Shown in pieces: positions 1-64,000 of a DNA stretch of 64,000 bases. A program made the translations under genes and the position numbers. The first letter of the stretch is position 1, and every line of letters begins with the position of its first letter. Origin of the DNA: Candidatus Kinetoplastibacterium crithidii (ex Angomonas deanei ATCC 30255) (GTDB lineage Bacteria > Pseudomonadota > Gammaproteobacteria > Burkholderiales > Burkholderiaceae_B); contig NC_019815.1 of NCBI RefSeq assembly GCF_000319225.1, positions 496,001 through 560,000 on the forward strand. The letters are read 5' to 3'. The notes beneath the pieces are model-generated. The model saw only the letters and a program-made list of their open reading frames with translations, did not search any database and was not told the DNA's origin.

Positions 1-1731
1 TACTAACTCTGAAATTTGTACCAAAATATGTTGTAAATTACTAAATACTTCCTTCTCTATAGTTGGCTTTGTATTATTCTTATATACTCCACTACGCTCA
101 ATTAGAAGATTAGCAAGAAAATTATTTAAAGGTGGTATATCTATACCAATATTTTCTTGGTAAGAAAAGTCATTACTAGTACCTCCATGCAAAGAAATTA
201 CTGGTCCAAATACTATGTCAGACCATACTTTTATGCTAATAGGTCCTACTTCCTGATTTACATTAGTCTTTCTAGAAAAATTGATGTTGAATAAACTATA
301 TAAGGATTCTATCTCTTTCCTATCTAAGAAAAGACTCTTTTTAAGAATAGCTCTCTTTATCAATTTTTGTCCTTCTTCAATATGACCAGATAAATAAAAC
401 GGAACAGAAGGTTGAACCTGTAATAACATCTGCTGATTATAATGGTGTTCTGCTAGAACACCCATAGCATAAGCAGAAGACTCTGGAGTCCTAAAAGCAT
501 AGGTTCCTACAGAATTTAATAATGCCCTCAAAGGCCTCATCTCAGCATCACCCATTAAACAAGTGATAACTGGCTTTTTAGTTTTTGATGTTATTTCTGC
601 TAAAGATTTTGTAACTGTGAAACTATCCAAAGAAAAGTCGGGAGTTAATAATATTAAAATGCCATCAACTCTCTTATCAATCAAAAGAGCATTAATAATC
701 TTATATATAATCTCACTTGTAATAGGTTTATAAACAATAATAACATTTTCCTTAATATCATCTTTTTCTATAAAACATTCTAAATATTGTAATGTTTCAA
801 TACTTAAGTTAGCCTTCGTCAAAATAGACGCACGATTCATCATATCTGAAGCAAGTTGTGGAGGGCCGCTCCCATTTGATAATAATACTATATTACGGCC
901 ATAGATTTTATTTGGATATGATAAAACTTTAAGCGCAGAAAATAAATGTATAAAATATTGCACCCTAACAGCACCAGCTCTTCTCATAACCGCACTGAAC
1001 ACCAGATCAGATCTATAATCATCTTGTCCTGCTTTTAAAACAATCACTGGCTTAACTCTGGCTAAAGCTCTTAATGCACTAATAAATTCTCTGGCAATAC
1101 CTGTAATGTCTTCCAAATAAAGGACTATACTATCCGTATGTATATCCCAAACTAAATAATCTAATATTTTGGATATACTAAGAGAGTCTTTCTTTCCAAC
1201 AGAAGCTATCAAAGAAAAACCAACATTCACATCTTCTGCCCAATCCATTACAGAAGCTGCAATAGATCTAGATTGTGTTATCAAAGCCACTTTGCCAGAT
1301 TTAGACATATGGTTATGCAAACTAATATTTAACAAACTATGCGGTCTTTGTATTCCTGAGGATTCTGGGCCTAATAATTCGCACTGATGATCAATAGCCC
1401 ATTTTTTACAAAAAAAGATGCTTTTATCATCAAACCTATCATAAACAGGACAATGCAAAATTATGAGAGAGATTGGCCTAAATAAAGATATAAAATTTAA
1501 TGCTTCTGATATTAAGTTTCTAGATGTACATACCACAGCTAAATCAACCCTTTCAGAATCTAATTCTTCAAAAGAATTTTCTTCCAAATGAAACCCCAAA
1601 ATAGTACTATAATTAACATGTAATATTTTTTTAACTACATTGGGAATAGAAATTTTTATCTTTACCTGTGAGTCAATAACAAGCAATATAGAACGAGGTT
1701 CGAACAAATAAGTAAGGAAATGCCTCGACAT
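1..1731 (-). CDS. Pat-like NDP-forming acyl-CoA synthetase / acetyltransferase, partial (runs off left edge)
   Basis: An open frame of 577 codons without a stop runs from an ATG at 1731 (GAGG Shine-Dalgarno 6 bases upstream) to the window edge. In order it shows a CoA-binding domain, a succinyl-CoA-ligase-like domain (LLSNGSGPPQLASD resembles the family GGPG..A.D motif) and the end of an ATP-grasp domain (VWSDIVFGPVISLHGG, then IPPLNNFLANLLIER). This is the layout of bifunctional acyl-CoA synthetase/GNAT proteins (Pat family), which acetylate lysines of other proteins; a GNAT domain would lie beyond position 1. Two blocks are missing: the SHTGAL segment with the phosphohistidine (the protein goes from VIVLKAGQ to FSAVMRRAGAVRV), and most of the N-terminal half of the ATP-grasp fold. 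The usual SQSG appears as TQSRS. The ligase half is therefore probably inactive. The family is fairly certain; whether the gene still works depends on the part not seen. Confidence 0.8.
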   Translation of the reverse strand, partial: MSRHFLTYLFEPRSILLVIDSQVKIKISIPNVVKKILHVNYSTILGFHLEENSFEELDSERVDLAVVCTSRNLISEALNFISLFRPISLIILHCPVYDRFDDKSIFFCKKWAIDHQCELLGPESSGIQRPHSLLNISLHNHMSKSGKVALITQSRSIAASVMDWAEDVNVGFSLIASVGKKDSLSISKILDYLVWDIHTDSIVLYLEDITGIAREFISALRALARVKPVIVLKAGQDDYRSDLVFSAVMRRAGAVRVQYFIHLFSALKVLSYPNKIYGRNIVLLSNGSGPPQLASDMMNRASILTKANLSIETLQYLECFIEKDDIKENVIIVYKPITSEIIYKIINALLIDKRVDGILILLTPDFSLDSFTVTKSLAEITSKTKKPVITCLMGDAEMRPLRALLNSVGTYAFRTPESSAYAMGVLAEHHYNQQMLLQVQPSVPFYLSGHIEEGQKLIKRAILKKSLFLDRKEIESLYSLFNINFSRKTNVNQEVGPISIKVWSDIVFGPVISLHGGTSNDFSYQENIGIDIPPLNNFLANLLIERSGVYKNNTKPTIEKEVFSNLQHILVQISELV

Positions 1732-1846
1732 CAAAAACCTCGAAAAATGTTTATTAATTTATGGGCTATAATGACTATATATTGTTAACGTTTTTGCTTA
1801 AGTTTAAACAATTAGCATTTTATTCTAATACATTTTAATAAATTTT

Positions 1847-3246
1847 ATGTCTAATAATCAAATCAGAGTTCGCTTTGCTCCTTCTCCAACAGGAGATCTT
1901 CATTTAGGCGGTGCACGTACTGCACTATTCTCATGGGCTTTTGCTCGTCATAATAATGGTATTTTTTTATTAAGAATAGAAGATACAGATTTACAAAGGT
2001 CAACTAAAAAAGCTGTTGAATCTATAATGGAAGGAATAACTTGGTTGGGACTAATTCCTGATGAAACACCAGTATATCAAACCAACAGAATGGAACGCTA
2101 CAAAGAAGTACTTCAAAAAATGCTAACTGATGGATCTGCTTATTATTGCTATAGCTCACCAGAAGAAATTGAATCCATGAGAGAGTTAGCAAGAAAAAAT
2201 TTCTTAAAACCAAAATATAATGGTCTATGGCGACCAGAGAAAGGAAAACAATTACCAGAAGTACCAAAAGGACGAAACCCAACAATAAGATTCAAAGCTC
2301 CACAACATGGAGTAACCAAATGGAATGACATAGTAAAAGGAGAAATTATTTTCCCAAATGAAGAACTAGATGATTTAATAATTGCTCGTTCTGATGGAAC
2401 ACCAACTTATAATTTCTGCGTAGCGGTAGACGATTGGGATATGAGAATCTCACATGTGTTACGCGGTGATGATCATGTAAATAACACTCCTAAACAAATA
2501 AATATATTAAATGCAATGGGAGCAAATATACCACAATACGGTCATATTCCTATGATTCTAGCTTCTGATGGAGAAAAACTATCTAAAAGACATGGAGCTG
2601 TAAGCGTACTAGAATATAAAAAACTTGGATACCTACCTGAAGCAATGGTAAATTATTTATCTAGATTAGGATGGAGCCACAAAAATGATGAAATTTTTAG
2701 CAGAGAAGAATTAGTAAAATGGTTTGAGCTTAAAAACCTCTCAAAGTCATCGGCTCAATGGGACCAAAAAAACTAAATTGGGTAAATTCTCATTACATTA
2801 AAAACACAAGCTCTATTGACCTATCAAAAATGATATACCAAGATATTCTAGAAAAAAATATAGATTTTAATAAAGCAAACTTGCAAGGAATTATTGAACT
2901 TTTTAAAGATAGGGCAAATACACTGTTAGATCTAGTAGACTCTATCATGATTTTCTATTTAGAACCAACAGTGGAATCTCTGAAACAGATAAATAAAGAA
3001 GATAAAAACATATTAAAATTATTTCTTGCAGAAATAGAAAATATAGAATGGCAATTAGATAATATAGATATGTCAATAAAAAAAATTATAAATGATAATA
3101 ATATTTCAATGAAAGAATTAGCCACCCCATTAAGAATTGCGCTAACAGGAAGCACTAAGACTCCTTCTCTTAACAAAATATTAATTGTCATGAACAAAGA
3201 TAGTGTAATCAATAGAATACATATCGCCATCAAAACAAACAATTAA
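1847..3246 (+). CDS. gltX: Glutamyl-tRNA synthetase, split by a one-base frameshift
   Basis: This enzyme charges tRNA-Glu with glutamate in the cytoplasm. The first frame (1847-2776, 309 codons) carries the class I signatures [17 protein letters not shown] (HIGH motif) and KLSKRHGA (KMSKS motif). The second frame (from about 2758 to 3246) carries the anticodon-binding domain, beginning [14 protein letters not shown]. The frames meet at a run of seven A at 2766-2772. An eighth A would give GAC CAA AAA AAA CTA and one protein of 466 residues, the normal size for this family. As written, translation stops at TAA 2774-2776, before the anticodon-binding domain. The gene is essential, so either slippage at the A run rescues it or the run was misread. 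It is divergent from the Pat-like gene. Confidence 0.93.
2766..2772 (+). other. A7 frameshift tract in gltX
   Basis: Seven consecutive A sit at the exact point where the two gltX frames join. Adding one A fuses the frames without losing or repeating any conserved residue (SAQWDQKKLNWVN). The same pattern occurs in cydD and mrdA in this window. Confidence 0.85.
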
Positions 3247-3335
3247 ATTACCAAAAATCTTTATCTGATATCTGTCAATAATTATTTGCAAAAAAACAAA
3301 ACAAAATATTTTTAACTTGTATAAAAAAAATCTAA

Positions 3336-3351
3336 ACACTACCATTAGTGT
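3336..3351. promoter_or_regulatory. Putative NrdR box 1
   Basis: The sequence ACACTACCATTAGTGT is a 16-base dyad with the outer half-sites ACAC..GTGT and the flanking w-A / T-w positions of the NrdR box (consensus acaCwAtATaTwGtgt). It lies about 110 bases upstream of nrdA. The dyad extends outward into a longer inverted repeat (3329-3358) preceded by a run of A, so a terminator reading on the minus strand is the alternative. No gene there would need one. Confidence 0.6.
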
Positions 3352-3366
3352 TTAGATTAAATAAAA

Positions 3367-3382
3367 GTACTATATATTGTAT
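3367..3382. promoter_or_regulatory. Putative NrdR box 2
   Basis: The sequence GTACTATATATTGTAT has the NrdR core CTATATATTG exactly. It starts 31 bases after box 1, leaving 15 bases between the boxes. NrdR boxes typically occur as two copies about three helical turns apart in front of ribonucleotide reductase genes, so the pair is more convincing than either site alone. The AT-rich core may also overlap the -10 region of the nrdA promoter. Confidence 0.62.
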
Positions 3383-3457
3383 TGAACATATAGATTAAAG
3401 TTTTTGTACTGTTTAATAAACATAAAATTACACAGTACTTATAAAAAGAATTAGGAA

Positions 3458-6313
3458 ATGGAAAATAAAATAAATAATTTAGTTGAAACAATGTTTTCTA
3501 CAAAAGATGGCAGTGAGAATCAATGGATGAAGTATAAGGTTATTCGTCGTGATGGCTCAGTTGTATACTTCACTCCTCATAAAATAAGCACAGCAATGGC
3601 AAAAGCTTTTATAGCCGTTCGAAATGAGCAGAACACTCTATCAATTAGTAATAGAGAGCTAATAGAAAAACTAACTAGTCAAGTAGTAACCGCTTTAATA
3701 CGAAATAAAACTGATGGAGCTACTTTCCATATAGAAGATATTCAAGATCAAGTAGAATTATCATTGATGCGTTCTGGTTTGCATGATGTGGCAAGATCTT
3801 ATGTCCTATATAGGGAAAAAAGAAATCAAGCTAGAAAGACTGAACATAATTTTTCTCCACTACAACCAAAAAATGAATTTCAATCAATAATTGTAGAAGA
3901 TTCTGGCATAAAGCGTCAATTAGATATCGATAAACTCAAATCAATCATAAAGTCAGCATATACTAATTTTGAAAGCTTATTAGATATAGAAGGAATTCTA
4001 AAAGAAACAATAAGAAACTTATATAACGGCATTAAAATAAGCGAAGTATTTAAATCTCTTATTCTTACTACCAGAGCAAAAATTGAAAAAGAACCAGCAT
4101 ATAATTATATTACTGCCCGTCTTTTACTACATACTATTAGAAAGGAGGTTTTAGGAAAAGAACTGAACCATGAAGATATGGCAACAGAGTATAAAGAAGC
4201 CTTTGAGTCATTTATAAAAAAAGGCATCTCTTCAGGATTGTTGTCTCCAAACATGGGAAGTTACGACCTTAAAAAACTTGGAAATGCATTAGATCATAAT
4301 AGAGACCTAAAATTTAAATATTTAGGATTACAAACTTTATACGATAGGTATTTTTTACATATAAATAACACTCGCATTGAATTGCCACAAATATTTTTCA
4401 TGCGGGTAGCCATGGGCATAGCACTAAAAGAAAACTATAAAGAAGAAAAAGCCATAGAATTCTATGAAATATTATCTTCCTTTGATTTTATGAGTTCTAC
4501 ACCAACTTTATTTAATTCTGGAACAAAGCATTCACAAATGTCTTCCTGCTATCTCACAACTGTACCAGATAGCTTAGAAGGTATATATGACGCAATTAAA
4601 GAAAATGCATTATTAGCAAAATATGCTGGTGGACTTGGTAATGATTGGACTCCAGTTAGAGCTCTACGGAGTCATATAAATGGTACTAATGGAGAAAGCC
4701 TAGGTGTTGTTCCTTTCCTTAAAGTAGTAAATGATACAGCTGTTGCTGTTAATCAAGGAGGTAAGCGCAAAGGAGCTGTATGTACATATCTAGAAACATG
4801 GCATTTAGATATAGAAGAGTTCTTAGAACTTCGTAAAAATACTGGTGACGAACGGCGAAGAACTCACGACATGAATACTGCCAATTGGATTCCAGACTTA
4901 TTTATGAAAAGAGTACATGAGAATAAAGAATGGACTTTATTTTCACCTTCAGACTGCCCTGACCTACATGATAAATATGGTAAAGAATTCGAAATATCCT
5001 ATACAGATTATGAGAAAAAAACCATATCAGGAGAAATAAAATTATTTAAAAAAATTTCTGCTGTTATCCTATGGAGAAAAATGCTTTCAATGCTATTTGA
5101 AACCGGTCATCCATGGATAGCCTTTAAAGACCCTTGCAATATAAGATCTCCTCAACAACATGTAGGAGTTATTCATAGTTCTAATCTGTGTACAGAAATT
5201 ACGTTAAATACAAGCGACTCTGAGATTGCCGTATGTAATTTAGGGTCAGTTAATTTAGTTAATCATCTCAAAGAATCCAAAAATGGAAATCTTGAACTAG
5301 ATTTAGACAAATTACAAAAAACTGTAAATATAGCTATGCGCATGTTAGATAACATAATAGACATTAACTATTATGCTGTATCTAAAGCAAAAACAGCAAA
5401 TGAGAAACATAGGCCTGTAGGGCTTGGATTGATGGGATTCCAAGATTGTTTACATATAATGAAAATCCCATACTCATCACAGGAAGCCGTCAGTTTTTCA
5501 GATAAATCTACAGAAGCATTATGTTATTATGCCTATTTAGCATCTAGTAATCTTTCAAAAGAAAGAGGTAGATATAGTTCATTTGATGGCTCTCTTTGGT
5601 CAAAAGGAATTATGCCACACGATTCTTTAGAGCTCTTATTAAAAGAACGTGGTGATTACCTTGATATCGATAACTCAACTTCTCTAGATTGGAATTCCCT
5701 GAGATCACATATTCTAAAGCACGGTATGAGAAATTCAAATTGCGTTGCAATTGCCCCAACCGCTACAATTTCAAATATCATTGGTGTATCAGCCAGCATA
5801 GAACCTACCTTTCAGAATTTATATGTAAAATCAAATCTTTCTGGAGAATTTACTATTATTAATGAATATTTAGTAGAGGATTTAAAAAAATTAGATTTGT
5901 GGGACCAAGTAACAATATCTGATTTAAAATACTTTGATGGTAGTTTATCAAAAATAGATAGAATTCCAAATTTCATAAAGACAATATATAAAACAGCATT
6001 TGAAATAGAACCAAACTGTCTAATAGAATGTGCAGCAAAACGGCAAAAATGGATAGATCAAGCTCAATCTTTAAATATATATATGAATGGAGCGTCTGGT
6101 AAAAAAATAGACGAAACATATAAATTGGCATGGACCAAAGGACTAAAAACAACATACTATTTAAGAACATTAGGAGCTACTAGCGTGGAAAAGTCTACGG
6201 GAAATGGAGGCGAGCTAAATTCAGTAAGTATCGCAAACAATAGCACAGAAGATACTAAACCAACCTGTTCTATAGGAAATAATTCCTACGAAGAATGTGA
6301 AGTATGCCAATAA
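3458..6313 (+). CDS. nrdA: Ribonucleoside-diphosphate reductase, class Ia alpha subunit
   Basis: This is the catalytic subunit that reduces NDPs to dNDPs, working with the NrdB radical subunit. The protein has 951 residues, longer than E. coli NrdA because it carries two ATP-cone domains (about residues 25-115 and 145-235). This is usual in betaproteobacteria and allows allosteric control. Active-site residues are in place: Cys364 in SSCYL, Asn576/Cys578/Glu580 in SNLCTE, Cys593 in AVCNLGS, the radical-path pair Tyr900-Tyr901 in TTYYLRT, and the C-terminal redox pair Cys947/Cys950. The ATG has a GGA Shine-Dalgarno. nrdB follows 35 bases later, so the two are probably co-transcribed under the putative NrdR boxes. 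There is no sign of decay. Confidence 0.97.
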   Translation: MENKINNLVETMFSTKDGSENQWMKYKVIRRDGSVVYFTPHKISTAMAKAFIAVRNEQNTLSISNRELIEKLTSQVVTALIRNKTDGATFHIEDIQDQVELSLMRSGLHDVARSYVLYREKRNQARKTEHNFSPLQPKNEFQSIIVEDSGIKRQLDIDKLKSIIKSAYTNFESLLDIEGILKETIRNLYNGIKISEVFKSLILTTRAKIEKEPAYNYITARLLLHTIRKEVLGKELNHEDMATEYKEAFESFIKKGISSGLLSPNMGSYDLKKLGNALDHNRDLKFKYLGLQTLYDRYFLHINNTRIELPQIFFMRVAMGIALKENYKEEKAIEFYEILSSFDFMSSTPTLFNSGTKHSQMSSCYLTTVPDSLEGIYDAIKENALLAKYAGGLGNDWTPVRALRSHINGTNGESLGVVPFLKVVNDTAVAVNQGGKRKGAVCTYLETWHLDIEEFLELRKNTGDERRRTHDMNTANWIPDLFMKRVHENKEWTLFSPSDCPDLHDKYGKEFEISYTDYEKKTISGEIKLFKKISAVILWRKMLSMLFETGHPWIAFKDPCNIRSPQQHVGVIHSSNLCTEITLNTSDSEIAVCNLGSVNLVNHLKESKNGNLELDLDKLQKTVNIAMRMLDNIIDINYYAVSKAKTANEKHRPVGLGLMGFQDCLHIMKIPYSSQEAVSFSDKSTEALCYYAYLASSNLSKERGRYSSFDGSLWSKGIMPHDSLELLLKERGDYLDIDNSTSLDWNSLRSHILKHGMRNSNCVAIAPTATISNIIGVSASIEPTFQNLYVKSNLSGEFTIINEYLVEDLKKLDLWDQVTISDLKYFDGSLSKIDRIPNFIKTIYKTAFEIEPNCLIECAAKRQKWIDQAQSLNIYMNGASGKKIDETYKLAWTKGLKTTYYLRTLGATSVEKSTGNGGELNSVSIANNSTEDTKPTCSIGNNSYEECEVCQ

Positions 6314-6348
6314 TACGTTTATTAAGTATTTAAAAGAGAAATGAATAT

Positions 6349-7422
6349 ATGAATACAGAAAAAATATTAATAGATGATAAAACAACATCTTCTATTCAGC
6401 AAAATGGAAGAGTAAATGTCTTAGAGAAAAGAATTATTAATGGTAAAACAGATGTGAACCAACTAGTACCTTTTAAGTATAAATGGGCATGGGAAAAATA
6501 TCTTAATACTTGTGCTAACCACTGGATGCCTCAAGAGGTGAATATGTCCAGAGATATAGCCCTATGGAAAAATCCAAATGGTCTTACAGAAGACGAGCGC
6601 AGAATTGTAAAACGTAATTTAGGATTTTTTGTTACTGCTGATTCATTAGCAGCTAACAATATAGTCTTAGGAACATATAGACACATTACAGCACCAGAAT
6701 GCAGACAATTTCTATTAAGACAAGCGTTTGAAGAAGCTATTCATACTCACTCATATCAATATATAGTTGAAAGTTTAGGATTAGATGAGTCTGAGATATT
6801 TAATGCTTACCATGAAATAGAATCTATTAAGGCAAAGGATGAATTTCTAATTCCCTTTATAGATTTAATATCTGATAGTAATTTCAAGACAGGAACTTTA
6901 GAATCAGATCAGAATCTACTAAAATCATTAATTGTCTTTGCATGTCTGATGGAAGGTTTGTTTTTTTATGTTGGGTTTGTGCAGATATTGTCGCTAGGTA
7001 GACAAAATAAGATGACTGGAGCTGCAGAACAATATATGTATATATTACGTGATGAATCTATGCACTGCAATTTTGGCATAGACTTGATCAATACTATAAA
7101 GTTAGAAAACCCTCATTTATGGACAACGGAATTTCGTCAAGAAATAACTAGTTTATTTGAAAAAGCTGTAGAGCTAGAATACGCCTATGCTGAAGATACT
7201 ATGCCTAGAGGTATATTAGGGCTAAATTCTTCGATGTTTAAATCATATCTTAGATTTATAGCTAATAGACGTTGCCAACAAATAGGTTTAGAAACACTAT
7301 TTGATCACGAAGACAACCCATTTCCTTGGATGTCAGAAATGATAGATCTAAAAAAAGAAAGAAATTTTTTTGAAACAAGAGTAATAGAATATCAAACTGG
7401 TGGAGCTCTAACTTGGGAGTAA
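6349..7422 (+). CDS. nrdB: Ribonucleoside-diphosphate reductase, class Ia beta subunit
   Basis: This subunit holds the diiron centre and the tyrosyl radical used by NrdA. The 357-residue protein shows the expected ligands: Asp98, Glu129 and His132 in EEAIHTHSY, Glu in CLMEGLFFY, and Glu/His in [11 protein letters not shown]. Tyr136 lies where the radical tyrosine is expected. Length is normal for the betaproteobacterial type. It is the second gene of the nrdAB unit and ends before a strong inverted repeat shared with the convergent prmA. With nrdA it gives the symbiont its own aerobic dNTP supply. Confidence 0.97.
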
Positions 7423-7432
7423 CATCTTCCTT

Positions 7433-7477
7433 AAATTAGTAATTTAATACTGAAATATATAATTAAATTACTAATTT
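7433..7477. terminator. Bidirectional hairpin between nrdB and prmA
   Basis: A perfect 16-base inverted repeat (arms 7433-7448 and 7462-7477, 13-base loop) lies between two converging genes. The stem is almost entirely A and T and the T tracts are short. It is best read as a shared terminator of an AT-rich genome. Confidence 0.55.
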
Positions 7478-7493
7478 CAAAATATTAATTTAA

Positions 7494-8396
7494 TTATATT
7501 CGAATGCCATGTAAGCATACCCAATCATCTTTAATTTTCCAAACAGATAATTTAATATAATTACTATAAGCTAATTCTATTGATTTAATTTGACTAGTAA
7601 GTATTCCAGATAAAAGCAAACTACCTCCAACCTCTACTCTTCTACTTAACTCTGCAGCCAAAATTTGCAAAGGCTCCTTTAAAATATTAGCTACAACTAA
7701 GTTATATCTTTCATCTGTCAGATGTGAAGGTAACTTAACATCTACAAGAACATTGTTAATGTTTGCATTATTCACAGTTGTATCTATTGCTAAAGGATCA
7801 ATATCTACAGCAACAGCCTTTTTTGCACCTAATTTCATAGCAGCTATGGATAAAATTCCAGACCCACAACCATAATCTAGAACAGAACTATTACTCACAA
7901 GATGTAAATCCATCCATGATAAACATAAACTAGTAGTCGAATGTGACCCAGTGCCAAAAGCCATTCCAGGATCAATCCTTACGTATATTTTTGTATCTAA
8001 ATCATTTCCTTTATCAAGACTATAATTAACAGGAACTATTCTAAGTCTATCTGTAATCTCACAAATAGAAAAATTACTCTGCACTAAAGAAACCCAATCT
8101 ATATCTAAAACTTTTTTAAAAACTAAATTAGTTATAACAAGACTATCTTCTAAAGAATCCAATGCATAATTTAAAACTTGCAATGGATCTAAATGTTCAG
8201 ATATAAGCACTGATAATTTATTCCTTTTCCATGATAAGTTTTCTAAAACAATACCAGGCTCTCCAAAAATTGGGATCTCATAGTCACATCCTGCATCTGC
8301 ATCTTCAACAGAAACAGAGCAGGCACCTACTAGCAATAACTTATCAGATAATAATTCAGCATCTGAATGGAAACAATTAAGACTTAATTCATGCAT
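7494..8396 (-). CDS. prmA: Ribosomal protein L11 methyltransferase
   Basis: This enzyme trimethylates lysines and the N-terminus of ribosomal protein L11 using S-adenosylmethionine. The 300-residue protein has an N-terminal substrate-binding part, then the family motif GTGSHSTT (residues 148-155), the AdoMet loop DYGCGSG (174-180) and the catalytic-region motif VVANILKEPL. It follows accC after 19 bases, the classic accB-accC-prmA order of betaproteobacteria, so it is probably the last gene of that operon. Confidence 0.95.
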   Translation of the reverse strand: MHELSLNCFHSDAELLSDKLLLVGACSVSVEDADAGCDYEIPIFGEPGIVLENLSWKRNKLSVLISEHLDPLQVLNYALDSLEDSLVITNLVFKKVLDIDWVSLVQSNFSICEITDRLRIVPVNYSLDKGNDLDTKIYVRIDPGMAFGTGSHSTTSLCLSWMDLHLVSNSSVLDYGCGSGILSIAAMKLGAKKAVAVDIDPLAIDTTVNNANINNVLVDVKLPSHLTDERYNLVVANILKEPLQILAAELSRRVEVGGSLLLSGILTSQIKSIELAYSNYIKLSVWKIKDDWVCLHGIRI

Positions 8397-8415
8397 AAAT
8401 ATCTCAAAAACACTA

Positions 8416-9762
8416 TCAAATACGTTGTGATATCTTTTGTTCTAGATAATGTATACTCGTACCACCTTCAATGAATCTTGCATCTTGAAGCAATTCTCTA
8501 TGCAAAGATATATTGGTAGAAATACCTTCTACTACCATTTCAGACAAAGCTACTCTCATTCTAGATAATGATTGTTCTCTAGTATCTCCATATGTTATTA
8601 ACTTAGCAATCATAGAATCATAATAAGGAGAAACAAAGTAACCACTAAAAACATGTGAGTCAACCCTAACACCAGGACCTCCAGCCACATGCCAATTAGT
8701 TATTTGCCCAGGACTAGGTGTGAAATTAAAAGGATCTTCAGCATTAATACGACATTCAATAGCATGTCCTTTTATACTAACATCGCGTTGTCGGAATCTT
8801 AGTTTTTCACCAGCAGCTATTCTAATTTGTTCTTGTACTAAATCTATACCTGTAATTAACTCTGTAACAGTATGTTCAACCTGAATGCGAGTATTCATTT
8901 CTATAAAATAGAATTCTCCATTCTCAAATAAAAATTCAAACGTACCGGCTCCTCTATAATTCATTCTTTTACAAGCATCTATACATCTATCACCTATCCG
9001 TTCAATCAATTTTCTAGGTATATTAGGAGATGGAGCTTCCTCAATAACCTTTTGATGCCGCCTTTGCATGGAACAATCTCTTTCTCCTAACCATACAGTA
9101 TTACGCATCTTATCAGATAGAATTTGTATTTCAATATGCCGAGGATTCTCTAAAAATTTTTCTATATATACATCTCTATTATTAAATGCCGTTTCAGCTT
9201 CGGAACGAGTCATCGCAACTGCATTTAATAATGCAGCTTCTGTATACACTACTCTCATTCCTCTGCCTCCACCACCAGCAGAAGCTTTAATTATAACTGG
9301 GTAACCTATTTTTCTTGCAATATTCAAAATCTCTTGAGAATCTTCCGGCAAAACACCATCTGAACCAGGTACAACAGGCACTCCAGCTTCAATCATCATC
9401 TTTTTAGCACAAATTTTGTCCCCCATTTGCCTAATGGTTTCTGAACGAGGACCAATGAATACAAAACCACTTTTTTCAACACGTTCAGCAAAATCAGCAT
9501 TTTCAGAAAGAAATCCATAGCCAGGATGAATTGCCTCAGCATCTGTTACTTCAGCAGCGGAAATAATAGCTGGCATATTTAAATAACTATCTCTAGAAGA
9601 AGCTGGTCCAATACACACTGACTCATCTGCCAACCTTACGTATTTTGCATCACAATCAGCCTCAGAGTGAACAACAACTGTCTTAATACCCATTTCCCGA
9701 CAAGCTCTCTGTATTCTGAGGGCTATTTCACCACGATTTGCTATTAGAATTTTTTCAAACAT
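8416..9762 (-). CDS. accC: Acetyl-CoA carboxylase, biotin carboxylase subunit
   Basis: This subunit carboxylates the biotin on AccB with bicarbonate and ATP, the first half of malonyl-CoA formation for fatty-acid synthesis. The 448-residue protein matches the family's length. Seen in order: the N-terminal fold ([16 protein letters not shown]), ATP-grasp lysines Lys116 and Lys159, the glycine-rich loop GGGGRGM (163-169), and [13 protein letters not shown] with the catalytic Glu and Arg region. It is 6 bases from accB and clearly co-transcribed. Other ACC subunits (accA, accD) are not in this window. Confidence 0.97.
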
Positions 9763-9768
9763 AATTTA

Positions 9769-10200
9769 TCAATCAATAATGAATAAATGCTGCCCATATT
9801 CTATTGGAGCACCATTTTCAACTAGAATTTCTTTTATAATACCCGTCTTTTCTGACTCTATTTCATTAAGCAATTTCATAGCTTCTATAATACATAAGGT
9901 ATCCCCCTCCTTAACTGCTTGCCCTACATGAACAAAAGGAGAAGCTCCTGGTGAAGATGACCGATAGAAAGTTCCTACCATTGGTGCTTTAACTACATAA
10001 GAATTATCTATATTCTTCACTGCAGAATCATGACCTGATAAAACAACCTCGCTATTCAATGCAGTAGGAATAATAGACTGATTACTAGGATTTGAAGACT
10101 TAACTATCTTGATCTTTTCTTCTCCTTCAGTAATTTCAAGTTCAGTAATTGTAGACTCAGAGACTAAATCTACCAACGATTTTATTTTTACAAGATCCAT
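9769..10200 (-). CDS. accB: Acetyl-CoA carboxylase, biotin carboxyl carrier protein
   Basis: This is the biotin carrier of acetyl-CoA carboxylase. The ATG at 10200 (MDLVKIKSLVDLV) matches homologues and gives 143 residues; an in-frame start 12 codons upstream would add a tail not found in the family. A variable linker leads to the biotinyl domain, with the biotin site EAMKLLNEIES (Lys109; Leu replaces the usual second Met of AMKM). It needs biotin, yet bioC is the only biotin gene seen here. It is the first ACC gene of the leftward operon after aroQ. Confidence 0.95.
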   Translation of the reverse strand: MDLVKIKSLVDLVSESTITELEITEGEEKIKIVKSSNPSNQSIIPTALNSEVVLSGHDSAVKNIDNSYVVKAPMVGTFYRSSSPGASPFVHVGQAVKEGDTLCIIEAMKLLNEIESEKTGIIKEILVENGAPIEYGQHLFIID

Positions 10201-10252
10201 TTCATATCCAAAAAAGTACTTAGGATTTTTATACAAATATAGTTACAATATA

Positions 10253-10687
10253 TTAATAATCTATGGCATATCTCAATGCTGCTTCATACCCATTTAAACC
10301 AAGACCGGAAATCATTCCCAAAGCAATATCAGACAAGTATGAAACATGTCGAAAATTCTCCCTCTTGTATATATTTGAAAGATGAACCTCTATAAAAGGA
10401 ATACATACTGCAGATAAAGCATCACGTATTGCAACACTAGTATGAGTAAATGCTGCCGCATTAATAATAATAAAATTAACTTTGCTACTATATGCTTCAT
10501 GAATATGCTCTATCATTGCACTTTCACTATTCTCTTGATAAATAGAAAGATGCACATCAAATTGTTCTGCTAATTTTTCTAAATGAGAGTTTATATCTTG
10601 TAAGGTACTACTACCATATATATTTGGTTCTCTAGTACCTAATAAATTCAAATTTGGACCATGCAATAACAGTATTTTTTTTGCCAT
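10253..10687 (-). CDS. aroQ: 3-dehydroquinate dehydratase, type II
   Basis: This enzyme performs the third step of the shikimate pathway, dehydrating 3-dehydroquinate. The 144-residue protein is a standard small type II enzyme: [16 protein letters not shown] at the N-terminus with catalytic Tyr24, the [16 protein letters not shown] helix, and FIEVHLSNI. It sits just upstream of accB, as in related betaproteobacteria, where a thioredoxin-like tlpA gene often comes first; tlpA is absent here. Together with aroE in this window it indicates that aromatic amino-acid or chorismate synthesis is kept. Confidence 0.95.
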
Positions 10688-11063
10688 AATAATATCAATC
10701 CTCTAGCAAAATAGTTATACTAAAAATATGTCAATAACCATGTATTATTTATAATAGACCATAGTTCATATTTGAAAAATGAGAATATATTCAATTTAAA
10801 AATGATAATTTTTATATAAATTAAATATAAAATTAGTGATTATACTCTAATTTTACCTATCAAATATTTATATAATATGTAATTTACAGCATAAATTACA
10901 AATAAGGAAAGATAATTTAAATTTATATAAGGACTATTTAATTAATAAAGATATTATTGATGCGTAATAATATCAAACATGATTATAAACATTAGCTAAC
11001 AAAATAGTACTAAAAACATAATAATATAAAAATAAAAGCGTTATAGATAAATGGAATATAAAC
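10688..11063. other. AT-rich divergent intergenic region (376 bases)
   Basis: This stretch lies between aroQ (leftward) and the RNase II gene (rightward). It is almost pure A/T with no open frame of useful length and no clear remnant of tlpA, which often sits beside aroQ in relatives. It must hold promoters for both directions, but no convincing -35/-10 pair stands out. Confidence 0.5.
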
Positions 11064-12950
11064 ATGTATGTGCTTTATGAAGATAGTGGCTGTCTAAAAA
11101 CTGGTGCCATAATATCTAAAACAGAGTCTAATATGCTAGTAGAAACAGAGCATGGGAAAAAAATTAAACTCAAAACCCACAGCTGTTTGTTACAATTTAA
11201 TGACCCTTCACCTAGCAAATTGATAAACGAAGCTACTATTATAGCTAGTACTATAGATATAAATTTTCTGTGGGAATGCGCATCGCAAGATGTGTTTTAT
11301 GCATATGAATTATCAGCTGAATATTTTGGCCATGATCCTAGTGCTATTGAGCAAACAGCTATGCTACTTAAACTACATAATTCCCCTATTTATTTTTACA
11401 AAAAAGGAAGTGGTCAATATAAATCAGCAACTAAAGACAAACTCTTACTTGCTATAGCAGCCATAGAAAAGAAAAAAGCACAAGAAGAAGAGGAAAAAAA
11501 ACTAGTAGAATCGCTTATTAATGGAGAATTACCTTACATAATAAAGGCAAATGCTCTTGATTTAATTATAAAACCTGATAAAAACACTATCTACTGGAAA
11601 GCTCTAGAAAAAGCCTGTGTCATTTTAAATAAAAGCCCAGAAAAATTATTGCTAGAGTTAGAAGCCTGGCCTAATTTATTAACCTTATTAAGAAAAAAAT
11701 TCATAAAAAGCAATTTTCCAAATGGCATTGATTTTCAAGACAATATTTCCGCAAACATTATTGATGACTTGCCAATATCAGACGCTGAAATCTACTCTAT
11801 AGATGATATAAGCACTACAGAAATAGATGATGGAATATCAGTTAGGAAAATAGATAAGGATCTTACGAAAGTAGGCATACATATAGCATCTCCTGCCTTA
11901 GGTATACAACACGGAAGCATATTAGATCAAATTGCAAGATCACGTTCTTCTACAATTTATTTGCCTGGAGAAAAAATAACTATGTTACCACAGAAAGTAA
12001 TAGAAGAATTTTCATTACAATCTGGTAAGTTGTCACCGGCTATATCTCTATATGTTACATTAGATAATAATGGAACAATTGTAAAATCAGAGTCATTAAT
12101 AGAAAAAGTTAAGGTTAAAGAAAATTTACGAATTACTGACATAGAAAACATATTTACAGAATCTAATCTTAATAATTCAGATATAGATATTCCATTTTCT
12201 GAGTGGATAAGGCCATTATGGAAAATAACACAAATTTTATCTCTAAAAAGAGAACAAAGAAGAGGCTATCCAGAAAACTTATCTCGTCCAGAATATAATT
12301 TTCGTATACATGGCAATACTGATGATCCAAACTCTGTAGTTATAATAGAAAAAAGGCCAAGAAATAATCCTGTTAGTAAAATTGTTGCTGAATTTATGAT
12401 TTTAGCTAATAGCATATGGGCTAACTTATTAAAAGAATATGGCGTAGCTGGAATATATAGGTCTCAACAAACGTTTGGAAGAGTAAGAATGAGCACGATC
12501 CCATTACCTCATGAATATATTGGGGTTGATCAATATATTTGGAGCACTTCCCCTCTAAGAAGATATATAGATTTAGTTAACCAATGGCAGATTATATCAA
12601 TAATAAAACATAGTGTATCGGCACGACTAGCATCTCCTTTTAAAGCTAAGGATAGTAATTTATTTTCTATAATTCAAGAATTTGAATTTAAATACAATGT
12701 AATTTGTTCATTTCAAAATGAAATTGAAAACTTCTGGTCGATACAATGGTTAATACAGAAAAAACTAGAAATAATAAATGGATACATAATAAAAGAAAAC
12801 CTAGTCAAAATAGATGAAGTCCCTATCATTATAACAGTTGATAACCTTCCAAAACTAGAAAAAGGAACACATATAAAAATCAGAATTATATCAATCAATT
12901 CCTCTACACTAGAGATAAAAACTCAATATATAGAGACTATAGATTTGTGA
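11064..12950 (+). CDS. RNase II / VacB family 3'-5' exoribonuclease
   Basis: This family degrades RNA from the 3' end. The 628-residue protein has an N-terminal domain usual in the betaproteobacterial branch, then the catalytic RNB domain with the metal-binding aspartates in IDDISTTEIDDGIS, followed by LPGEKITMLPQKVIEEFSLQ and the Arg-rich end of the RNB domain (SPLRRYIDLVNQWQI). The C-terminal S1-like part looks short and divergent. In relatives it precedes aroE, as here. It could be called rnb, but the branch differs from E. coli RNase II, so no symbol is given. Confidence 0.88.
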   Translation: MYVLYEDSGCLKTGAIISKTESNMLVETEHGKKIKLKTHSCLLQFNDPSPSKLINEATIIASTIDINFLWECASQDVFYAYELSAEYFGHDPSAIEQTAMLLKLHNSPIYFYKKGSGQYKSATKDKLLLAIAAIEKKKAQEEEEKKLVESLINGELPYIIKANALDLIIKPDKNTIYWKALEKACVILNKSPEKLLLELEAWPNLLTLLRKKFIKSNFPNGIDFQDNISANIIDDLPISDAEIYSIDDISTTEIDDGISVRKIDKDLTKVGIHIASPALGIQHGSILDQIARSRSSTIYLPGEKITMLPQKVIEEFSLQSGKLSPAISLYVTLDNNGTIVKSESLIEKVKVKENLRITDIENIFTESNLNNSDIDIPFSEWIRPLWKITQILSLKREQRRGYPENLSRPEYNFRIHGNTDDPNSVVIIEKRPRNNPVSKIVAEFMILANSIWANLLKEYGVAGIYRSQQTFGRVRMSTIPLPHEYIGVDQYIWSTSPLRRYIDLVNQWQIISIIKHSVSARLASPFKAKDSNLFSIIQEFEFKYNVICSFQNEIENFWSIQWLIQKKLEIINGYIIKENLVKIDEVPIIITVDNLPKLEKGTHIKIRIISINSSTLEIKTQYIETIDL

Positions 12951-13049
12951 GCATTAATCAAAACTTTTGCTTTACGTTACAAATAAAAAAAAGCGATAAT
13001 TAACGATAACGAACACATTTATTACATCCTTATTTTTAAGAGAAATCTT

Positions 13050-13916
13050 ATGCATATTAAAGACAATGTTCCTTGCTATGGAGTTGTTGGAAATCCAATA
13101 GAACATAGCAAATCACCAATAATACACAATGCATTTTCTATACAGACAGGAATATCCATAAAATATGATAAAATTCTTACATCAGAAGAATATTTCTCAA
13201 AAACAATTAAAGACTTCTTTGAATCAAATGGTTTAGGACTAAATATAACAGTTCCTTTCAAAAAAAAAGCATTCGAAATAATACCTTATAATAATATTTC
13301 AGAAAGAGCAAAACTAGCCAAAGCTATTAATACTATTTGGAAAAAAGATAACAACCTATATGGATGCAATACAGATGGAGTTGGATTATTAAAAGACATT
13401 AATCGCCTGAATTTTAACTTGCATAATGCCAACATATTAATTATTGGAGCTGGTGGAGCTGCCAGAGGGGTTTTAGAACCATTAATTCTCTCTAAACCAT
13501 CCAAAATACATATAGTGAACCGCACAAAAATTAATGCAGAAAACCTATTAAATGATTTTATACATTCAACGACAATAAAAACAAACTTAAAAATAAGTTA
13601 TGGTGGACTGAGTGAGACTAATTCAGAAAAACCATGGGATATAGTTATTAATACTACAGCTAGTGAACTAAATGGAGAAAGTTTAGATCTGCCAAAATTA
13701 ACATTCAACCCCAAAAAATCATTAGCATACGATATTATGTATGGTTCCAACAAAACCTCATTCTTATTAAAAGCTGAAAATGAAGGAGCTTTACAATGTG
13801 TTGACGGACTAGGAATGTTGGTAGAACAGGCAGCTGAAAGTTTTTTTATATGGCATGGTGTTAGACCTGAAACCAATAAGGTTTTAGATGAAATACGACA
13901 ACTAATCTCATCATAA
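13050..13916 (+). CDS. aroE: Shikimate dehydrogenase (NADP+)
   Basis: This enzyme reduces 3-dehydroshikimate to shikimate. The 288-residue protein shows the substrate-binding motifs PIEHSKSPIIHNAF and NITVPFK (with the catalytic Lys), NTDGVG, the NADP loop GAGGAARGV and the following NRT, all in the normal order. It is separated from the RNase II gene by 99 bases and from lptG by 26 bases, so it may be co-transcribed with lptG. Together with aroQ it supports a working shikimate pathway. Confidence 0.96.
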   Translation: MHIKDNVPCYGVVGNPIEHSKSPIIHNAFSIQTGISIKYDKILTSEEYFSKTIKDFFESNGLGLNITVPFKKKAFEIIPYNNISERAKLAKAINTIWKKDNNLYGCNTDGVGLLKDINRLNFNLHNANILIIGAGGAARGVLEPLILSKPSKIHIVNRTKINAENLLNDFIHSTTIKTNLKISYGGLSETNSEKPWDIVINTTASELNGESLDLPKLTFNPKKSLAYDIMYGSNKTSFLLKAENEGALQCVDGLGMLVEQAAESFFIWHGVRPETNKVLDEIRQLISS

Positions 13917-13942
13917 TATATGAAAAACCAATTCAATAAATT

Positions 13943-15028
13943 ATGATTTTAACGCTCTATATTGGAAAAGAAGTATATAAATCAACAACTATAGTTCTAT
14001 TGTTTTTAATAGGTCTATTTATTTTTTTCTCATTTGTAGAAGACATAAATGATTTAAATGATGAATTAACACTAATTAAAATAATTAATATAAATCTTCT
14101 AAAGATTCCAAACTACTTATATGAGATCTTACCTATTGCTTTACTAATAGGAGGGACTATATCGATAGCAAAGCTTTCTAGAAATAATGAAATTGTAATC
14201 TTAAAAACTTCTGGAATAAGTAATTTAAAATTGCTAAAAATTTTATGGGCTATAACAGTACCTATAATACTAATCTCTATAGTATTATCAGAATATATTA
14301 TACCTATAGCAGAAATAAAAAACAAAGAACTTAAACTTTATATAAGAACAACTAATAAAGACTCGCTATTAAGCGATTACTGGTTTAAAGAAACAATAGA
14401 TGAGAATAAATCAAGAATAATAAATATTAAAAATATTAAGAACAATACTTGTATATGCAATATATATATTTATGAATTTTCTAAAGATCTAGACTTATTA
14501 AACCTAATAATTGCAGAAAAAGGTAGATTTATCAATAATTATCTTGCTTTAGATAAAGTAACTATTATAAAAAAAACAAGTGATAATAACCATAAAAAGT
14601 ATTTCTCTAAAGATTTTCTAGATTGTTTAAAAATAACAACTTCCTTGAATTATAAAACAATAACATATAGTACGTTAAACCCAGACAATATGTCCATGGA
14701 AATGCTAATGAATTATATGAATACTACAAAAAATACTCAAATAGATACTCGCAAACAAAAAGCAGCTTTCTATAGACGAGTTTCTAGTCCTATCACATTA
14801 TTCATCATGATCTCAATAGCTATACATTTAGTTATTGTACAATCAAGAGAAAACAAATTAAATAATAAGATTTTTATATCTATAACTTTAGGAACTATTT
14901 TCTTTCTAATCAATCAACTATTGCTAAATGTAAGTTTAAAAAACATACCAATATATATTTGGGTTACTATCCCTAATATTTTTTGCTTAACTGTATTGAC
15001 TACTGTATTAATTTTGAATAAAAAATAA
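13943..15028 (+). CDS. lptG: LPS export ABC transporter permease LptG
   Basis: LptG is one of two inner-membrane permeases of the LptB2FG complex that extracts lipopolysaccharide. The 361-residue protein has the family layout: two transmembrane segments near the N-terminus (about residues 12-30 and 55-75, with ELLPIALLIGGTISIAKLSRN between and after), a large periplasmic domain, and a group of helices at the C-terminus. The opening VEDINDLNDE resembles LptG rather than LptF. It is poorly conserved in the periplasmic domain. lptF is not in this window; lptC, lptA and lptB lie near 42 kb. Confidence 0.85.
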   Translation: MILTLYIGKEVYKSTTIVLLFLIGLFIFFSFVEDINDLNDELTLIKIININLLKIPNYLYEILPIALLIGGTISIAKLSRNNEIVILKTSGISNLKLLKILWAITVPIILISIVLSEYIIPIAEIKNKELKLYIRTTNKDSLLSDYWFKETIDENKSRIINIKNIKNNTCICNIYIYEFSKDLDLLNLIIAEKGRFINNYLALDKVTIIKKTSDNNHKKYFSKDFLDCLKITTSLNYKTITYSTLNPDNMSMEMLMNYMNTTKNTQIDTRKQKAAFYRRVSSPITLFIMISIAIHLVIVQSRENKLNNKIFISITLGTIFFLINQLLLNVSLKNIPIYIWVTIPNIFCLTVLTTVLILNKK

Positions 15029-15062
15029 GAAATAATTTCAAAAATATTCTCAAAGGAACAAA

Positions 15063-15890
15063 GTGAACGAAGAAAATACTTGGGTTATTGGTGATGTACA
15101 AGGATGTTATTGTCATCTAAAAAAATTACTATCTCATGAAGAGATTATAAGTAATCCAAAAGCTCGTTTTTGGTTCGCAGGTGATCTTGTAAATCGAGGG
15201 CCAGATTCTTTAGGGGCCATTGAATATATTATGTCTCTTGACGAAAAATCAGTTTGTGTTCTTGGTAATCATGATCTAAATTTACTAGGTGTTTTTGCTG
15301 GTTTAAAAGAATATTCTAAATCAGATCATCTGAATGATATTCTACACTCTTCTAACTCAACCAATATTATAAATTGGTTAAGACATAGGCCATTAGCTCA
15401 TTTTGAACATAATTATTTGATGGTACATGCTGGAGTATTGCCACAATGGGATATCAATAAAGTTATGTCATTAGCGTCTGAAATACAAGAATTATTAAGA
15501 AGTGCGAATTGGCAAAAAACTATAAAAAAAATTTTTGGCAATAAAGTAACACAATGGAATGAGGATCTCACCGGAGGAAAAAGAATAAGAGCTATAGTAA
15601 ATGCACTTACTAGGATTAGATTTTGCAATGCTGATGGCAGCATGAATTTTTCTCAAAAAAAATCTCCAGAAAACAGAGAAACAAAACAACTTATACCATG
15701 GTTCAATATGCCAGACAGAGCAACTAAAAATATTAAAATAGTATTTGGACATTGGTCATCTTTGGGACTATTTATAAAAGAAAATATAATGTGTCTAGAT
15801 AGTGGGTGTGTTTGGGGAAGAAACATGACAGCTATGCGTTTAAAAGATAAGAAAACTATACAAATATCTTGCAAAGATTTATCAAATTAA
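15063..15890 (+). CDS. apaH: Bis(5'-nucleosyl)-tetraphosphatase, symmetrical
   Basis: This enzyme splits diadenosine tetraphosphate into two ADP and also removes NpN caps from RNA. The 275-residue protein has the metallophosphatase motifs GDVQGCY, GDLVNRGP and LGNHD near the N-terminus, and later VHAGVLPQWD and FGHWS. The start is GTG at 15063, supported by AAGGA eight bases upstream. It converges on ruvX with only two bases between stops. Confidence 0.95.
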   Translation: MNEENTWVIGDVQGCYCHLKKLLSHEEIISNPKARFWFAGDLVNRGPDSLGAIEYIMSLDEKSVCVLGNHDLNLLGVFAGLKEYSKSDHLNDILHSSNSTNIINWLRHRPLAHFEHNYLMVHAGVLPQWDINKVMSLASEIQELLRSANWQKTIKKIFGNKVTQWNEDLTGGKRIRAIVNALTRIRFCNADGSMNFSQKKSPENRETKQLIPWFNMPDRATKNIKIVFGHWSSLGLFIKENIMCLDSGCVWGRNMTAMRLKDKKTIQISCKDLSN

Positions 15891-15892
15891 TA

Positions 15893-16294
15893 CTATTGTA
15901 TAGATAACGCATCAAAATACCTTTGCAAGATTACAGCAGCAGCAATTGCATCATCATGCTTATTATTTCTTAGCAACGACTGTGCCTCAATGCTAGAATA
16001 GCTTTCATCTACGAATTCTACAGCAACTTGAAATCTCCCTTTCAATCTGTTAGAAAATCTATAAATAGATGCCGTTATCGTTTGTTCAGACCCATTAAGA
16101 TCTAAAGATAATCCTACTATTACTCTTTTTATTTCCCAATGATTAATGAGATAACCTAATCTGGCGAAACAATCCTTCTTATTATGATTAGAAACTATTT
16201 CTAATGGTCTAGATGTAAAGCTAAAAGTGTTACCTATAGCTACACCAATTTTCTTTTCTCCATAGTCAAATGCCAAAACTATTTCTTTTTCCAT
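15893..16294 (-). CDS. ruvX: RuvX/YqgF family RNase H-fold nuclease
   Basis: YqgF proteins act in processing of pre-16S rRNA and are predicted Holliday-junction resolvases. The 133-residue protein starts with the RNase H-fold strand LAFDYGEKKIGVAIGNT, which holds the first catalytic Asp, and later has VGLSLDLNGSEQ and FVDESYSS with further acidic residues. The length is normal. In many proteobacteria a DUF179 gene (yqgE) lies immediately upstream; it is missing here. Confidence 0.92.
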   Translation of the reverse strand: MEKEIVLAFDYGEKKIGVAIGNTFSFTSRPLEIVSNHNKKDCFARLGYLINHWEIKRVIVGLSLDLNGSEQTITASIYRFSNRLKGRFQVAVEFVDESYSSIEAQSLLRNNKHDDAIAAAVILQRYFDALSIQ

Positions 16295-16344
16295 AAAAAC
16301 TAGAGCAAATTAATTTAATTACAAAATATCCAAACCGATCACAA

Positions 16345-16509
16345 TCAAATTTCCATTAATTCAAAATCTTCTTTTCTAGCTCCACATTCTGGACAAACCC
16401 AATTTGGAGGAATATCTTCCCATTTTGTTCCAGGAGCTATTCCTTCATCAGGGAAACCACTATTTTCATCATATATCCAACCACAAATCAAACACATCCA
16501 CGTACGCAT
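16345..16509 (-). CDS. Rubredoxin
   Basis: This is a 54-residue iron-carrier electron-transfer protein. Four cysteines in two pairs (Cys6/Cys9 in CLICGWIYD and Cys39/Cys42 in WVCPECGARKEDFE) bind a single iron. The spacing and the PDEGIAPGTKWEDIP loop are typical. In Bordetella relatives rubredoxin, thiamine genes and hemL are neighbours; here thiD is missing between rubredoxin and thiE. The redox partner is not evident. Confidence 0.93.
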   Translation of the reverse strand: MRTWMCLICGWIYDENSGFPDEGIAPGTKWEDIPPNWVCPECGARKEDFELMEI

Positions 16510-16643
16510 ATAAACTCCTAGAAAAATGTATAATTTAACAATCTTAGTTTAATAATTTTACATATATTATATATATCTTATATTAATTGAATTATCATTA
16601 ATATTATAATCAATTTTAAAATTTATTTAATAAATACCATAAT

Positions 16644-17291
16644 ATGCAAAAATCAAAATTACCAATTGGGCTATATGGAATAACTCCTGAATGGGATGAT
16701 ACTAAGCAACTCATAAAAGCAGTGATTAGTGCAGCTAAAGGTGGAATGAAAATACTACAATTAAGAAGAAAAAAAACAACATATGAAAAAATAAAGCTGC
16801 AAACAAGTGAACTATGTAAAGTATGTCAAGATGTTAATGTTAAATTTATAATAAATGATTTCTGGGAACTGGCTGTAGAATATCAGGCTGATGGATTCCA
16901 TCTTGGAATTGATGATTTTGATTTAAACAATATTAAAAATAAAATTGATACAGGACTTATAGTAGGAGTCTCTTGTTATAATGATATTAATAGAGCAAAG
17001 ATGCTAGTGCAAGCCGGGGTAGATTATGTTGCATTTGGAGCTGTGTTTAAATCAAATACCAAACCACTAGCCCGTCATATTTCTTTAAATGAAATTAAAG
17101 AAGCTAGAAACAAAATTAATAACAACAAACCTTATTCAATAGTAGCTATAGGGGGAATTAATATTAATAACGCAAAAACAGTTATTGAATCCAATGTAGA
17201 TAATATCGCCGTTCTTAATGGACTTTTTGACTCTGATAACATTTTTGAAACAGCCCAGGCTCTTTCTTCTCAATTTACAAAAAGAGACTAA
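16644..17291 (+). CDS. thiE: Thiamine-phosphate synthase
   Basis: This enzyme joins the pyrimidine and thiazole halves into thiamine phosphate. The 215-residue TIM-barrel protein shows LYGITPEW, KILQLRRKK, FIINDFWELA, DGFHLGIDD, VGVSCYNDI, VAFGAVFKSNTK and VAIGGI, covering both phosphate-binding ends. Its usual partner thiD is not next to it and no other thiamine-assembly gene is in the window. It may use imported halves or be a relic still open. It ends five bases before hemL. Confidence 0.92.
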   Translation: MQKSKLPIGLYGITPEWDDTKQLIKAVISAAKGGMKILQLRRKKTTYEKIKLQTSELCKVCQDVNVKFIINDFWELAVEYQADGFHLGIDDFDLNNIKNKIDTGLIVGVSCYNDINRAKMLVQAGVDYVAFGAVFKSNTKPLARHISLNEIKEARNKINNNKPYSIVAIGGININNAKTVIESNVDNIAVLNGLFDSDNIFETAQALSSQFTKRD

Positions 17292-17295
17292 GATA

Positions 17296-18585
17296 ATGAC
17301 AAATAACATAGAAATTTTCAAAAAAGCTTCTAGATTTATCCCAGGAGGAGTAAATTCACCAGTACGTGCTTTTCTATCTGTTGGAGGTACTCCTAAGTTT
17401 ATAGAAAAAGCATCCGGACCTTATATTTGGGATATAGAAGGCAAAAAATATATTGATTATGTTGGGTCTTGGGGTCCTGCAATCCTTGGACATGCACATC
17501 CAGAAGTAATTGAAGCAGTAACTAAAGCGGCAGAATATGGCCTTTCATTCGGAGCTCCAACAAAAGGCGAAGTAATTCTAGCTGAAATGCTAGTATCACG
17601 AATACCTTCTATAGATAAAATTCGCTTAGTAAATTCTGGAACAGAAGCAACAATGACAGCTATTCGTTTAGCTAGAGGATATACAGGAAGAACAAAGATA
17701 GTAAAATTCGAAGGATGCTATCATGGGCATTCTGACAGCCTGTTAGTAAAAGCTGGATCTGGTCTGTTAACTTTTGGAAATCCTAGCTCTGCAGGGGTGC
17801 CTGATAATTTTGTAAAAGATACAATAAGCTTAGAATACAATAATAGCGATATAGTAAAAGAAGTTTTTCAGAAATATGGTCATGAAATAGCTTGCATAAT
17901 AGTAGAACCCATTGCCGGTAATATGAATATGGTTAAGCCAAAAAAAGGATTTCTAGAAGATCTGAGAACCATAACTGAACAACATAAATCGCTGTTAATA
18001 TTTGATGAAGTAATGACAGGTTTTAGAGTAGGTCCCACTGGAGTACAAGGAATGCTAAATATACTACCAGACATTACAACTTTTGCAAAAATAATAGGTG
18101 GAGGAATGCCGATTGGTGCAATAGGAGGCACAAATAAAATCATGAGCAATCTTGCACCAGAAGGAAAAGTTTATCAAGCAGGCACTTTATCAGGAAATCC
18201 TGTAGCTGTTGCTGCTGGTATTAAAACATTAGAAATAATAGAAAGATCTGGCTTTTATGAAAGACTATCTATTCAAACAGAAAAACTATCTAGTGGTTTA
18301 CAGTCAATTGGCAGAAAAAATGGATTCAAAATATCATCAGATTATATTGGAGGTATGTTTGGCCTTTATTTCTGTGAAAAAATACCTACTTCATTTGAAG
18401 AAACAAAAAACTTCAACAGCGATCTCTTTAAAAAATTCTTTAATAGCATGTTAGATAAAGGAGTATATTTATCACCATCTGCATTTGAAGCTGGGTTTGT
18501 ATCTTCTTCTCATACAGATGATGTTATTGATGAAACTCTACATATCGCAGATAAATCATTCAAAGAGATCTCGCAGTTCATATAA
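17296..18585 (+). CDS. hemL: Glutamate-1-semialdehyde 2,1-aminomutase
   Basis: This PLP enzyme makes 5-aminolevulinate, the first dedicated heme precursor of the C5 pathway. The 429-residue protein starts at ATG 17296, matching homologues (TNNIEIFKKASRFIPGG); a longer in-frame start at 17218 lies inside thiE and is not used. Motifs: LVNSGTEATM, IFDEVMTGFR, and PLP lysine Lys265 in TFAKIIGGGMPIGAIGG. It is co-transcribed with thiE and converges on panC with one base between. Symbiont heme-pathway enzymes are known to complement trypanosomatid hosts, which fits its retention. Confidence 0.97.
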   Translation: MTNNIEIFKKASRFIPGGVNSPVRAFLSVGGTPKFIEKASGPYIWDIEGKKYIDYVGSWGPAILGHAHPEVIEAVTKAAEYGLSFGAPTKGEVILAEMLVSRIPSIDKIRLVNSGTEATMTAIRLARGYTGRTKIVKFEGCYHGHSDSLLVKAGSGLLTFGNPSSAGVPDNFVKDTISLEYNNSDIVKEVFQKYGHEIACIIVEPIAGNMNMVKPKKGFLEDLRTITEQHKSLLIFDEVMTGFRVGPTGVQGMLNILPDITTFAKIIGGGMPIGAIGGTNKIMSNLAPEGKVYQAGTLSGNPVAVAAGIKTLEIIERSGFYERLSIQTEKLSSGLQSIGRKNGFKISSDYIGGMFGLYFCEKIPTSFEETKNFNSDLFKKFFNSMLDKGVYLSPSAFEAGFVSSSHTDDVIDETLHIADKSFKEISQFI

Positions 18586-18586
18586 A

Positions 18587-19444
18587 TTAAATTTCTATAT
18601 TATCTATCAATCTGGTGTTGCCTAGAGTGGCAGCACCCAAAACTACTAAAGGTTCTTTTCCGTCAAGATCACCCATATTTAAAACAGACAAATCAGATCT
18701 TCTACGAATACTAATATAGTCAGTCTGCCAACCTCGAGCATTTAATTCAGCAGAAGCTTTATTCTCTAACTCTATCAATTGATCTAATTTTAGATCAGGA
18801 TATAAACCAATATGTTTCTTTATACCTAATAATGTATTATATAAGTAAGGAGCTTCAATCCTCTCTAATTGACTTAAATAAACATTTCGCGAGGAAAATG
18901 CTAAGCCATCACTACAACGAACAGTATCTTGACCTATAACTTTTATAGGTAATCTAAATTGGCGGCACATATTTTCAACAATAACAAACTGTTGAAAATC
19001 TTTTTTACCTAAAATAACTATATCTGGATTTATATTTGAAAAAAATTTTAAAAGAACAGTACATACTCCAGAAAAAAAGTTTGGTCTAAATTTACCTTCT
19101 AAATCATTAGCAATAGTATTCGCCGGATGAATATAAAAACTCTGTTCAAATGGGTAAACTTCATTCTCTTGTGGGATAAACAATAAATCAACTAAATTAG
19201 TTTTAGACAATAAATTTACATCATTATCAATTACTCTTGGGTATTTTTCAAAATCCTCTTTTGGACCAAACTGCAAACGATTCACAAAAATACTAGCAAT
19301 GACATACTTACTATTATTCTTTGCCTTATCAATTAATGTTAAATGACCATCATGAAGACTACCCATTGTTGGAACAAAAGATATCAATGAATTAATTTTT
19401 TTTAAATGCGTACGCATTTCTTCAAAGGAATTTACAATTATCAT
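18587..19444 (-). CDS. panC: Pantothenate synthetase (pantoate-beta-alanine ligase)
   Basis: This enzyme joins pantoate and beta-alanine with ATP to form pantothenate, the precursor of coenzyme A. The 285-residue protein has the nucleotide motif VPTMGSLHDGH, IFVNRLQFGP, the GKKDFQQ motif and CSDGLAFSSRNVYLS. Length and order are normal. Other pan genes are not in the window. Confidence 0.96.
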   Translation of the reverse strand: MIIVNSFEEMRTHLKKINSLISFVPTMGSLHDGHLTLIDKAKNNSKYVIASIFVNRLQFGPKEDFEKYPRVIDNDVNLLSKTNLVDLLFIPQENEVYPFEQSFYIHPANTIANDLEGKFRPNFFSGVCTVLLKFFSNINPDIVILGKKDFQQFVIVENMCRQFRLPIKVIGQDTVRCSDGLAFSSRNVYLSQLERIEAPYLYNTLLGIKKHIGLYPDLKLDQLIELENKASAELNARGWQTDYISIRRRSDLSVLNMGDLDGKEPLVVLGAATLGNTRLIDNIEI

Positions 19445-19492
19445 ATTTTTAATATTAGAGATAAAAATTTATAGAAATATATGTATTAGAAA

Positions 19493-19681
19493 TCAGTCTA
19501 CTTGATATACATATGGTTTTTGAGGAACTCTTGCATAATCAAAGTCCTTCTTTAATTTCTTATCTATGACTTTATCCCATAAAATTGCACGCCCAGCATA
19601 TTGCTTTAATGCTATATCTGGATTTGATTGTTTAAAATTACGCAAAAAAATAGTAATTTCTGATTCATATTGATTTGACAT
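19493..19681 (-). CDS. DUF3460 family small protein
   Basis: The 62-residue soluble protein has no signal peptide or membrane segment. Its pattern (YESEITIFLRNFKQ near the start, GRAILWDK in the middle, ARVPQKPYVYQ at the end) matches my memory of the DUF3460 family found in betaproteobacteria; function is unknown. A GGAG / AAGGA stretch precedes the ATG. It lies upstream of panC on the same strand, 48 bases away, as in relatives. Its survival in a reduced genome suggests it matters. Confidence 0.72.
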   Translation of the reverse strand: MSNQYESEITIFLRNFKQSNPDIALKQYAGRAILWDKVIDKKLKKDFDYARVPQKPYVYQVD

Positions 19682-20152
19682 TCCTTAGTATCTCCATAAA
19701 CATATACTGAGTTAAAAAGCTTGATAAATAAACTCTATATGCAAAAAATAGCAGGCGCTACTATCTCTGTATATAAGCTAAAACCACACTCTCAAAAGAT
19801 TGAAATATTATAAAACTTATAATATATTATTTGTTATAAATATATACAAAAACAAAATGTGTAAGAATTATTTTATCTAACTATCATATAAAAAATCTAA
19901 TAACTGTTTCTGCGATTCCAGGATATAAAAAACAAGGCCATCAAAAATAATTTCAATATATTTTAGTCAACTTATTACAATGCTTGATGACTATTGTTTT
20001 GACTTTTATTTAATCTAAGAATAAAATACAACATTTACAGAACGAAGTGTTATCTGTAAACACAAGAATCTATTAATAATAAAATCAAACCAAAGATTTT
20101 TAGTAAAACACTTATTTATATAAGCATTCTGAATAACAAATAAGGGAATTCC
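19682..20152. other. Intergenic region upstream of rplU (471 bases)
   Basis: No gene of useful length is seen. The region separates the leftward DUF3460/panC pair from the rightward rplU operon and contains a good promoter candidate at 19999-20027. In relatives ispB often lies next to rplU on the opposite strand; I see no recognisable remnant of it. Confidence 0.5.
19999..20027 (+). promoter_or_regulatory. Candidate sigma-70 promoter for rplU-rpmA
   Basis: TTGACT (19999-20004) and TAAAAT (20022-20027) are separated by exactly 17 bases, close to the sigma-70 consensus. The promoter would give a leader of about 120 bases before rplU. In such AT-rich DNA chance matches are common, but the spacing and location support it. 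Confidence 0.45.
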
Positions 20153-20467
20153 ATGTACGCGGTCATAAAAACTGGTGGAAAACAATATCGTATAACCACT
20201 GGCCAAAAAATCAAAATAGAACAGATACCTGCAGACATTGGGCAAGAGATTGTAATTGATCAAGTTCTGTTGTTAGAATCTGATGAAAAAGTAACTATTG
20301 GCACTCCTACAGTATTAGGAGCAACAGTAAAAGCTACAATCCTTGCTCAAGGCAAACATGATAAAATAAAAATATTTAAAATTAGGCGTCGCAAACACTA
20401 CCAAAAACACCAAGGTCATAGGCAAAAATATTCTGAAATTATTATAAAGGAAATTTGTACAAATTAG
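20153..20467 (+). CDS. rplU: 50S ribosomal protein L21
   Basis: This large-subunit ribosomal protein binds 23S rRNA. The 104-residue protein has the typical start [14 protein letters not shown] and the basic C-terminal part [19 protein letters not shown]. An AAGG-like Shine-Dalgarno (AATAAGGG) precedes it. It is followed by rpmA after 43 bases, the universal rplU-rpmA pair. Confidence 0.98.
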
Positions 20468-20510
20468 TTTTTAAAAAATCAAATTAAAATATAACTTTAG
20501 GATATTAAAA

Positions 20511-20762
20511 ATGGCACATAAGAAAGGCGGAGGCTCTACTCGCAATGGGCGTGACTCAGAATCAAAAAGATTAGGAGTTAAAATGTTTGGCGGACAACAA
20601 ATTACAGCTGGCTCAATCATTGTGCGCCAAAGAGGAACAAAATTTCATCCAGGAATTAATGTGGGAGTAGGTAAAGACCACACATTATTCGCTTTAAAAA
20701 ACGGAGTAATACAATTTAAAGTAAAAGGTCTACTAAAAAAACAAACTGTTTCAGTTCTATAA
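20511..20762 (+). CDS. rpmA: 50S ribosomal protein L27
   Basis: L27 reaches the peptidyl-transferase centre with its N-terminal tail. The 83-residue protein begins [19 protein letters not shown], with the conserved glycine-rich tail, followed by GVKMFGGQ and [13 protein letters not shown]. Normal length. A strong terminator follows, separating it from obgE. Confidence 0.98.
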
Positions 20763-20787
20763 GAAAACCTTTTCTTTTCTCTGCAAT

Positions 20788-20831
20788 AAAATCGCCTAAT
20801 TATAATAGTTAATATATTAGGCGATTTTTTT
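20788..20831 (+). terminator. Intrinsic terminator after rpmA
   Basis: A 13-base perfect stem (20788-20800 with 20816-20828) contains a GCC/GGC core. T follows from 20825 for seven bases. This is the clearest classical rho-independent terminator in the window. Confidence 0.88.
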
Positions 20832-20865
20832 ATAAAAACTGTTCTTAAATAACGATAATATAAAT

Positions 20866-21894
20866 ATGAAATTTGTAGATGAGGTAACCATTGAAGTTAT
20901 CGCTGGAAATGGCGGTAATGGAGTAGCTAGTTTTAGAAGAGAAAAATTTATTCCTAAAGGAGGACCTAACGGAGGAGATGGAGGGAGAGGAGGAAGCGTA
21001 CATGCAATAGCAGATGATAATATAAATACTCTAGTAGATTTCCGTTACACTAGAATATTTAAGGCAAAAAATGGTGAAAATGGAAAAGGCTCAGATAAAT
21101 ATGGAGCTGCAGCTGAAGATATTTTCCTCAAAGTTCCAGTTGGAACATTAATAAAGAATGCTAATACTAACGAATTATTAGCAGATCTTAATAAAAATGG
21201 AGATATCGTTACTTTAGCAAAAGGTGGCCGAGGAGGATTAGGCAATTTACACTTTAAATCAAGTGTGAATCGAGCCCCTCGTCAGTTTACACTTGGTGAA
21301 AATGGCGAAAGTTATAAAATTCAATTAGAATTAAGAATTCTAGCTGATGTTGGCTTATTAGGATTGCCTAATAGTGGCAAATCTACATTAATATCAAAAA
21401 TATCAAATGCACGACCAAAAGTTGCAGACTACCCTTTTACTACTTTATACCCAAATTTAGGAGTGGTTCGTGTGTCAGAATCTAATAGCTTCACTGTGGC
21501 TGATATCCCAGGTCTTATACCAGGAGCATCAACAGGAGCAGGTCTTGGTCACTTATTTTTACGTCATCTAACTAGATCCCTACTATTAATACATATTGTA
21601 GATATTTCATCAATAAACTATGAAAAAAATCTTAGCAAAATTGAGAAAGATTTTAAAGATATTCTTTTAGAATTATCCTCTTACAGTGACGATTTAGCAC
21701 AGAAACAAAGATGGCTAGTGCTGAATAAAAGTGACCTAGTCCCAGATCAAGACATTCATGAGCTGGAATTTAATATTCAGAAAAAGCTCAAGTGGGATGG
21801 CCCAATATTTACAATATCTGCCATCACTAAAAATGGCTTAGAAAAACTAATATACGCAATTCACAAATATTTGCTTACAATCAAAAAAAATTAG
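20866..21894 (+). CDS. obgE: GTPase Obg (ribosome assembly)
   Basis: Obg is an essential GTPase in late 50S assembly and stress control. The 342-residue protein has the glycine-rich Obg fold ([28 protein letters not shown]) over residues 1-158, then the G domain with [12 protein letters not shown], the switch [11 protein letters not shown], and NKSDLV. It lacks the optional C-terminal extension of some species. proB, often next in relatives, is absent; instead a convergent MoeB/ThiF-like gene overlaps the last 14 bases. Confidence 0.97.
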
Positions 21895-22651
21895 ATCTAC
21901 ATACTAAGCAATTATTATCTTTATCAAATTTAGATGTTTTGAAAGTCATATCAAGAATATTTAAACGAAGAAGTTTTCCTATTAGACTATCGTCATCGCT
22001 ACCTATTCCTGCTAATATTTTCATTGCCTCAGAAGCTTGTATACTACCAACTATGCCAACTAAAGGAGCAAAGACTCCTGTGGTAGAACAATTCTCATTT
22101 TCCAGTAAATCTACACTTTCAGATGGAAAAAGACAATTGTAACAAGGATTGTTTTGGTCCCTTAAATCATACACACTTACTTGGCCACTAAAACGTATGG
22201 CCGCGCCTGAAACAAGTATTTTCTTAAATTTGAAACACATTCTATTTAATAAATACCTAGTTTCAAAGTTATCAGAACAATCCAATACTATATCTATTGG
22301 ATCTAAAATATTATTTAATAATTCTTCATTAACTCTACAATGGAAAGTGGTAACATTAACTTCAGGGTTAAGATCTAAAATAGTCTTTCTTGCAGAATCA
22401 ACCTTTAACTGTCCAACTCTTTTAGAATTATGTAGAATTTGCCTTTGTAGATTGCTAATATCAACTACGTCATCATCTATTAAAGTCATGTTTCCAATAC
22501 CAGAAGAAGCTAGGTAAATAACTGCTGATGAACCTAAACCACCTAGACCAACTACTAGAATATTAGAGTTCATGATTTTTTTCTGTTGTTTAACACCATA
22601 ATTTTCCAGTAAAATATGGCGGGCATATCTCATCAACTGTTTATCATTCAT
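21881..22651 (-). CDS. MoeB/ThiF family adenylyltransferase
   Basis: E1-like enzymes of this family adenylate the C-terminus of small sulfur carriers (MoaD or ThiS). The 256-residue protein has the ATP-binding segment [21 protein letters not shown], the [15 protein letters not shown] motif, two zinc Cys pairs (CYNC and CLVC) and a Cys in [15 protein letters not shown]. It could serve thiamine (thiE is present) or molybdopterin; the sequence does not decide, so no symbol is given. It lies 36 bases downstream of ctpA on the same strand and overlaps obgE tail to tail. Confidence 0.88.
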
Positions 22652-22687
22652 TTAGTTACACTCTTAAAATTATTCATAGATATTCTT

Positions 22688-24046
22688 CTAGTCCTTTTTC
22701 CGACTATCCTCATTATCTGATAAAAGGTCGAAGAAAATATGTATTGCTTGTTTCAATTGAAAATCATTATCATCACCAAAATTAAAATCTTTTCTAACAT
22801 GAAACTGATTAATTTGTGATTCTCGCATATCTATTTCAGGCAATAGATTATCATTAATGTTACTTAAATGTCCTTTTAAATCTACTTCTCTTCTTTTAAA
22901 AGACAACGCACTACTAGAATCATCTATTATGATATAATCTGGATGTATACCTTCTGCCTGTATGGATTTACCTAAAGGGGTAAAATATCTTGATATCGTT
23001 AACTTTAGTCCTGTAAAATTATCCAGTGGCAAAACTGCTTGAACAGAACCTTTACCAAAAGTTATGTCACCAAAAATCTTTGCCCTATCATAATCTTGTA
23101 TAGCTCCCGCGACTATTTCTGAAGCAGACGCAGATCCAGAATTTACTAACACCAACATTGGAATATTTCTAAGTGAAGATCTAATGTTAGTAAAAGAACT
23201 ATAGCAACACTCATTACAAGAGAAATAATCAATATTTGATTCTACTGTTCTTCCTCTTGTTGATACGATCAAAGCCTCAGAATCCAAGAAAACACCTGCT
23301 ACTTCTATAGCACTACTTAGAAGACCTCCAGGATTATCTCGCAAATCTAAAATCAAAGCTCTAATTTCTTTCTGATTATTCATTTGTTTAAAATGCTCAA
23401 TCATTTCTAGCATAGTTTTTTCCTGGAAATGCATGATACGCATATATAACACATCGCCATTAATCATTTTACTTCTGACACTATCTATTTTAACAACTTC
23501 ACGAACAATATTAAATACTAATATTGTATCTGGCTTCTGCCTCAATATGCTTAACACAACTGATGATCCTGGTTCCCCTCTCATCATTTTCACTGCTTCA
23601 TGTAGAGTCATTCTTTGAGTTAGCACATGATCAATTTTTATTATCTGATCTCCTTGAATTATTCCTGCCAAATCAGCAGGAGATCCTTCAATAACAGATA
23701 TGACATTTATAAGACCATCAATAAAACTAACCTCAATACCAAGCCCCCCAAATTTACCATTAGTAACAGACTGGATTTCTTTGTAATCATCCATATTTAA
23801 ATAAGAAGAATGTGGGTCTAGATTTGAAGCCATGCCAGATATAGCATTATCTATCATCACTTTATCATCAATATTTTCAACATAGTTATTCTTAATAATA
23901 GCAAAAACATTACTAAAATATCTAAGCTCATCTAATGGCAAAACAGAGTAACTTTTTTGAGGTAAGCTACCTGACCTGGCATTAAAAAATAGAATTGTAA
24001 AGCAACAACATAATACTAAAAAAATAAATAATCTTTTAATTTTCAT
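22688..24046 (-). CDS. ctpA: S41 family C-terminal processing protease
   Basis: This periplasmic serine protease trims C-termini of exported proteins. The 452-residue protein starts with a hydrophobic signal/anchor (about residues 5-22, LFIFLVLCCCFTILFF), then a PDZ domain (SFIDGLINVISVIEGSPADLAGI region), and the S41 core with the nucleophile Ser in LVNSGSASASEIVAG and the catalytic Lys in FGKGSVQ. gpmA lies upstream and the MoeB-like gene downstream on the same strand, as in relatives. Confidence 0.94.
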   Translation of the reverse strand: MKIKRLFIFLVLCCCFTILFFNARSGSLPQKSYSVLPLDELRYFSNVFAIIKNNYVENIDDKVMIDNAISGMASNLDPHSSYLNMDDYKEIQSVTNGKFGGLGIEVSFIDGLINVISVIEGSPADLAGIIQGDQIIKIDHVLTQRMTLHEAVKMMRGEPGSSVVLSILRQKPDTILVFNIVREVVKIDSVRSKMINGDVLYMRIMHFQEKTMLEMIEHFKQMNNQKEIRALILDLRDNPGGLLSSAIEVAGVFLDSEALIVSTRGRTVESNIDYFSCNECCYSSFTNIRSSLRNIPMLVLVNSGSASASEIVAGAIQDYDRAKIFGDITFGKGSVQAVLPLDNFTGLKLTISRYFTPLGKSIQAEGIHPDYIIIDDSSSALSFKRREVDLKGHLSNINDNLLPEIDMRESQINQFHVRKDFNFGDDNDFQLKQAIHIFFDLLSDNEDSRKKD

Positions 24047-24101
24047 TCATTATTCACTGACAAAATCTTATACAATTTCATGATCAATGCTATACGTTAA
24101 T

Positions 24102-24845
24102 CTACGCTTTGCCTTGGTTTTTCACAGAATCTAAAGATTTCTCTATGTCCTCTGGATTACCCAGATAGTAATTTCTGATTACTTTTAAATTTTCATCTAA
24201 TTCATATACTAGAGGTTGCCCTGTTGGAATATTTAAATTCATTATATCTCCATCAGGTATATTATCTATATGTTTTATCAAAGCTCTTAAACTATTACCA
24301 TGAGCAACTACAAGAACATTTCTCCCAGCACGTATAGCTGAAGATATGGACTCATTCCAAAAAGGAACTACTCGATTTACGGTGTCTTTTAAACATTCAG
24401 CTGAAGGTAGATATTTTTCTGGAATTTTGCTATACCTAGAATCAAATCTAGGATGGCGACTATCTTCCAAAGATAAAGGTTCAGGAGCAATATCATATGA
24501 ACGTCTCCATATCAATACTTGTTCTTCTCCATATTTCTTAGCAGTATCTGACTTATTTAAACCTTGTAATTGTCCGTAGTGCCTTTCATTAAGACGCCAA
24601 CTTAGACCTATAGGAGTATGCATAATATTCATACTATCTAAAGCTACCCATAAAGTCCTTATCGCTCTTTTTAACATAGAAGCATAAGCTAAATCAAAAT
24701 TATAACCAGCCTCCTTCATAAGGAGACCAGCTTTGTTAGCCTGCTGACGTCCTTTTATTGTTAAATCAACATCAGACCAACCAGTAAATCGATTTTCTGC
24801 ATTCCATTCGCTCTCTCCATGGCGCATTAAGACCAACTTATACAT
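24102..24845 (-). CDS. gpmA: 2,3-bisphosphoglycerate-dependent phosphoglycerate mutase
   Basis: This enzyme interconverts 3- and 2-phosphoglycerate in glycolysis/gluconeogenesis. The 247-residue protein has the phosphohistidine motif [18 protein letters not shown] at the N-terminus, the family loop [13 protein letters not shown] and the second catalytic His in [14 protein letters not shown]. Length is as expected for the cofactor-dependent enzyme. Confidence 0.97.
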
Positions 24846-24973
24846 AAATCACTCCAAAATACAATATTCATGAACAATAAAATCATTTTATAATGAAATA
24901 CTATTAATATAAATTTAAAATAAAATGAAACATTAAGTATAATTATCAATTAAACCTATTTAAAGGATATTAA

Positions 24974-25396
24974 GTGAATTTCATAAATTTTGTTACCCAA
25001 ACAAAAAATATATTTTTTTTTGCATCTGCTCTATTAACAGGTATCTATCTAATAATAGGCGATAAGAAAAATATTTTTGCAATTGATGTACTAGAAACAA
25101 TAAATCTAATTAATAACAAACATGCTATCATCTTAGATCTAAGAATATATTCTAATTTCGAAAAATATCATATAGCTCAATCCACAAATGTTCAGTTAGA
25201 TACTTTGGACTCATATTTAAAAAAAATTTCTCCAGATAAGAATATTATATTTATACATGAAGATAATAGCTTAATAGAAAAACTAATAATAAACTTGAGA
25301 AAAAAAGGTTTTATAAATACATTTTATTTGTCGAACGGTATGGATACATGGATTAACAATGACTTGCCTGTGATTAAAGGCACTAACAAAATATAA
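24974..25396 (+). CDS. Rhodanese-like membrane-anchored protein lacking the catalytic Cys
   Basis: Rhodanese-like domains carry sulfur on a loop cysteine. The 140-residue protein has an N-terminal membrane segment (about residues 13-28) and a domain that looks like rhodanese (AIILDLRIYSNFEKYHI, then KKGFINTFYLSNGMDTW and LPVIKG). The entire protein has no cysteine; the active-site loop position reads FIHEDNSLIEK. It is therefore not a classical sulfurtransferase. GTG start with AAGGA six bases upstream. In relatives it precedes grxC and secB; grxC is missing here. Confidence 0.78.
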   Translation: MNFINFVTQTKNIFFFASALLTGIYLIIGDKKNIFAIDVLETINLINNKHAIILDLRIYSNFEKYHIAQSTNVQLDTLDSYLKKISPDKNIIFIHEDNSLIEKLIINLRKKGFINTFYLSNGMDTWINNDLPVIKGTNKI

Positions 25397-25449
25397 CACT
25401 TTATCTCTAACTAAAAATATTAAACATTATATAAATAGAAAAATACAAA

Positions 25450-25866
25450 ATGAACCAAAAAGCAAAATTTAGTTTACAACGAATATATCTAAAAGATTTA
25501 TCCATAGAAATGCCGAATGCACCAAAAATATTTATAGATCTAGATAAATATAAAATAGATGTTAATGTTCAAGTAAATACAATTAAATTATCTGACAATA
25601 TCTTTGAATCCAGCATAACAGCAATAGTTAAATCAACAGTGCATGAAAAGATTATTTATATAATAGAAGCAACACAGGCTGGAATCTTTGAATTTGAAAA
25701 CATCAGTCAGAAAAATATAGATGAATTATTAAGCACAAACTGTTATACAATAATATATCCATATCTAAGAGCAAATGTTTCTGATTTTATATCAAGAACA
25801 TCACTGCCTCCAATTAATTTGGAAGAACTAGATTTCAATTATTTGTATCAAAACAGTACTAACTAG
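25450..25866 (+). CDS. secB: Protein-export chaperone SecB
   Basis: SecB keeps preproteins unfolded and hands them to SecA. The 138-residue protein has the family core FSLQRIYLKDLSIEMPNAPKI at the N-terminus and, later, the conserved QAGIFEF and the C-terminal part with YPYLRANVSDFI and LPPINL. It precedes gpsA by 19 bases, the usual order. Confidence 0.95.
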   Translation: MNQKAKFSLQRIYLKDLSIEMPNAPKIFIDLDKYKIDVNVQVNTIKLSDNIFESSITAIVKSTVHEKIIYIIEATQAGIFEFENISQKNIDELLSTNCYTIIYPYLRANVSDFISRTSLPPINLEELDFNYLYQNSTN

Positions 25867-25885
25867 ATAATATAGTTCTATAAAA

Positions 25886-26941
25886 ATGGATATTGATATT
25901 AAGAATAAAAAAAAATCTCTAAATATACTTGTTCTTGGCTCTGGTAGCTGGGGAACATCACTTGCTCTAGCAGCTAATAAAAACTATAGCACCTGCCTAT
26001 GGTCAAGAGATAGTAACCAAGTACAAAGTATGTATAAAAATAAAGAAAATTCTAAATATTTACCTGGAATAAGGTTGCCTAAAAACCTTAAAATTACAGA
26101 TGATATAGATAATTCTTTATTCGCATTAAGCAACAAAGAAAATAAATCTTTGATTATAGTAAGTGTACCTATATCTGGAATCAAAAATATTTGTTCTATT
26201 TTACGAGAAAAAATAACTAAGCTTGACCTCCTAGACACTCCAATTATTTGGACATCTAAAGGATTTGAAAATCATAGCGGTAATTTATTGCATGAAACTG
26301 TAGAACAAAATTTGAATATAACAAATTTGAAGTATGGGATTCTTTCTGGTCCATCTTTCGCAAAAGAAGTAGCGCTAGAACTCCCAACTGCTCTAACTAT
26401 TGCTAGCAAAAATACTGAGGTTTGCGAATTAGTTATACAAACTCTACATAGTGAATCATTACGTGTTTATAGTAGTCACGATATTATTGGTGTCGAAGTA
26501 GGTGGAGCTTTAAAAAATGTTATTGCAATAGCATGTGGCATTTCAGATGGACTTAAACTTGGTTCTAATGCCAGAGCGGCACTTATCACAAGAGGATTAC
26601 ATGAAATAAAACGTTTTGGAATTGCATTGGGTGCGCAAGAAACTACCTTTTTAGGATTATCATGTTTGGGAGACTTAGTTCTAACATCTACAGGTAACTT
26701 ATCAAGGAATAGAAATATAGGCATACAAATTGGACAAGGTTTTCCAATTAATGAGGTAATAAATTCCAATATTACAACCGAAGGTGTAAGATGCGCCCTT
26801 GCTATCAAAGATAGAGCAAGAAAATTAAATATAGAACTACCAATTATAGAAACTGTTTGTTCAATACTTTTCGAACAGCTAGACCCAAAACAAGCAGTAT
26901 CCATATTACTACAAAGAAAATCAAAATATGAAAATCTTTAA
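25886..26941 (+). CDS. gpsA: Glycerol-3-phosphate dehydrogenase (NAD(P)+)
   Basis: This enzyme reduces dihydroxyacetone phosphate to sn-glycerol-3-phosphate for phospholipids. The 351-residue protein has the dinucleotide loop LGSGSWGTSLALA, WTSKGFE, LSGPSFAKEV, the catalytic Lys in EVGGALKNVIAIACG, and SRNRNIG. It follows secB closely and overlaps trmL tail to tail by four bases. Confidence 0.97.
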   Translation: MDIDIKNKKKSLNILVLGSGSWGTSLALAANKNYSTCLWSRDSNQVQSMYKNKENSKYLPGIRLPKNLKITDDIDNSLFALSNKENKSLIIVSVPISGIKNICSILREKITKLDLLDTPIIWTSKGFENHSGNLLHETVEQNLNITNLKYGILSGPSFAKEVALELPTALTIASKNTEVCELVIQTLHSESLRVYSSHDIIGVEVGGALKNVIAIACGISDGLKLGSNARAALITRGLHEIKRFGIALGAQETTFLGLSCLGDLVLTSTGNLSRNRNIGIQIGQGFPINEVINSNITTEGVRCALAIKDRARKLNIELPIIETVCSILFEQLDPKQAVSILLQRKSKYENL

Positions 26942-27423
26942 ATTTGTTTATTAATACAAGATCCATCGTAATCATTCTGACGCCATGCTTCATATACAGT
27001 TACAGCCACAGCATTTGATAAATTTAGACTTCGCTGTGTCTTAAGCATAGGAATTTTTAAAAGCTGCTTATCTTTTAAAAAGTGAATATCTTGTTTGGAA
27101 AGTCCTGCTGTTTCTCTACCAAATATAAAAACATCACCCGGGCAAAATTTAACATCTGAAAACCTGTTTTCTGATTTCGTAGTAAAAGCAAAGCACCTAT
27201 CAACACTAATACCAATAAAGTCTAATGCATTATCCAAACTTTCATGCAATCGAACTGGCTGCCATTCATGGTAATCTAAACCAGCTCTTTTTAATTTTGC
27301 ATTATCCATATCAAAAGAAATAGGCTTAACCAAATGCAGAAATGATCCAGTATTAGCACACAACCTAATAATATTACCAGTATTAGAAGGTATCTCTGGG
27401 GAAACTAATATTATATTAAACAT
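26938..27423 (-). CDS. trmL: tRNA (cytidine(34)-2'-O)-methyltransferase
   Basis: This SPOUT-family enzyme methylates the wobble base of certain tRNAs. The 161-residue protein has NIILVSPEIPSNTGNIIRLC at the start, the knot motif FGRETAGLSK, and IPMLKTQRSLNLSNAVAV at the C-terminus. Length and motifs are normal. comF, which often lies between trmL and bioC in relatives, is absent. Confidence 0.94.
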   Translation of the reverse strand: MFNIILVSPEIPSNTGNIIRLCANTGSFLHLVKPISFDMDNAKLKRAGLDYHEWQPVRLHESLDNALDFIGISVDRCFAFTTKSENRFSDVKFCPGDVFIFGRETAGLSKQDIHFLKDKQLLKIPMLKTQRSLNLSNAVAVTVYEAWRQNDYDGSCINKQI

Positions 27424-27521
27424 AGCTATAAAATTAATAATGTATTATACAAGTAATCATTATATAAAAAACTTGATAAATAATCCTTATTTTCTAGAAA
27501 AATCATTTAACAACTAATCAT

Positions 27522-28409
27522 ATGAAAAAAATATTGCATAAAAACATAAATACTAATCATGTTATTAGACAATTTACAAAACGAAAAAATCTAGCAAAAG
27601 CACAATTTCTATATAATGAAATAGCTAATAGGATGATTGATAATTTAAAATTTATCAAAATAAAACCAGAAACTATACTAGATGTTGGGTGTGGATCTGG
27701 TGAAAACATTAATCTATTGAGGTCTTTATATAAAAAAAGTAATTATATAGGTTTGGATCATTGCTCTGCTCTACTAAATGAATCAATCAAGCAGTTTAAA
27801 ACATTAAAATTTTTTATTAAACAATTATTAACAAGAGAAAATATTCCTTCTTTTATTCAATCTGATATGTCTTCAACGGCTTTCGATGCAAATTCATTTG
27901 ATCTTATATGGTCTAATCTTTCTATACATTGGCATCCAATGGTTTATCATGTATTCAAAGAATGGTCTAGAATAATAAGACCTAATGGCCTAATAATGTT
28001 TTCTTGTTTTGGACCTAACACTTTAAAAGAAGTTAAATTAGCTCTAAACATGGCAAAATTAAATACCAAAATGATTGATTTTATTGACATGCATGATTTT
28101 GGCGATATGTTATTAGATATTGGTTTCGAAAATCCAGTCATGAGTCAGGAAACAATAAATCTAACTTATCAAACTCCACAAAATTTGATAAGAGATATTT
28201 ATAATCTTGGAGGTAATCCTTCAATAGGTCGTAAATCTAGTCTTACTAGTAAAAAATGGATGAACAACTTGTATGAACAAATAGAGCAACAACGAGATCA
28301 ATCAAATTCAATTAATCTCACAATTGAAATAATATATGGACAAGCATGGAAAAAAATAAATAACTATAACGAAAATATAAAAACTATTCCAATCAAAAAA
28401 ATATTTTAG
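27522..28409 (+). CDS. bioC: BioC-like malonyl-ACP O-methyltransferase
   Basis: BioC methylates malonyl-ACP to start pimelate synthesis for biotin. The 295-residue protein has the AdoMet motif ILDVGCGSGENINLL and the BioC-type stretch NLSIHWHPMVYHVFKEW, RIIRPNGLIMFSCFGPNTLKE. Synteny next to trmL agrees with BioC of relatives. No other biotin gene (bioF, A, D, B) is in the window. It converges on and overlaps the response-regulator gene by four bases. A generic methyltransferase role cannot be excluded. Confidence 0.82.
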   Translation: MKKILHKNINTNHVIRQFTKRKNLAKAQFLYNEIANRMIDNLKFIKIKPETILDVGCGSGENINLLRSLYKKSNYIGLDHCSALLNESIKQFKTLKFFIKQLLTRENIPSFIQSDMSSTAFDANSFDLIWSNLSIHWHPMVYHVFKEWSRIIRPNGLIMFSCFGPNTLKEVKLALNMAKLNTKMIDFIDMHDFGDMLLDIGFENPVMSQETINLTYQTPQNLIRDIYNLGGNPSIGRKSSLTSKKWMNNLYEQIEQQRDQSNSINLTIEIIYGQAWKKINNYNENIKTIPIKKIF

Positions 28410-29098
28410 GTTTTATCTACATTTCTTTTACGAGAAGTTGTGGTGATACCTAATTGCTTCAGCTTCCTATATAAATGCGTACGTTCCAGACCTGTTCTTT
28501 CAGATACCCTAGTCATACTATAACCATCTTTCATTAAATGATATTCAAAATACACCCGTTCAAATGCATCTCGAGCATCTCTTAACGGCAAGTCTAATGA
28601 TACACTACCTAGTTTACAACCGGCGTTATATTCCACAGGAACTAGACACGACTCTACCCAAGAAGAGTTATTTTTACTAGGGCTAGAATCTTTAACTATA
28701 TTCCTAGTTGTTTTTACATCTGGCAATATTGTTCTGTTACGTAATAAACCAGCGGAAACTGTTTTTAACAAACGTTGTGGAGAAATTGGCTTTTCTAAAA
28801 AATCTGTTGCCCCAATGCGAGTAGCTTCTACAGCAATATCGATACCTGCATGCCCACTCATCATAATCACTGGCATATCCAATAAACCCTGTGATATCCA
28901 TTCCTTTAAAAGGCTGACACCATCGGTGTCTGGCATCCATATATCTAATAACACCAGGTCTGGCCTTGAACGTAAACGAGCTTCTCTAGCTTGAGCTGCA
29001 TTCTCTGCCTGTTCAACAGCATGACCTTCATCATATAAAACTTCCGACAATAACTCTCGGATTCCAATCTCATCATCAACCACCAGAATTCTGGCCAT
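28406..29098 (-). CDS. NtrX-like response regulator without AAA+ domain
   Basis: The 230-residue protein has a receiver domain (ILVVDDEIGIRELL; phospho-acceptor Asp52 in LVLLDIWMPD; MMSGH; EKPIS) followed by a linker and a C-terminal Fis-type helix-turn-helix (SMTRVSERTGLERTHLYRKL). It lacks the sigma-54 AAA+ domain of true NtrX, as is usual for this betaproteobacterial type. In relatives an NtrY-like sensor kinase and a DUF4390 gene separate it from rsmB; here only 290 bases remain, so the kinase at this location is lost. The receiver motifs look intact. Confidence 0.88.
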   Translation of the reverse strand: MARILVVDDEIGIRELLSEVLYDEGHAVEQAENAAQAREARLRSRPDLVLLDIWMPDTDGVSLLKEWISQGLLDMPVIMMSGHAGIDIAVEATRIGATDFLEKPISPQRLLKTVSAGLLRNRTILPDVKTTRNIVKDSSPSKNNSSWVESCLVPVEYNAGCKLGSVSLDLPLRDARDAFERVYFEYHLMKDGYSMTRVSERTGLERTHLYRKLKQLGITTTSRKRNVDKT

Positions 29099-29388
29099 AT
29101 ACTTTCCACCTATGCCAATCTATCATTAACCCTTAAATATAACATATTGAACTAATCATTCACAGATCTTAATGATCAAATTGGTCAATAATCATAATAT
29201 GCATGATCTAATTATTCATAAATCTTATCTATAAGATTCACAAAGATAGAGTTAATGACAAATAATCATTATAATTCCATAAATAATAACAAAATACATT
29301 GCAAATAATTTTATAAAAAATTATATCTAGCATTATAAATATACACAACATTGCTTTTTTAATTTTTATGTCTAATCAAAATATAATA

Positions 29389-30741
29389 TTAAATTTTAGC
29401 CTTGGTCAATAAAGCAAAGAAAAAACCATCATGGCCAACTGTTAAAACATTACTTATAGTAGGTAAAATTTGACCTGGAGAATCTAAAAGCAAAGCATCG
29501 TTATGTTTTTCCAAGAACAACAAAATTTGATAAATACATTCCTCTGGAAATATAGAACATGTACTATATAAGAAGCGTCCTCCTGGAACTAATGTTTTCC
29601 AAAGGGAGTCCATTATGCCACTTTGAATCAATCTAACAGTTTCTATATCATCATTCTTCTTTATCCATCTTATGTCAGGATGTTTTCGAACAATTCCTGA
29701 AGATGTACAAGGTACATCTGCAAGAATAATATCAAATAATTTTCCATCCCACCATTGACCTATTTGCTTAGCATCTCCTTCTATAATCTTGATGTTTTTA
29801 GAATACAAATTTAAACGATCCAAGTTTTCCTGCAAACGTCCTAACCTAGATTTATTAGAATCTAAAGCCATTAGGTCAATTTCAGCTAATTCTAGCAAGT
29901 GAGATGTTTTACCACCTGGTGCAGCGCAAGCATCCAAGACTTTCATTCCATCCTTAACACACAATAAAGGAGCAGCTAATTGCGCTCCAGGATCTTGCAC
30001 TGACCACATGCCTTGTTGAAATCCTGGTAAATCTTTAATAGAATAAGATCTACCAAGTACAATACCACTAGAGCTAAACGCTTTGGCCTCAACACCATTG
30101 TCATTAAAAAGATTTAGTACATTATCTCTATTACTATTCTTGATATTAACTCGTAATGTCAATGGAGCCTGTATATCAGCACAAGATAATATTTCCGTCC
30201 ATCGAGTTGGATAGTTAGTTTTTATTTTTTCTATCCACCATTCCTGGTAGTTCCAAGTAGCCTTAGAAGACTTTTTTGCTAGCATTGATATTCCTGAAGC
30301 ATCTCTTAAAAATGATCGCAAACTAGCATTTAATAAACCTTTATATGGTCTAAGGAAGGAAATAGAATTAGCTACTTTAACACTTTCATTTACTATAGTG
30401 AAGTCCGTATAAACTGGAACTTGCAAATCTAAGTTTTTGCTACAAGTTGACGAGAATTTTAATAAAGTTAATGACAGCAAAAACAAAGATCGAAAAAGAC
30501 TATTTGGATAAGATTTGACTAAATGGTTGCCAACAAAGTCAGCCCAACCTAAATGTCTAAGAGCATGAAAAGTTAAAGACTGTACTGACGGCCTAATAGC
30601 ATGGTCCAGACTATCTAAAAAGAAGTTAATTGAACGACCATTTAACACCTCATCTAAAGCACAAGAAGATATATACATCTGAGAAGATAACGTATCTCTT
30701 TTAAAATGAAATTTATATATAGGTTCCATATATGTAATCAA
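29389..30741 (-). CDS. rsmB: 16S rRNA (cytosine(967)-C(5))-methyltransferase
   Basis: This enzyme methylates C967 of 16S rRNA. The 450-residue protein has an N-terminal NusB-like RNA-binding half and a C-terminal methyltransferase half with VLDACAAPGGKTSHLLE, ADVPCTSSGIVRKHPDIRW and YSTCSIFPEE, giving both catalytic cysteines. The start abuts the fmt stop codon; a second Met four codons later (30729) is possible. It forms the usual def-fmt-rsmB unit. Confidence 0.95.
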   Translation of the reverse strand: MITYMEPIYKFHFKRDTLSSQMYISSCALDEVLNGRSINFFLDSLDHAIRPSVQSLTFHALRHLGWADFVGNHLVKSYPNSLFRSLFLLSLTLLKFSSTCSKNLDLQVPVYTDFTIVNESVKVANSISFLRPYKGLLNASLRSFLRDASGISMLAKKSSKATWNYQEWWIEKIKTNYPTRWTEILSCADIQAPLTLRVNIKNSNRDNVLNLFNDNGVEAKAFSSSGIVLGRSYSIKDLPGFQQGMWSVQDPGAQLAAPLLCVKDGMKVLDACAAPGGKTSHLLELAEIDLMALDSNKSRLGRLQENLDRLNLYSKNIKIIEGDAKQIGQWWDGKLFDIILADVPCTSSGIVRKHPDIRWIKKNDDIETVRLIQSGIMDSLWKTLVPGGRFLYSTCSIFPEECIYQILLFLEKHNDALLLDSPGQILPTISNVLTVGHDGFFFALLTKAKI

Positions 30742-31710
30742 TTATTTTGAATATTCGAAATCTATAACTTTCATACCTAATAATAATCTATCCTTATGAC
30801 CCCTAATAAAATCGGATGCACTACATTTATTACAACCTGATTTCTGAACTTCTTTTAAACGCAAAATACCTTTCCCTGTCGATATATCTATACCTTGATT
30901 AACACTAATGTCTGTAATTACTCCTGACGGCCCTTCGAAACTAGAATTAATAGCTAAGGCTTGCCATACTTTTATTGGTTTATCAAAAGATGGCAATCTA
31001 ATTATAACTCCTGGAAATGGATTAAAAGCTCTTATCTTTCTTTCCAAAGACAAAGCATCATTTGAGAAGTTTAATATTGATTCTGATTTTTCGATCTTTT
31101 TAGCATAAGAAACTCCATCTTCTGATTGGGGATTAACAGGCAATTCATTAATATTTTTAATAACATGAACAAGAGAATTAACACCTTCAGAAGCCAATCT
31201 TGCCTCAAGATCTTTAGAACAGAAATCATCCGAAATAGGAACTATAGACTGTAATAATATACAACCTGTGTCTAAACCAGAATCCATTTTTATAATTGTG
31301 ATGCCACTATATTTATCTCCATATTCAATAGCTCTTTGTATAGGAGCAGCACCTCTCCATCTAGGTAATAAACTAGCATGAACATTAATACATCCTAATT
31401 TAGGTAATTTCAGGAGCCAAGAAGGCAAAATCAAACCATATGCCACTACAATAACAATATCTGGAACTTCTTTGGTTAAAAAATCTCTAATATCATCAGA
31501 CAAACATTCCTGATTTAAATTAGAAGGTTGAAAAACCTTTAAACCAGCTTCTAAAGCAAGTTTTTTTACCGGGCTACTTGACAAATGCATCCCTCTACCA
31601 GATGGTCGATCTGGTTGTGTAAAAACTGAAGTAATGTCATAACCTAATGACAGCAGATGTGCCAAATGAAATCTAGCAAAATCTGAAGTACCAGCGAAAA
31701 TTATACGCAT
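30742..31710 (-). CDS. fmt: Methionyl-tRNA formyltransferase
   Basis: This enzyme formylates initiator Met-tRNA. The 322-residue protein shows IIFAGTSDFARFHLA at the start, QPDRPSGRGM, the catalytic-site segment SLLPRWRGAAPIQRAI with the conserved HASLLP context, and DTGCIL. Length is normal. It lies 25 bases downstream of def. Confidence 0.97.
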   Translation of the reverse strand: MRIIFAGTSDFARFHLAHLLSLGYDITSVFTQPDRPSGRGMHLSSSPVKKLALEAGLKVFQPSNLNQECLSDDIRDFLTKEVPDIVIVVAYGLILPSWLLKLPKLGCINVHASLLPRWRGAAPIQRAIEYGDKYSGITIIKMDSGLDTGCILLQSIVPISDDFCSKDLEARLASEGVNSLVHVIKNINELPVNPQSEDGVSYAKKIEKSESILNFSNDALSLERKIRAFNPFPGVIIRLPSFDKPIKVWQALAINSSFEGPSGVITDISVNQGIDISTGKGILRLKEVQKSGCNKCSASDFIRGHKDRLLLGMKVIDFEYSK

Positions 31711-31735
31711 ATTTACTAAACTATTTTAAGAGGTT

Positions 31736-32242
31736 TTATTTTTTTAATTTATTAAGTTTTTTTATTCTACTAGAAATACGATCTCTTTTAAGAGAAGATA
31801 AATAATCTATAAAAATTCTACCATTTAAATGATCTATTTCATGTTGTATACATCTTGACAATAAACCATAAGCATCAATCGTTTTTGCAACACCATATTG
31901 GTCATACGCTTTACAAGTTATACTACAAAACCTTTGGACTTTTTCATAAGTATCAAAAACAGACAAACACCCTTCTTCTGATAGTTCTTTTGTATCACTA
32001 AAAGTAACTATTTCTGGATTAATCAATACCATCAAATTATTACGCTCTTCTGAAATATCTATAACAATAATTCTTTTATGAATATCAACTTGTGTTGCAG
32101 CCAAACCTATGCCATTAGAATGGTACATAGTATATGCCATATCTTCAACAATTTTAGCTATTTGCTCATTAAAACATGTAATCTGATCTGCCACTATACG
32201 TAAGCGCTCATCTGGGTATTTAAGAATAGGAAGTAATATCAT
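31736..32242 (-). CDS. def: Peptide deformylase
   Basis: This metalloenzyme removes the N-formyl group from new proteins. The 168-residue protein has all three family motifs: GIGLAATQVD, EEGCLSVF and QHEIDHLNG, providing the Cys and two His metal ligands and the catalytic Glu. It is the first gene of def-fmt-rsmB. Confidence 0.97.
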   Translation of the reverse strand: MILLPILKYPDERLRIVADQITCFNEQIAKIVEDMAYTMYHSNGIGLAATQVDIHKRIIVIDISEERNNLMVLINPEIVTFSDTKELSEEGCLSVFDTYEKVQRFCSITCKAYDQYGVAKTIDAYGLLSRCIQHEIDHLNGRIFIDYLSSLKRDRISSRIKKLNKLKK

Positions 32243-32356
32243 TGATTTAAAAATTAATAATTAAAACACTGTCTTCTGATATTATAATCAGTAAAATCTG
32301 CTTACTAGTCAATAATAGGCGATTATTTTTTATTTTGTTACTTTTTTCTACATACT

Positions 32357-33058
32357 ATGAATAACGACAAATTCCTACAAGAAAGATTAGAGTCAATTAA
32401 TGAGAGAATAACAAAAACATGTCAAAGAATTGGATACGGTAAACAAATTTCTATTTTACCAGTTAGTAAGACTTTTAATTCCGAAGTTATCGCAGAAACT
32501 CTAAAAATTCTCAAAATGAAAAGATTTGGAGAAAATAGAGCCCAAGAAATAAAAACTAAATACTATGACCTATTAGAACATAATATTGAATGGGTCATGA
32601 TAGGTAATCTACAACTTAATAAAGTAAATTCAATAATAAATTGTATAGGAGAAATACAATCTTTGGATAGACTTGAATTAGCAAAATCCATTGATCATCA
32701 GCTTCAAAAAAACAACAGAACAATAAAAGCATTGGTCCAAATTAAAACGTCCCCAGAACCCAGCAAACATGGTATATACCCAGATGATTTATTAACATTC
32801 CTTCAAAAGGTATCTGATAATTTTCCAAGAATAAAAATCTCAGGTCTCATGACAGTTGCTGAATTAACTGAAGACAAAGATAAGATCAGATCATGTTTTC
32901 GAACAATTAGAAAATTAAGAGATAAGGTTTCGAAGCATAATATAGAATCAGTAAACATGGACAATCTTTCTATGGGCATGAGTAAAGATTTTGAAATAGC
33001 CATTGAAGAAGGGTCTACAGAGATAAGATTAGGATCTATTCTTTTCGGACATAGATAA
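32357..33058 (+). CDS. yggS: YggS-family PLP homeostasis protein
   Basis: These proteins bind pyridoxal phosphate without a known reaction and buffer the PLP pool. The 233-residue single-domain TIM barrel has the PLP lysine Lys38 in ILPVSKTF, FGENRAQE, and the C-terminal phosphate-binding part SMGMSKDFEIAIEEGSTEIR. The motif set is intact. It is divergent from def. Confidence 0.93.
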   Translation: MNNDKFLQERLESINERITKTCQRIGYGKQISILPVSKTFNSEVIAETLKILKMKRFGENRAQEIKTKYYDLLEHNIEWVMIGNLQLNKVNSIINCIGEIQSLDRLELAKSIDHQLQKNNRTIKALVQIKTSPEPSKHGIYPDDLLTFLQKVSDNFPRIKISGLMTVAELTEDKDKIRSCFRTIRKLRDKVSKHNIESVNMDNLSMGMSKDFEIAIEEGSTEIRLGSILFGHR

Positions 33059-33160
33059 ATATAAAATATAATAATTTAATATTTTGTTAAAATGAAATAA
33101 ATTGTTATTGTATTATCTTGGATAAGTATTTTTAATTTTAACTTTTTATATTCTACAAAT

Positions 33161-34669
33161 ATGTCTACAGATTATTTAAAACGCATACTAACAGCAAAAG
33201 TGTATGATGTTGCTCGCGAAACACCATTAGAGGCTATGCCTTTACTTAGCAATCGTATTTCAAATAATATTTTCATAAAACGTGAAGATACCCAACCAGT
33301 GTTTAGCTTTAAACTGAGAGGGGCTTATAATAAAATGGCTAATTTATCTCCTGAAGCCATTAAGCGTGGAGTTATAGCAGCATCAGCTGGAAACCATGCA
33401 CAAGGAGTTGCTTTATCTGCAAAAAAAATGGGATGTCGTGCTGTTATAGTAATGCCAACAACTAGCCCTCAATTGAAAATAGATGCGGTAAAAAGATTAG
33501 GAGGAGAAGTTGTTCTTGTAGGAGAAAGCTATACAGACTCCTATAACCATGCTGTCTTATTAGAAAAAGAAGAAAAATTAACATTTGTACATCCATTTGA
33601 TGATCCAGATGTAATTGCTGGCCAAGGAACTATTGGGATGGAAATCCTAAATCAACATACTAAGCCTATAGAAGCTATATTCTTAGCTGTAGGTGGTGGT
33701 GGCTTGATTTCTGGAGTTGCTGCTTATGTTAAACAATTACGTCCTGAAATAAAAATAATAGGAGTACAGACAGAAGATTCAAACGCTATGTATCAAAGTG
33801 TTAAAGCTGGTCAAAGAATTGAATTAAAAGATGTTGGTCTGTTCTCTGATGGAACAGCAGTAAAACTAGTTGGAAAAGAAACTTTTAGATTAGTACAAAA
33901 ATATGTTGACGATTTTATTATAGTTAATACAGATTCTATATGTGCTGCTATAAAAGATGTATTCCAAGAAACACGTACAGTACTAGAACCGGCTGGAGCA
34001 ATGGCAATTGCTGCTGCAAAGAAATATGCATCCGAAAAGAAAATATCAGGTAAAAACTTAATAGCTATATCTTGTGGTGCAAACATTAATTTTGATAGGT
34101 TGAGATTTGTTGCAGAAAGAGCAGATGTAGGAGAAATGAAAGAAGCAGTTTTTGCTGTCACAATACCAGAAAAAAGAGGAAGCTTTAAAAAATTCTGTGA
34201 ACTATTAGGCAAAAAAAATATTACAGAATTCAATTATAGAATATCAGATGAAACAAATGCCCATATTTTTGTCGGAATAGGAATATCTTCTCTAGAAGAA
34301 AAAAATGAACTAGAAAATACTTTTAAAAATAATGGTTTTAAAGTAATGGACCTAAGTTCAGACGAATTAGCCAAAGCACACCTAAGATATATGGTAGGAG
34401 GCCGTTCTAATTTAAGTAGCAATGAACTTTTATATAGATTTGAATTTCCTGAACGCCCAGGAGCTCTTATAAACTTTCTTAATACCACAAATCCTGAATG
34501 GAATATCAGTTTATTTCATTATAGAAATCATGGTGCAGATTATGGAAGAATCCTTGTAGGGATTCAAGTTCCAGATTCTGATAAAGAAATATTTGAGAAC
34601 TTTCTAAAGAAGTTATCTTACCCTTACTGGGATGAGAATAATAATCCTGCATACAAGATTTTTTTATAA
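33161..34669 (+). CDS. ilvA: Threonine ammonia-lyase, biosynthetic
   Basis: This enzyme deaminates threonine to 2-oxobutyrate, the first step to isoleucine. The 502-residue protein has an N-terminal PLP domain (Lys51 in FSFKLRGAYNKM; ASAGNHAQGVA; AVGGGGLISGVA) and two ACT-like regulatory domains at the C-terminus (about residues 325-415 and 420-500), so it is the feedback-controlled biosynthetic form. It is followed by a hairpin shared with cydC. It is one of several amino-acid steps retained in this window. Confidence 0.96.
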   Translation: MSTDYLKRILTAKVYDVARETPLEAMPLLSNRISNNIFIKREDTQPVFSFKLRGAYNKMANLSPEAIKRGVIAASAGNHAQGVALSAKKMGCRAVIVMPTTSPQLKIDAVKRLGGEVVLVGESYTDSYNHAVLLEKEEKLTFVHPFDDPDVIAGQGTIGMEILNQHTKPIEAIFLAVGGGGLISGVAAYVKQLRPEIKIIGVQTEDSNAMYQSVKAGQRIELKDVGLFSDGTAVKLVGKETFRLVQKYVDDFIIVNTDSICAAIKDVFQETRTVLEPAGAMAIAAAKKYASEKKISGKNLIAISCGANINFDRLRFVAERADVGEMKEAVFAVTIPEKRGSFKKFCELLGKKNITEFNYRISDETNAHIFVGIGISSLEEKNELENTFKNNGFKVMDLSSDELAKAHLRYMVGGRSNLSSNELLYRFEFPERPGALINFLNTTNPEWNISLFHYRNHGADYGRILVGIQVPDSDKEIFENFLKKLSYPYWDENNNPAYKIFL

Positions 34670-34679
34670 AAAATTGTTT

Positions 34680-34735
34680 GATTGAGTCTTTGAAAAAATA
34701 TTTTCAATAATAGCCAAAGACTCATCAATCTTTAT
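34680..34735. terminator. Hairpin between convergent ilvA and cydC
   Basis: The arms 34680-34692 and 34715-34730 pair over 13 bases with a three-base bulge (GATTG-AGTCTTTG against CAAAGACT-CAT-CAATC). T tracts are short. A shared terminator is the likely reading. Confidence 0.5.
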
Positions 34736-36413
34736 TAACTAACTTACCCATATTCAATCTATATATGTTGTGAAATATACCATCTGGTATTTCAGCATGT
34801 GTCACTAAAATAATACTTCTCTCATAGAATTTATTTATATTTTTTAGATCTCTGAAAAAATCTTGCTCTAGCTTATAGTCAAGACCAGCTGTTGGCTCAT
34901 CCAAAATTAATATAGAAGATTTTGACAATAAAGCCCTTGCTAAACATAATCTTCTTGCTTGGCCTACTGATAAATTAGAGCCATATTCTCCTATCCAAGT
35001 ATCCAACCCATATGGTAATGAATTTACAAAACTATTTAATTGCACATGAGTAAGGACCTGCCATAACTCTTCTTCACTAGCTAATGAATTACCTATAATA
35101 AGATTGCTTCTAATACTACCCATGAAAACTGGGGAATCTTGGCTAAGCAATAAAATTCTTTTATGCAATTCTGACTGAGAACTTTCCTTAATATTACAAC
35201 CACCAAAACTTATTGATCCAATAGTTGGATCTTCCAATCTAATTAACAAGCTTAATAAAGTCGATTTACCAGAGCCACTTGGACCAACAATAGCAATTTT
35301 TTCTCCAATACTTAAGTCAAAACTTAAATCTTTTAAAACATAATCACTAAAACTTAATGTCCTATCACTGTGATAACTAAAACTAAGATTTTCTACCGAT
35401 AAAATGCCTTGTAAAGGTAATTTTTTGGGACTAATTTGATCAGATATACTAACTTCGCTACTCAAAATCATATCGACTCTATCTGCACTACTAATTGCAG
35501 TCCCCAATTTAGTAGATCCCCTAATAATAGAATTAAATATTTCTAAGAAACCAAAAACACTTAGCAAAATCCCTACAAAAACAGGAAAATCAATTACCTT
35601 GTCATCAATATAGCAAAAAGTTACAAATAACATCCCAACTATCAATAAGCCTGCTAGCAAATTATTTAAATAAATAGCTGTACTTGAAATAATAGAATAT
35701 TTTTTTTTGTTTGAAGATAGATTCTTACATAATTTATCAAAATCATACTGTCTTTGTTTAAACATATCAAATATAACAATATCAGAATGAGATCTCATTG
35801 ATTCTAAAATTGATTCTCTAATTTCAGCTGAAAATTTTTGATTATTCAAACCTAATTTTTTAGAAAAAATAATTACTATGTAAGGAATAATAAAGATTGT
35901 TAAAACTATAAAAGGTAAAACAACAAATACACCTATAGGCATAAATTGTAACAAAAAGATAATAAAACAAATACTTAGTACTAAGGCTATAATCATTGGT
36001 TCTAAAAACAAAAGAAATACAGTGTCCAATGTATCTATATCATTAGTCATTCTAGAAACTAAATCTCCATTCCGATATTTTGCTAGATCTTTTGGAGTAA
36101 ATCTAATTAGTGATTCAAATAGCTTTACACGAATATCTGATAAGAGATGTAATATAGCATTATGACCTGTTATTTTCTCAATATATCTTGCTATTACCTT
36201 TATAATAGAAAAAAATCTAATCAAAGCAGATGGAACAAATAGGTTAAAATACATACTAGATACAACTAAAGCAGATGCCGTTAGAAGCCACCCAGAAACA
36301 TATAATAAAAAAATCCCAGACAAAATAGTTATGAATAAAAAAAGCAATGAACATAGCAAATTAAGTTTTCTATTCTTAAAAAAAATCCATAAAGTATTTA
36401 ATAATAATTTCAT
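34725..36413 (-). CDS. cydC: Heterodimeric ABC exporter CydDC, subunit CydC
   Basis: CydDC exports glutathione and cysteine and is needed to assemble cytochrome bd. The 562-residue protein has six transmembrane segments in the N-terminal half and an ABC domain with Walker A GPSGSGKSTLLSLL, signature LSVGQARRL and Walker B ILILDEPTAGLD. It overlaps the end of cydD by four bases. The operon is cydA-cydB-cydX-cydD-cydC. Confidence 0.93.
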   Translation of the reverse strand: MKLLLNTLWIFFKNRKLNLLCSLLFLFITILSGIFLLYVSGWLLTASALVVSSMYFNLFVPSALIRFFSIIKVIARYIEKITGHNAILHLLSDIRVKLFESLIRFTPKDLAKYRNGDLVSRMTNDIDTLDTVFLLFLEPMIIALVLSICFIIFLLQFMPIGVFVVLPFIVLTIFIIPYIVIIFSKKLGLNNQKFSAEIRESILESMRSHSDIVIFDMFKQRQYDFDKLCKNLSSNKKKYSIISSTAIYLNNLLAGLLIVGMLFVTFCYIDDKVIDFPVFVGILLSVFGFLEIFNSIIRGSTKLGTAISSADRVDMILSSEVSISDQISPKKLPLQGILSVENLSFSYHSDRTLSFSDYVLKDLSFDLSIGEKIAIVGPSGSGKSTLLSLLIRLEDPTIGSISFGGCNIKESSQSELHKRILLLSQDSPVFMGSIRSNLIIGNSLASEEELWQVLTHVQLNSFVNSLPYGLDTWIGEYGSNLSVGQARRLCLARALLSKSSILILDEPTAGLDYKLEQDFFRDLKNINKFYERSIILVTHAEIPDGIFHNIYRLNMGKLVNKD

Positions 36414-38148
36414 ATATTTCTAATTAAATTTTTTTCTAAAAACCACCTAATAGAAAATTTTTCAGAAACTTGTTTTGAATGAGTAACAACAAAAAGAGTT
36501 TTGTTTTGAGAGAACGAAATAATCTCTTCTATTAAGAGAAGCTCTGTTACTGCATCTAGATGTGCAGTTGGCTCATCTAATAATATAAGAGCCGGTCTTC
36601 TTAAAAATAATCTTGCAATTGATATTCTCTGGATTTGCCCTCTTGATAATCCTCTGCCATTTTTGCCTAGCATCGTATCCAAACCATCTTTTAAATTATT
36701 TGCAAAATCCAATACTAAGGATTTCCTTGCTGCTTCTAATAAGTCATTATTTGTCGCATATGGATTACCAACCATTATATTTTCAGCAATAGTACCTTCA
36801 AATATATATGGATTTTGCCCAATTAAACATGTTTGCATACGCAAGCATTTCTTCGGCCATAATTTCGAATCAGTATTGTTTAAATCAATATTACCAGAAT
36901 AATCTCTAAGTCCAACTATAGCTTCCAACAAAGAGGTTTTCCCAACTCCACTAGGACCTAACAAACAAACATGTTGTCCTGGTAATATATCTAAATTAAT
37001 ATTTTTTAATACAGAATTAGAGTTGCCTTCATAATATAAATCTAGGTTCCTAATACTTAACTTGATTGAAACATTATTCAGCTCTTCAGAAAAACTTTTA
37101 TCAGTTGATATTTCATCAATAATATTTCTATTTGGATCTAAATTAGGCAGGCCATCAAATATATTCCTAATATTATCTGATGCAGCACGAGCAGCAGCTC
37201 TATCATGATAATGTAAAGCCATTTGCCTTAATGGAAAATATATTTCCGGAGCCATTAACAAAAAAATAAACCTATTTGTAATACAAGTATATTATTACTA
37301 TTGAGGAAACCTAAAAAGTTCAATCCTATATATAAAGCAACACTAGCAACACCAAGAGATGCAAAAAACTCCAATGCAGCAGATGAAATAAATGCAATCT
37401 TTAAAACATCCAATGTACTATATCTTAAAGAATCACAAACCTCCTTCAAATAGGTTAATTCTGATTCTTCCCTGCCATACATTTTAAGAGTATCTAAACC
37501 TCTTACTCTGTCAGCAAAAAAACCTGATAATCTAGCAAAAGATTTCAAATGTTTTTTACTTGCTTCTTCTGCTCCAAATCCAATTAGAGCCATAAATAAC
37601 GGTATTAAAGGAATAGTAACCAATAATAATATCCCAATTATTCTATCAAAGAATATAATAAAAATAGAAAATGCTATAGGAGTAACAACAGCATTTATTA
37701 CAACTGGAACATACTTAGAAAAGAAACCATCTAAAACTTCTACCTGATCAATTATACTAGCAGCAATTTCGCCTGAAATTTTGGCCTTAGACCATTGTGG
37801 ACCCTGGCTCCATATGCGATAAAATAATAATTGTCTTATATGATATTTAATGTTTTCTGACGCAAATATACCGGCCATGTCGCCTAAATAAATAGCAGTA
37901 TATCTTAATAAATACAAAAATATAAAAACAAATATTTGTTTATACAAATCTGAAATTGTCAAATGCTCTATAACGATACCTGATACTATTTCAGAAAAGA
38001 ACCATAATTGCAAAATCAAAAAAACGCCACTTACCAACGGTGCTAATATAGCAACAAACATTGGAAGAGGCGTGAATCTGACTAACCCTCTAAGCCAAGA
38101 CCCTAGGGCCTTGGCTATCTCTTTCGGCAATTTATTTTTTATTTCCAC
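36410..38148 (-). CDS. cydD: Heterodimeric ABC exporter CydDC, subunit CydD, split by a one-base frameshift
   Basis: This is the partner of CydC. The first frame (38148 to 37255) has the membrane domain and the second (to 36410) the ABC domain, with Walker A GPSGVGKTSLLEAI, signature LSRGQIQRI and LILLDEPTAHLD. The frames meet at seven T on the coding strand (A at 37260-37266). An eighth would read GLFFLLMAPEIYFPLRQ, matching the family, and give 579 residues, the usual size. As written the first frame ends GLFFC and the ABC half has no good start. See the parallel cases in gltX and mrdA. Confidence 0.92.
37260..37266 (-). other. T7 (coding strand) frameshift tract in cydD
   Basis: Seven A on the plus strand, so seven T in the message strand, mark the point where the two cydD frames join. 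One added base restores a 579-residue protein. Confidence 0.85.
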
Positions 38149-38172
38149 AGAAAAAAATCATAATTATAATGT

Positions 38173-38274
38173 TTAATTATCTTCCGCTTTATTTTGATAT
38201 TCAAATAAAACAGCACTAATTATGCTAAGAGAAGCAGCAAAACATAGGCCAATTATCCATGAAAAATACCACAT
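38173..38274 (-). CDS. cydX: Cytochrome bd oxidase small subunit CydX
   Basis: This 33-residue single-span membrane peptide stabilises the hemes of cytochrome bd. It starts MWYFSWIIGLCFAASLS, the hallmark of CydX, and continues as one hydrophobic helix with an acidic residue (Glu25) after it. GGAGAG lies 5 bases before ATG 38274. It sits 19 bases after cydB and 24 bases before cydD, as in other cydABX operons. Confidence 0.93.
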   Translation of the reverse strand: MWYFSWIIGLCFAASLSIISAVLFEYQNKAEDN

Positions 38275-38293
38275 AAAACTCTCCGAAATATTA

Positions 38294-39448
38294 TTAATAA
38301 GAATTTGGTGTTTCATTAACAGAAGTTTCTGTAACAACTCCTCTCATAACCCTATATACCCAAGCTGTGTACAATAATACAATTGGCAATAAGAATATTG
38401 CTACTAACAACATAATCCACAAAGTTAAGCAACTTGAAGAAGCATCCCATAAGGTTAAACCTCCTCTACAATCACCTAAAGACGATGGCAATAAGAAAGG
38501 AAATAAGGAAATCCCAACAGTCACTATAATACCTATTATTGCACAAGTAGAACCAAAGAAAGCTACCCTGTAACTCTTACTTAGGAAACCCATAATAGAT
38601 AACAAAGAACCAATAATTCCTAAAATAGGAACTAGCCATACAGCAGGAAACTTATCATAGTTAAGCAACCATGCTCCTTTCTTAACTTCTACTATCTTCA
38701 ACAAAGGATTCGAAGCAGCATTATAATCTATATTATTCACTATAACTTGACCGTCCAAGCTCTTTACCCAAAAACCACCTGCTATAAAAAGCAAAGCTGT
38801 CAACAAAGCAAAAATAACTCCGAATTTCCAGGCTCGATCCTGAATAACACCATCAGTTTTAATTGATAAAAAAGCTGCTCCATGTGTTACTAACATAGAC
38901 ACACTCAAAAGACCAGCCAACAATGCAAAAGGACTAAATAACTGCAAAAAGGAACCTTCATAAATAACACGCAAAGTAGCTTGATCAAAACCTAGTGGAA
39001 CTCCTAATATAACATTACCAACAGCCACCCCAAACACAAGTGAGGAAACTAATCCAGTAAATGATAATGCCATGTCCCATGAATTTCTCCAAGATGGAGA
39101 TTCTATTTTACTTCGATACTTGAAAGCAACAGGTCTTATTATTAAAGCTACTAATAGCAAGAGCATAGCCAAATAAAAACCAGAAAAAGAAGCTGCATAT
39201 ATTAATGGCCAAGCAGCAAAAATAGCACCTCCTGCAGTTATAAGCCAGACTTGATTGCCTTCCCATATTGGCCCGACTACATTTATGACAACTCTTCGTT
39301 CATTATCACTCTTTGCTACTAAAGGAAGTATAGCGACAATCCCAAGGTCAAAACCATCAGTTAACGCAAAGCCAATTAGCAAAACTCCCAATAGCACCCA
39401 CCAAATTACCCGCAAAGTCGCATAATCTAAAAACATGATAGATTCCAT
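38294..39448 (-). CDS. cydB: Cytochrome bd ubiquinol oxidase subunit II
   Basis: This is the second subunit of the quinol oxidase that reduces oxygen to water. The 384-residue protein has eight or nine hydrophobic segments, the family start [20 protein letters not shown], the ALTDGFDLG motif, and [12 protein letters not shown]. It sits between cydA and cydX. Confidence 0.96.
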
Positions 39449-39488
39449 AACAATCTCTCTTTAATTATTGAATTTCATTCTGTTTATT

Positions 39489-41045
39489 TTATCGAGAAGT
39501 TATTTCAGAAATAGAAACATCATCTGCTAATACCGGCCCTTTTCTAATAGCATTCAACATAACTTTAAAACCCAATATAAATAAAACTGTATATATTAAT
39601 AAAAATATTGCCAAGCTAATTGAAAGGTCTAAAATAGTCAAACCAGAAGCGGCATAACAAGTAGGAAGAACTCCTTCAATAACCCATGGCTGCCTACCAT
39701 ACTCTGCAACTAACCAACCACAGTCTATTGCGACCCAAGGAAGAGGTAAAGTAAATAATGCTAATTTCAAAAGAAATTTAGATTTACAAAGTTTGTTCTT
39801 CCATGATAGCCATAAAGATACTGAGAATAAAACTATGAAATAAAAACCTAACAACACCATAATTCTAAAGGCATAGAATAAATAAGTTATACCACCAGGA
39901 ATTACATAAGAGGCAGCTTTATCGATATCTTCGTCTGTTATATTATTAAAATCTGATTTATAACGCTTTAGCAAAAGACTATATCCAAGATCATTCCAAT
40001 GAGCATCAAATATTTTCCTAGCTTCATCATCTTGAGGATTAGATCTAATTTTTTCAAGTGAATTATACGCAAGAAGACCATTTTTTATTCTAATCTTAGC
40101 TAACTCTACCAAATCATTAATACCAATTAATTTTTCATCTAACGAGCGAGTTGCTATTATACCCATCAAGTATGGGATCTTGATCTCAAAGTCATTCTTC
40201 TTTTTTTCTGCATTAGGCCATGCCAATAAATTAAAACCAGCTGGAGCAGGCTCAGTTTCCCACATAGACTCAATAGTAGCAAGCTTCATTTTCTGATGAT
40301 CACTAGCTAAATAACCGCTCTCATCACCTAATATAACTGCTGATATAGAACCACAAAAACCAAATGCTACAGCAACAGCAATAGATCGCTTAGCGATATC
40401 AGTATATTTATTTTGTAATAAATACCATGCACTAATAGCAAAAACAAATACTGCACCAGTTATATAACCAGCGCTAACAGTATGCACAAATTTTGACTGA
40501 GCAACAGGATTAAGAAGAACCGCAGCAAAATCTGTCATTTCCATACGCATAGTATCTGGATTAAAAACAGCACCAACTGGATTTTGCATCCAAGCATTAG
40601 CAATTAAAATCCATAAAGCTGAAAGATTTGAACCTATAGCAACTAACCAGGTTGCTATCAAATGACTAATTTTTGATAAACGATTCCATCCAAAGAAAAA
40701 TAATCCTACAAAAGTTGCTTCTAAGAAAAAAGCCATTAAACCTTCGATAGCAAGGGGAGCTCCAAAAATGTCACCAACATAGTGACTATAATACGACCAG
40801 TTCATGCCGAACTGAAACTCCATCACCACACCAGTCGCAACACCAAGAGCAAAATTTATACCAAATAATGTCCCCCAGAACATCGTTATTCGCTTCCATA
40901 CTTCTTTACCTGTGATTACATAGACGCTTTCCATTATTGCTACTAATACCGACAACCCCAATGTTAAAGGGACAAAGATAAAATGATAAAAAGCCGTGGC
41001 AGCGAATTGAAATCTAGACAGGTCAACTACATCAATATCAAACAT
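39489..41045 (-). CDS. cydA: Cytochrome bd ubiquinol oxidase subunit I
   Basis: This subunit carries hemes b558, b595 and d. The start ATG at 41045 has AAGGGG eight bases upstream and begins MFDIDVVDLSRFQFAATAFYH, aligned with the family; a start ten codons earlier is less likely. 518 residues. Heme ligand His21, GRQPW in the C-terminal half, and a long Q-loop like that of the E. coli L-type are present. This is the only terminal oxidase seen in the window. Confidence 0.96.
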   Translation of the reverse strand: MFDIDVVDLSRFQFAATAFYHFIFVPLTLGLSVLVAIMESVYVITGKEVWKRITMFWGTLFGINFALGVATGVVMEFQFGMNWSYYSHYVGDIFGAPLAIEGLMAFFLEATFVGLFFFGWNRLSKISHLIATWLVAIGSNLSALWILIANAWMQNPVGAVFNPDTMRMEMTDFAAVLLNPVAQSKFVHTVSAGYITGAVFVFAISAWYLLQNKYTDIAKRSIAVAVAFGFCGSISAVILGDESGYLASDHQKMKLATIESMWETEPAPAGFNLLAWPNAEKKKNDFEIKIPYLMGIIATRSLDEKLIGINDLVELAKIRIKNGLLAYNSLEKIRSNPQDDEARKIFDAHWNDLGYSLLLKRYKSDFNNITDEDIDKAASYVIPGGITYLFYAFRIMVLLGFYFIVLFSVSLWLSWKNKLCKSKFLLKLALFTLPLPWVAIDCGWLVAEYGRQPWVIEGVLPTCYAASGLTILDLSISLAIFLLIYTVLFILGFKVMLNAIRKGPVLADDVSISEITSR

Positions 41046-41692
41046 TAAATCGCCCCTTAATACAAAGATAAGCAAATAGATTTAGATAAAAATAGCAAGT
41101 TTGCTAAAACCTTGTCTTAAAAACAAATTATTTAACAAAATAAAAACAATTCACTTTAAAACCGTAATATTATAGCTCACCTTGCAAAAGACTAATAATA
41201 TTATGTTGTCTTATGACAATATATTAGAATAAAACTTCATATTTAAATACAAAAATAAATTAGATAAGCCATAACAAATTTCACTAAATCACATAAAAAC
41301 TTGAATAACTACTAAAGGACAAAGTAGTCGCTGTATCAAATCAAGAGAAATGCTGATAATATCCATACAATTTAATATAGTAGCTAAGGATTTGATTTTT
41401 TAAATTAATCAAAAAAATTATATATTTTAAATAAAAGATAAATAAACAACAGACCATTGTTGTCAATGGTTATTTACAATGCAAATTAAATTACCATAAA
41501 TAAAATAATTTCAGGTCATCAAATACAATAATAAAAGTTCAATAAAAAACCAGATAGAACTATTTCTTCTAAAAAAATTAAATGCTGAACATATTAATGA
41601 TGATAAATCTTTGATAAAATATCTGACTTAGCTATAAAAAGAAAACTACTAAATATGTAAAACTCTATAAAATCACAAATGATGGTTTAAAC
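41046..41692. other. Large AT-rich intergenic region (647 bases)
   Basis: This stretch separates cydA (leftward) from lptC (rightward). It has no open frame of useful length and no RNA gene was recognised. In relatives the genes kdsD and kdsC lie upstream of lptC; I could not recognise remnants of them here. It must contain the cydA promoter. Confidence 0.5.
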
Positions 41693-41941
41693 ATGGCAGC
41701 AACAAGAACATTAATGATTATATTATTACTAATCAGTTGGTCTCTGCTCTCTGAATACAACCGTATAGAAACAGAAGAAAAAAACTGCAAACAAAAAGCT
41801 GTAGGCACAAACTTTAAAATCATAAAAACTGATTCTGAAGGACATATCAAAAAAGTATTAACAGGAGATAGTATTACACAGATAAATAACAAAGATATTG
41901 AAGCTATAAAACCTAATATTAATATTTCAAAAAGATCTTAA
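41693..41941 (+). CDS. lptC: Truncated LptC-like protein
   Basis: LptC is a bitopic protein linking LptB2FG to the periplasmic LptA bridge. The 82-residue product has one membrane segment (about residues 5-20) and one strand-rich part (NFKIIKTDSEGHIKKVLTGDSITQ) resembling the start of the LptC domain. The family is about 190 residues, so more than half is missing. It ends one base before lptA. The identity rests on position next to lptA-lptB and this weak pattern. Confidence 0.6.
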   Translation: MAATRTLMIILLLISWSLLSEYNRIETEEKNCKQKAVGTNFKIIKTDSEGHIKKVLTGDSITQINNKDIEAIKPNINISKRS

Positions 41942-41942
41942 A

Positions 41943-42401
41943 ATGTCCGATTGGAACGTTACTAGAATCAAGTATTGTTCTATTTTTTTATCAATAACTA
42001 GCATTGTTTATATACTAATAAATGCTGCCATGGCTGCAAATATAACAATAAAAAATGAATGGCAAATTAATGAAACAATAATAGCGGCCAGTAGTTTTTA
42101 TTATGATAAAAATAAGAAATTATACAAATTTTGCAAAGATGCCACCCTATCTAATAATCTATTTAAGATTACAGCAGATGAAATTTTTCTTGATGACATT
42201 AGTCAAGTTTATGAGGCAAGGTCATTAAACAGCGTTGCTTTCTATTTATCAAATCAACTAGGATATGATCTAATAAATGGAATATGTAGTGATCTTAAAT
42301 ATAACAATGTTACAAATACACTATATCTAAGCGGCAAAGTAAAAATAATTTATCTAGATCTGCATATCGCGACGAATAAAGAGATAAATATTGTAAAGTA
42401 A
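41943..42401 (+). CDS. lptA: LptA-like periplasmic LPS transport protein, short
   Basis: LptA forms the periplasmic bridge for LPS. The 152-residue protein has a signal-like segment (about residues 10-31, ending INAAMAA) and a strand-rich domain with the repeating pattern of the LptA fold (ASSFYYDKNKKLYKF, ITADEIFLDD, LYLSGKVKII). It is very divergent and shorter than usual. Gene order lptC-lptA-lptB supports the assignment. Confidence 0.68.
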   Translation: MSDWNVTRIKYCSIFLSITSIVYILINAAMAANITIKNEWQINETIIAASSFYYDKNKKLYKFCKDATLSNNLFKITADEIFLDDISQVYEARSLNSVAFYLSNQLGYDLINGICSDLKYNNVTNTLYLSGKVKIIYLDLHIATNKEINIVK

Positions 42402-42463
42402 ATAATGAATTTTATTGAATACTAGCTACTATTCTTAACCCAGTATTATGAAAAATCCAACAT

Positions 42464-43219
42464 ATGAAAAATGATGATAGTAGAAAAATAAGAACTCTAA
42501 AGGCATCTAAACTAAAGAAAATTTATAATGAAAGAATTTCGGTTAATGACATCTCTTTAGAAATAAGCAGTAATGAAATTGTAGGCTTACTAGGTCCTAA
42601 TGGATCAGGTAAGACAACAATTTTCTATATGATTCTAGGACTAGTACCAGTAGATTCAGGCTTAATTGAAATTGATTCTACTAATATAACAAATTTTCCA
42701 ATACATAAAAGATCTAGAATGGGTTTATCTTATTTACCACAAGAAGCTTCAATATTTAGAAACCTTAATGTAGAACAAAATATCAAAGCTATATTAGAAA
42801 TATCTAGCAATAAGAGCTTATCTAAGAATGAGATTAATCACCATACAGATTTATTACTAGAAGAATTGCAAATAACTAGATTACGTAAAGCGATGGCTCT
42901 CTCTCTGTCTGGAGGAGAAAGAAGACGTGTAGAAATAGCAAGAGCATTAGCAACAAATCCAAAATTCTTACTTTTAGATGAACCATTTGCTGGAGTTGAC
43001 CCTGTGTCTATTATCGAGATACAACAAATTATAACTTTTCTAAAAAACCGTGGCGTAGGAGTATTAATCACAGACCATAATGTAAGAGAGACACTGAAAA
43101 TTTGCAACAGAGCCTATATCATTAACAACGGGAAAGTTGTAACTAGCGGTAGCCCATCGGAAATAGTAACAAATCACTCTGTAATAAAAGTATACCTAGG
43201 AAATAATTTCCAATTATAA
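42464..43219 (+). CDS. lptB: LPS export ABC transporter ATPase LptB
   Basis: LptB powers LPS extraction with LptF and LptG. The 251-residue protein is a normal ABC ATPase: Walker A GPNGSGKTTIFYM, Q-loop YLPQEAS, signature LSGGERRRVE, Walker B FLLLDEPFAGVD and switch His in ITDHNVRE. Unlike lptC and lptA it shows no shrinkage. In relatives rpoN follows; it is absent. Confidence 0.95.
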   Translation: MKNDDSRKIRTLKASKLKKIYNERISVNDISLEISSNEIVGLLGPNGSGKTTIFYMILGLVPVDSGLIEIDSTNITNFPIHKRSRMGLSYLPQEASIFRNLNVEQNIKAILEISSNKSLSKNEINHHTDLLLEELQITRLRKAMALSLSGGERRRVEIARALATNPKFLLLDEPFAGVDPVSIIEIQQIITFLKNRGVGVLITDHNVRETLKICNRAYIINNGKVVTSGSPSEIVTNHSVIKVYLGNNFQL

Positions 43220-43719
43220 CATCGACAAGTTTGCCCATTTATTAAACTAATTAGTATATTGAATCATCAACACAAGTATATATAAAGAGAGAAAAAACAA
43301 ACTAAATATACAAATTAAATAAAACAAAAAATAATTTATCTTTTAACTTCTACAGAGAATATAGGATATATGTTTGACATAATACTACCAATTAAAAATA
43401 TTAAACTCCTCAACAAACAACAAAAAAATCACTTAAAATAGCCAGAATGCTTTCAAAAAACAATAGAATTACTAAAGTCACCAATTCTTACTCAGTATTT
43501 ACATAAGAAAAACAGCTACACAAATATCAATGCAATATATAACTTATGTTATCATAACCATCTTATATTTTTATATATCCTTTGATTTCTTCATAGGGCC
43601 TTCAAAATCAATTTCCTTGTTAATCAAAAGCAAGCAATCACTAAAACAATCGAAGGGAAAATATATCTATTTCCATTCTTTGCAAAAAAATCATAATTTT
43701 TTTAAAAACTATTAAGAAT
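43220..43719. pseudogene. Gene graveyard between lptB and hprK, possible ptsN remnant
   Basis: In relatives rpoN, hpf and ptsN lie here. The 500 bases hold no intact gene. Reading from ATG 43371 gives a PtsN-like start (MFDIILPIKNIKLL) before a stop, and near 43590 another frame gives FDFFIGPSKSISLLI, loosely like the PtsN stretch FDAPDGKPVSLLF. The match is weak and other readings fail, so this is only a suggestion. Confidence 0.3.
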
Positions 43720-44655
43720 ATGACAATGCTTACACTAAAAGAAATAATAACTGAAAATAATGAAGAGATTGGATTCCAATGGATAACTGGACAAGAATAT
43801 GAAAAAAAATATATATCATATGGGGACAAGGCTTCAGCAACAAGCCTCATAGGACATTTAAACTTAATTCATCCTTCTAGAATCCAAGTATTAGGAAATG
43901 AAGAACTTGAGTATTATACTCGACTAGATGTAAACAGAAGACTATATATCATTGAGGAATTAGCCACTGGGAATGTTTCTGCAATATTAATAGCAAACAA
44001 TTTGCCAATACCAAATGACCTAATAGAAAAATGCTCCTATTATAAAATACCATTGTTATCTACTAAAACTGATACTGCTCAATTAATAGACTTATTGCGA
44101 TCTTATATAGACAAAAAACTAGCACCAACTGAGATAATACATGGTGTATTCTTGGATGTGTTTGGAATAGGAGTGTTAGTTATAGGAGAATCAGGTCTCG
44201 GAAAAAGTGAACTTGCCCTTGAATTAATTTCAAGAGGTCATGGCTTAATTGCAGATGATGCTGTAGAGTTATTTCAAATTGCACCAAATTTTATAGAAGG
44301 AAGATGTCCCTCACTTTTGCAAAATCTATTGGAAGTTAGAGGTTTAGGATTGCTTGATATAAAGACTATATTCGGAGAAATCGCTGTTCGAAGAAAAATG
44401 CGTCTTAAGCTTATAGTACACTTGCTAAGAACTGTTGCGAATGATAACTATGAAAGGCTACCTCTTCAAAATAATATAACACAAGATGTTTTAGGAGTCC
44501 CTATAAGAAAAGTTATGATACAGGTTGCAGCTGGACGTAACTTAGCTGTAATTGTAGAAGCAGCAGTTAGAGATATGATACTCAAAATGAGGGGAATAGA
44601 CACTCTAAATGATTTTATAAATAGACAAGCTATAGCAATATTGAATAATAATTGA
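43720..44655 (+). CDS. hprK: HPr kinase/phosphorylase
   Basis: This bifunctional enzyme phosphorylates HPr on a serine and can reverse the reaction. The 311-residue protein has an N-terminal domain and a kinase domain with His141 in IIHGVF, P-loop GESGLGKS (156-163), the ISRGHGLIADDAVEL segment and the family signature LLEVRGLGLLDI. All motifs look intact. No ptsN or ptsH is seen in the window, so its substrate must lie elsewhere or be lost. Confidence 0.95.
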   Translation: MTMLTLKEIITENNEEIGFQWITGQEYEKKYISYGDKASATSLIGHLNLIHPSRIQVLGNEELEYYTRLDVNRRLYIIEELATGNVSAILIANNLPIPNDLIEKCSYYKIPLLSTKTDTAQLIDLLRSYIDKKLAPTEIIHGVFLDVFGIGVLVIGESGLGKSELALELISRGHGLIADDAVELFQIAPNFIEGRCPSLLQNLLEVRGLGLLDIKTIFGEIAVRRKMRLKLIVHLLRTVANDNYERLPLQNNITQDVLGVPIRKVMIQVAAGRNLAVIVEAAVRDMILKMRGIDTLNDFINRQAIAILNNN

Positions 44656-44686
44656 TATATAATTAAATCTTAATTAATAATATCAA
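44652..44686. terminator. Weak hairpin between hprK and ogt
   Basis: Two nested inverted arms pair (44652-44658 with 44680-44686, and 44660-44666 with 44670-44676) between two converging genes. The stem is all A/T. It is a possible shared terminator. Confidence 0.35.
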
Positions 44687-45198
44687 ACTTCATATTTTTT
44701 TCTGCAATATGCATATGATATAAAATTCTCTCTATATAATAGAACCTTTTTTCGCCATAGTCCTTGTGCAAAACCTTTCAATTGATTATTCTTCCCAATA
44801 ACACGATGACAAGGAATGAATATCACGATTGGATTTTTAGAAATCGCTGTACCTACTGCTCTATATGCTTGATTAATCCCTATATTTCTAGCTATATCAC
44901 CATAACTTACAGACATACCAAAAGGTATAGTACTTAAAGATTCCCATACCTTGTTCTGAAAAGAAGTTCCATACGGCTTCAACGGCACACTAAAGCTAGT
45001 TCTATCACCTAAAAACCATTGTTTCAATTCTAAAATAGCATGATCTAATAAATTATCTTCTTGTATTCTTATCATAGAATGATCTTTAATCTTTTCAGAT
45101 TTTGAATCTAAAAAATAAGCTCCAACAATACTGTTTTCAGAAGAAACTATTCTTATGGGCCCCAAAGGAGTAAAGTCATCTTTATAAAACTTATACAT
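44683..45198 (-). CDS. ogt: Methylated-DNA-protein-cysteine methyltransferase
   Basis: This protein takes the methyl group from O6-methylguanine in DNA onto its own cysteine and is then spent. The 171-residue protein has the active-site motif IPCHRVIG and the helix FQNKVWESLSTIPFG, SYGDIA, and AVGTAISKNP. It overlaps the end of rsmI by eight bases. It adds to ung and xth as DNA-repair genes retained here. Confidence 0.93.
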   Translation of the reverse strand: MYKFYKDDFTPLGPIRIVSSENSIVGAYFLDSKSEKIKDHSMIRIQEDNLLDHAILELKQWFLGDRTSFSVPLKPYGTSFQNKVWESLSTIPFGMSVSYGDIARNIGINQAYRAVGTAISKNPIVIFIPCHRVIGKNNQLKGFAQGLWRKKVLLYRENFISYAYCRKKYEV

Positions 45199-46129
45199 TT
45201 TTTGAAACTAATTTTATAGAATGTTCATAAAGTTTACTTTTAGAAACACCTGTTGTTTTGGCTATCACCTTAATTATGTCACTCAAAGATAATCCATCTG
45301 AGATTAAAGACAAGATATCATCATCGAAGCTACCAATTAATTCGTCATTATTATTATGATCTTGGCTCGAATGAATTATTACAACAAATTCTCCTTTATT
45401 GTCGTATTTTGTTGCAAATTTCTCAAGATAATGCTGCAACTGAAAAGTGGAAATTTCTTCAAATTTTTTTGTTAACTCTCTCGCTATTGTTACAAGTCTT
45501 AATGGACCGAAGATATCAAGCAGATCATTTAAACTACTAACTATCCTATGAGGAGAATCAAACATTACCAAAGGAATGTTTAGATTCTTATTTTTTTTAA
45601 AAAAGCTCAATCTCTGAATACGTTTAGTTGGGATGAATCCAGCAAAAAAATAACCAGGGTTCTCATAGTTTGTTATTCCAGCACCCATTAAGGCTGTTGT
45701 CACCGCACTAGCCCCGGGAATAGGCACAACCTTATAACCTTGATTTCTAACAAATTCTATAACTGTTGAACCAGGATCACTGATTACTGGAGATCCTGCA
45801 TCAGATACTAAAGCTACCCTATTACCTGATGATAATTCTTTACAAATTTTAACCGCAACTTCTTTCTCACTATATTTATGTGCAGAAATCAATGTTTTTT
45901 TTATCCCATAAAAATTAAATAAAATATTACTTACTCTAGTGTCTTCAACAGCTATCAAATCCATAATATTCAAACAAAATAAAGCTCTCAAAGTAATATC
46001 ACCGAGATTACCAATGGGAGTTGCTACTATGTATAAAACAGATCGTGGCCAGCTTTGTAAACTAATATTATCTAAAGAATTAACTATCTTACTTACATAA
46101 ACATCAGAATATTTTTTTTCACTTAACAT
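45191..46129 (-). CDS. rsmI: 16S rRNA (cytidine(1402)-2'-O)-methyltransferase
   Basis: This enzyme adds a 2'-O-methyl group to C1402 in the 16S decoding centre. The 312-residue protein has LYIVATPIGNLGDITLRAL, AVEDTRVS, ALVSDAGSPVISDPG and IPGASAVTTALMGAG, all in order. In relatives yraN and gmhA lie between it and the BON-domain gene; both are missing here, leaving 154 bases. Confidence 0.96.
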   Translation of the reverse strand: MLSEKKYSDVYVSKIVNSLDNISLQSWPRSVLYIVATPIGNLGDITLRALFCLNIMDLIAVEDTRVSNILFNFYGIKKTLISAHKYSEKEVAVKICKELSSGNRVALVSDAGSPVISDPGSTVIEFVRNQGYKVVPIPGASAVTTALMGAGITNYENPGYFFAGFIPTKRIQRLSFFKKNKNLNIPLVMFDSPHRIVSSLNDLLDIFGPLRLVTIARELTKKFEEISTFQLQHYLEKFATKYDNKGEFVVIIHSSQDHNNNDELIGSFDDDILSLISDGLSLSDIIKVIAKTTGVSKSKLYEHSIKLVSKNV

Positions 46130-46283
46130 AAACTTAGACTATATATTATGAAAACATAAAACAATAAATTTCATATAAATATTCAAACAAAACTATAATT
46201 AAAGAATTATTAGTTATAATCAATTTGAAAAGATTTATGACTAAATAAGTTTTAATAGAAATTACATATATGAAAATTACAAA

Positions 46284-46910
46284 ATGATATCAAACCAAAA
46301 CAGACTTATAAAACATTGTTTTAAACTATTTTTAACTTTAATTATAGCATCATCATTATCAGCATGTTCATTGATGCCAGTTATTATAGGAGGAACAACA
46401 TTAACAACTATATCATTAGTCAGTGATAGAAGAAATATGCTTACTCAAATTGAGGATTGTGCTTTAGAAATAAAAATAAACAATGCTATTAATAAAGCCT
46501 TAAAAAACAATAACTCTCAAAAATTTGCGATAAATGTAAAATCCTATAATAAAATGGTATTGATTACAGGATATGTAGAAAAATCGTCAGACATCGCACT
46601 TGTAGGCAAAAAATCTTCTTCAATTAGCAATGATATTATGATAATTAATCAATTGCAGGTTAGAAAACCTACCAATTCTTTTGAAAGATCAAAAGAAAGA
46701 TTCTTAGCTTCAAAAATCAAAGCATCTTTATTAAGAAACAAGGATGTGCCATCTGCTACAATAAATATTATTGCTGATCAAAAAAGAGTATTCCTTATGG
46801 GAAGAGTTACTAGACTTGAAGGAGAAAAAGCAGCTCGCATAGCAGCTAATACTAATGGAGTAGAGCATGTTATCAAATTATTCGAATATATAGATAATAA
46901 AAATAAATAA
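46284..46910 (+). CDS. BON-domain outer-membrane lipoprotein (DolP/YraP-like)
   Basis: The 208-residue protein has a lipoprotein signal with lipobox LSAC (mature Cys28) and two BON domains (about residues 58-125 and 132-200; repeats such as MVLITGYVEK and RVFLMGRVTRLEGEKAARIA). YraP/DolP proteins help keep the outer membrane intact. Position beside rsmI agrees with relatives. The next gene is argB after 209 bases without another gene. Confidence 0.88.
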   Translation: MISNQNRLIKHCFKLFLTLIIASSLSACSLMPVIIGGTTLTTISLVSDRRNMLTQIEDCALEIKINNAINKALKNNNSQKFAINVKSYNKMVLITGYVEKSSDIALVGKKSSSISNDIMIINQLQVRKPTNSFERSKERFLASKIKASLLRNKDVPSATINIIADQKRVFLMGRVTRLEGEKAARIAANTNGVEHVIKLFEYIDNKNK

Positions 46911-47119
46911 TCCTTAACAAAAATCCCTCCGTCTTTGAAAACATTCAATATAATATTTAATATCCAAGGTGATTAATGTTAATATTAGTTTATAATAAAC
47001 ATGATATGGAGAATTAAATTCCTAAACAGAAAAATATTTTATGATTATGCAAGTATCTTAGATAAGTCATAAATTTCCATTAAACAAATTGATTTATTAA
47101 ATACTTATATCTTTTTATT

Positions 47120-48016
47120 ATGAATGATATCTATAATAACATGCACAAAATTTCCTCAGAAATAAAAGCCTGTATTCTCTCTGAAGCGCTACCATATATT
47201 AGAAAATTCCATGGAAAAACCATAGTAATTAAATATGGCGGCAATGCAATGACTGATAGTAATCTACAAAGAAGCGTAGCAAACGATCTAGTGCTTCTAA
47301 AACTAGTAGGATTAAAACCAGTCTTAGTACATGGTGGCGGACCTCAAATTGATAATGCTCTTCTTAAAATAGGCAAAAAAGGTTCTTTTATAGAAGGGAT
47401 GAGGGTTACAGATTCTGAAACAATGGAAGTTGTTGAATGGGTGCTTGGTGGTCAAGTTCAACAAGATATTGTAATGATGATTAATGAGTTTGGTGGTAAA
47501 GCTGTAGGATTAACAGGTAAAGATGGAACATTAATTCAAGCAAGAAAAAAACTTATTCCTAGTAAAGAAGATGTCAGTAAATTTCTAGATCTAGGATTTG
47601 TTGGAGAAGTTGATAAAATTGACACCTCAGTTGTAAAAGCATTACAAAATGATCAGTTTATTCCAGTAATATCACCCATTGGTTATGGAGAAGATGGAAC
47701 TGCTTATAATATTAATGCTGATCTTGTTGCTGGCAAACTTGCAGAAACATTAAAAGCTGAAAAATTAATTATGATGACTAATACAAGTGGCGTTCTAGAT
47801 AAAAATGGAAAACTGTTAAGAAATCTTACAGAGATAGAAATTGAACGTTTGTTCAATGATGGCACAATTTCTGGCGGAATGATGCCGAAAATATCATCTG
47901 CACTAGAAGCAACAAAAAACGGAGTTAATTCCGTTCATATAGTAGACGGCAGAGTACATCATTGTTTACTTTTAGAATTATTAACTGATCAAGGAGTAGG
48001 TACCATGATTTCATAA
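47120..48016 (+). CDS. argB: Acetylglutamate kinase
   Basis: This enzyme phosphorylates N-acetylglutamate on the way to ornithine and arginine. The 298-residue protein has [36 protein letters not shown] and [14 protein letters not shown]. The motifs are intact. Trypanosomatids with symbionts obtain ornithine-pathway steps from the bacterium, which fits retention. A weak hairpin (48008-48034) overlaps the stop codon. Confidence 0.96.
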
Positions 48017-48034
48017 ATAAGTATTTTATGAAAT
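48008..48034 (+). terminator. Weak hairpin at the end of argB
   Basis: Perfect ten-base arms (48008-48017 and 48025-48034) enclose a seven-base loop, but no T run follows. It overlaps the argB stop codon. Low certainty. Confidence 0.3.
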
Positions 48035-48204
48035 TTGCTTAGCATTATGTTAGTAAAATAAAATTTCTTAGATATATATTTATCAACTTGTTTTGATTAA
48101 TATCAATAAAATATCTAAAAAATTTCTGTCAGAAGTATTAAAATTAGTATTTTAATTGTTGATTTTCTTTTTAAACTTAAATTAAGCTGTATTGGAGAGT
48201 AAGT

Positions 48205-49695
48205 ATGACTAAGTCAAAAGCAATTCCTCCCTCCCCAGCGGGCAAATCTAAGCTTCCCATTGGATTATTGATGGGAGTCTTTGCTCTTATTGGGGTTCTT
48301 TTAATGCCTCTGTCGGGAGATCTTCCGGTAGCAGGACATCGTATGCTAGCAATATTGGCTTTTGCTGTGATTGTTTGGGTTACTGAAGCTGTTTCATATG
48401 AAGCTAGTGCAATAATGATTACAGTTTTAATGGCCTTCTTAATAGGAACGGCCCCTAATGTTAAGAATCCAGATGTTCTATATGGAACATCAACAGCTAT
48501 GGGTTTTGCATTATCTGGGTTTTCTAATTCCGCATTAGCATTAGTTTGGGGAGCCCTATTTATTGCTGGAGCCATGACTTTTACAGGGCTTGATAAAAGA
48601 ATAGCTTTATATACTTTATCAAAAGTTGGAACCAGCACTAAACGTATTATGATTGGAGCTATAGCAGTTACAATTATACTTAGCTTAGCTGTTCCTAGTG
48701 CAACTGCAAGAAGTGCTGCTGTTGTACCAATCATGATGGGCATAATAACATCTTTCGGCATTAATAAAAGATCAAACATAGCTGCTGGAATAATGATAGT
48801 AGTAGCACAAGCAACAGGCATATGGAATATAGGAATTAAAACTGCCTCAGCACAAAATCTACTTACCTCTGGATTTATGAGTAAAATGCTGGGAGAAGCC
48901 CCTTCTTGGTCTGATTGGTTCTTGGCCGGAGCTCCTTGGTCAGCAATTATGTCAGTATTCCTAATAGCATTAGTTCTAAAAATGTTACCACCAGAACCTA
49001 ATGGCATAACCTTTGGAAAAGAAGCTGTAGAGAAATCTCTTGTAGAACTTGGTCCAATGAGTTCTCCACAAAAACGTTTGCTACTAATTTCTCTATTTTT
49101 GCTGTTTTTCTGGGCTACCGAAGGTAGTTTGCATAATTTTGATACTACATCAACAACATATGTAGGTTTGGTGTTATTAATAATGCCTGGTTTTGGTGTA
49201 ATGTCATGGAAAGATATACAATCTCGTATACCTTGGGGTACAGTAATAGTATTTGGTATAGGTGTAAGCTTAGGAACAACCCTACTAACCACAGAAGCTG
49301 GTCAATGGTTAGGAAAACAAGTTGTTTTAAATACAGGTATAGATCAATTCTCTCCTGTCGCTATCTTTGCTATTTTAGCCGCATTCTTAATTATAATACA
49401 TCTTGGTTTCGCTAGCGCTACAGCCTTAGCATCAGCTTTGTTACCAATAATAATATCAGTTTTAACAACAATGCCTGGTGACTTTAACAGAGTAGGCATA
49501 ACTATGTTATTAGGGTTTGTTGTAAGTTTTGGATTTATTTTGCCAATAAATGCACCTCAAAACATGGTTTGTTTAGCTACAGAAACATTTAATGTTAAGC
49601 AGTTTGCAATTATAGGAACAATTATAACCATAGTAGGGTATCTTCTAATGTTACTATTTAGTGTTACTTACTGGCATTGGTTAGGACTTTTATAG
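48205..49695 (+). CDS. DASS/SLC13-family anion:sodium symporter
   Basis: The family moves di- and tricarboxylates or sulfate. The 496-residue protein has about twelve hydrophobic segments; features include VTEAVSYEASAIMI, SLAVPSATARSAAVVPIM (the first SNT-like motif) and in the C-terminal half HLGFASATALASALLPI. GGAGAG lies before the ATG. It is followed by an Ldh_2-family dehydrogenase after nine bases, so the two form an operon. The GC share near the start is visibly higher than nearby. The substrate (malate, succinate, sulfate) cannot be decided from sequence. Confidence 0.85.
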   Translation: MTKSKAIPPSPAGKSKLPIGLLMGVFALIGVLLMPLSGDLPVAGHRMLAILAFAVIVWVTEAVSYEASAIMITVLMAFLIGTAPNVKNPDVLYGTSTAMGFALSGFSNSALALVWGALFIAGAMTFTGLDKRIALYTLSKVGTSTKRIMIGAIAVTIILSLAVPSATARSAAVVPIMMGIITSFGINKRSNIAAGIMIVVAQATGIWNIGIKTASAQNLLTSGFMSKMLGEAPSWSDWFLAGAPWSAIMSVFLIALVLKMLPPEPNGITFGKEAVEKSLVELGPMSSPQKRLLLISLFLLFFWATEGSLHNFDTTSTTYVGLVLLIMPGFGVMSWKDIQSRIPWGTVIVFGIGVSLGTTLLTTEAGQWLGKQVVLNTGIDQFSPVAIFAILAAFLIIIHLGFASATALASALLPIIISVLTTMPGDFNRVGITMLLGFVVSFGFILPINAPQNMVCLATETFNVKQFAIIGTIITIVGYLLMLLFSVTYWHWLGLL

Positions 49696-49704
49696 GCTAA
49701 AAAT

Positions 49705-50748
49705 ATGAAACTAGATATCCAACAAGCTATTACTTTTGGTCAAAAAATACTAATAGCACAGGGAGTACCTGTGGATATTGCATTTGACGTTTCTGAACAT
49801 TTAGTTACTTCCGATCAAGTAGGATATACAAGCCATGGTTTGTCTATCCTACCAACTTATCAGAAAGTTTTAGCAAATGGCTTTATTAAAGCAGATGGTA
49901 GGCCAGAACTTTTTAACGATCAACCTGCTATTCTAGGTTTTAACGGGAATAAAGGCTTTGGTCAACATGTTGGAAAAGTTGTTATAAAACAAGCAATTGA
50001 CCGTGCAAATAAACATGGTCAATGCATAGTTACAGTTAATAACTGCCATCATTTAGGAAGAATGGGCTATTATGGAGAAATAGCAGCAGCATCTGGAATG
50101 ATTTTGCTAGCATTTACTAATGTCATTAATCGTGAGCCTACAGTAGCTCCTTATGGAGGGGCTACTGCTAGAATGACTACAAATCCACTATGTTTTGCAA
50201 TACCATTACCAAATGGGCGCCCCTATTTCATAGTTGATATGGCAACCAGTTCTATGGCTATTAATAAAGCTAGGGTTTTAGCTACTAAAGGACTTAAAGC
50301 TGATAATGGAAGTATGATAGATGCTAATGGTAAACCAACCAATGATCCAAATGTTTTGTTCACAAATCCACCAGGTGCATTATTGCCGTTTGGTGCACAT
50401 AAAGGATATGCATTAGGTTTAACTGCGGAACTGTTAGCAGGTATCCTAACAAATGGTGGTACTATCCAGCCTGGTAATCCAAGGCTAGGAGCTGCTATGA
50501 ATAATATGTTTGCCATAATTATTAACCCTGACCTTGTAAATAAAAACAATAACTGGAAAGATTTAGAGAGTAATGCTTATATAGACTACTTGCATTCTTG
50601 TCCACCACAGCCTGGAATTGATAAAGTTCAATATCCTGGTGAGTATGAATACAATAGCAAAGTTAATAATAACGAATCTATAGAGTTTGAAGATTCAATT
50701 TGGAAAAACATATCGTCCTTAGCAACTAAACTTAATGTTACTTTGTAA
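49705..50748 (+). CDS. Malate/L-lactate dehydrogenase family (Ldh_2) oxidoreductase
   Basis: Members oxidise malate, L-lactate or ureidoglycolate with NAD(P). The 347-residue protein has the family start QITFGQKI-like helix, TSDQVGYTSHGLSILP, the catalytic His region NNCHHLGRMGYY, NPLCFAIPLPNGRPYFI, DMATSSMAINK and FGAHKGYALGL. Family is clear, substrate is not. It sits directly behind the DASS transporter and before a strong terminator, so uptake and oxidation of a carboxylate is a natural reading. Confidence 0.88.
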   Translation: MKLDIQQAITFGQKILIAQGVPVDIAFDVSEHLVTSDQVGYTSHGLSILPTYQKVLANGFIKADGRPELFNDQPAILGFNGNKGFGQHVGKVVIKQAIDRANKHGQCIVTVNNCHHLGRMGYYGEIAAASGMILLAFTNVINREPTVAPYGGATARMTTNPLCFAIPLPNGRPYFIVDMATSSMAINKARVLATKGLKADNGSMIDANGKPTNDPNVLFTNPPGALLPFGAHKGYALGLTAELLAGILTNGGTIQPGNPRLGAAMNNMFAIIINPDLVNKNNNWKDLESNAYIDYLHSCPPQPGIDKVQYPGEYEYNSKVNNNESIEFEDSIWKNISSLATKLNVTL

Positions 50749-50761
50749 ATCAGTTATTTCT

Positions 50762-50804
50762 AGTACAAAGGATTTAAACATAAAGATATTAAATCCTTTG
50801 TACT
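50762..50804. terminator. Bidirectional terminator between the Ldh_2 gene and mrdB
   Basis: A perfect 16-base stem (50762-50777 with 50789-50804) encloses an 11-base loop and is followed by TTT-G-TTTT. The right arm includes the stop codon of mrdB (50789-50791), which is read leftward. It serves both converging units. Confidence 0.8.
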
Positions 50805-51943
50805 TTTGTTTTAGATTCATTTTTAATATTCATTAAAAGACCACAAGATATCCCTATATTTAAAAATGCTGACCCACCGTAACTCATAAAAGGTAATGGA
50901 ACACCTACTACAGGTAATATTCCAGTTACCATTCCTATATTTACAAATACATAAACAAAAAACATCATTGATATAGAAGCTGATAATAATCTAGAAAATG
51001 AAGTTTTTGCTGACATAGATATTTTTAAACCAAATAAAATTAATAAAAAATATATAATTAGCAAAAAAACACAACCATATAAACCAAACTCTTCTGCAAA
51101 TACAGCAAAAATAAAATCAGTCATCCTTTCTGGAATAAAATCCAAATGTGACTGGGTACCTTGCATATAACCTTTTCCATATAAACCTCCAGATCCAATA
51201 GCTATCATAGATTGTATTGTATGAAATCCATTTCCTAAAGGATCAGACAAAGGGTTTAATAAAGTACAAATTCTATTCTTTTGATAATCATGAAAAAAAA
51301 ACCAACTAACGTCTGAAGTACAAAGAAAATCTTTATAAAAAAGCAATATACATATTAAAGAAATAACTAATACTACAATAGGAACTATTATTCTGAATGA
51401 TAATCCAGCAAAATAAATAACAAAAAAGCCTGATGCTAATACTAACAAAGATGTTCCTAAATCTGGTTGTAGAATAATAAGCGAAAATGGCACCATCAAA
51501 ATTACAAATGCAATAAAAAAATCTCTTTTATGCAATCTATCATTATTTTGCACTTTATCAAAATACCATGCTAACATCATAGGTACAGCAATTTTCAACA
51601 TTTCTGAAGGCTGTATTCTCGTAAACCCTATACTTAACCAACGAGTTGCTCCCTTAGTAGTTTCTCCAAAAAACTCTACGCACAAAAGTAGAAATACGCC
51701 AAATATGTAAAAAGGCAATGAAAAATTTTTCAACCATGCTGGAGGAAGCATAGAAACAAAAAGCATTGCTGAAAATGCAATAATACAATTATATATTTGA
51801 GCTGAAAAACGCAAATCATAGTACCCCACAGCTGACCGCAAAGCAACTAGACCCACAATAGAAAGAGCAAAATATATAAATAATATAAAAAAATCCATAC
51901 TATTGATGAATCTATGAAAAATATCGTAAAAAGAAAATTTCAT
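50789..51943 (-). CDS. mrdB: Rod-shape determining glycosyltransferase RodA
   Basis: RodA (SEDS family) polymerises glycan strands for wall elongation together with PBP2. The 384-residue protein has about ten membrane segments and the motifs TKGATRWLSIGFTRIQPSE, PDLGTSLLV, GNGFHTIQSMIAIGSGG and GVPLPFMSYGGSA. All are in normal order. It is the last gene of the mreBCD-mrdAB cluster. Confidence 0.96.
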   Translation of the reverse strand: MKFSFYDIFHRFINSMDFFILFIYFALSIVGLVALRSAVGYYDLRFSAQIYNCIIAFSAMLFVSMLPPAWLKNFSLPFYIFGVFLLLCVEFFGETTKGATRWLSIGFTRIQPSEMLKIAVPMMLAWYFDKVQNNDRLHKRDFFIAFVILMVPFSLIILQPDLGTSLLVLASGFFVIYFAGLSFRIIVPIVVLVISLICILLFYKDFLCTSDVSWFFFHDYQKNRICTLLNPLSDPLGNGFHTIQSMIAIGSGGLYGKGYMQGTQSHLDFIPERMTDFIFAVFAEEFGLYGCVFLLIIYFLLILFGLKISMSAKTSFSRLLSASISMMFFVYVFVNIGMVTGILPVVGVPLPFMSYGGSAFLNIGISCGLLMNIKNESKTKVQRI

Positions 51944-51992
51944 AAAAACCCTTCTATCCTTCTATATAAGCAAATACTATCTTCAGATAACA

Positions 51993-53833
51993 CTAATTAT
52001 TATTTAATAACCAATAATCAAAAATTTTACGAGCTATAGGGGCAGCTTCTTTTGAACCCCACCCACCATTTTCAACAATAATAGCTACAGCAATCTTAGG
52101 ATTATCTGAAGGAGCAAACCCCATAAATAAGGCATGATCACGTAGTTTCTCATCTATGAATTTAGCATTGTATTTACTACCTCGCAAACTAAATACTTGA
52201 GCAGTTCCTGTTTTTCCTGCTACAGAATAAGGAGCTCGTAAGAAAGCATTTTTAGCTGTACCATAATTTATGACATCTTTCATAGCAGATTTTATGAAAC
52301 TAACATTATCATAATTTAACGGCACTTGATGTAATGGTTCATAAAAGATTCTTTCTTCATTTTCTAAAGTAGGTGACTTAGTTTTATAAACTAAATGAGG
52401 TTTTCTATATAATCCATTATTTGCTAAAACAGTAAGACCCTGTGCCAATTGTAATAAAGTAAATGAATTGTAACCCTGGCCAACCATTAGAGAAATAGTA
52501 TCTCCTAAATACCATTTTTGCATTTTTTTGTTAGAATATTTTTTACGTTTCCACTCAGTTGATGGTAGAATCCCTTGTTTTTCACCATCTAAATCTATAT
52601 CTAATTTTTGACCAAAACCGAACTGTTTAATAAAATCGTGTAGTTCATCAACACCTATATCTAGGCCAAGCGAATAAAAATATGTATCTGAAGAAACAAC
52701 TATAGCTTTATACATATCGACCAAACCATGAGCAATACTGCCTGGATTACGAAACTTCTGACCACCACATTCAAAATACCCTGGATCCATAATTTTATCA
52801 TTAGAACTTCTTTTTCCTAACTCTAAAGCTGCCAAAGCTACGAATGGCTTATAAACAGACCCTATTGGATAGGTTCCATATAATGCCCTATTTATTAATG
52901 GATAATCATGTGAGTTATTAAGTGAGTCCCAGCTATTTTTATCTATACCGTCTATAAATAAATTTGGATCAAATGATGGCACAGAAACCAATGCCAAAAT
53001 TTCCCCTGTATTTGGATCTATTGCAACAACAGCTCCTTTTTTAGAGGCAAAAGCATTATAAATAGTCTTTTGTAATCCTATATCTATAGAAAGAAAAATA
53101 TCTTTACCTGGAATAGGATCTACTGACTTTAAAATACGAACAGGTTTTCCTGCTGCTGTTACCTCTACTTCTTTAAAACCTGTATAACCATGCAAAGTTG
53201 TTTCCCAAGTTTTTTCTATACCTTTCTTCCCGATTAATTGACTACCACGATAATTAGCTATTTTACTATCATCTAAAATTCTAAAATCATTATCAGATAT
53301 TCTACCTATATAACCAACAACATGAGAAACTTCATAACAATAAGGATATTCTCTTATCCATCTTGACTTTATTTTTAATTCTGGAAACTTAAAGGCATGG
53401 GAAGCAAACCAAGAAACTTCAAATTCGTTTAACTTATTTCGAATAATTATAGGCTTATATCTACCATACTCTATAACCTGACGAGCTATTCTTCGCTTAT
53501 TGTTTTCACTAATTTTAATTGCTGGTTCCAATTCTTTGAATAAAGATTCTAACTTGTCAGCTTTTACTGAAGACATCTCTAATGTATAAACACAATTACT
53601 ACAAGCAAGAATCTCACCATTACGGTCAAAAACACTACCCCTCTTAGGAGGCATAGGAACAACAGCTATACGATTATTGTCTGCTTTCTCAGACAAACCT
53701 TCATATAAACTAACTTGCAAATACCATAATCTAACTATCAATATACAAAAACCAAATAAAAAAATAAAATACCTATTATTATTCTTTCCGAGAATTTTTT
53801 TAGTACTTTTACTTGATTATTAAGCTCAAACAT
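51993..53833 (-). CDS. mrdA: Penicillin-binding protein 2 (transpeptidase), N-terminus cut off by a one-base frameshift
   Basis: PBP2 cross-links peptidoglycan during elongation. The main frame (53741 to 51993) carries the transpeptidase motifs GSVYKP (SxxK), SSDTYFY (SxD) and AGKTGTAQ (KTG), but it begins at a TTG and lacks the membrane anchor. An ATG at 53833 opens MFELNNQVKVLKK, then hits a run of seven A (plus-strand T 53795-53801). An eighth A continues KILGKNNNRYFIFLFGFCILIVRLWYLQ, the usual anchor, and gives 613 residues, the normal length. Same pattern as gltX and cydD. Confidence 0.93.
53795..53801 (-). other. A7 (coding strand) frameshift tract in mrdA
   Basis: Seven T on the plus strand, so seven A in the coding strand. 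One more base joins the start ATG at 53833 and its membrane anchor to the transpeptidase frame. Confidence 0.82.
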
Positions 53834-53846
53834 AGAAAACAAATTA

Positions 53847-54395
53847 TTAAACTGTTGGCGAATCAGAAATAACCTCTGGACGTTGAGGAATAAGTAAAAA
53901 CCAACCAACCAATGGCCACATCAAAAGAATGAACATAACTTCTTTTGACCATCCCCATCCTACCCAACGAATATTTATCCAAGAAACAAAAAGTTTACTA
54001 ATAAACGAAGAAAAAAATAATATAGGAGCAATATGCACAGTTTGGCTAAATAATCCAAAACGTAATAATCTTTTACGAATTACTAAAGCAAAATAAGAAA
54101 AAAGGGTAAAGAATAAGGCATTTTCTCCTAAAAAAAATGTTCCTTGTACGTCTACCAAAATACCAAAACAAAAAGCAGTTAATAATCCTATTCTTGAAGA
54201 GTCATGCACACACCAAAACACTATTACCGTAACTAATAAATTCATAGAAAAAAAAGGTACTAAAGATAACATCCAAGATAAAAATATACTACTCCAAACA
54301 AATTTAGCCTGAGCTGGTCTAGCTACTTTATCAGGTTCAACATTACTTGGCATACCAATTCTTCTATGTTGGGATAAATGTTTATCTGTTTTCAT
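53847..54395 (-). CDS. mreD: Rod-shape determining protein MreD
   Basis: MreD is an inner-membrane partner of MreC in the elongasome. The 182-residue protein has five or six hydrophobic segments and the family piece FGILVDVQGTFFLGENALFF. The N-terminal 30 residues are basic and polar. It is 5 bases from mreC. Confidence 0.92.
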   Translation of the reverse strand: MKTDKHLSQHRRIGMPSNVEPDKVARPAQAKFVWSSIFLSWMLSLVPFFSMNLLVTVIVFWCVHDSSRIGLLTAFCFGILVDVQGTFFLGENALFFTLFSYFALVIRKRLLRFGLFSQTVHIAPILFFSSFISKLFVSWINIRWVGWGWSKEVMFILLMWPLVGWFLLIPQRPEVISDSPTV

Positions 54396-54400
54396 TTTAT

Positions 54401-55249
54401 TTAATTTATTTCTATTTTTAAAACAATAAAGTGACGATAATATTCAGGATGAGCAACAGATTCAGCAATAGCGCGGGAATATCCCGATATATGATCTTTT
54501 TCAACTTTTATAACTTTAGCCACAGGTAACCCAACTGGGAAAATACCTCCTATCCCACTCGTTACCAACAAATCATCAATTTTTATATCAAAATTATCAG
54601 TCAAATAACGTACTTCCAATAAGCCAGGTATTCCCAACCCAAAAGTGATCAAACGAAGACCATTTCTAGTTATCTGCACTGGAACCGATACATTATGATC
54701 AGATACTAAAGCCGCTTCAGAAGTTACTGGAGTTACCCTAATAATTTGACCTACAACACCTCCTTCACTAATTACAGACATTCCGGGAGAAACACCAACT
54801 TTACTACCTTTATTAAAAATCAGATGTTGGCTAAAACTATTATTCGACTCATATAAAATCTCAACTACTATTGAAGATTCCTTTATAACATCTGTAATCC
54901 CTAGTAATTTACGTAGTTTATAATTTTCTGCTGTCAGCTGTGAAAGTCTTGTTGTAATTTGGGCCATTTCAATATATTGCTTTTGCAACAACTCATTTTC
55001 TCTACGTATCATATTTGCTGCATTAAACCAGTTATTAATACGTTGGAAAATATCTCTAGGAATCAGAACTATACGCTGAAAAGGATAAATAACAACTGAC
55101 ACTAGTTTCCTAACTGGTTCTACCGTGTTAGGAAATCTAGCATCACAAGTTAATAAAATTAAAGCTACTAATAAAGCAATAAACAGCTTGATTTCTAAAG
55201 ATATTCCACGCCTAAATAAAGGCCGTATCCCTTGACGCTGCATATCCAT
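54401..55249 (-). CDS. mreC: Rod-shape determining protein MreC
   Basis: MreC spans the inner membrane once and organises the elongation complex in the periplasm. The 282-residue protein has one membrane segment (about residues 20-40), a coiled coil (about 70-110) and two beta domains with GVVGQIIRVTPVTSEAALVSD. Normal length. It lies 32 bases downstream of mreB. Confidence 0.95.
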   Translation of the reverse strand: MDMQRQGIRPLFRRGISLEIKLFIALLVALILLTCDARFPNTVEPVRKLVSVVIYPFQRIVLIPRDIFQRINNWFNAANMIRRENELLQKQYIEMAQITTRLSQLTAENYKLRKLLGITDVIKESSIVVEILYESNNSFSQHLIFNKGSKVGVSPGMSVISEGGVVGQIIRVTPVTSEAALVSDHNVSVPVQITRNGLRLITFGLGIPGLLEVRYLTDNFDIKIDDLLVTSGIGGIFPVGLPVAKVIKVEKDHISGYSRAIAESVAHPEYYRHFIVLKIEIN

Positions 55250-55281
55250 GTATTACTTTATTACAATAAATATAAAAATCT

Positions 55282-56331
<1,050 letters not shown>

Positions 56332-56512
56332 TCAGCTTAAAAATAATTTCTTAAAATTTTATCAAACTATTAAAATATAAATTTATAATACTTACGTAAT
56401 ATGCTATAAGCTATTATAATTTTCAATAGTAGGATAAACTGTTTTTATATTAAACAACTGCCAAAACATAATTGCAAAACATCATTGAACATTCTAACAC
56501 ATACATTTTTTT

Positions 56513-56821
56513 ATGGCTCTTAATAAAATAGATATTAATAATATTGCCACTATTTCTAGAATTGAAATCACAAAAGAAGAAATTGGAATATTTGAAAAAG
56601 AACTAAATAAAGTTATCAAAATAATTGAGAAAGTACAAGATATAAAGATAGATGATATAGAACCTTTAGTAAGTCCAATTTCTATAATAGATACTTTTAA
56701 TAAGCATTTACGTGAAGACATAAACCCTCAAACATGTTCTCAAGAATTTATGGAAACAATTATTCACAATTCACCAGAATTTGAAAACAATCTATTTATA
56801 GTACCGAAAATTATTGAATAA
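56513..56821 (+). CDS. gatC: Asp/Glu-tRNA amidotransferase subunit C
   Basis: GatC is the small linker subunit of GatCAB. The 102-residue protein has the family pattern (DINNIATISRIEI at the start, the VQDIKIDDIEPL middle, and NSPEFENNLFIVPKIIE at the end). It is two bases from gatA. In bacteria lacking GlnRS or AsnRS this complex makes Gln-tRNA and Asn-tRNA. Confidence 0.95.
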   Translation: MALNKIDINNIATISRIEITKEEIGIFEKELNKVIKIIEKVQDIKIDDIEPLVSPISIIDTFNKHLREDINPQTCSQEFMETIIHNSPEFENNLFIVPKIIE

Positions 56822-56823
56822 TC

Positions 56824-58350
56824 ATGACAAAAAAACCACTACATACACAATTTGATGGAATAAATGAATTACGCGATGCAATCTTAAAAAAAGATATTAG
56901 TGTATTAGAAATTACAAAAAGTGCTCTAGAAAAAGCCAAGGATTTAGAATATCTCAATATATTTTTGCATTTAGATGAAGAACTGACATTGCAACAAGCT
57001 AAGGAAGCAGATAAAAATTCTTCAGATTCATCAAAAATATTAACTGGAATACCTATAGCTCACAAAGATAATATTGCAACAAAGCAATGGCATACAACTG
57101 CAGGCAGCAAAATGTTAGAAAATTACATTAGTCCATTTAATGCTACTGTAGTTGATAAATTAAAAGAATTTGGAAGTATCTCATTAGGCAAGTTGAATTG
57201 TGATGAATTTGGCATGGGTTCAAACAATGAAAACTCTGCTTATGGACCAGTCAAGAACCCTTGGGATATTAGAATAACGCCTGGAGGATCTTCTGGAGGT
57301 TCTGCTGCAGCTGTTGCCGCACGCATAGTTATGGCATCAACAGGTACAGATACAGGTGGGTCAATAAGAATGCCTGCTGCACTGTGTGGAGTTTGCGGGA
57401 TAAAACCAACTTATGGAACTGTTTCAAGATACGGCGTTATAGCATTTGCTTCTAGCCTTGATCAAGTTGGAGTTTTTGCTAACAGTAGCTTAGATTTATT
57501 AGAAATACTAAACACTATTAGCGATTATGATCATAAAGATTCTACAAGTATTAAAAAATATTGCTCAGAAGAAATAAAAACTGGTTGGATAAAAAAATCT
57601 TTTAATAATACCAAAAATTCTTTCAGAAAGAATTCTAGCTCTCCGTTAAAAGACATAAGGATAGGCATCCCAAAAGAATTTTTTGACATGCCAATAGATG
57701 AAGATATATTAAAAACAACTAAAGAAGCAATACATACATTCGAAAAGCTTGGTGCAGATATAATAAACATATCTATACCACATACAGAAATTGCAATACC
57801 AACTTATTATGTAATAGCTTCAGCAGAAGCATCTAGCAATCTAGCTCGTTACGATGGTGTTCACTATGGTTATAGAACATCAACATTTAAAAACATAGAA
57901 GAAATGATCTCTCGCTCTAGAGCAGAAGGTTTTGGAAATGAAGTTAAGATCCGCACATTGCTTGGAAATTATTTGTTATCTAAAAATAATTATGAACAAT
58001 TTTATTTAAAAGCTCAAAAAATAAGAAGAATCATACTTAATAGCTTCCAAAAAATATTTCATACTGAATGTGATCTTATCATGGGTCCTGTGACCATGAA
58101 AAATACCAAAAAAATTGGAATAAAAAATATAAATGATACAGACTGGCTAGATGACATATACACAGTAAGTGCTAACTTGGCAGGGTTACCAGCAATGTCA
58201 ATACCTTGCGGGTTTAACAAAAGTGATGACTCACATCCTATCGGCTTACAAATTATTGGCAACTATTTTTCAGAACCTCTTATGATAGCAATATCAGATT
58301 GTTATCAACAAAATACTAATTGGCATAAAAAATTACCAGATAACATATAG
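56824..58350 (+). CDS. gatA: Asp/Glu-tRNA amidotransferase subunit A
   Basis: GatA is the amidase that frees ammonia from glutamine. The 508-residue protein has the catalytic Lys in IPIAHKDNI, and the amidase signature with the two Ser in GGSSGGSAAAVAA plus TDTGGSIRMPAALCG. Middle of gatC-gatA-gatB, 9 bases before gatB. Confidence 0.97.
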   Translation: MTKKPLHTQFDGINELRDAILKKDISVLEITKSALEKAKDLEYLNIFLHLDEELTLQQAKEADKNSSDSSKILTGIPIAHKDNIATKQWHTTAGSKMLENYISPFNATVVDKLKEFGSISLGKLNCDEFGMGSNNENSAYGPVKNPWDIRITPGGSSGGSAAAVAARIVMASTGTDTGGSIRMPAALCGVCGIKPTYGTVSRYGVIAFASSLDQVGVFANSSLDLLEILNTISDYDHKDSTSIKKYCSEEIKTGWIKKSFNNTKNSFRKNSSSPLKDIRIGIPKEFFDMPIDEDILKTTKEAIHTFEKLGADIINISIPHTEIAIPTYYVIASAEASSNLARYDGVHYGYRTSTFKNIEEMISRSRAEGFGNEVKIRTLLGNYLLSKNNYEQFYLKAQKIRRIILNSFQKIFHTECDLIMGPVTMKNTKKIGIKNINDTDWLDDIYTVSANLAGLPAMSIPCGFNKSDDSHPIGLQIIGNYFSEPLMIAISDCYQQNTNWHKKLPDNI

Positions 58351-58359
58351 GATACGCAA

Positions 58360-59805
58360 ATGAACTCCAAATGGGAAACAACGATAGGTATTGAAACCCA
58401 TGTGCAACTCTTAACAAAAACAAAGATATTTTCTAGTAGCAATTGCTCTTTTGGTGAAAAACCCAACCAAAATACCAACGAGATAGATATAGCATTACCT
58501 GGTAGCTTACCTGTTGCTAACATAGAAGCTATAAAGTGCGCCATAAAATTTGGTTTAGCAGTAAATGCAAAGATATCTTGTGATTCAAGATTTGATAGAA
58601 AACACTATTTTTATCCTGATTTACCAAAAGGATACCAAACAAGTCAATTCCATAAGCCAATTTTACAAGGTGGAAATATCTGTTTTTATGAAGATGATAT
58701 AAAGAAAACAATAAATCTTGTAGAGGCACATTTAGAAGAGGATGCTGGGAAATTAATACATCAATCATTCTCAACTGGCATCGATTTAAATAGAGCAGGA
58801 ATGCCCTTATTAGAAATAGTAACACATCCAGAAATCTGCTCAGCACAAGAAGCTGTTGCTTACGCAAAAACATTGCATAACTTAGTCGTTTGGCTTGGTA
58901 TATGTGATGGTAATATGCAAGAAGGATCATTTCGTTGTGATGCAAACGTATCTGTAAAACTAAAAAATACAAAAGAACTTGGAACAAGGACAGAAATTAA
59001 AAATATAAACTCTTTTAAATTTCTAGAAAAAGCAATATTATTTGAATCTAAAAGACAAATTAACTTGTTAGAACAGAATAAATTAGTTATACAAGAAACT
59101 AGGTTATATGATTCTGAGAAGAATGAAACTAGAAGCATGCGCAACAAAGAAGACGCAATAGATTATAGATACATGCCTGACCCCGATTTACCTGTCATAT
59201 ACATAACACCAGAATTAATAGAAACAACAAGAAAAAACTTACCAGAATTACCTGATAATAAAAGGATAAGATTCGAGAAAGAATACAACTTAACAAAATC
59301 TGATGCATCACAATTATCAAGCAGCATAAATATAGCTAATTATTTCGAATCAATAGTATCTCAACTTCCAAAAGGCAATGAAAAAATAGTAGCTAACTGG
59401 ATGATTGGCGACCTAAATGCATTTATGAATAAATATAATAAAACTATAGAAGAAATACCCATAGAAGCAAAAACTATAGCTACTATGATAGAAAAAATAA
59501 TAGATGGTACGTTGTCAAATAAAAATGCAAAAGATGTATTTGAAATATTATGGAATAATGAAAAAAGCAATATTGACGATATTATAGAGAAAAATGGACT
59601 AAAGCAAATAAATGATGACAGTATTATTATTGATATAATAAACTCTATTTTAGCCAATAATAGAAATATAGTAGAAGATTATAAATCTGGCAAAGAAAAA
59701 GCTTTCAACTCACTAATAGGAAAGATTATGAAAGAAAGCAAAGGGAGAGCTAATTCCTCACAAATACGTGAACTACTTAAACAACAGCTCTGCAAAATTA
59801 ATTAA
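58360..59805 (+). CDS. gatB: Asp/Glu-tRNA amidotransferase subunit B
   Basis: GatB phosphorylates the tRNA-bound acid and uses the ammonia from GatA. The 481-residue protein has the start WETTIGIETHVQLLTKTKIF, DRKHYFYPDLPKGYQ, EGSFRCDANVS and YRYMPDPDLP, followed by a helical tail with the conserved K-K-Q...-LL region. It converges on pyrE. Confidence 0.97.
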   Translation: MNSKWETTIGIETHVQLLTKTKIFSSSNCSFGEKPNQNTNEIDIALPGSLPVANIEAIKCAIKFGLAVNAKISCDSRFDRKHYFYPDLPKGYQTSQFHKPILQGGNICFYEDDIKKTINLVEAHLEEDAGKLIHQSFSTGIDLNRAGMPLLEIVTHPEICSAQEAVAYAKTLHNLVVWLGICDGNMQEGSFRCDANVSVKLKNTKELGTRTEIKNINSFKFLEKAILFESKRQINLLEQNKLVIQETRLYDSEKNETRSMRNKEDAIDYRYMPDPDLPVIYITPELIETTRKNLPELPDNKRIRFEKEYNLTKSDASQLSSSINIANYFESIVSQLPKGNEKIVANWMIGDLNAFMNKYNKTIEEIPIEAKTIATMIEKIIDGTLSNKNAKDVFEILWNNEKSNIDDIIEKNGLKQINDDSIIIDIINSILANNRNIVEDYKSGKEKAFNSLIGKIMKESKGRANSSQIRELLKQQLCKIN

Positions 59806-59817
59806 AATATTATGAAA

Positions 59818-60495
59818 TTAACCTATACCATATAATGATCTATATTTAGCTACTTTTTCAGCATGTTCTGCGAAATCTTGATGTTTTTGTACTAAACTTA
59901 GTATGTTTTCGAGAGAAGCTATGCTAAGAACAGGCAAACCATACTTACTAGATATGTTATTTGAAGCAGAAGTTGTTGCCTCTGAAACACTAGAGATTAA
60001 ATTTGGTTTTTCCATTCTATCTAAAGCTACTATTACAGCAACTGGCTCTGCTCCTTCAGCATGAATGATCTCTATAGACTCATTCACAGAAATACCTGAG
60101 GTTATTACATCATCTATAATAACAACTTTGCCATGAAGTGACGCTCCTATTAGTCTACCTTTTTCGCCATGATTCTTAGCCTCCTTACGATTAAAAGCAA
60201 ATGGGACTTTTTCATGTATACACCTATCACTTAAAATCATAGATGTTGATATAACTAAAGGTATACCCTTATAAGCAGGGCCAAAGAGCATATCAAATTC
60301 TATGCTTGATTTTTGCAAAATATTAGCATAAAACTCCGCTAATTTTGCTATGGATTTTCCATTATTAAATAAACCTATATTAAAAAAATATGGACTTATT
60401 CTATCTGATTTGGTTTTAAAATCTCCAAATTTTAAAGCACCTACATCTAATGCAAATTTAACAAAATCTAAAGCCTGATGCTCATCAATAACCAT
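59818..60495 (-). CDS. pyrE: Orotate phosphoribosyltransferase
   Basis: This enzyme makes orotidine monophosphate in pyrimidine synthesis. The 225-residue protein has FGPAYKGIPLV, the AFNRKEAKNHGEKG loop with the catalytic Lys and His, and the PRPP motif VIIDDVITSGIS. It converges on gatB with 12 bases between, and is divergent from xth. Confidence 0.96.
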   Translation of the reverse strand: MVIDEHQALDFVKFALDVGALKFGDFKTKSDRISPYFFNIGLFNNGKSIAKLAEFYANILQKSSIEFDMLFGPAYKGIPLVISTSMILSDRCIHEKVPFAFNRKEAKNHGEKGRLIGASLHGKVVIIDDVITSGISVNESIEIIHAEGAEPVAVIVALDRMEKPNLISSVSEATTSASNNISSKYGLPVLSIASLENILSLVQKHQDFAEHAEKVAKYRSLYGIG

Positions 60496-60598
60496 ATAAA
60501 TCCCTTTTTATGTTAAGCAAAAAAATTCATAAACTATTAATATTATTGTAATAATACATACATATTATCTTATGTGCATTCTAACTGGAAACCAAATT

Positions 60599-61384
60599 GT
60601 GTTAAGAATAACCTCTATAAATGTCAACGGAATAAGATCTGCAATTAAAAAAAAGTTCCTAGATTGGCTATACAATAAAAACCCTGATATTGTTTGTTTG
60701 CAAGAAATCAGAATTGCCTCTCATGATATAAAAAATGAATTGCTTAATCCTCTAGGATTCAAAGGGTTTTTCTATCCAGCGCAAAAAAATGGTTATAGCG
60801 GTGTAGGTATATATACAAAAAAACAACCCATGAAAATAACTAGAGGGTTAGAAGATAAAAATATTGATTCAGAAGGTAGAGTCATAAGAATAGACTGGGA
60901 AAAAATTTCGATCATAAATGTTTATTTCCCATCTGGTTCAAATGATGAAAGACAAAAAGCGAAATTAATTTTCTTACAAAAGTTCGAATTATATTTAAAA
61001 GAAATTTACTCTGAATCCATACTATCTAAACGCAATTTACTAATATGTGGTGATTGGAATATAGCACACACACAAATGGACATAAAAAACTGGAAAAATA
61101 ATCTTAATAAACCTGGATTTCTTCCTGAAGAAAGAAATTGGCTCTCTGAAATTATAAATAATTATAATCTGGTAGATGTTTTTAGAAAACTACATCCTCA
61201 TCAAGAGCAATACACTTGGTGGAGTAATAGAGCAAGATCATGGGAAAGAAATGTTGGATGGAGAATAGACTATCAAATGGCAAACAATTCTTTAGCAAAT
61301 CTTGCAATCTCCTCTGAAATTTATATGGAAACAAGGTTCAGCGATCATGCACCACTAACAATAGACTATAAAACTGAAATTTAA
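60599..61384 (+). CDS. xth: Exodeoxyribonuclease III
   Basis: This AP endonuclease/3' exonuclease repairs abasic sites in DNA. The family usually starts LRI(T/I)S.N.NGIRSA, so the GTG at 60599 (with GGA about nine bases before) is preferred to an ATG at 60572, nine codons upstream. The 261-residue protein has IVCLQEIR, GDWNIAH and FSDHAPLTIDYK with the active-site Asp and His. Confidence 0.94.
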   Translation: MLRITSINVNGIRSAIKKKFLDWLYNKNPDIVCLQEIRIASHDIKNELLNPLGFKGFFYPAQKNGYSGVGIYTKKQPMKITRGLEDKNIDSEGRVIRIDWEKISIINVYFPSGSNDERQKAKLIFLQKFELYLKEIYSESILSKRNLLICGDWNIAHTQMDIKNWKNNLNKPGFLPEERNWLSEIINNYNLVDVFRKLHPHQEQYTWWSNRARSWERNVGWRIDYQMANNSLANLAISSEIYMETRFSDHAPLTIDYKTEI

Positions 61385-61545
61385 TTGTTATATTAAAAAT
61401 TACGTGATATATTTCCATCATCTGTAATTATCTAAATTAATGTTTACAAAACTATTGTAATAACAAACCTTTATTGTATAGTACAAATCTTTTTAGATCT
61501 TGTTACTTGCTAATATTGTTAATAATATTTTTTTGAAGTTTTAAA

Positions 61546-62181
61546 ATGCTAACTTCATTTTTTTCATCTATTACTTTCCAAGCTTGGTTTAATGGACTTT
61601 TAACAGGACTTGGATTGTTTGCAGTAGTAGGAGCTCAGAGTGCTTTTATAATCCGCCAAGGATTAATGCGTTCTCATATAATGACAATTATAATAGTTTG
61701 TTGTCTAACAGATGCTATTTTTATTTTTGCTAGTGTAATAGGATTAAAAGAATTAATATTACTTGCTCCTTGGTTTAAAGATTTCATCCTTATACTAGGA
61801 ATAATTTTCTTATTATGTTATTCATGGAAATCTGCAAAAAAAGCATTTAAAAAATCTTCTAATATAGAATCTACAAATTATATAATATATTCAAAACAAT
61901 CTGTAATATTAACGACTTTAGGATTTAGTTTATTAAATCCGCATTTTTGGCTAGATATGATCTTAATTGGATCATTGGCCAACGTATATGAAAATGCTAG
62001 TATGGCATATGCTTTTGGTTCTTTAACTGCTAGCATATTATGGCTTAATCTTTTAGGATTGGGAGCAAGATTATGTGCTCCTATATTCTCCAAACCAAAG
62101 GCTTGGAGAATATTAGATGGAACTATTGCCATTATTATGATAGTGATGGTTATTCTTCTACTCAGACAATATATGAGTTAG
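61546..62181 (+). CDS. LysE/ArgO family amino-acid exporter
   Basis: Members export lysine, arginine or other basic amino acids. The 211-residue protein has six hydrophobic segments; GLLTGLGLFAVVGAQSAFIIRQGL at the start carries the family GxQNxFV-like motif, and FSLLNPHFWLDMILIG matches the ArgO/LysE NPH..LD region. It is intact. A specific substrate cannot be read from the sequence. Confidence 0.9.
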   Translation: MLTSFFSSITFQAWFNGLLTGLGLFAVVGAQSAFIIRQGLMRSHIMTIIIVCCLTDAIFIFASVIGLKELILLAPWFKDFILILGIIFLLCYSWKSAKKAFKKSSNIESTNYIIYSKQSVILTTLGFSLLNPHFWLDMILIGSLANVYENASMAYAFGSLTASILWLNLLGLGARLCAPIFSKPKAWRILDGTIAIIMIVMVILLLRQYMS

Positions 62182-62230
62182 TAATTTGATATATAGTTTT
62201 TAATATTTAAATATACATCTTCATTAATTT

Positions 62231-62953
62231 ATGAGTAATAAACTAATTAAAAAAACACTATATAAAGATTTTAATAATCTAAATCCAATCTGGAAAAACT
62301 GTTTTTTGCAAAACAAACTTGAACAAAGTTTTAAAGAAATTTTCAGTTATGTTGAATCAGAAATAGATAAGGGTGTTACAATATATCCAGCAAATCCTTT
62401 TAGATCACTATATAATATAAAAAATTTATCAGAAATTAATGTTGTTATATTAGGACAAGATCCTTATCATAATGAAGGACAAGCTGATGGTTTGGCTTTT
62501 TCTGTTCCAGCTAATTGCACAATTCCGCCTAGCCTTAGGAATATCAACAAAGAACTGAAGCAAGAGTATAATAATGATTTAGAAACAGCAAAAGATCTAT
62601 CATTCTGGGCAATGCAAGGAGTATTGTTATTAAATACTATTTTAACAGTGGAGCATGGCAAAGCAATGTCTCACGCTAATAAAGGATGGGAGTTAATAAC
62701 AGATACAATTATAAAATTAATCGCAACCAATAACTCACCAAAAGCATTTTTATTATGGGGTCTCGCTGCACAAAAAAAAACAAATCTAATTACAAATAAC
62801 GTTCATCTAATATTAAAATCTAATCACCCATCTCCATTATCTGCTTATAGGAAACCATTTCCTTTTATAGGATGTAATCATTTTATAAAAACAAATGAGT
62901 GGCTGATTTCACAAAAAAGAAAACCAATCACATGGCTAATACCTAAAAAATGA
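62231..62953 (+). CDS. ung: Uracil-DNA glycosylase, family 1
   Basis: This enzyme removes uracil from DNA. The 240-residue protein has the catalytic motif GQDPYHNEGQADGLAFS (Asp77, His80) and SNHPSPLSAYR with the second catalytic His. Kept with xth and ogt, it indicates a working base-excision pathway, useful in an AT-drifting genome. Confidence 0.97.
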   Translation: MSNKLIKKTLYKDFNNLNPIWKNCFLQNKLEQSFKEIFSYVESEIDKGVTIYPANPFRSLYNIKNLSEINVVILGQDPYHNEGQADGLAFSVPANCTIPPSLRNINKELKQEYNNDLETAKDLSFWAMQGVLLLNTILTVEHGKAMSHANKGWELITDTIIKLIATNNSPKAFLLWGLAAQKKTNLITNNVHLILKSNHPSPLSAYRKPFPFIGCNHFIKTNEWLISQKRKPITWLIPKK

Positions 62954-63250
62954 AATATTACTGTTTGCTTTTACATAATTTTCATGATAAAGTGAACAGA
63001 TTAGAGATAATGTCCAATCTAATATTTTTTGGAAATTATCAAACTTCGGTAGCTCTGAAAATATATAATATCTAAGTTTTACTTAAATATTATCATCGAT
63101 TATCTGACCTCCTTTAGCCTTGTAAGTTATAAAATACACCGTAACGAACGGTTGATGGGTCGGCACGATATTGTTACCCTTTCAACTGTCAGTAAATAGT
63201 TTTGTTCACATCTATTTACTGATGTAACTATGTATTAGCAAGGAAAATAA
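62954..63250 (+). ncRNA. Structured leader upstream of the DEAD-box helicase
   Basis: The 297 bases between ung and the helicase hold no gene but show clustered inverted repeats, some with rare GC: a small hairpin (63138-63142 with 63148-63152), a long stem (63149-63160 with 63176-63188, one internal mismatch), and a perfect 11-base stem (63189-63199 with 63212-63222). The first two compete. A CCTCCTTT stretch (63106-63113) could pair with the helicase Shine-Dalgarno AAGGA (63240-63244). It looks like a regulatory leader, possibly temperature- or helicase-responsive; this is inference. Confidence 0.45.
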
Positions 63251-64000
63251 ATGTCTTTTGAAAATCTTGGTCTAAACGCAAATATACTAAATGCAATCAA
63301 AGCCACAGGGTTCGAATCACCTACACCAGTACAACAAGCAACAATTCCTAAAGCTATACTGAAACAAGATCTAGTTGTTTCAGCACAGACTGGTAGTGGC
63401 AAAACTGCTGCTTTCATGCTACCAATCTTACAGCATTTGTCAGAAAAGAAAGCTCAGAATACATCCATACAAGTATTAGTGCTAACTCCCACAAGAGAAT
63501 TAGCTATGCAAATTACTAAAGCAGCCTCTGTTTATGGAAGTAATCTTCATTGGTTACGAGTAGCTACAATAGTTGGCGGCATGCCATATAAGGCTCAAAT
63601 CAAAGCTTTATCCAAAAGAATTGATATTCTAGTAGCTACTCCTGGTAGATTGATTGACCAAATGCAATCTGGCAGAGTAGATTTGAAGAATGTCCATACC
63701 CTAGTTTTAGATGAAGCTGATAGAATGTTGGATATGGGATTTATAGATGATATACAAACGATAGTTGCTGAATTACCTAAAGAAAAACAAACAATGCTAT
63801 TCTCCGCCACAATAGATAATAGCATTATGAATCTGGCTAAACAAATGATGAATAACCCAGAGAGAATTAGCCTAAATAACAATAAACAAAGTCATAATAA
63901 TATTGAACAAAAATTAATTTATGTGGATGATTATAAGCATAAAATAAAAATTCTCCAGCATTTATTAGGCAATGAAAATCTTGACCAGGCAATCGTTTTC
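63251..64000 (+). CDS. DEAD-box RNA helicase (RhlE-like), partial at right edge
   Basis: This ATP-dependent enzyme unwinds RNA in ribosome assembly or decay. The 250 codons seen run off the window. They have the Q-motif (GFESPTPVQQATI), motif I SAQTGSGKT, motif Ia PTRELAMQ, ATPGRLID, DEAD box LDEADRMLDMGF and motif III FSATI. RhlE is the closest fit by memory, but the second domain is out of view. AAGGA is six bases before the ATG. Confidence 0.93.
   Translation, partial: MSFENLGLNANILNAIKATGFESPTPVQQATIPKAILKQDLVVSAQTGSGKTAAFMLPILQHLSEKKAQNTSIQVLVLTPTRELAMQITKAASVYGSNLHWLRVATIVGGMPYKAQIKALSKRIDILVATPGRLIDQMQSGRVDLKNVHTLVLDEADRMLDMGFIDDIQTIVAELPKEKQTMLFSATIDNSIMNLAKQMMNNPERISLNNNKQSHNNIEQKLIYVDDYKHKIKILQHLLGNENLDQAIVF

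Follow-up and report, generated by a model that had tools for sequence, protein, structure and literature searches.

Frameshifts and homopolymer errors in small genomes

Among the closest described counterparts of the genes analysed here are the slippage-rescued frameshifted genes of the insect endosymbionts Buchnera and Blochmannia (PMC3017870, PMC5009743), in which a single frameshift lies at an A/T run in an otherwise intact gene of a reduced, AT-rich symbiont genome. Eight such genes are given for B. vafer in PMC3017870, and PMC5009743 puts the share of corrected transcripts at 12-50% for long poly(A) runs of two insect symbionts. True pseudogenes are also found within Kinetoplastibacterium itself, such as the lptG homologue, which is full of stops in PNG-M02 and TCC2435. 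In 454 chemistry, a homopolymer run is read as one signal, the length of which is uncertain when the run is long. In PMC1564139, >97% of 454 GS 20 errors fell at homopolymers, >95% of the error-bearing runs were A/T, and the homopolymer errors, recorded in plastid genomes, comprised 78.8% insertions and 21.2% deletions.

We analysed a stretch of 64,000 nucleotides (hereafter, the window) from Candidatus Kinetoplastibacterium crithidii, the symbiont of Angomonas deanei, in comparison with the strains PNG-M02 and TCC2435 and further relatives; in the labels used below, G000 is the window genome, G006 PNG-M02 and G007 TCC2435. The host setting is that of a betaproteobacterial symbiont of a trypanosomatid, a single-celled insect parasite, and not of an insect bacteriocyte symbiont. 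The housekeeping genes gltX, cydD and mrdA are each split in the window at a seven-base A/T run, and the sequence comparisons indicate that these breaks are, in the main, very probably errors of the deposited sequence. The likeness to PMC1564139 lies in the 454 platform, the A/T homopolymers and the single-base indels. The lptG homologue shares with the window genes a frame broken in one strain and open in others, but differs in having accumulated numerous stops and shifts of frame and in having lost identity, whereas gltX, cydD and mrdA have one clean shift apiece and no further lesion.

Structure of the split genes

The features of the three loci, with window coordinates, were as follows.

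1847..2776, plus strand: gltX 5' piece (glutamate--tRNA ligase, catalytic domain), an ORF of 309 aa then a stop; TIGR00464 positions 1-306 of 470, 460.7 bits
2766..2772, plus strand: A7 run where the gltX frame switches; A8 at the same place in TCC2435
2758..3246, plus strand: gltX 3' piece (anticodon-binding domain), a 162-aa ORF; PF19269; TIGR00464 positions 306-464
34725..36413, minus strand: intact cydC (562 aa), whose product partners CydD; TIGR02868, 350.1 bits
36410..37261, minus strand: cydD 3' piece of 283 aa, representing the ATPase half; TIGR02857 positions 268-522 of 529
37260..37266, minus strand: T7 run where the cydD frame switches; T8 in G007, G006, G005, G001 and G002, interrupted in G003 and G004
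37255..38148, minus strand: cydD 5' piece of 297 aa, representing the membrane half; TIGR02857 positions 5-265
38294..41075, minus strand: the intact cytochrome bd oxidase genes cydB and cydA; PF02322, PF01654
51993..53741, minus strand: mrdA (PBP2) main piece, a 582-aa ORF; TIGR03423 positions 17-592, 681.6 bits
53758..53764, minus strand: T7 run within which the mrdA frame actually switches; eight T in both G006 and G007
53741..53833, minus strand: mrdA 5' piece, beginning with the ATG at 53833 and running for 31 codons to a stop, the first 25 matching full-length MrdA
53795..53801, minus strand: A7 run taken earlier for the mrdA break, which it is not; the upstream frame matches full-length MrdA beyond it

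A preliminary description of this DNA had placed all three breaks at runs of seven A or T. For gltX (2766-2772) this placement was borne out on either side of the run, the upstream frame corresponding to residues 1-308 of a full-length 466-aa GltX up to window position 2770 and the downstream frame to its last 159 residues from position 2767. This protein is encoded on an 821,930-base contig, equal in length to the published symbiont assembly of TCC036E, likewise from A. deanei, and exactly matches both window pieces. The position given for cydD (37260-37266) also held, with the CydD of G006 and that of G007 each mapping onto two window frames, the joint falling at 37261-37264. In mrdA, the run at 53795-53801 proved to be the wrong one, being of equal length in TCC2435, where the gene is open, and having no counterpart in PNG-M02. 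Compared with the 613-aa MrdA of the 821,930-base contig, which is 100% identical to the window main piece over 582 residues, the frame switches at 53759-53762, inside the seven-base run 53758-53764. The restored sizes proposed earlier, of 466, 579 and 613 residues, fit the full-length GltX, TCC2435 CydD and MrdA, respectively.

The tRNA ligase gene gltX is presumably essential, and the window genome gave one full GltX match, a second match being weak and partial. The best gltX match formed a single open frame in 20/20 other genomes, that in G017 being a distant 39% copy, with a closer copy there meeting a contig end. A shortfall in two C before the A run was considered for gltX, with G006, G001, G002 and G003 reading Asp-Pro; it was rejected on the grounds that TCC2435, with A8, has Asp-Gln at this point, the residues also present in the 466-aa GltX of the 821,930-base contig.

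Each of the three genes is a single open frame in 7/7 other members of the genus, none of which shares any of the frameshifts. Private codon changes (synonymous/nonsynonymous) were distributed as follows.

cydD 5' piece: window 28/10, PNG-M02 25/17, TCC2435 23/9
cydD 3' piece: window 29/14, PNG-M02 27/14, TCC2435 20/7
mrdA: window 36/12, PNG-M02 46/16, TCC2435 35/3
gltX 5' piece: window 21/9, PNG-M02 23/12, TCC2435 25/7
gltX 3' piece: window 7/9, PNG-M02 10/12, TCC2435 16/2

By this measure, neither the pieces of cydD nor those of mrdA had a clear excess of protein changes. A relaxation of selection on gltX, cydD and mrdA was not adopted as an explanation, the private codon changes giving no clear sign of it, although such counts would not register a recent break.

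Homopolymer runs and the sequencing platform

The genome carrying the window comprises 821,813 bases, the same figure as the A. deanei symbiont genome of PMC3616161, which was produced with 454-based pyrosequencing; from this agreement in size we infer that the record is that published 454 assembly. Among coding A/T runs of eight in TCC2435, 3/16 were one base shorter in the window, and these were exactly the runs of gltX, cydD and mrdA, whilst 0/324 coding runs of 5, 6, 7 or 9 differed by one base (one six-base run differed by 3). In the control comparison of PNG-M02 with TCC2435, the eight-base runs were equal in 16/16 cases. Comparing the window, PNG-M02 and TCC2435 together, 2/12 coding A/T eight-base runs were one base shorter in the window against 0/692 runs of 4-7 (Fisher p = 0.00027); gltX stands outside this three-way set because its flank differs in G006.

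Single-base run differences were not confined to the window. The control pair showed two, at 16294 and 60309, the latter a T run one base longer in TCC2435 than in PNG-M02, at which a TCC2435 gene is split, and PNG-M02 alone differed at two runs of the three-way set, 16294 and 48163. One-base differences per 92 non-coding runs, a set that contains no eight-base run, numbered 3 for the window, 4 for PNG-M02 and 2 for TCC2435, and in these runs the window assembly is no worse than the other two. The TCC2435 symbiont assembly was itself built partly on 454 reads. A systematic shortening of long runs in the window assembly was rejected, with 13/16 eight-base and 3/3 nine-base runs agreeing with TCC2435; undercalling is therefore not systematic.

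The evidence supports the pyrosequencing undercall that the preliminary description had offered as its alternative, because the record is apparently a published 454 assembly, coding shortfalls fall only where TCC2435 has eight bases, and GltX and MrdA are known in intact, identical form from the 821,930-base contig. On this account, part of the coding A/T runs with eight bases in a related strain would have been written as seven, and the missing base would shift the frames of gltX, cydD and mrdA. Since identical full-length GltX and MrdA are encoded on the 821,930-base contig, gltX and mrdA are most likely intact genes miscounted in this record, and the molecule itself almost certainly carries eight bases at both runs. 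All three window differences are shortfalls (3/3), which counts against undercalls inasmuch as insertions outnumber deletions in PMC1564139.

The interpretation put first in the preliminary description was that the runs are truly seven bases long and that some transcripts gain a base through slippage of RNA polymerase, so that a portion of the protein is full-length. The breaks at A/T runs in a reduced, AT-rich symbiont genome and the constrained appearance of both cydD halves and the mrdA main piece agree with such slippage, as does the likeness to Buchnera and Blochmannia. However, compared with the cases in PMC3017870 and PMC5009743, the window runs are shorter, at seven bases against runs of nine given for bacteria in the latter, the frameshifts are absent from relatives, and two of the three proteins are known as intact, identical copies. 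Transcription errors restoring the frame were moreover not detected in PMC5574713. Slippage as an account of the three genes thus appears very unlikely; for gltX and mrdA it found no support, and cydD is compatible with either reading. Within the literature collection covered, a search combining Kinetoplastibacterium with slippage returned no paper.

Eight-base runs are the more mutable runs, and the confinement of coding one-base differences to them would also suit real variation between cultures, the three runs having lost a base after the split from the TCC036E culture. This would require that gltX, which gave the genome's single full match to GltX, lost a base in the time separating two cultures with identical GltX and MrdA residues, and we regard it as highly improbable. 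Undercalling being the favoured reading, a pseudogene list taken from this record would include two or three probably intact genes, which urges caution against inferring slippage biology or gene loss from a 454 assembly.

Status of cydD

For cydD, the search with TCC2435 CydD as query listed full-length proteins at 100% (G007), 87% (G006) and 61% (G005) identity, and the 120 matches listed included no full-length CydD encoded on the 821,930-base contig, which had yielded full-length GltX and MrdA. The length limits of this search would exclude pieces of about 283 and 297 aa. Because no full-length A. deanei CydD was among the matches listed, the frameshift may be real; the A. deanei symbiont would then have lost one base in cydD alone, leaving a pseudogene of recent origin or a gene in which the shift is tolerated by way of some correction. 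Absence from such a list is weak evidence, and 454 runs have been described for A. deanei TCC036E host cells (PMC3846528); if the TCC036E symbiont assembly was also derived from 454 reads, an undercall could be common to both. Furthermore, cydC, cydA and cydB are intact, and the private changes of the cydD pieces resemble those of PNG-M02. A real deletion is a possibility that we entertain tentatively, and we lean towards a genome that carries eight bases at the cydD run as well. That the A. deanei symbiont carries the frameshift as a fixed change and still makes full-length CydD through slippage on a run of seven U, shorter than those of reported slippage cases, seems unlikely. A truly frameshifted cydD would offer a modest natural experiment on how reading frames are corrected in this symbiosis.

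Frameshifts elsewhere in the window and genome

The preliminary description had seen no other frameshift, which agreed with our comparison within the window for ORFs of at least 90 aa. We compared 149 such ORFs of PNG-M02 and TCC2435 (76 and 73) with the window at a minimum of 65% identity, a floor applied because a paralogue may otherwise mask a split (cydC for cydD). Full matches were obtained for 131, partial matches for 4 and no match in the window for 8; the split ORFs were gltX and cydD in both strains, one ORF antisense to mrdA that spans the same shift, and one TCC2435 ORF, the 17-residue second match of which sits upstream of the window gene start at 24845. The mrdA split itself was seen in the ORF comparison run without the identity floor.

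Beyond the window, the statement did not extend to the rest of the genome, where 8 usable 20-kb samples contained three more broken genes: tatD, in which a short A run next to T8 lacks one base; one tuf copy, with an extra base outside any run; and a ThiF-family gene with several lesions. None of these three breaks at a seven-base A/T run in the sampled stretches, and a single mechanism placing all frameshifts of the genome at such runs was not borne out. A ninth sample pair, overlapping by 2,118 bases only, was uninformative and left out. The count of three leaves out two splits on the PNG-M02 side, in ORFs of 104 and 105 aa. Two further splits, of PNG-M02 ORFs of 121 and 93 aa without a Pfam match, were judged spurious; one holds T7 against T8 in PNG-M02 and the other T6 against T5.

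Split genes and their intact counterparts

In the window, gltX (plus strand), cydD and mrdA (both minus strand) are each divided between two frames, whilst all three are single open frames in each of the seven other genus members; in PNG-M02 (G006) the cydD match extends beyond the stop, the protein itself being 574 aa. For gltX, the best match in all 20 other genomes was a single open frame, a count in which one genome (G017) contributes a distant 39% copy, its closer copy reaching the contig end. Alignment with relatives gave A7 in gltX against A8 in TCC2435 (G007), T7 in cydD against T8 in TCC2435, PNG-M02 and three further members (G005, G001 and G002), and T7 in mrdA (53758-53764) against T8 in TCC2435 and PNG-M02. 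Matching the window frames to full-length proteins placed the frame switch at 2767-2770 in gltX and 53759-53762 in mrdA. The preliminary description, in which all three genes break at seven-base A/T runs, is real in the letters and its pattern survives, but it is wrong in one place: the mrdA run it named, 53795-53801, is equal in length in TCC2435 and absent from PNG-M02, and the run where the mrdA frame does switch is 37 bases away.

The genome holding the window (G000, at C1:496001-560000) is a single contig of 821,813 bases with kinship to K. crithidii TCC2435, and we take ATCC 30255 and TCC036E to be one isolate. The genome report for the A. deanei symbiont gives 821,813 bp, accession CP003978 and 454-based pyrosequencing (PMC3616161). 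Protein searches recovered a full-length GltX (P0001, 466 aa) with 100% identity across the window's 309-aa piece, and a full-length MrdA (P0121, 613 aa) with 100% identity over 582 residues. Residue by residue, residues 1-308 and the last 159 of P0001 match the two gltX frames, and the first 25 and last 589 residues of P0121 match the two mrdA frames. Both proteins sit on a contig of 821,930 bases, which is the figure reported for the TCC036E symbiont (PMC8229890) and not that of G000. Because identical intact proteins exist elsewhere, homopolymer undercalling, put forward earlier as an alternative, is by far the simplest reading for these two genes, and 454 undercalls best explain gltX and mrdA.

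Run lengths in the window and its relatives

Run lengths were compared over 59.3 kb aligned with relatives in three blocks, with 55.2 kb of the window scored as coding through matches to G005. We took G006 (816,901 bases) as PNG-M02, reported as 816,901 bp from PacBio and Illumina reads, and G007 as TCC2435, reported as 454 plus Illumina (PMC8229890). At coding A/T runs on which these two agree, the window was one base shorter in 2 of 12 eight-runs, compared with one-base differences in 0 of 692 runs of 4-7 (Fisher p = 0.00027; one 6-run was off by three), and all 3 nine-runs agreed. Against TCC2435 alone, where gltX becomes countable, 3 of 16 coding eight-runs were one base shorter in the window and none of 324 coding runs of 5, 6, 7 and 9 differed by one base. 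PNG-M02 and TCC2435 had equal eight-runs in 16 of 16 cases, with two single-base differences at other run lengths (positions 16294 and 60309). As the latter splits a TCC2435 gene, the partly 454-based TCC2435 assembly has a comparable fault, though with a longer run. The gene concerned (59821-60495) is open in the window and PNG-M02, and its T run in TCC2435 is one base longer than that of PNG-M02. At non-coding runs, a set without testable eight-runs, the window was no worse (3 differences in 92, against 4 for PNG-M02 and 2 for TCC2435).

Rescue of the three genes by RNA polymerase slippage had also been proposed, and we found no sign of it. In two insect symbionts, 12-50% of the transcripts from long poly(A) tracts are reported as corrected, and bacterial slippage is described on runs of 9 (PMC5009743); beside such runs, those of seven in the window are short. 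Eight candidate genes were counted in B. vafer (PMC3017870), and in Buchnera insertions are reported to increase with run length, yet no frame was restored (PMC5574713).

Constraint, decay and the status of cydD

Private codon changes (synonymous/nonsynonymous) in the window, PNG-M02 and TCC2435
cydD 5' piece: window 28/10; PNG-M02 25/17; TCC2435 23/9
cydD 3' piece: window 29/14; PNG-M02 27/14; TCC2435 20/7
mrdA: window 36/12; PNG-M02 46/16; TCC2435 35/3
gltX 3' piece: window 7/9; PNG-M02 (open copy) 10/12; TCC2435 16/2

In cydD and mrdA the window's private changes are mostly synonymous and similar to those of PNG-M02, with fewer protein changes in TCC2435; because a break of recent date would not show in these counts, the evidence is weak. 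The splits are unlike true decay in the genus, as seen in an lptG homologue (13943-15028; LptF_LptG family, PF03739) that is intact in the window and reduced to remnants with many stops in PNG-M02 and TCC2435; the gene had no match in G001 and G004.

With TCC2435 CydD as query, full-length proteins of TCC2435, PNG-M02 and G005 were among the matches listed, whereas none of the 120 came from an 821,930- or 821,813-base contig, under length limits that would exclude pieces of 283 and 297 aa. Since no full-length CydD from the 821,930-base contig was among these matches, cydD may be broken in TCC036E as well. 454 runs are described for TCC036E host cells (PMC3846528), and if the TCC036E assembly is also 454-based, an undercall common to both assemblies is possible. 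A real frameshift in cydD is a somewhat less probable but still credible alternative.

Breaks and rearrangement elsewhere in the genome

Nine 20-kb sample stretches of G000 were compared with PNG-M02, eight of them usable, and three further genes were broken relative to PNG-M02, none at an A/T 7-run.

Further broken genes in the sampled stretches of G000
312985-313757 (L069): tatD; frameshift in a short run of A adjoining T8; reading frame open in all 7 genus relatives
607768-608956 (L055): tuf (EF-Tu) copy; frameshift outside any homopolymer
77255-78060 (L063): ThiF-family gene (PF00899); several lesions

The location of these breaks away from A/T 7-runs argues against one special mechanism. 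The other of the two tuf copies (624244-625431) is intact; in G003, too, a second tuf copy is in pieces. The ThiF-family gene, with two stops in G004 and open in the other six relatives, is probably a true pseudogene. Another T7 against T8 lies in stretch L057, within an ORF judged spurious, and the splits listed on the PNG-M02 side were the tuf frameshift again, plus breaks in two ORFs (104 and 105 aa).

A large segment of G000 is also inverted compared with the related genomes, with sampled stretches at 20-320 kb mapping to the PNG-M02 minus strand and the window and 566-720 kb to the plus strand. The genome's authors describe roughly half of the genome as inverted relative to the S. culicis symbiont and call for validation, and the TCC036E symbiont is reported as colinear with two A. 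ambiguus symbionts (PMC8229890); the inversion is possibly an assembly error.

Within the window, 41400-43660 is poorly conserved in PNG-M02 and cut by a contig end in TCC2435. An ORF at 41943-42401 had no Pfam match, and an ABC-transporter ATPase ORF at 42464-43219 is kept by PNG-M02 only as pieces.
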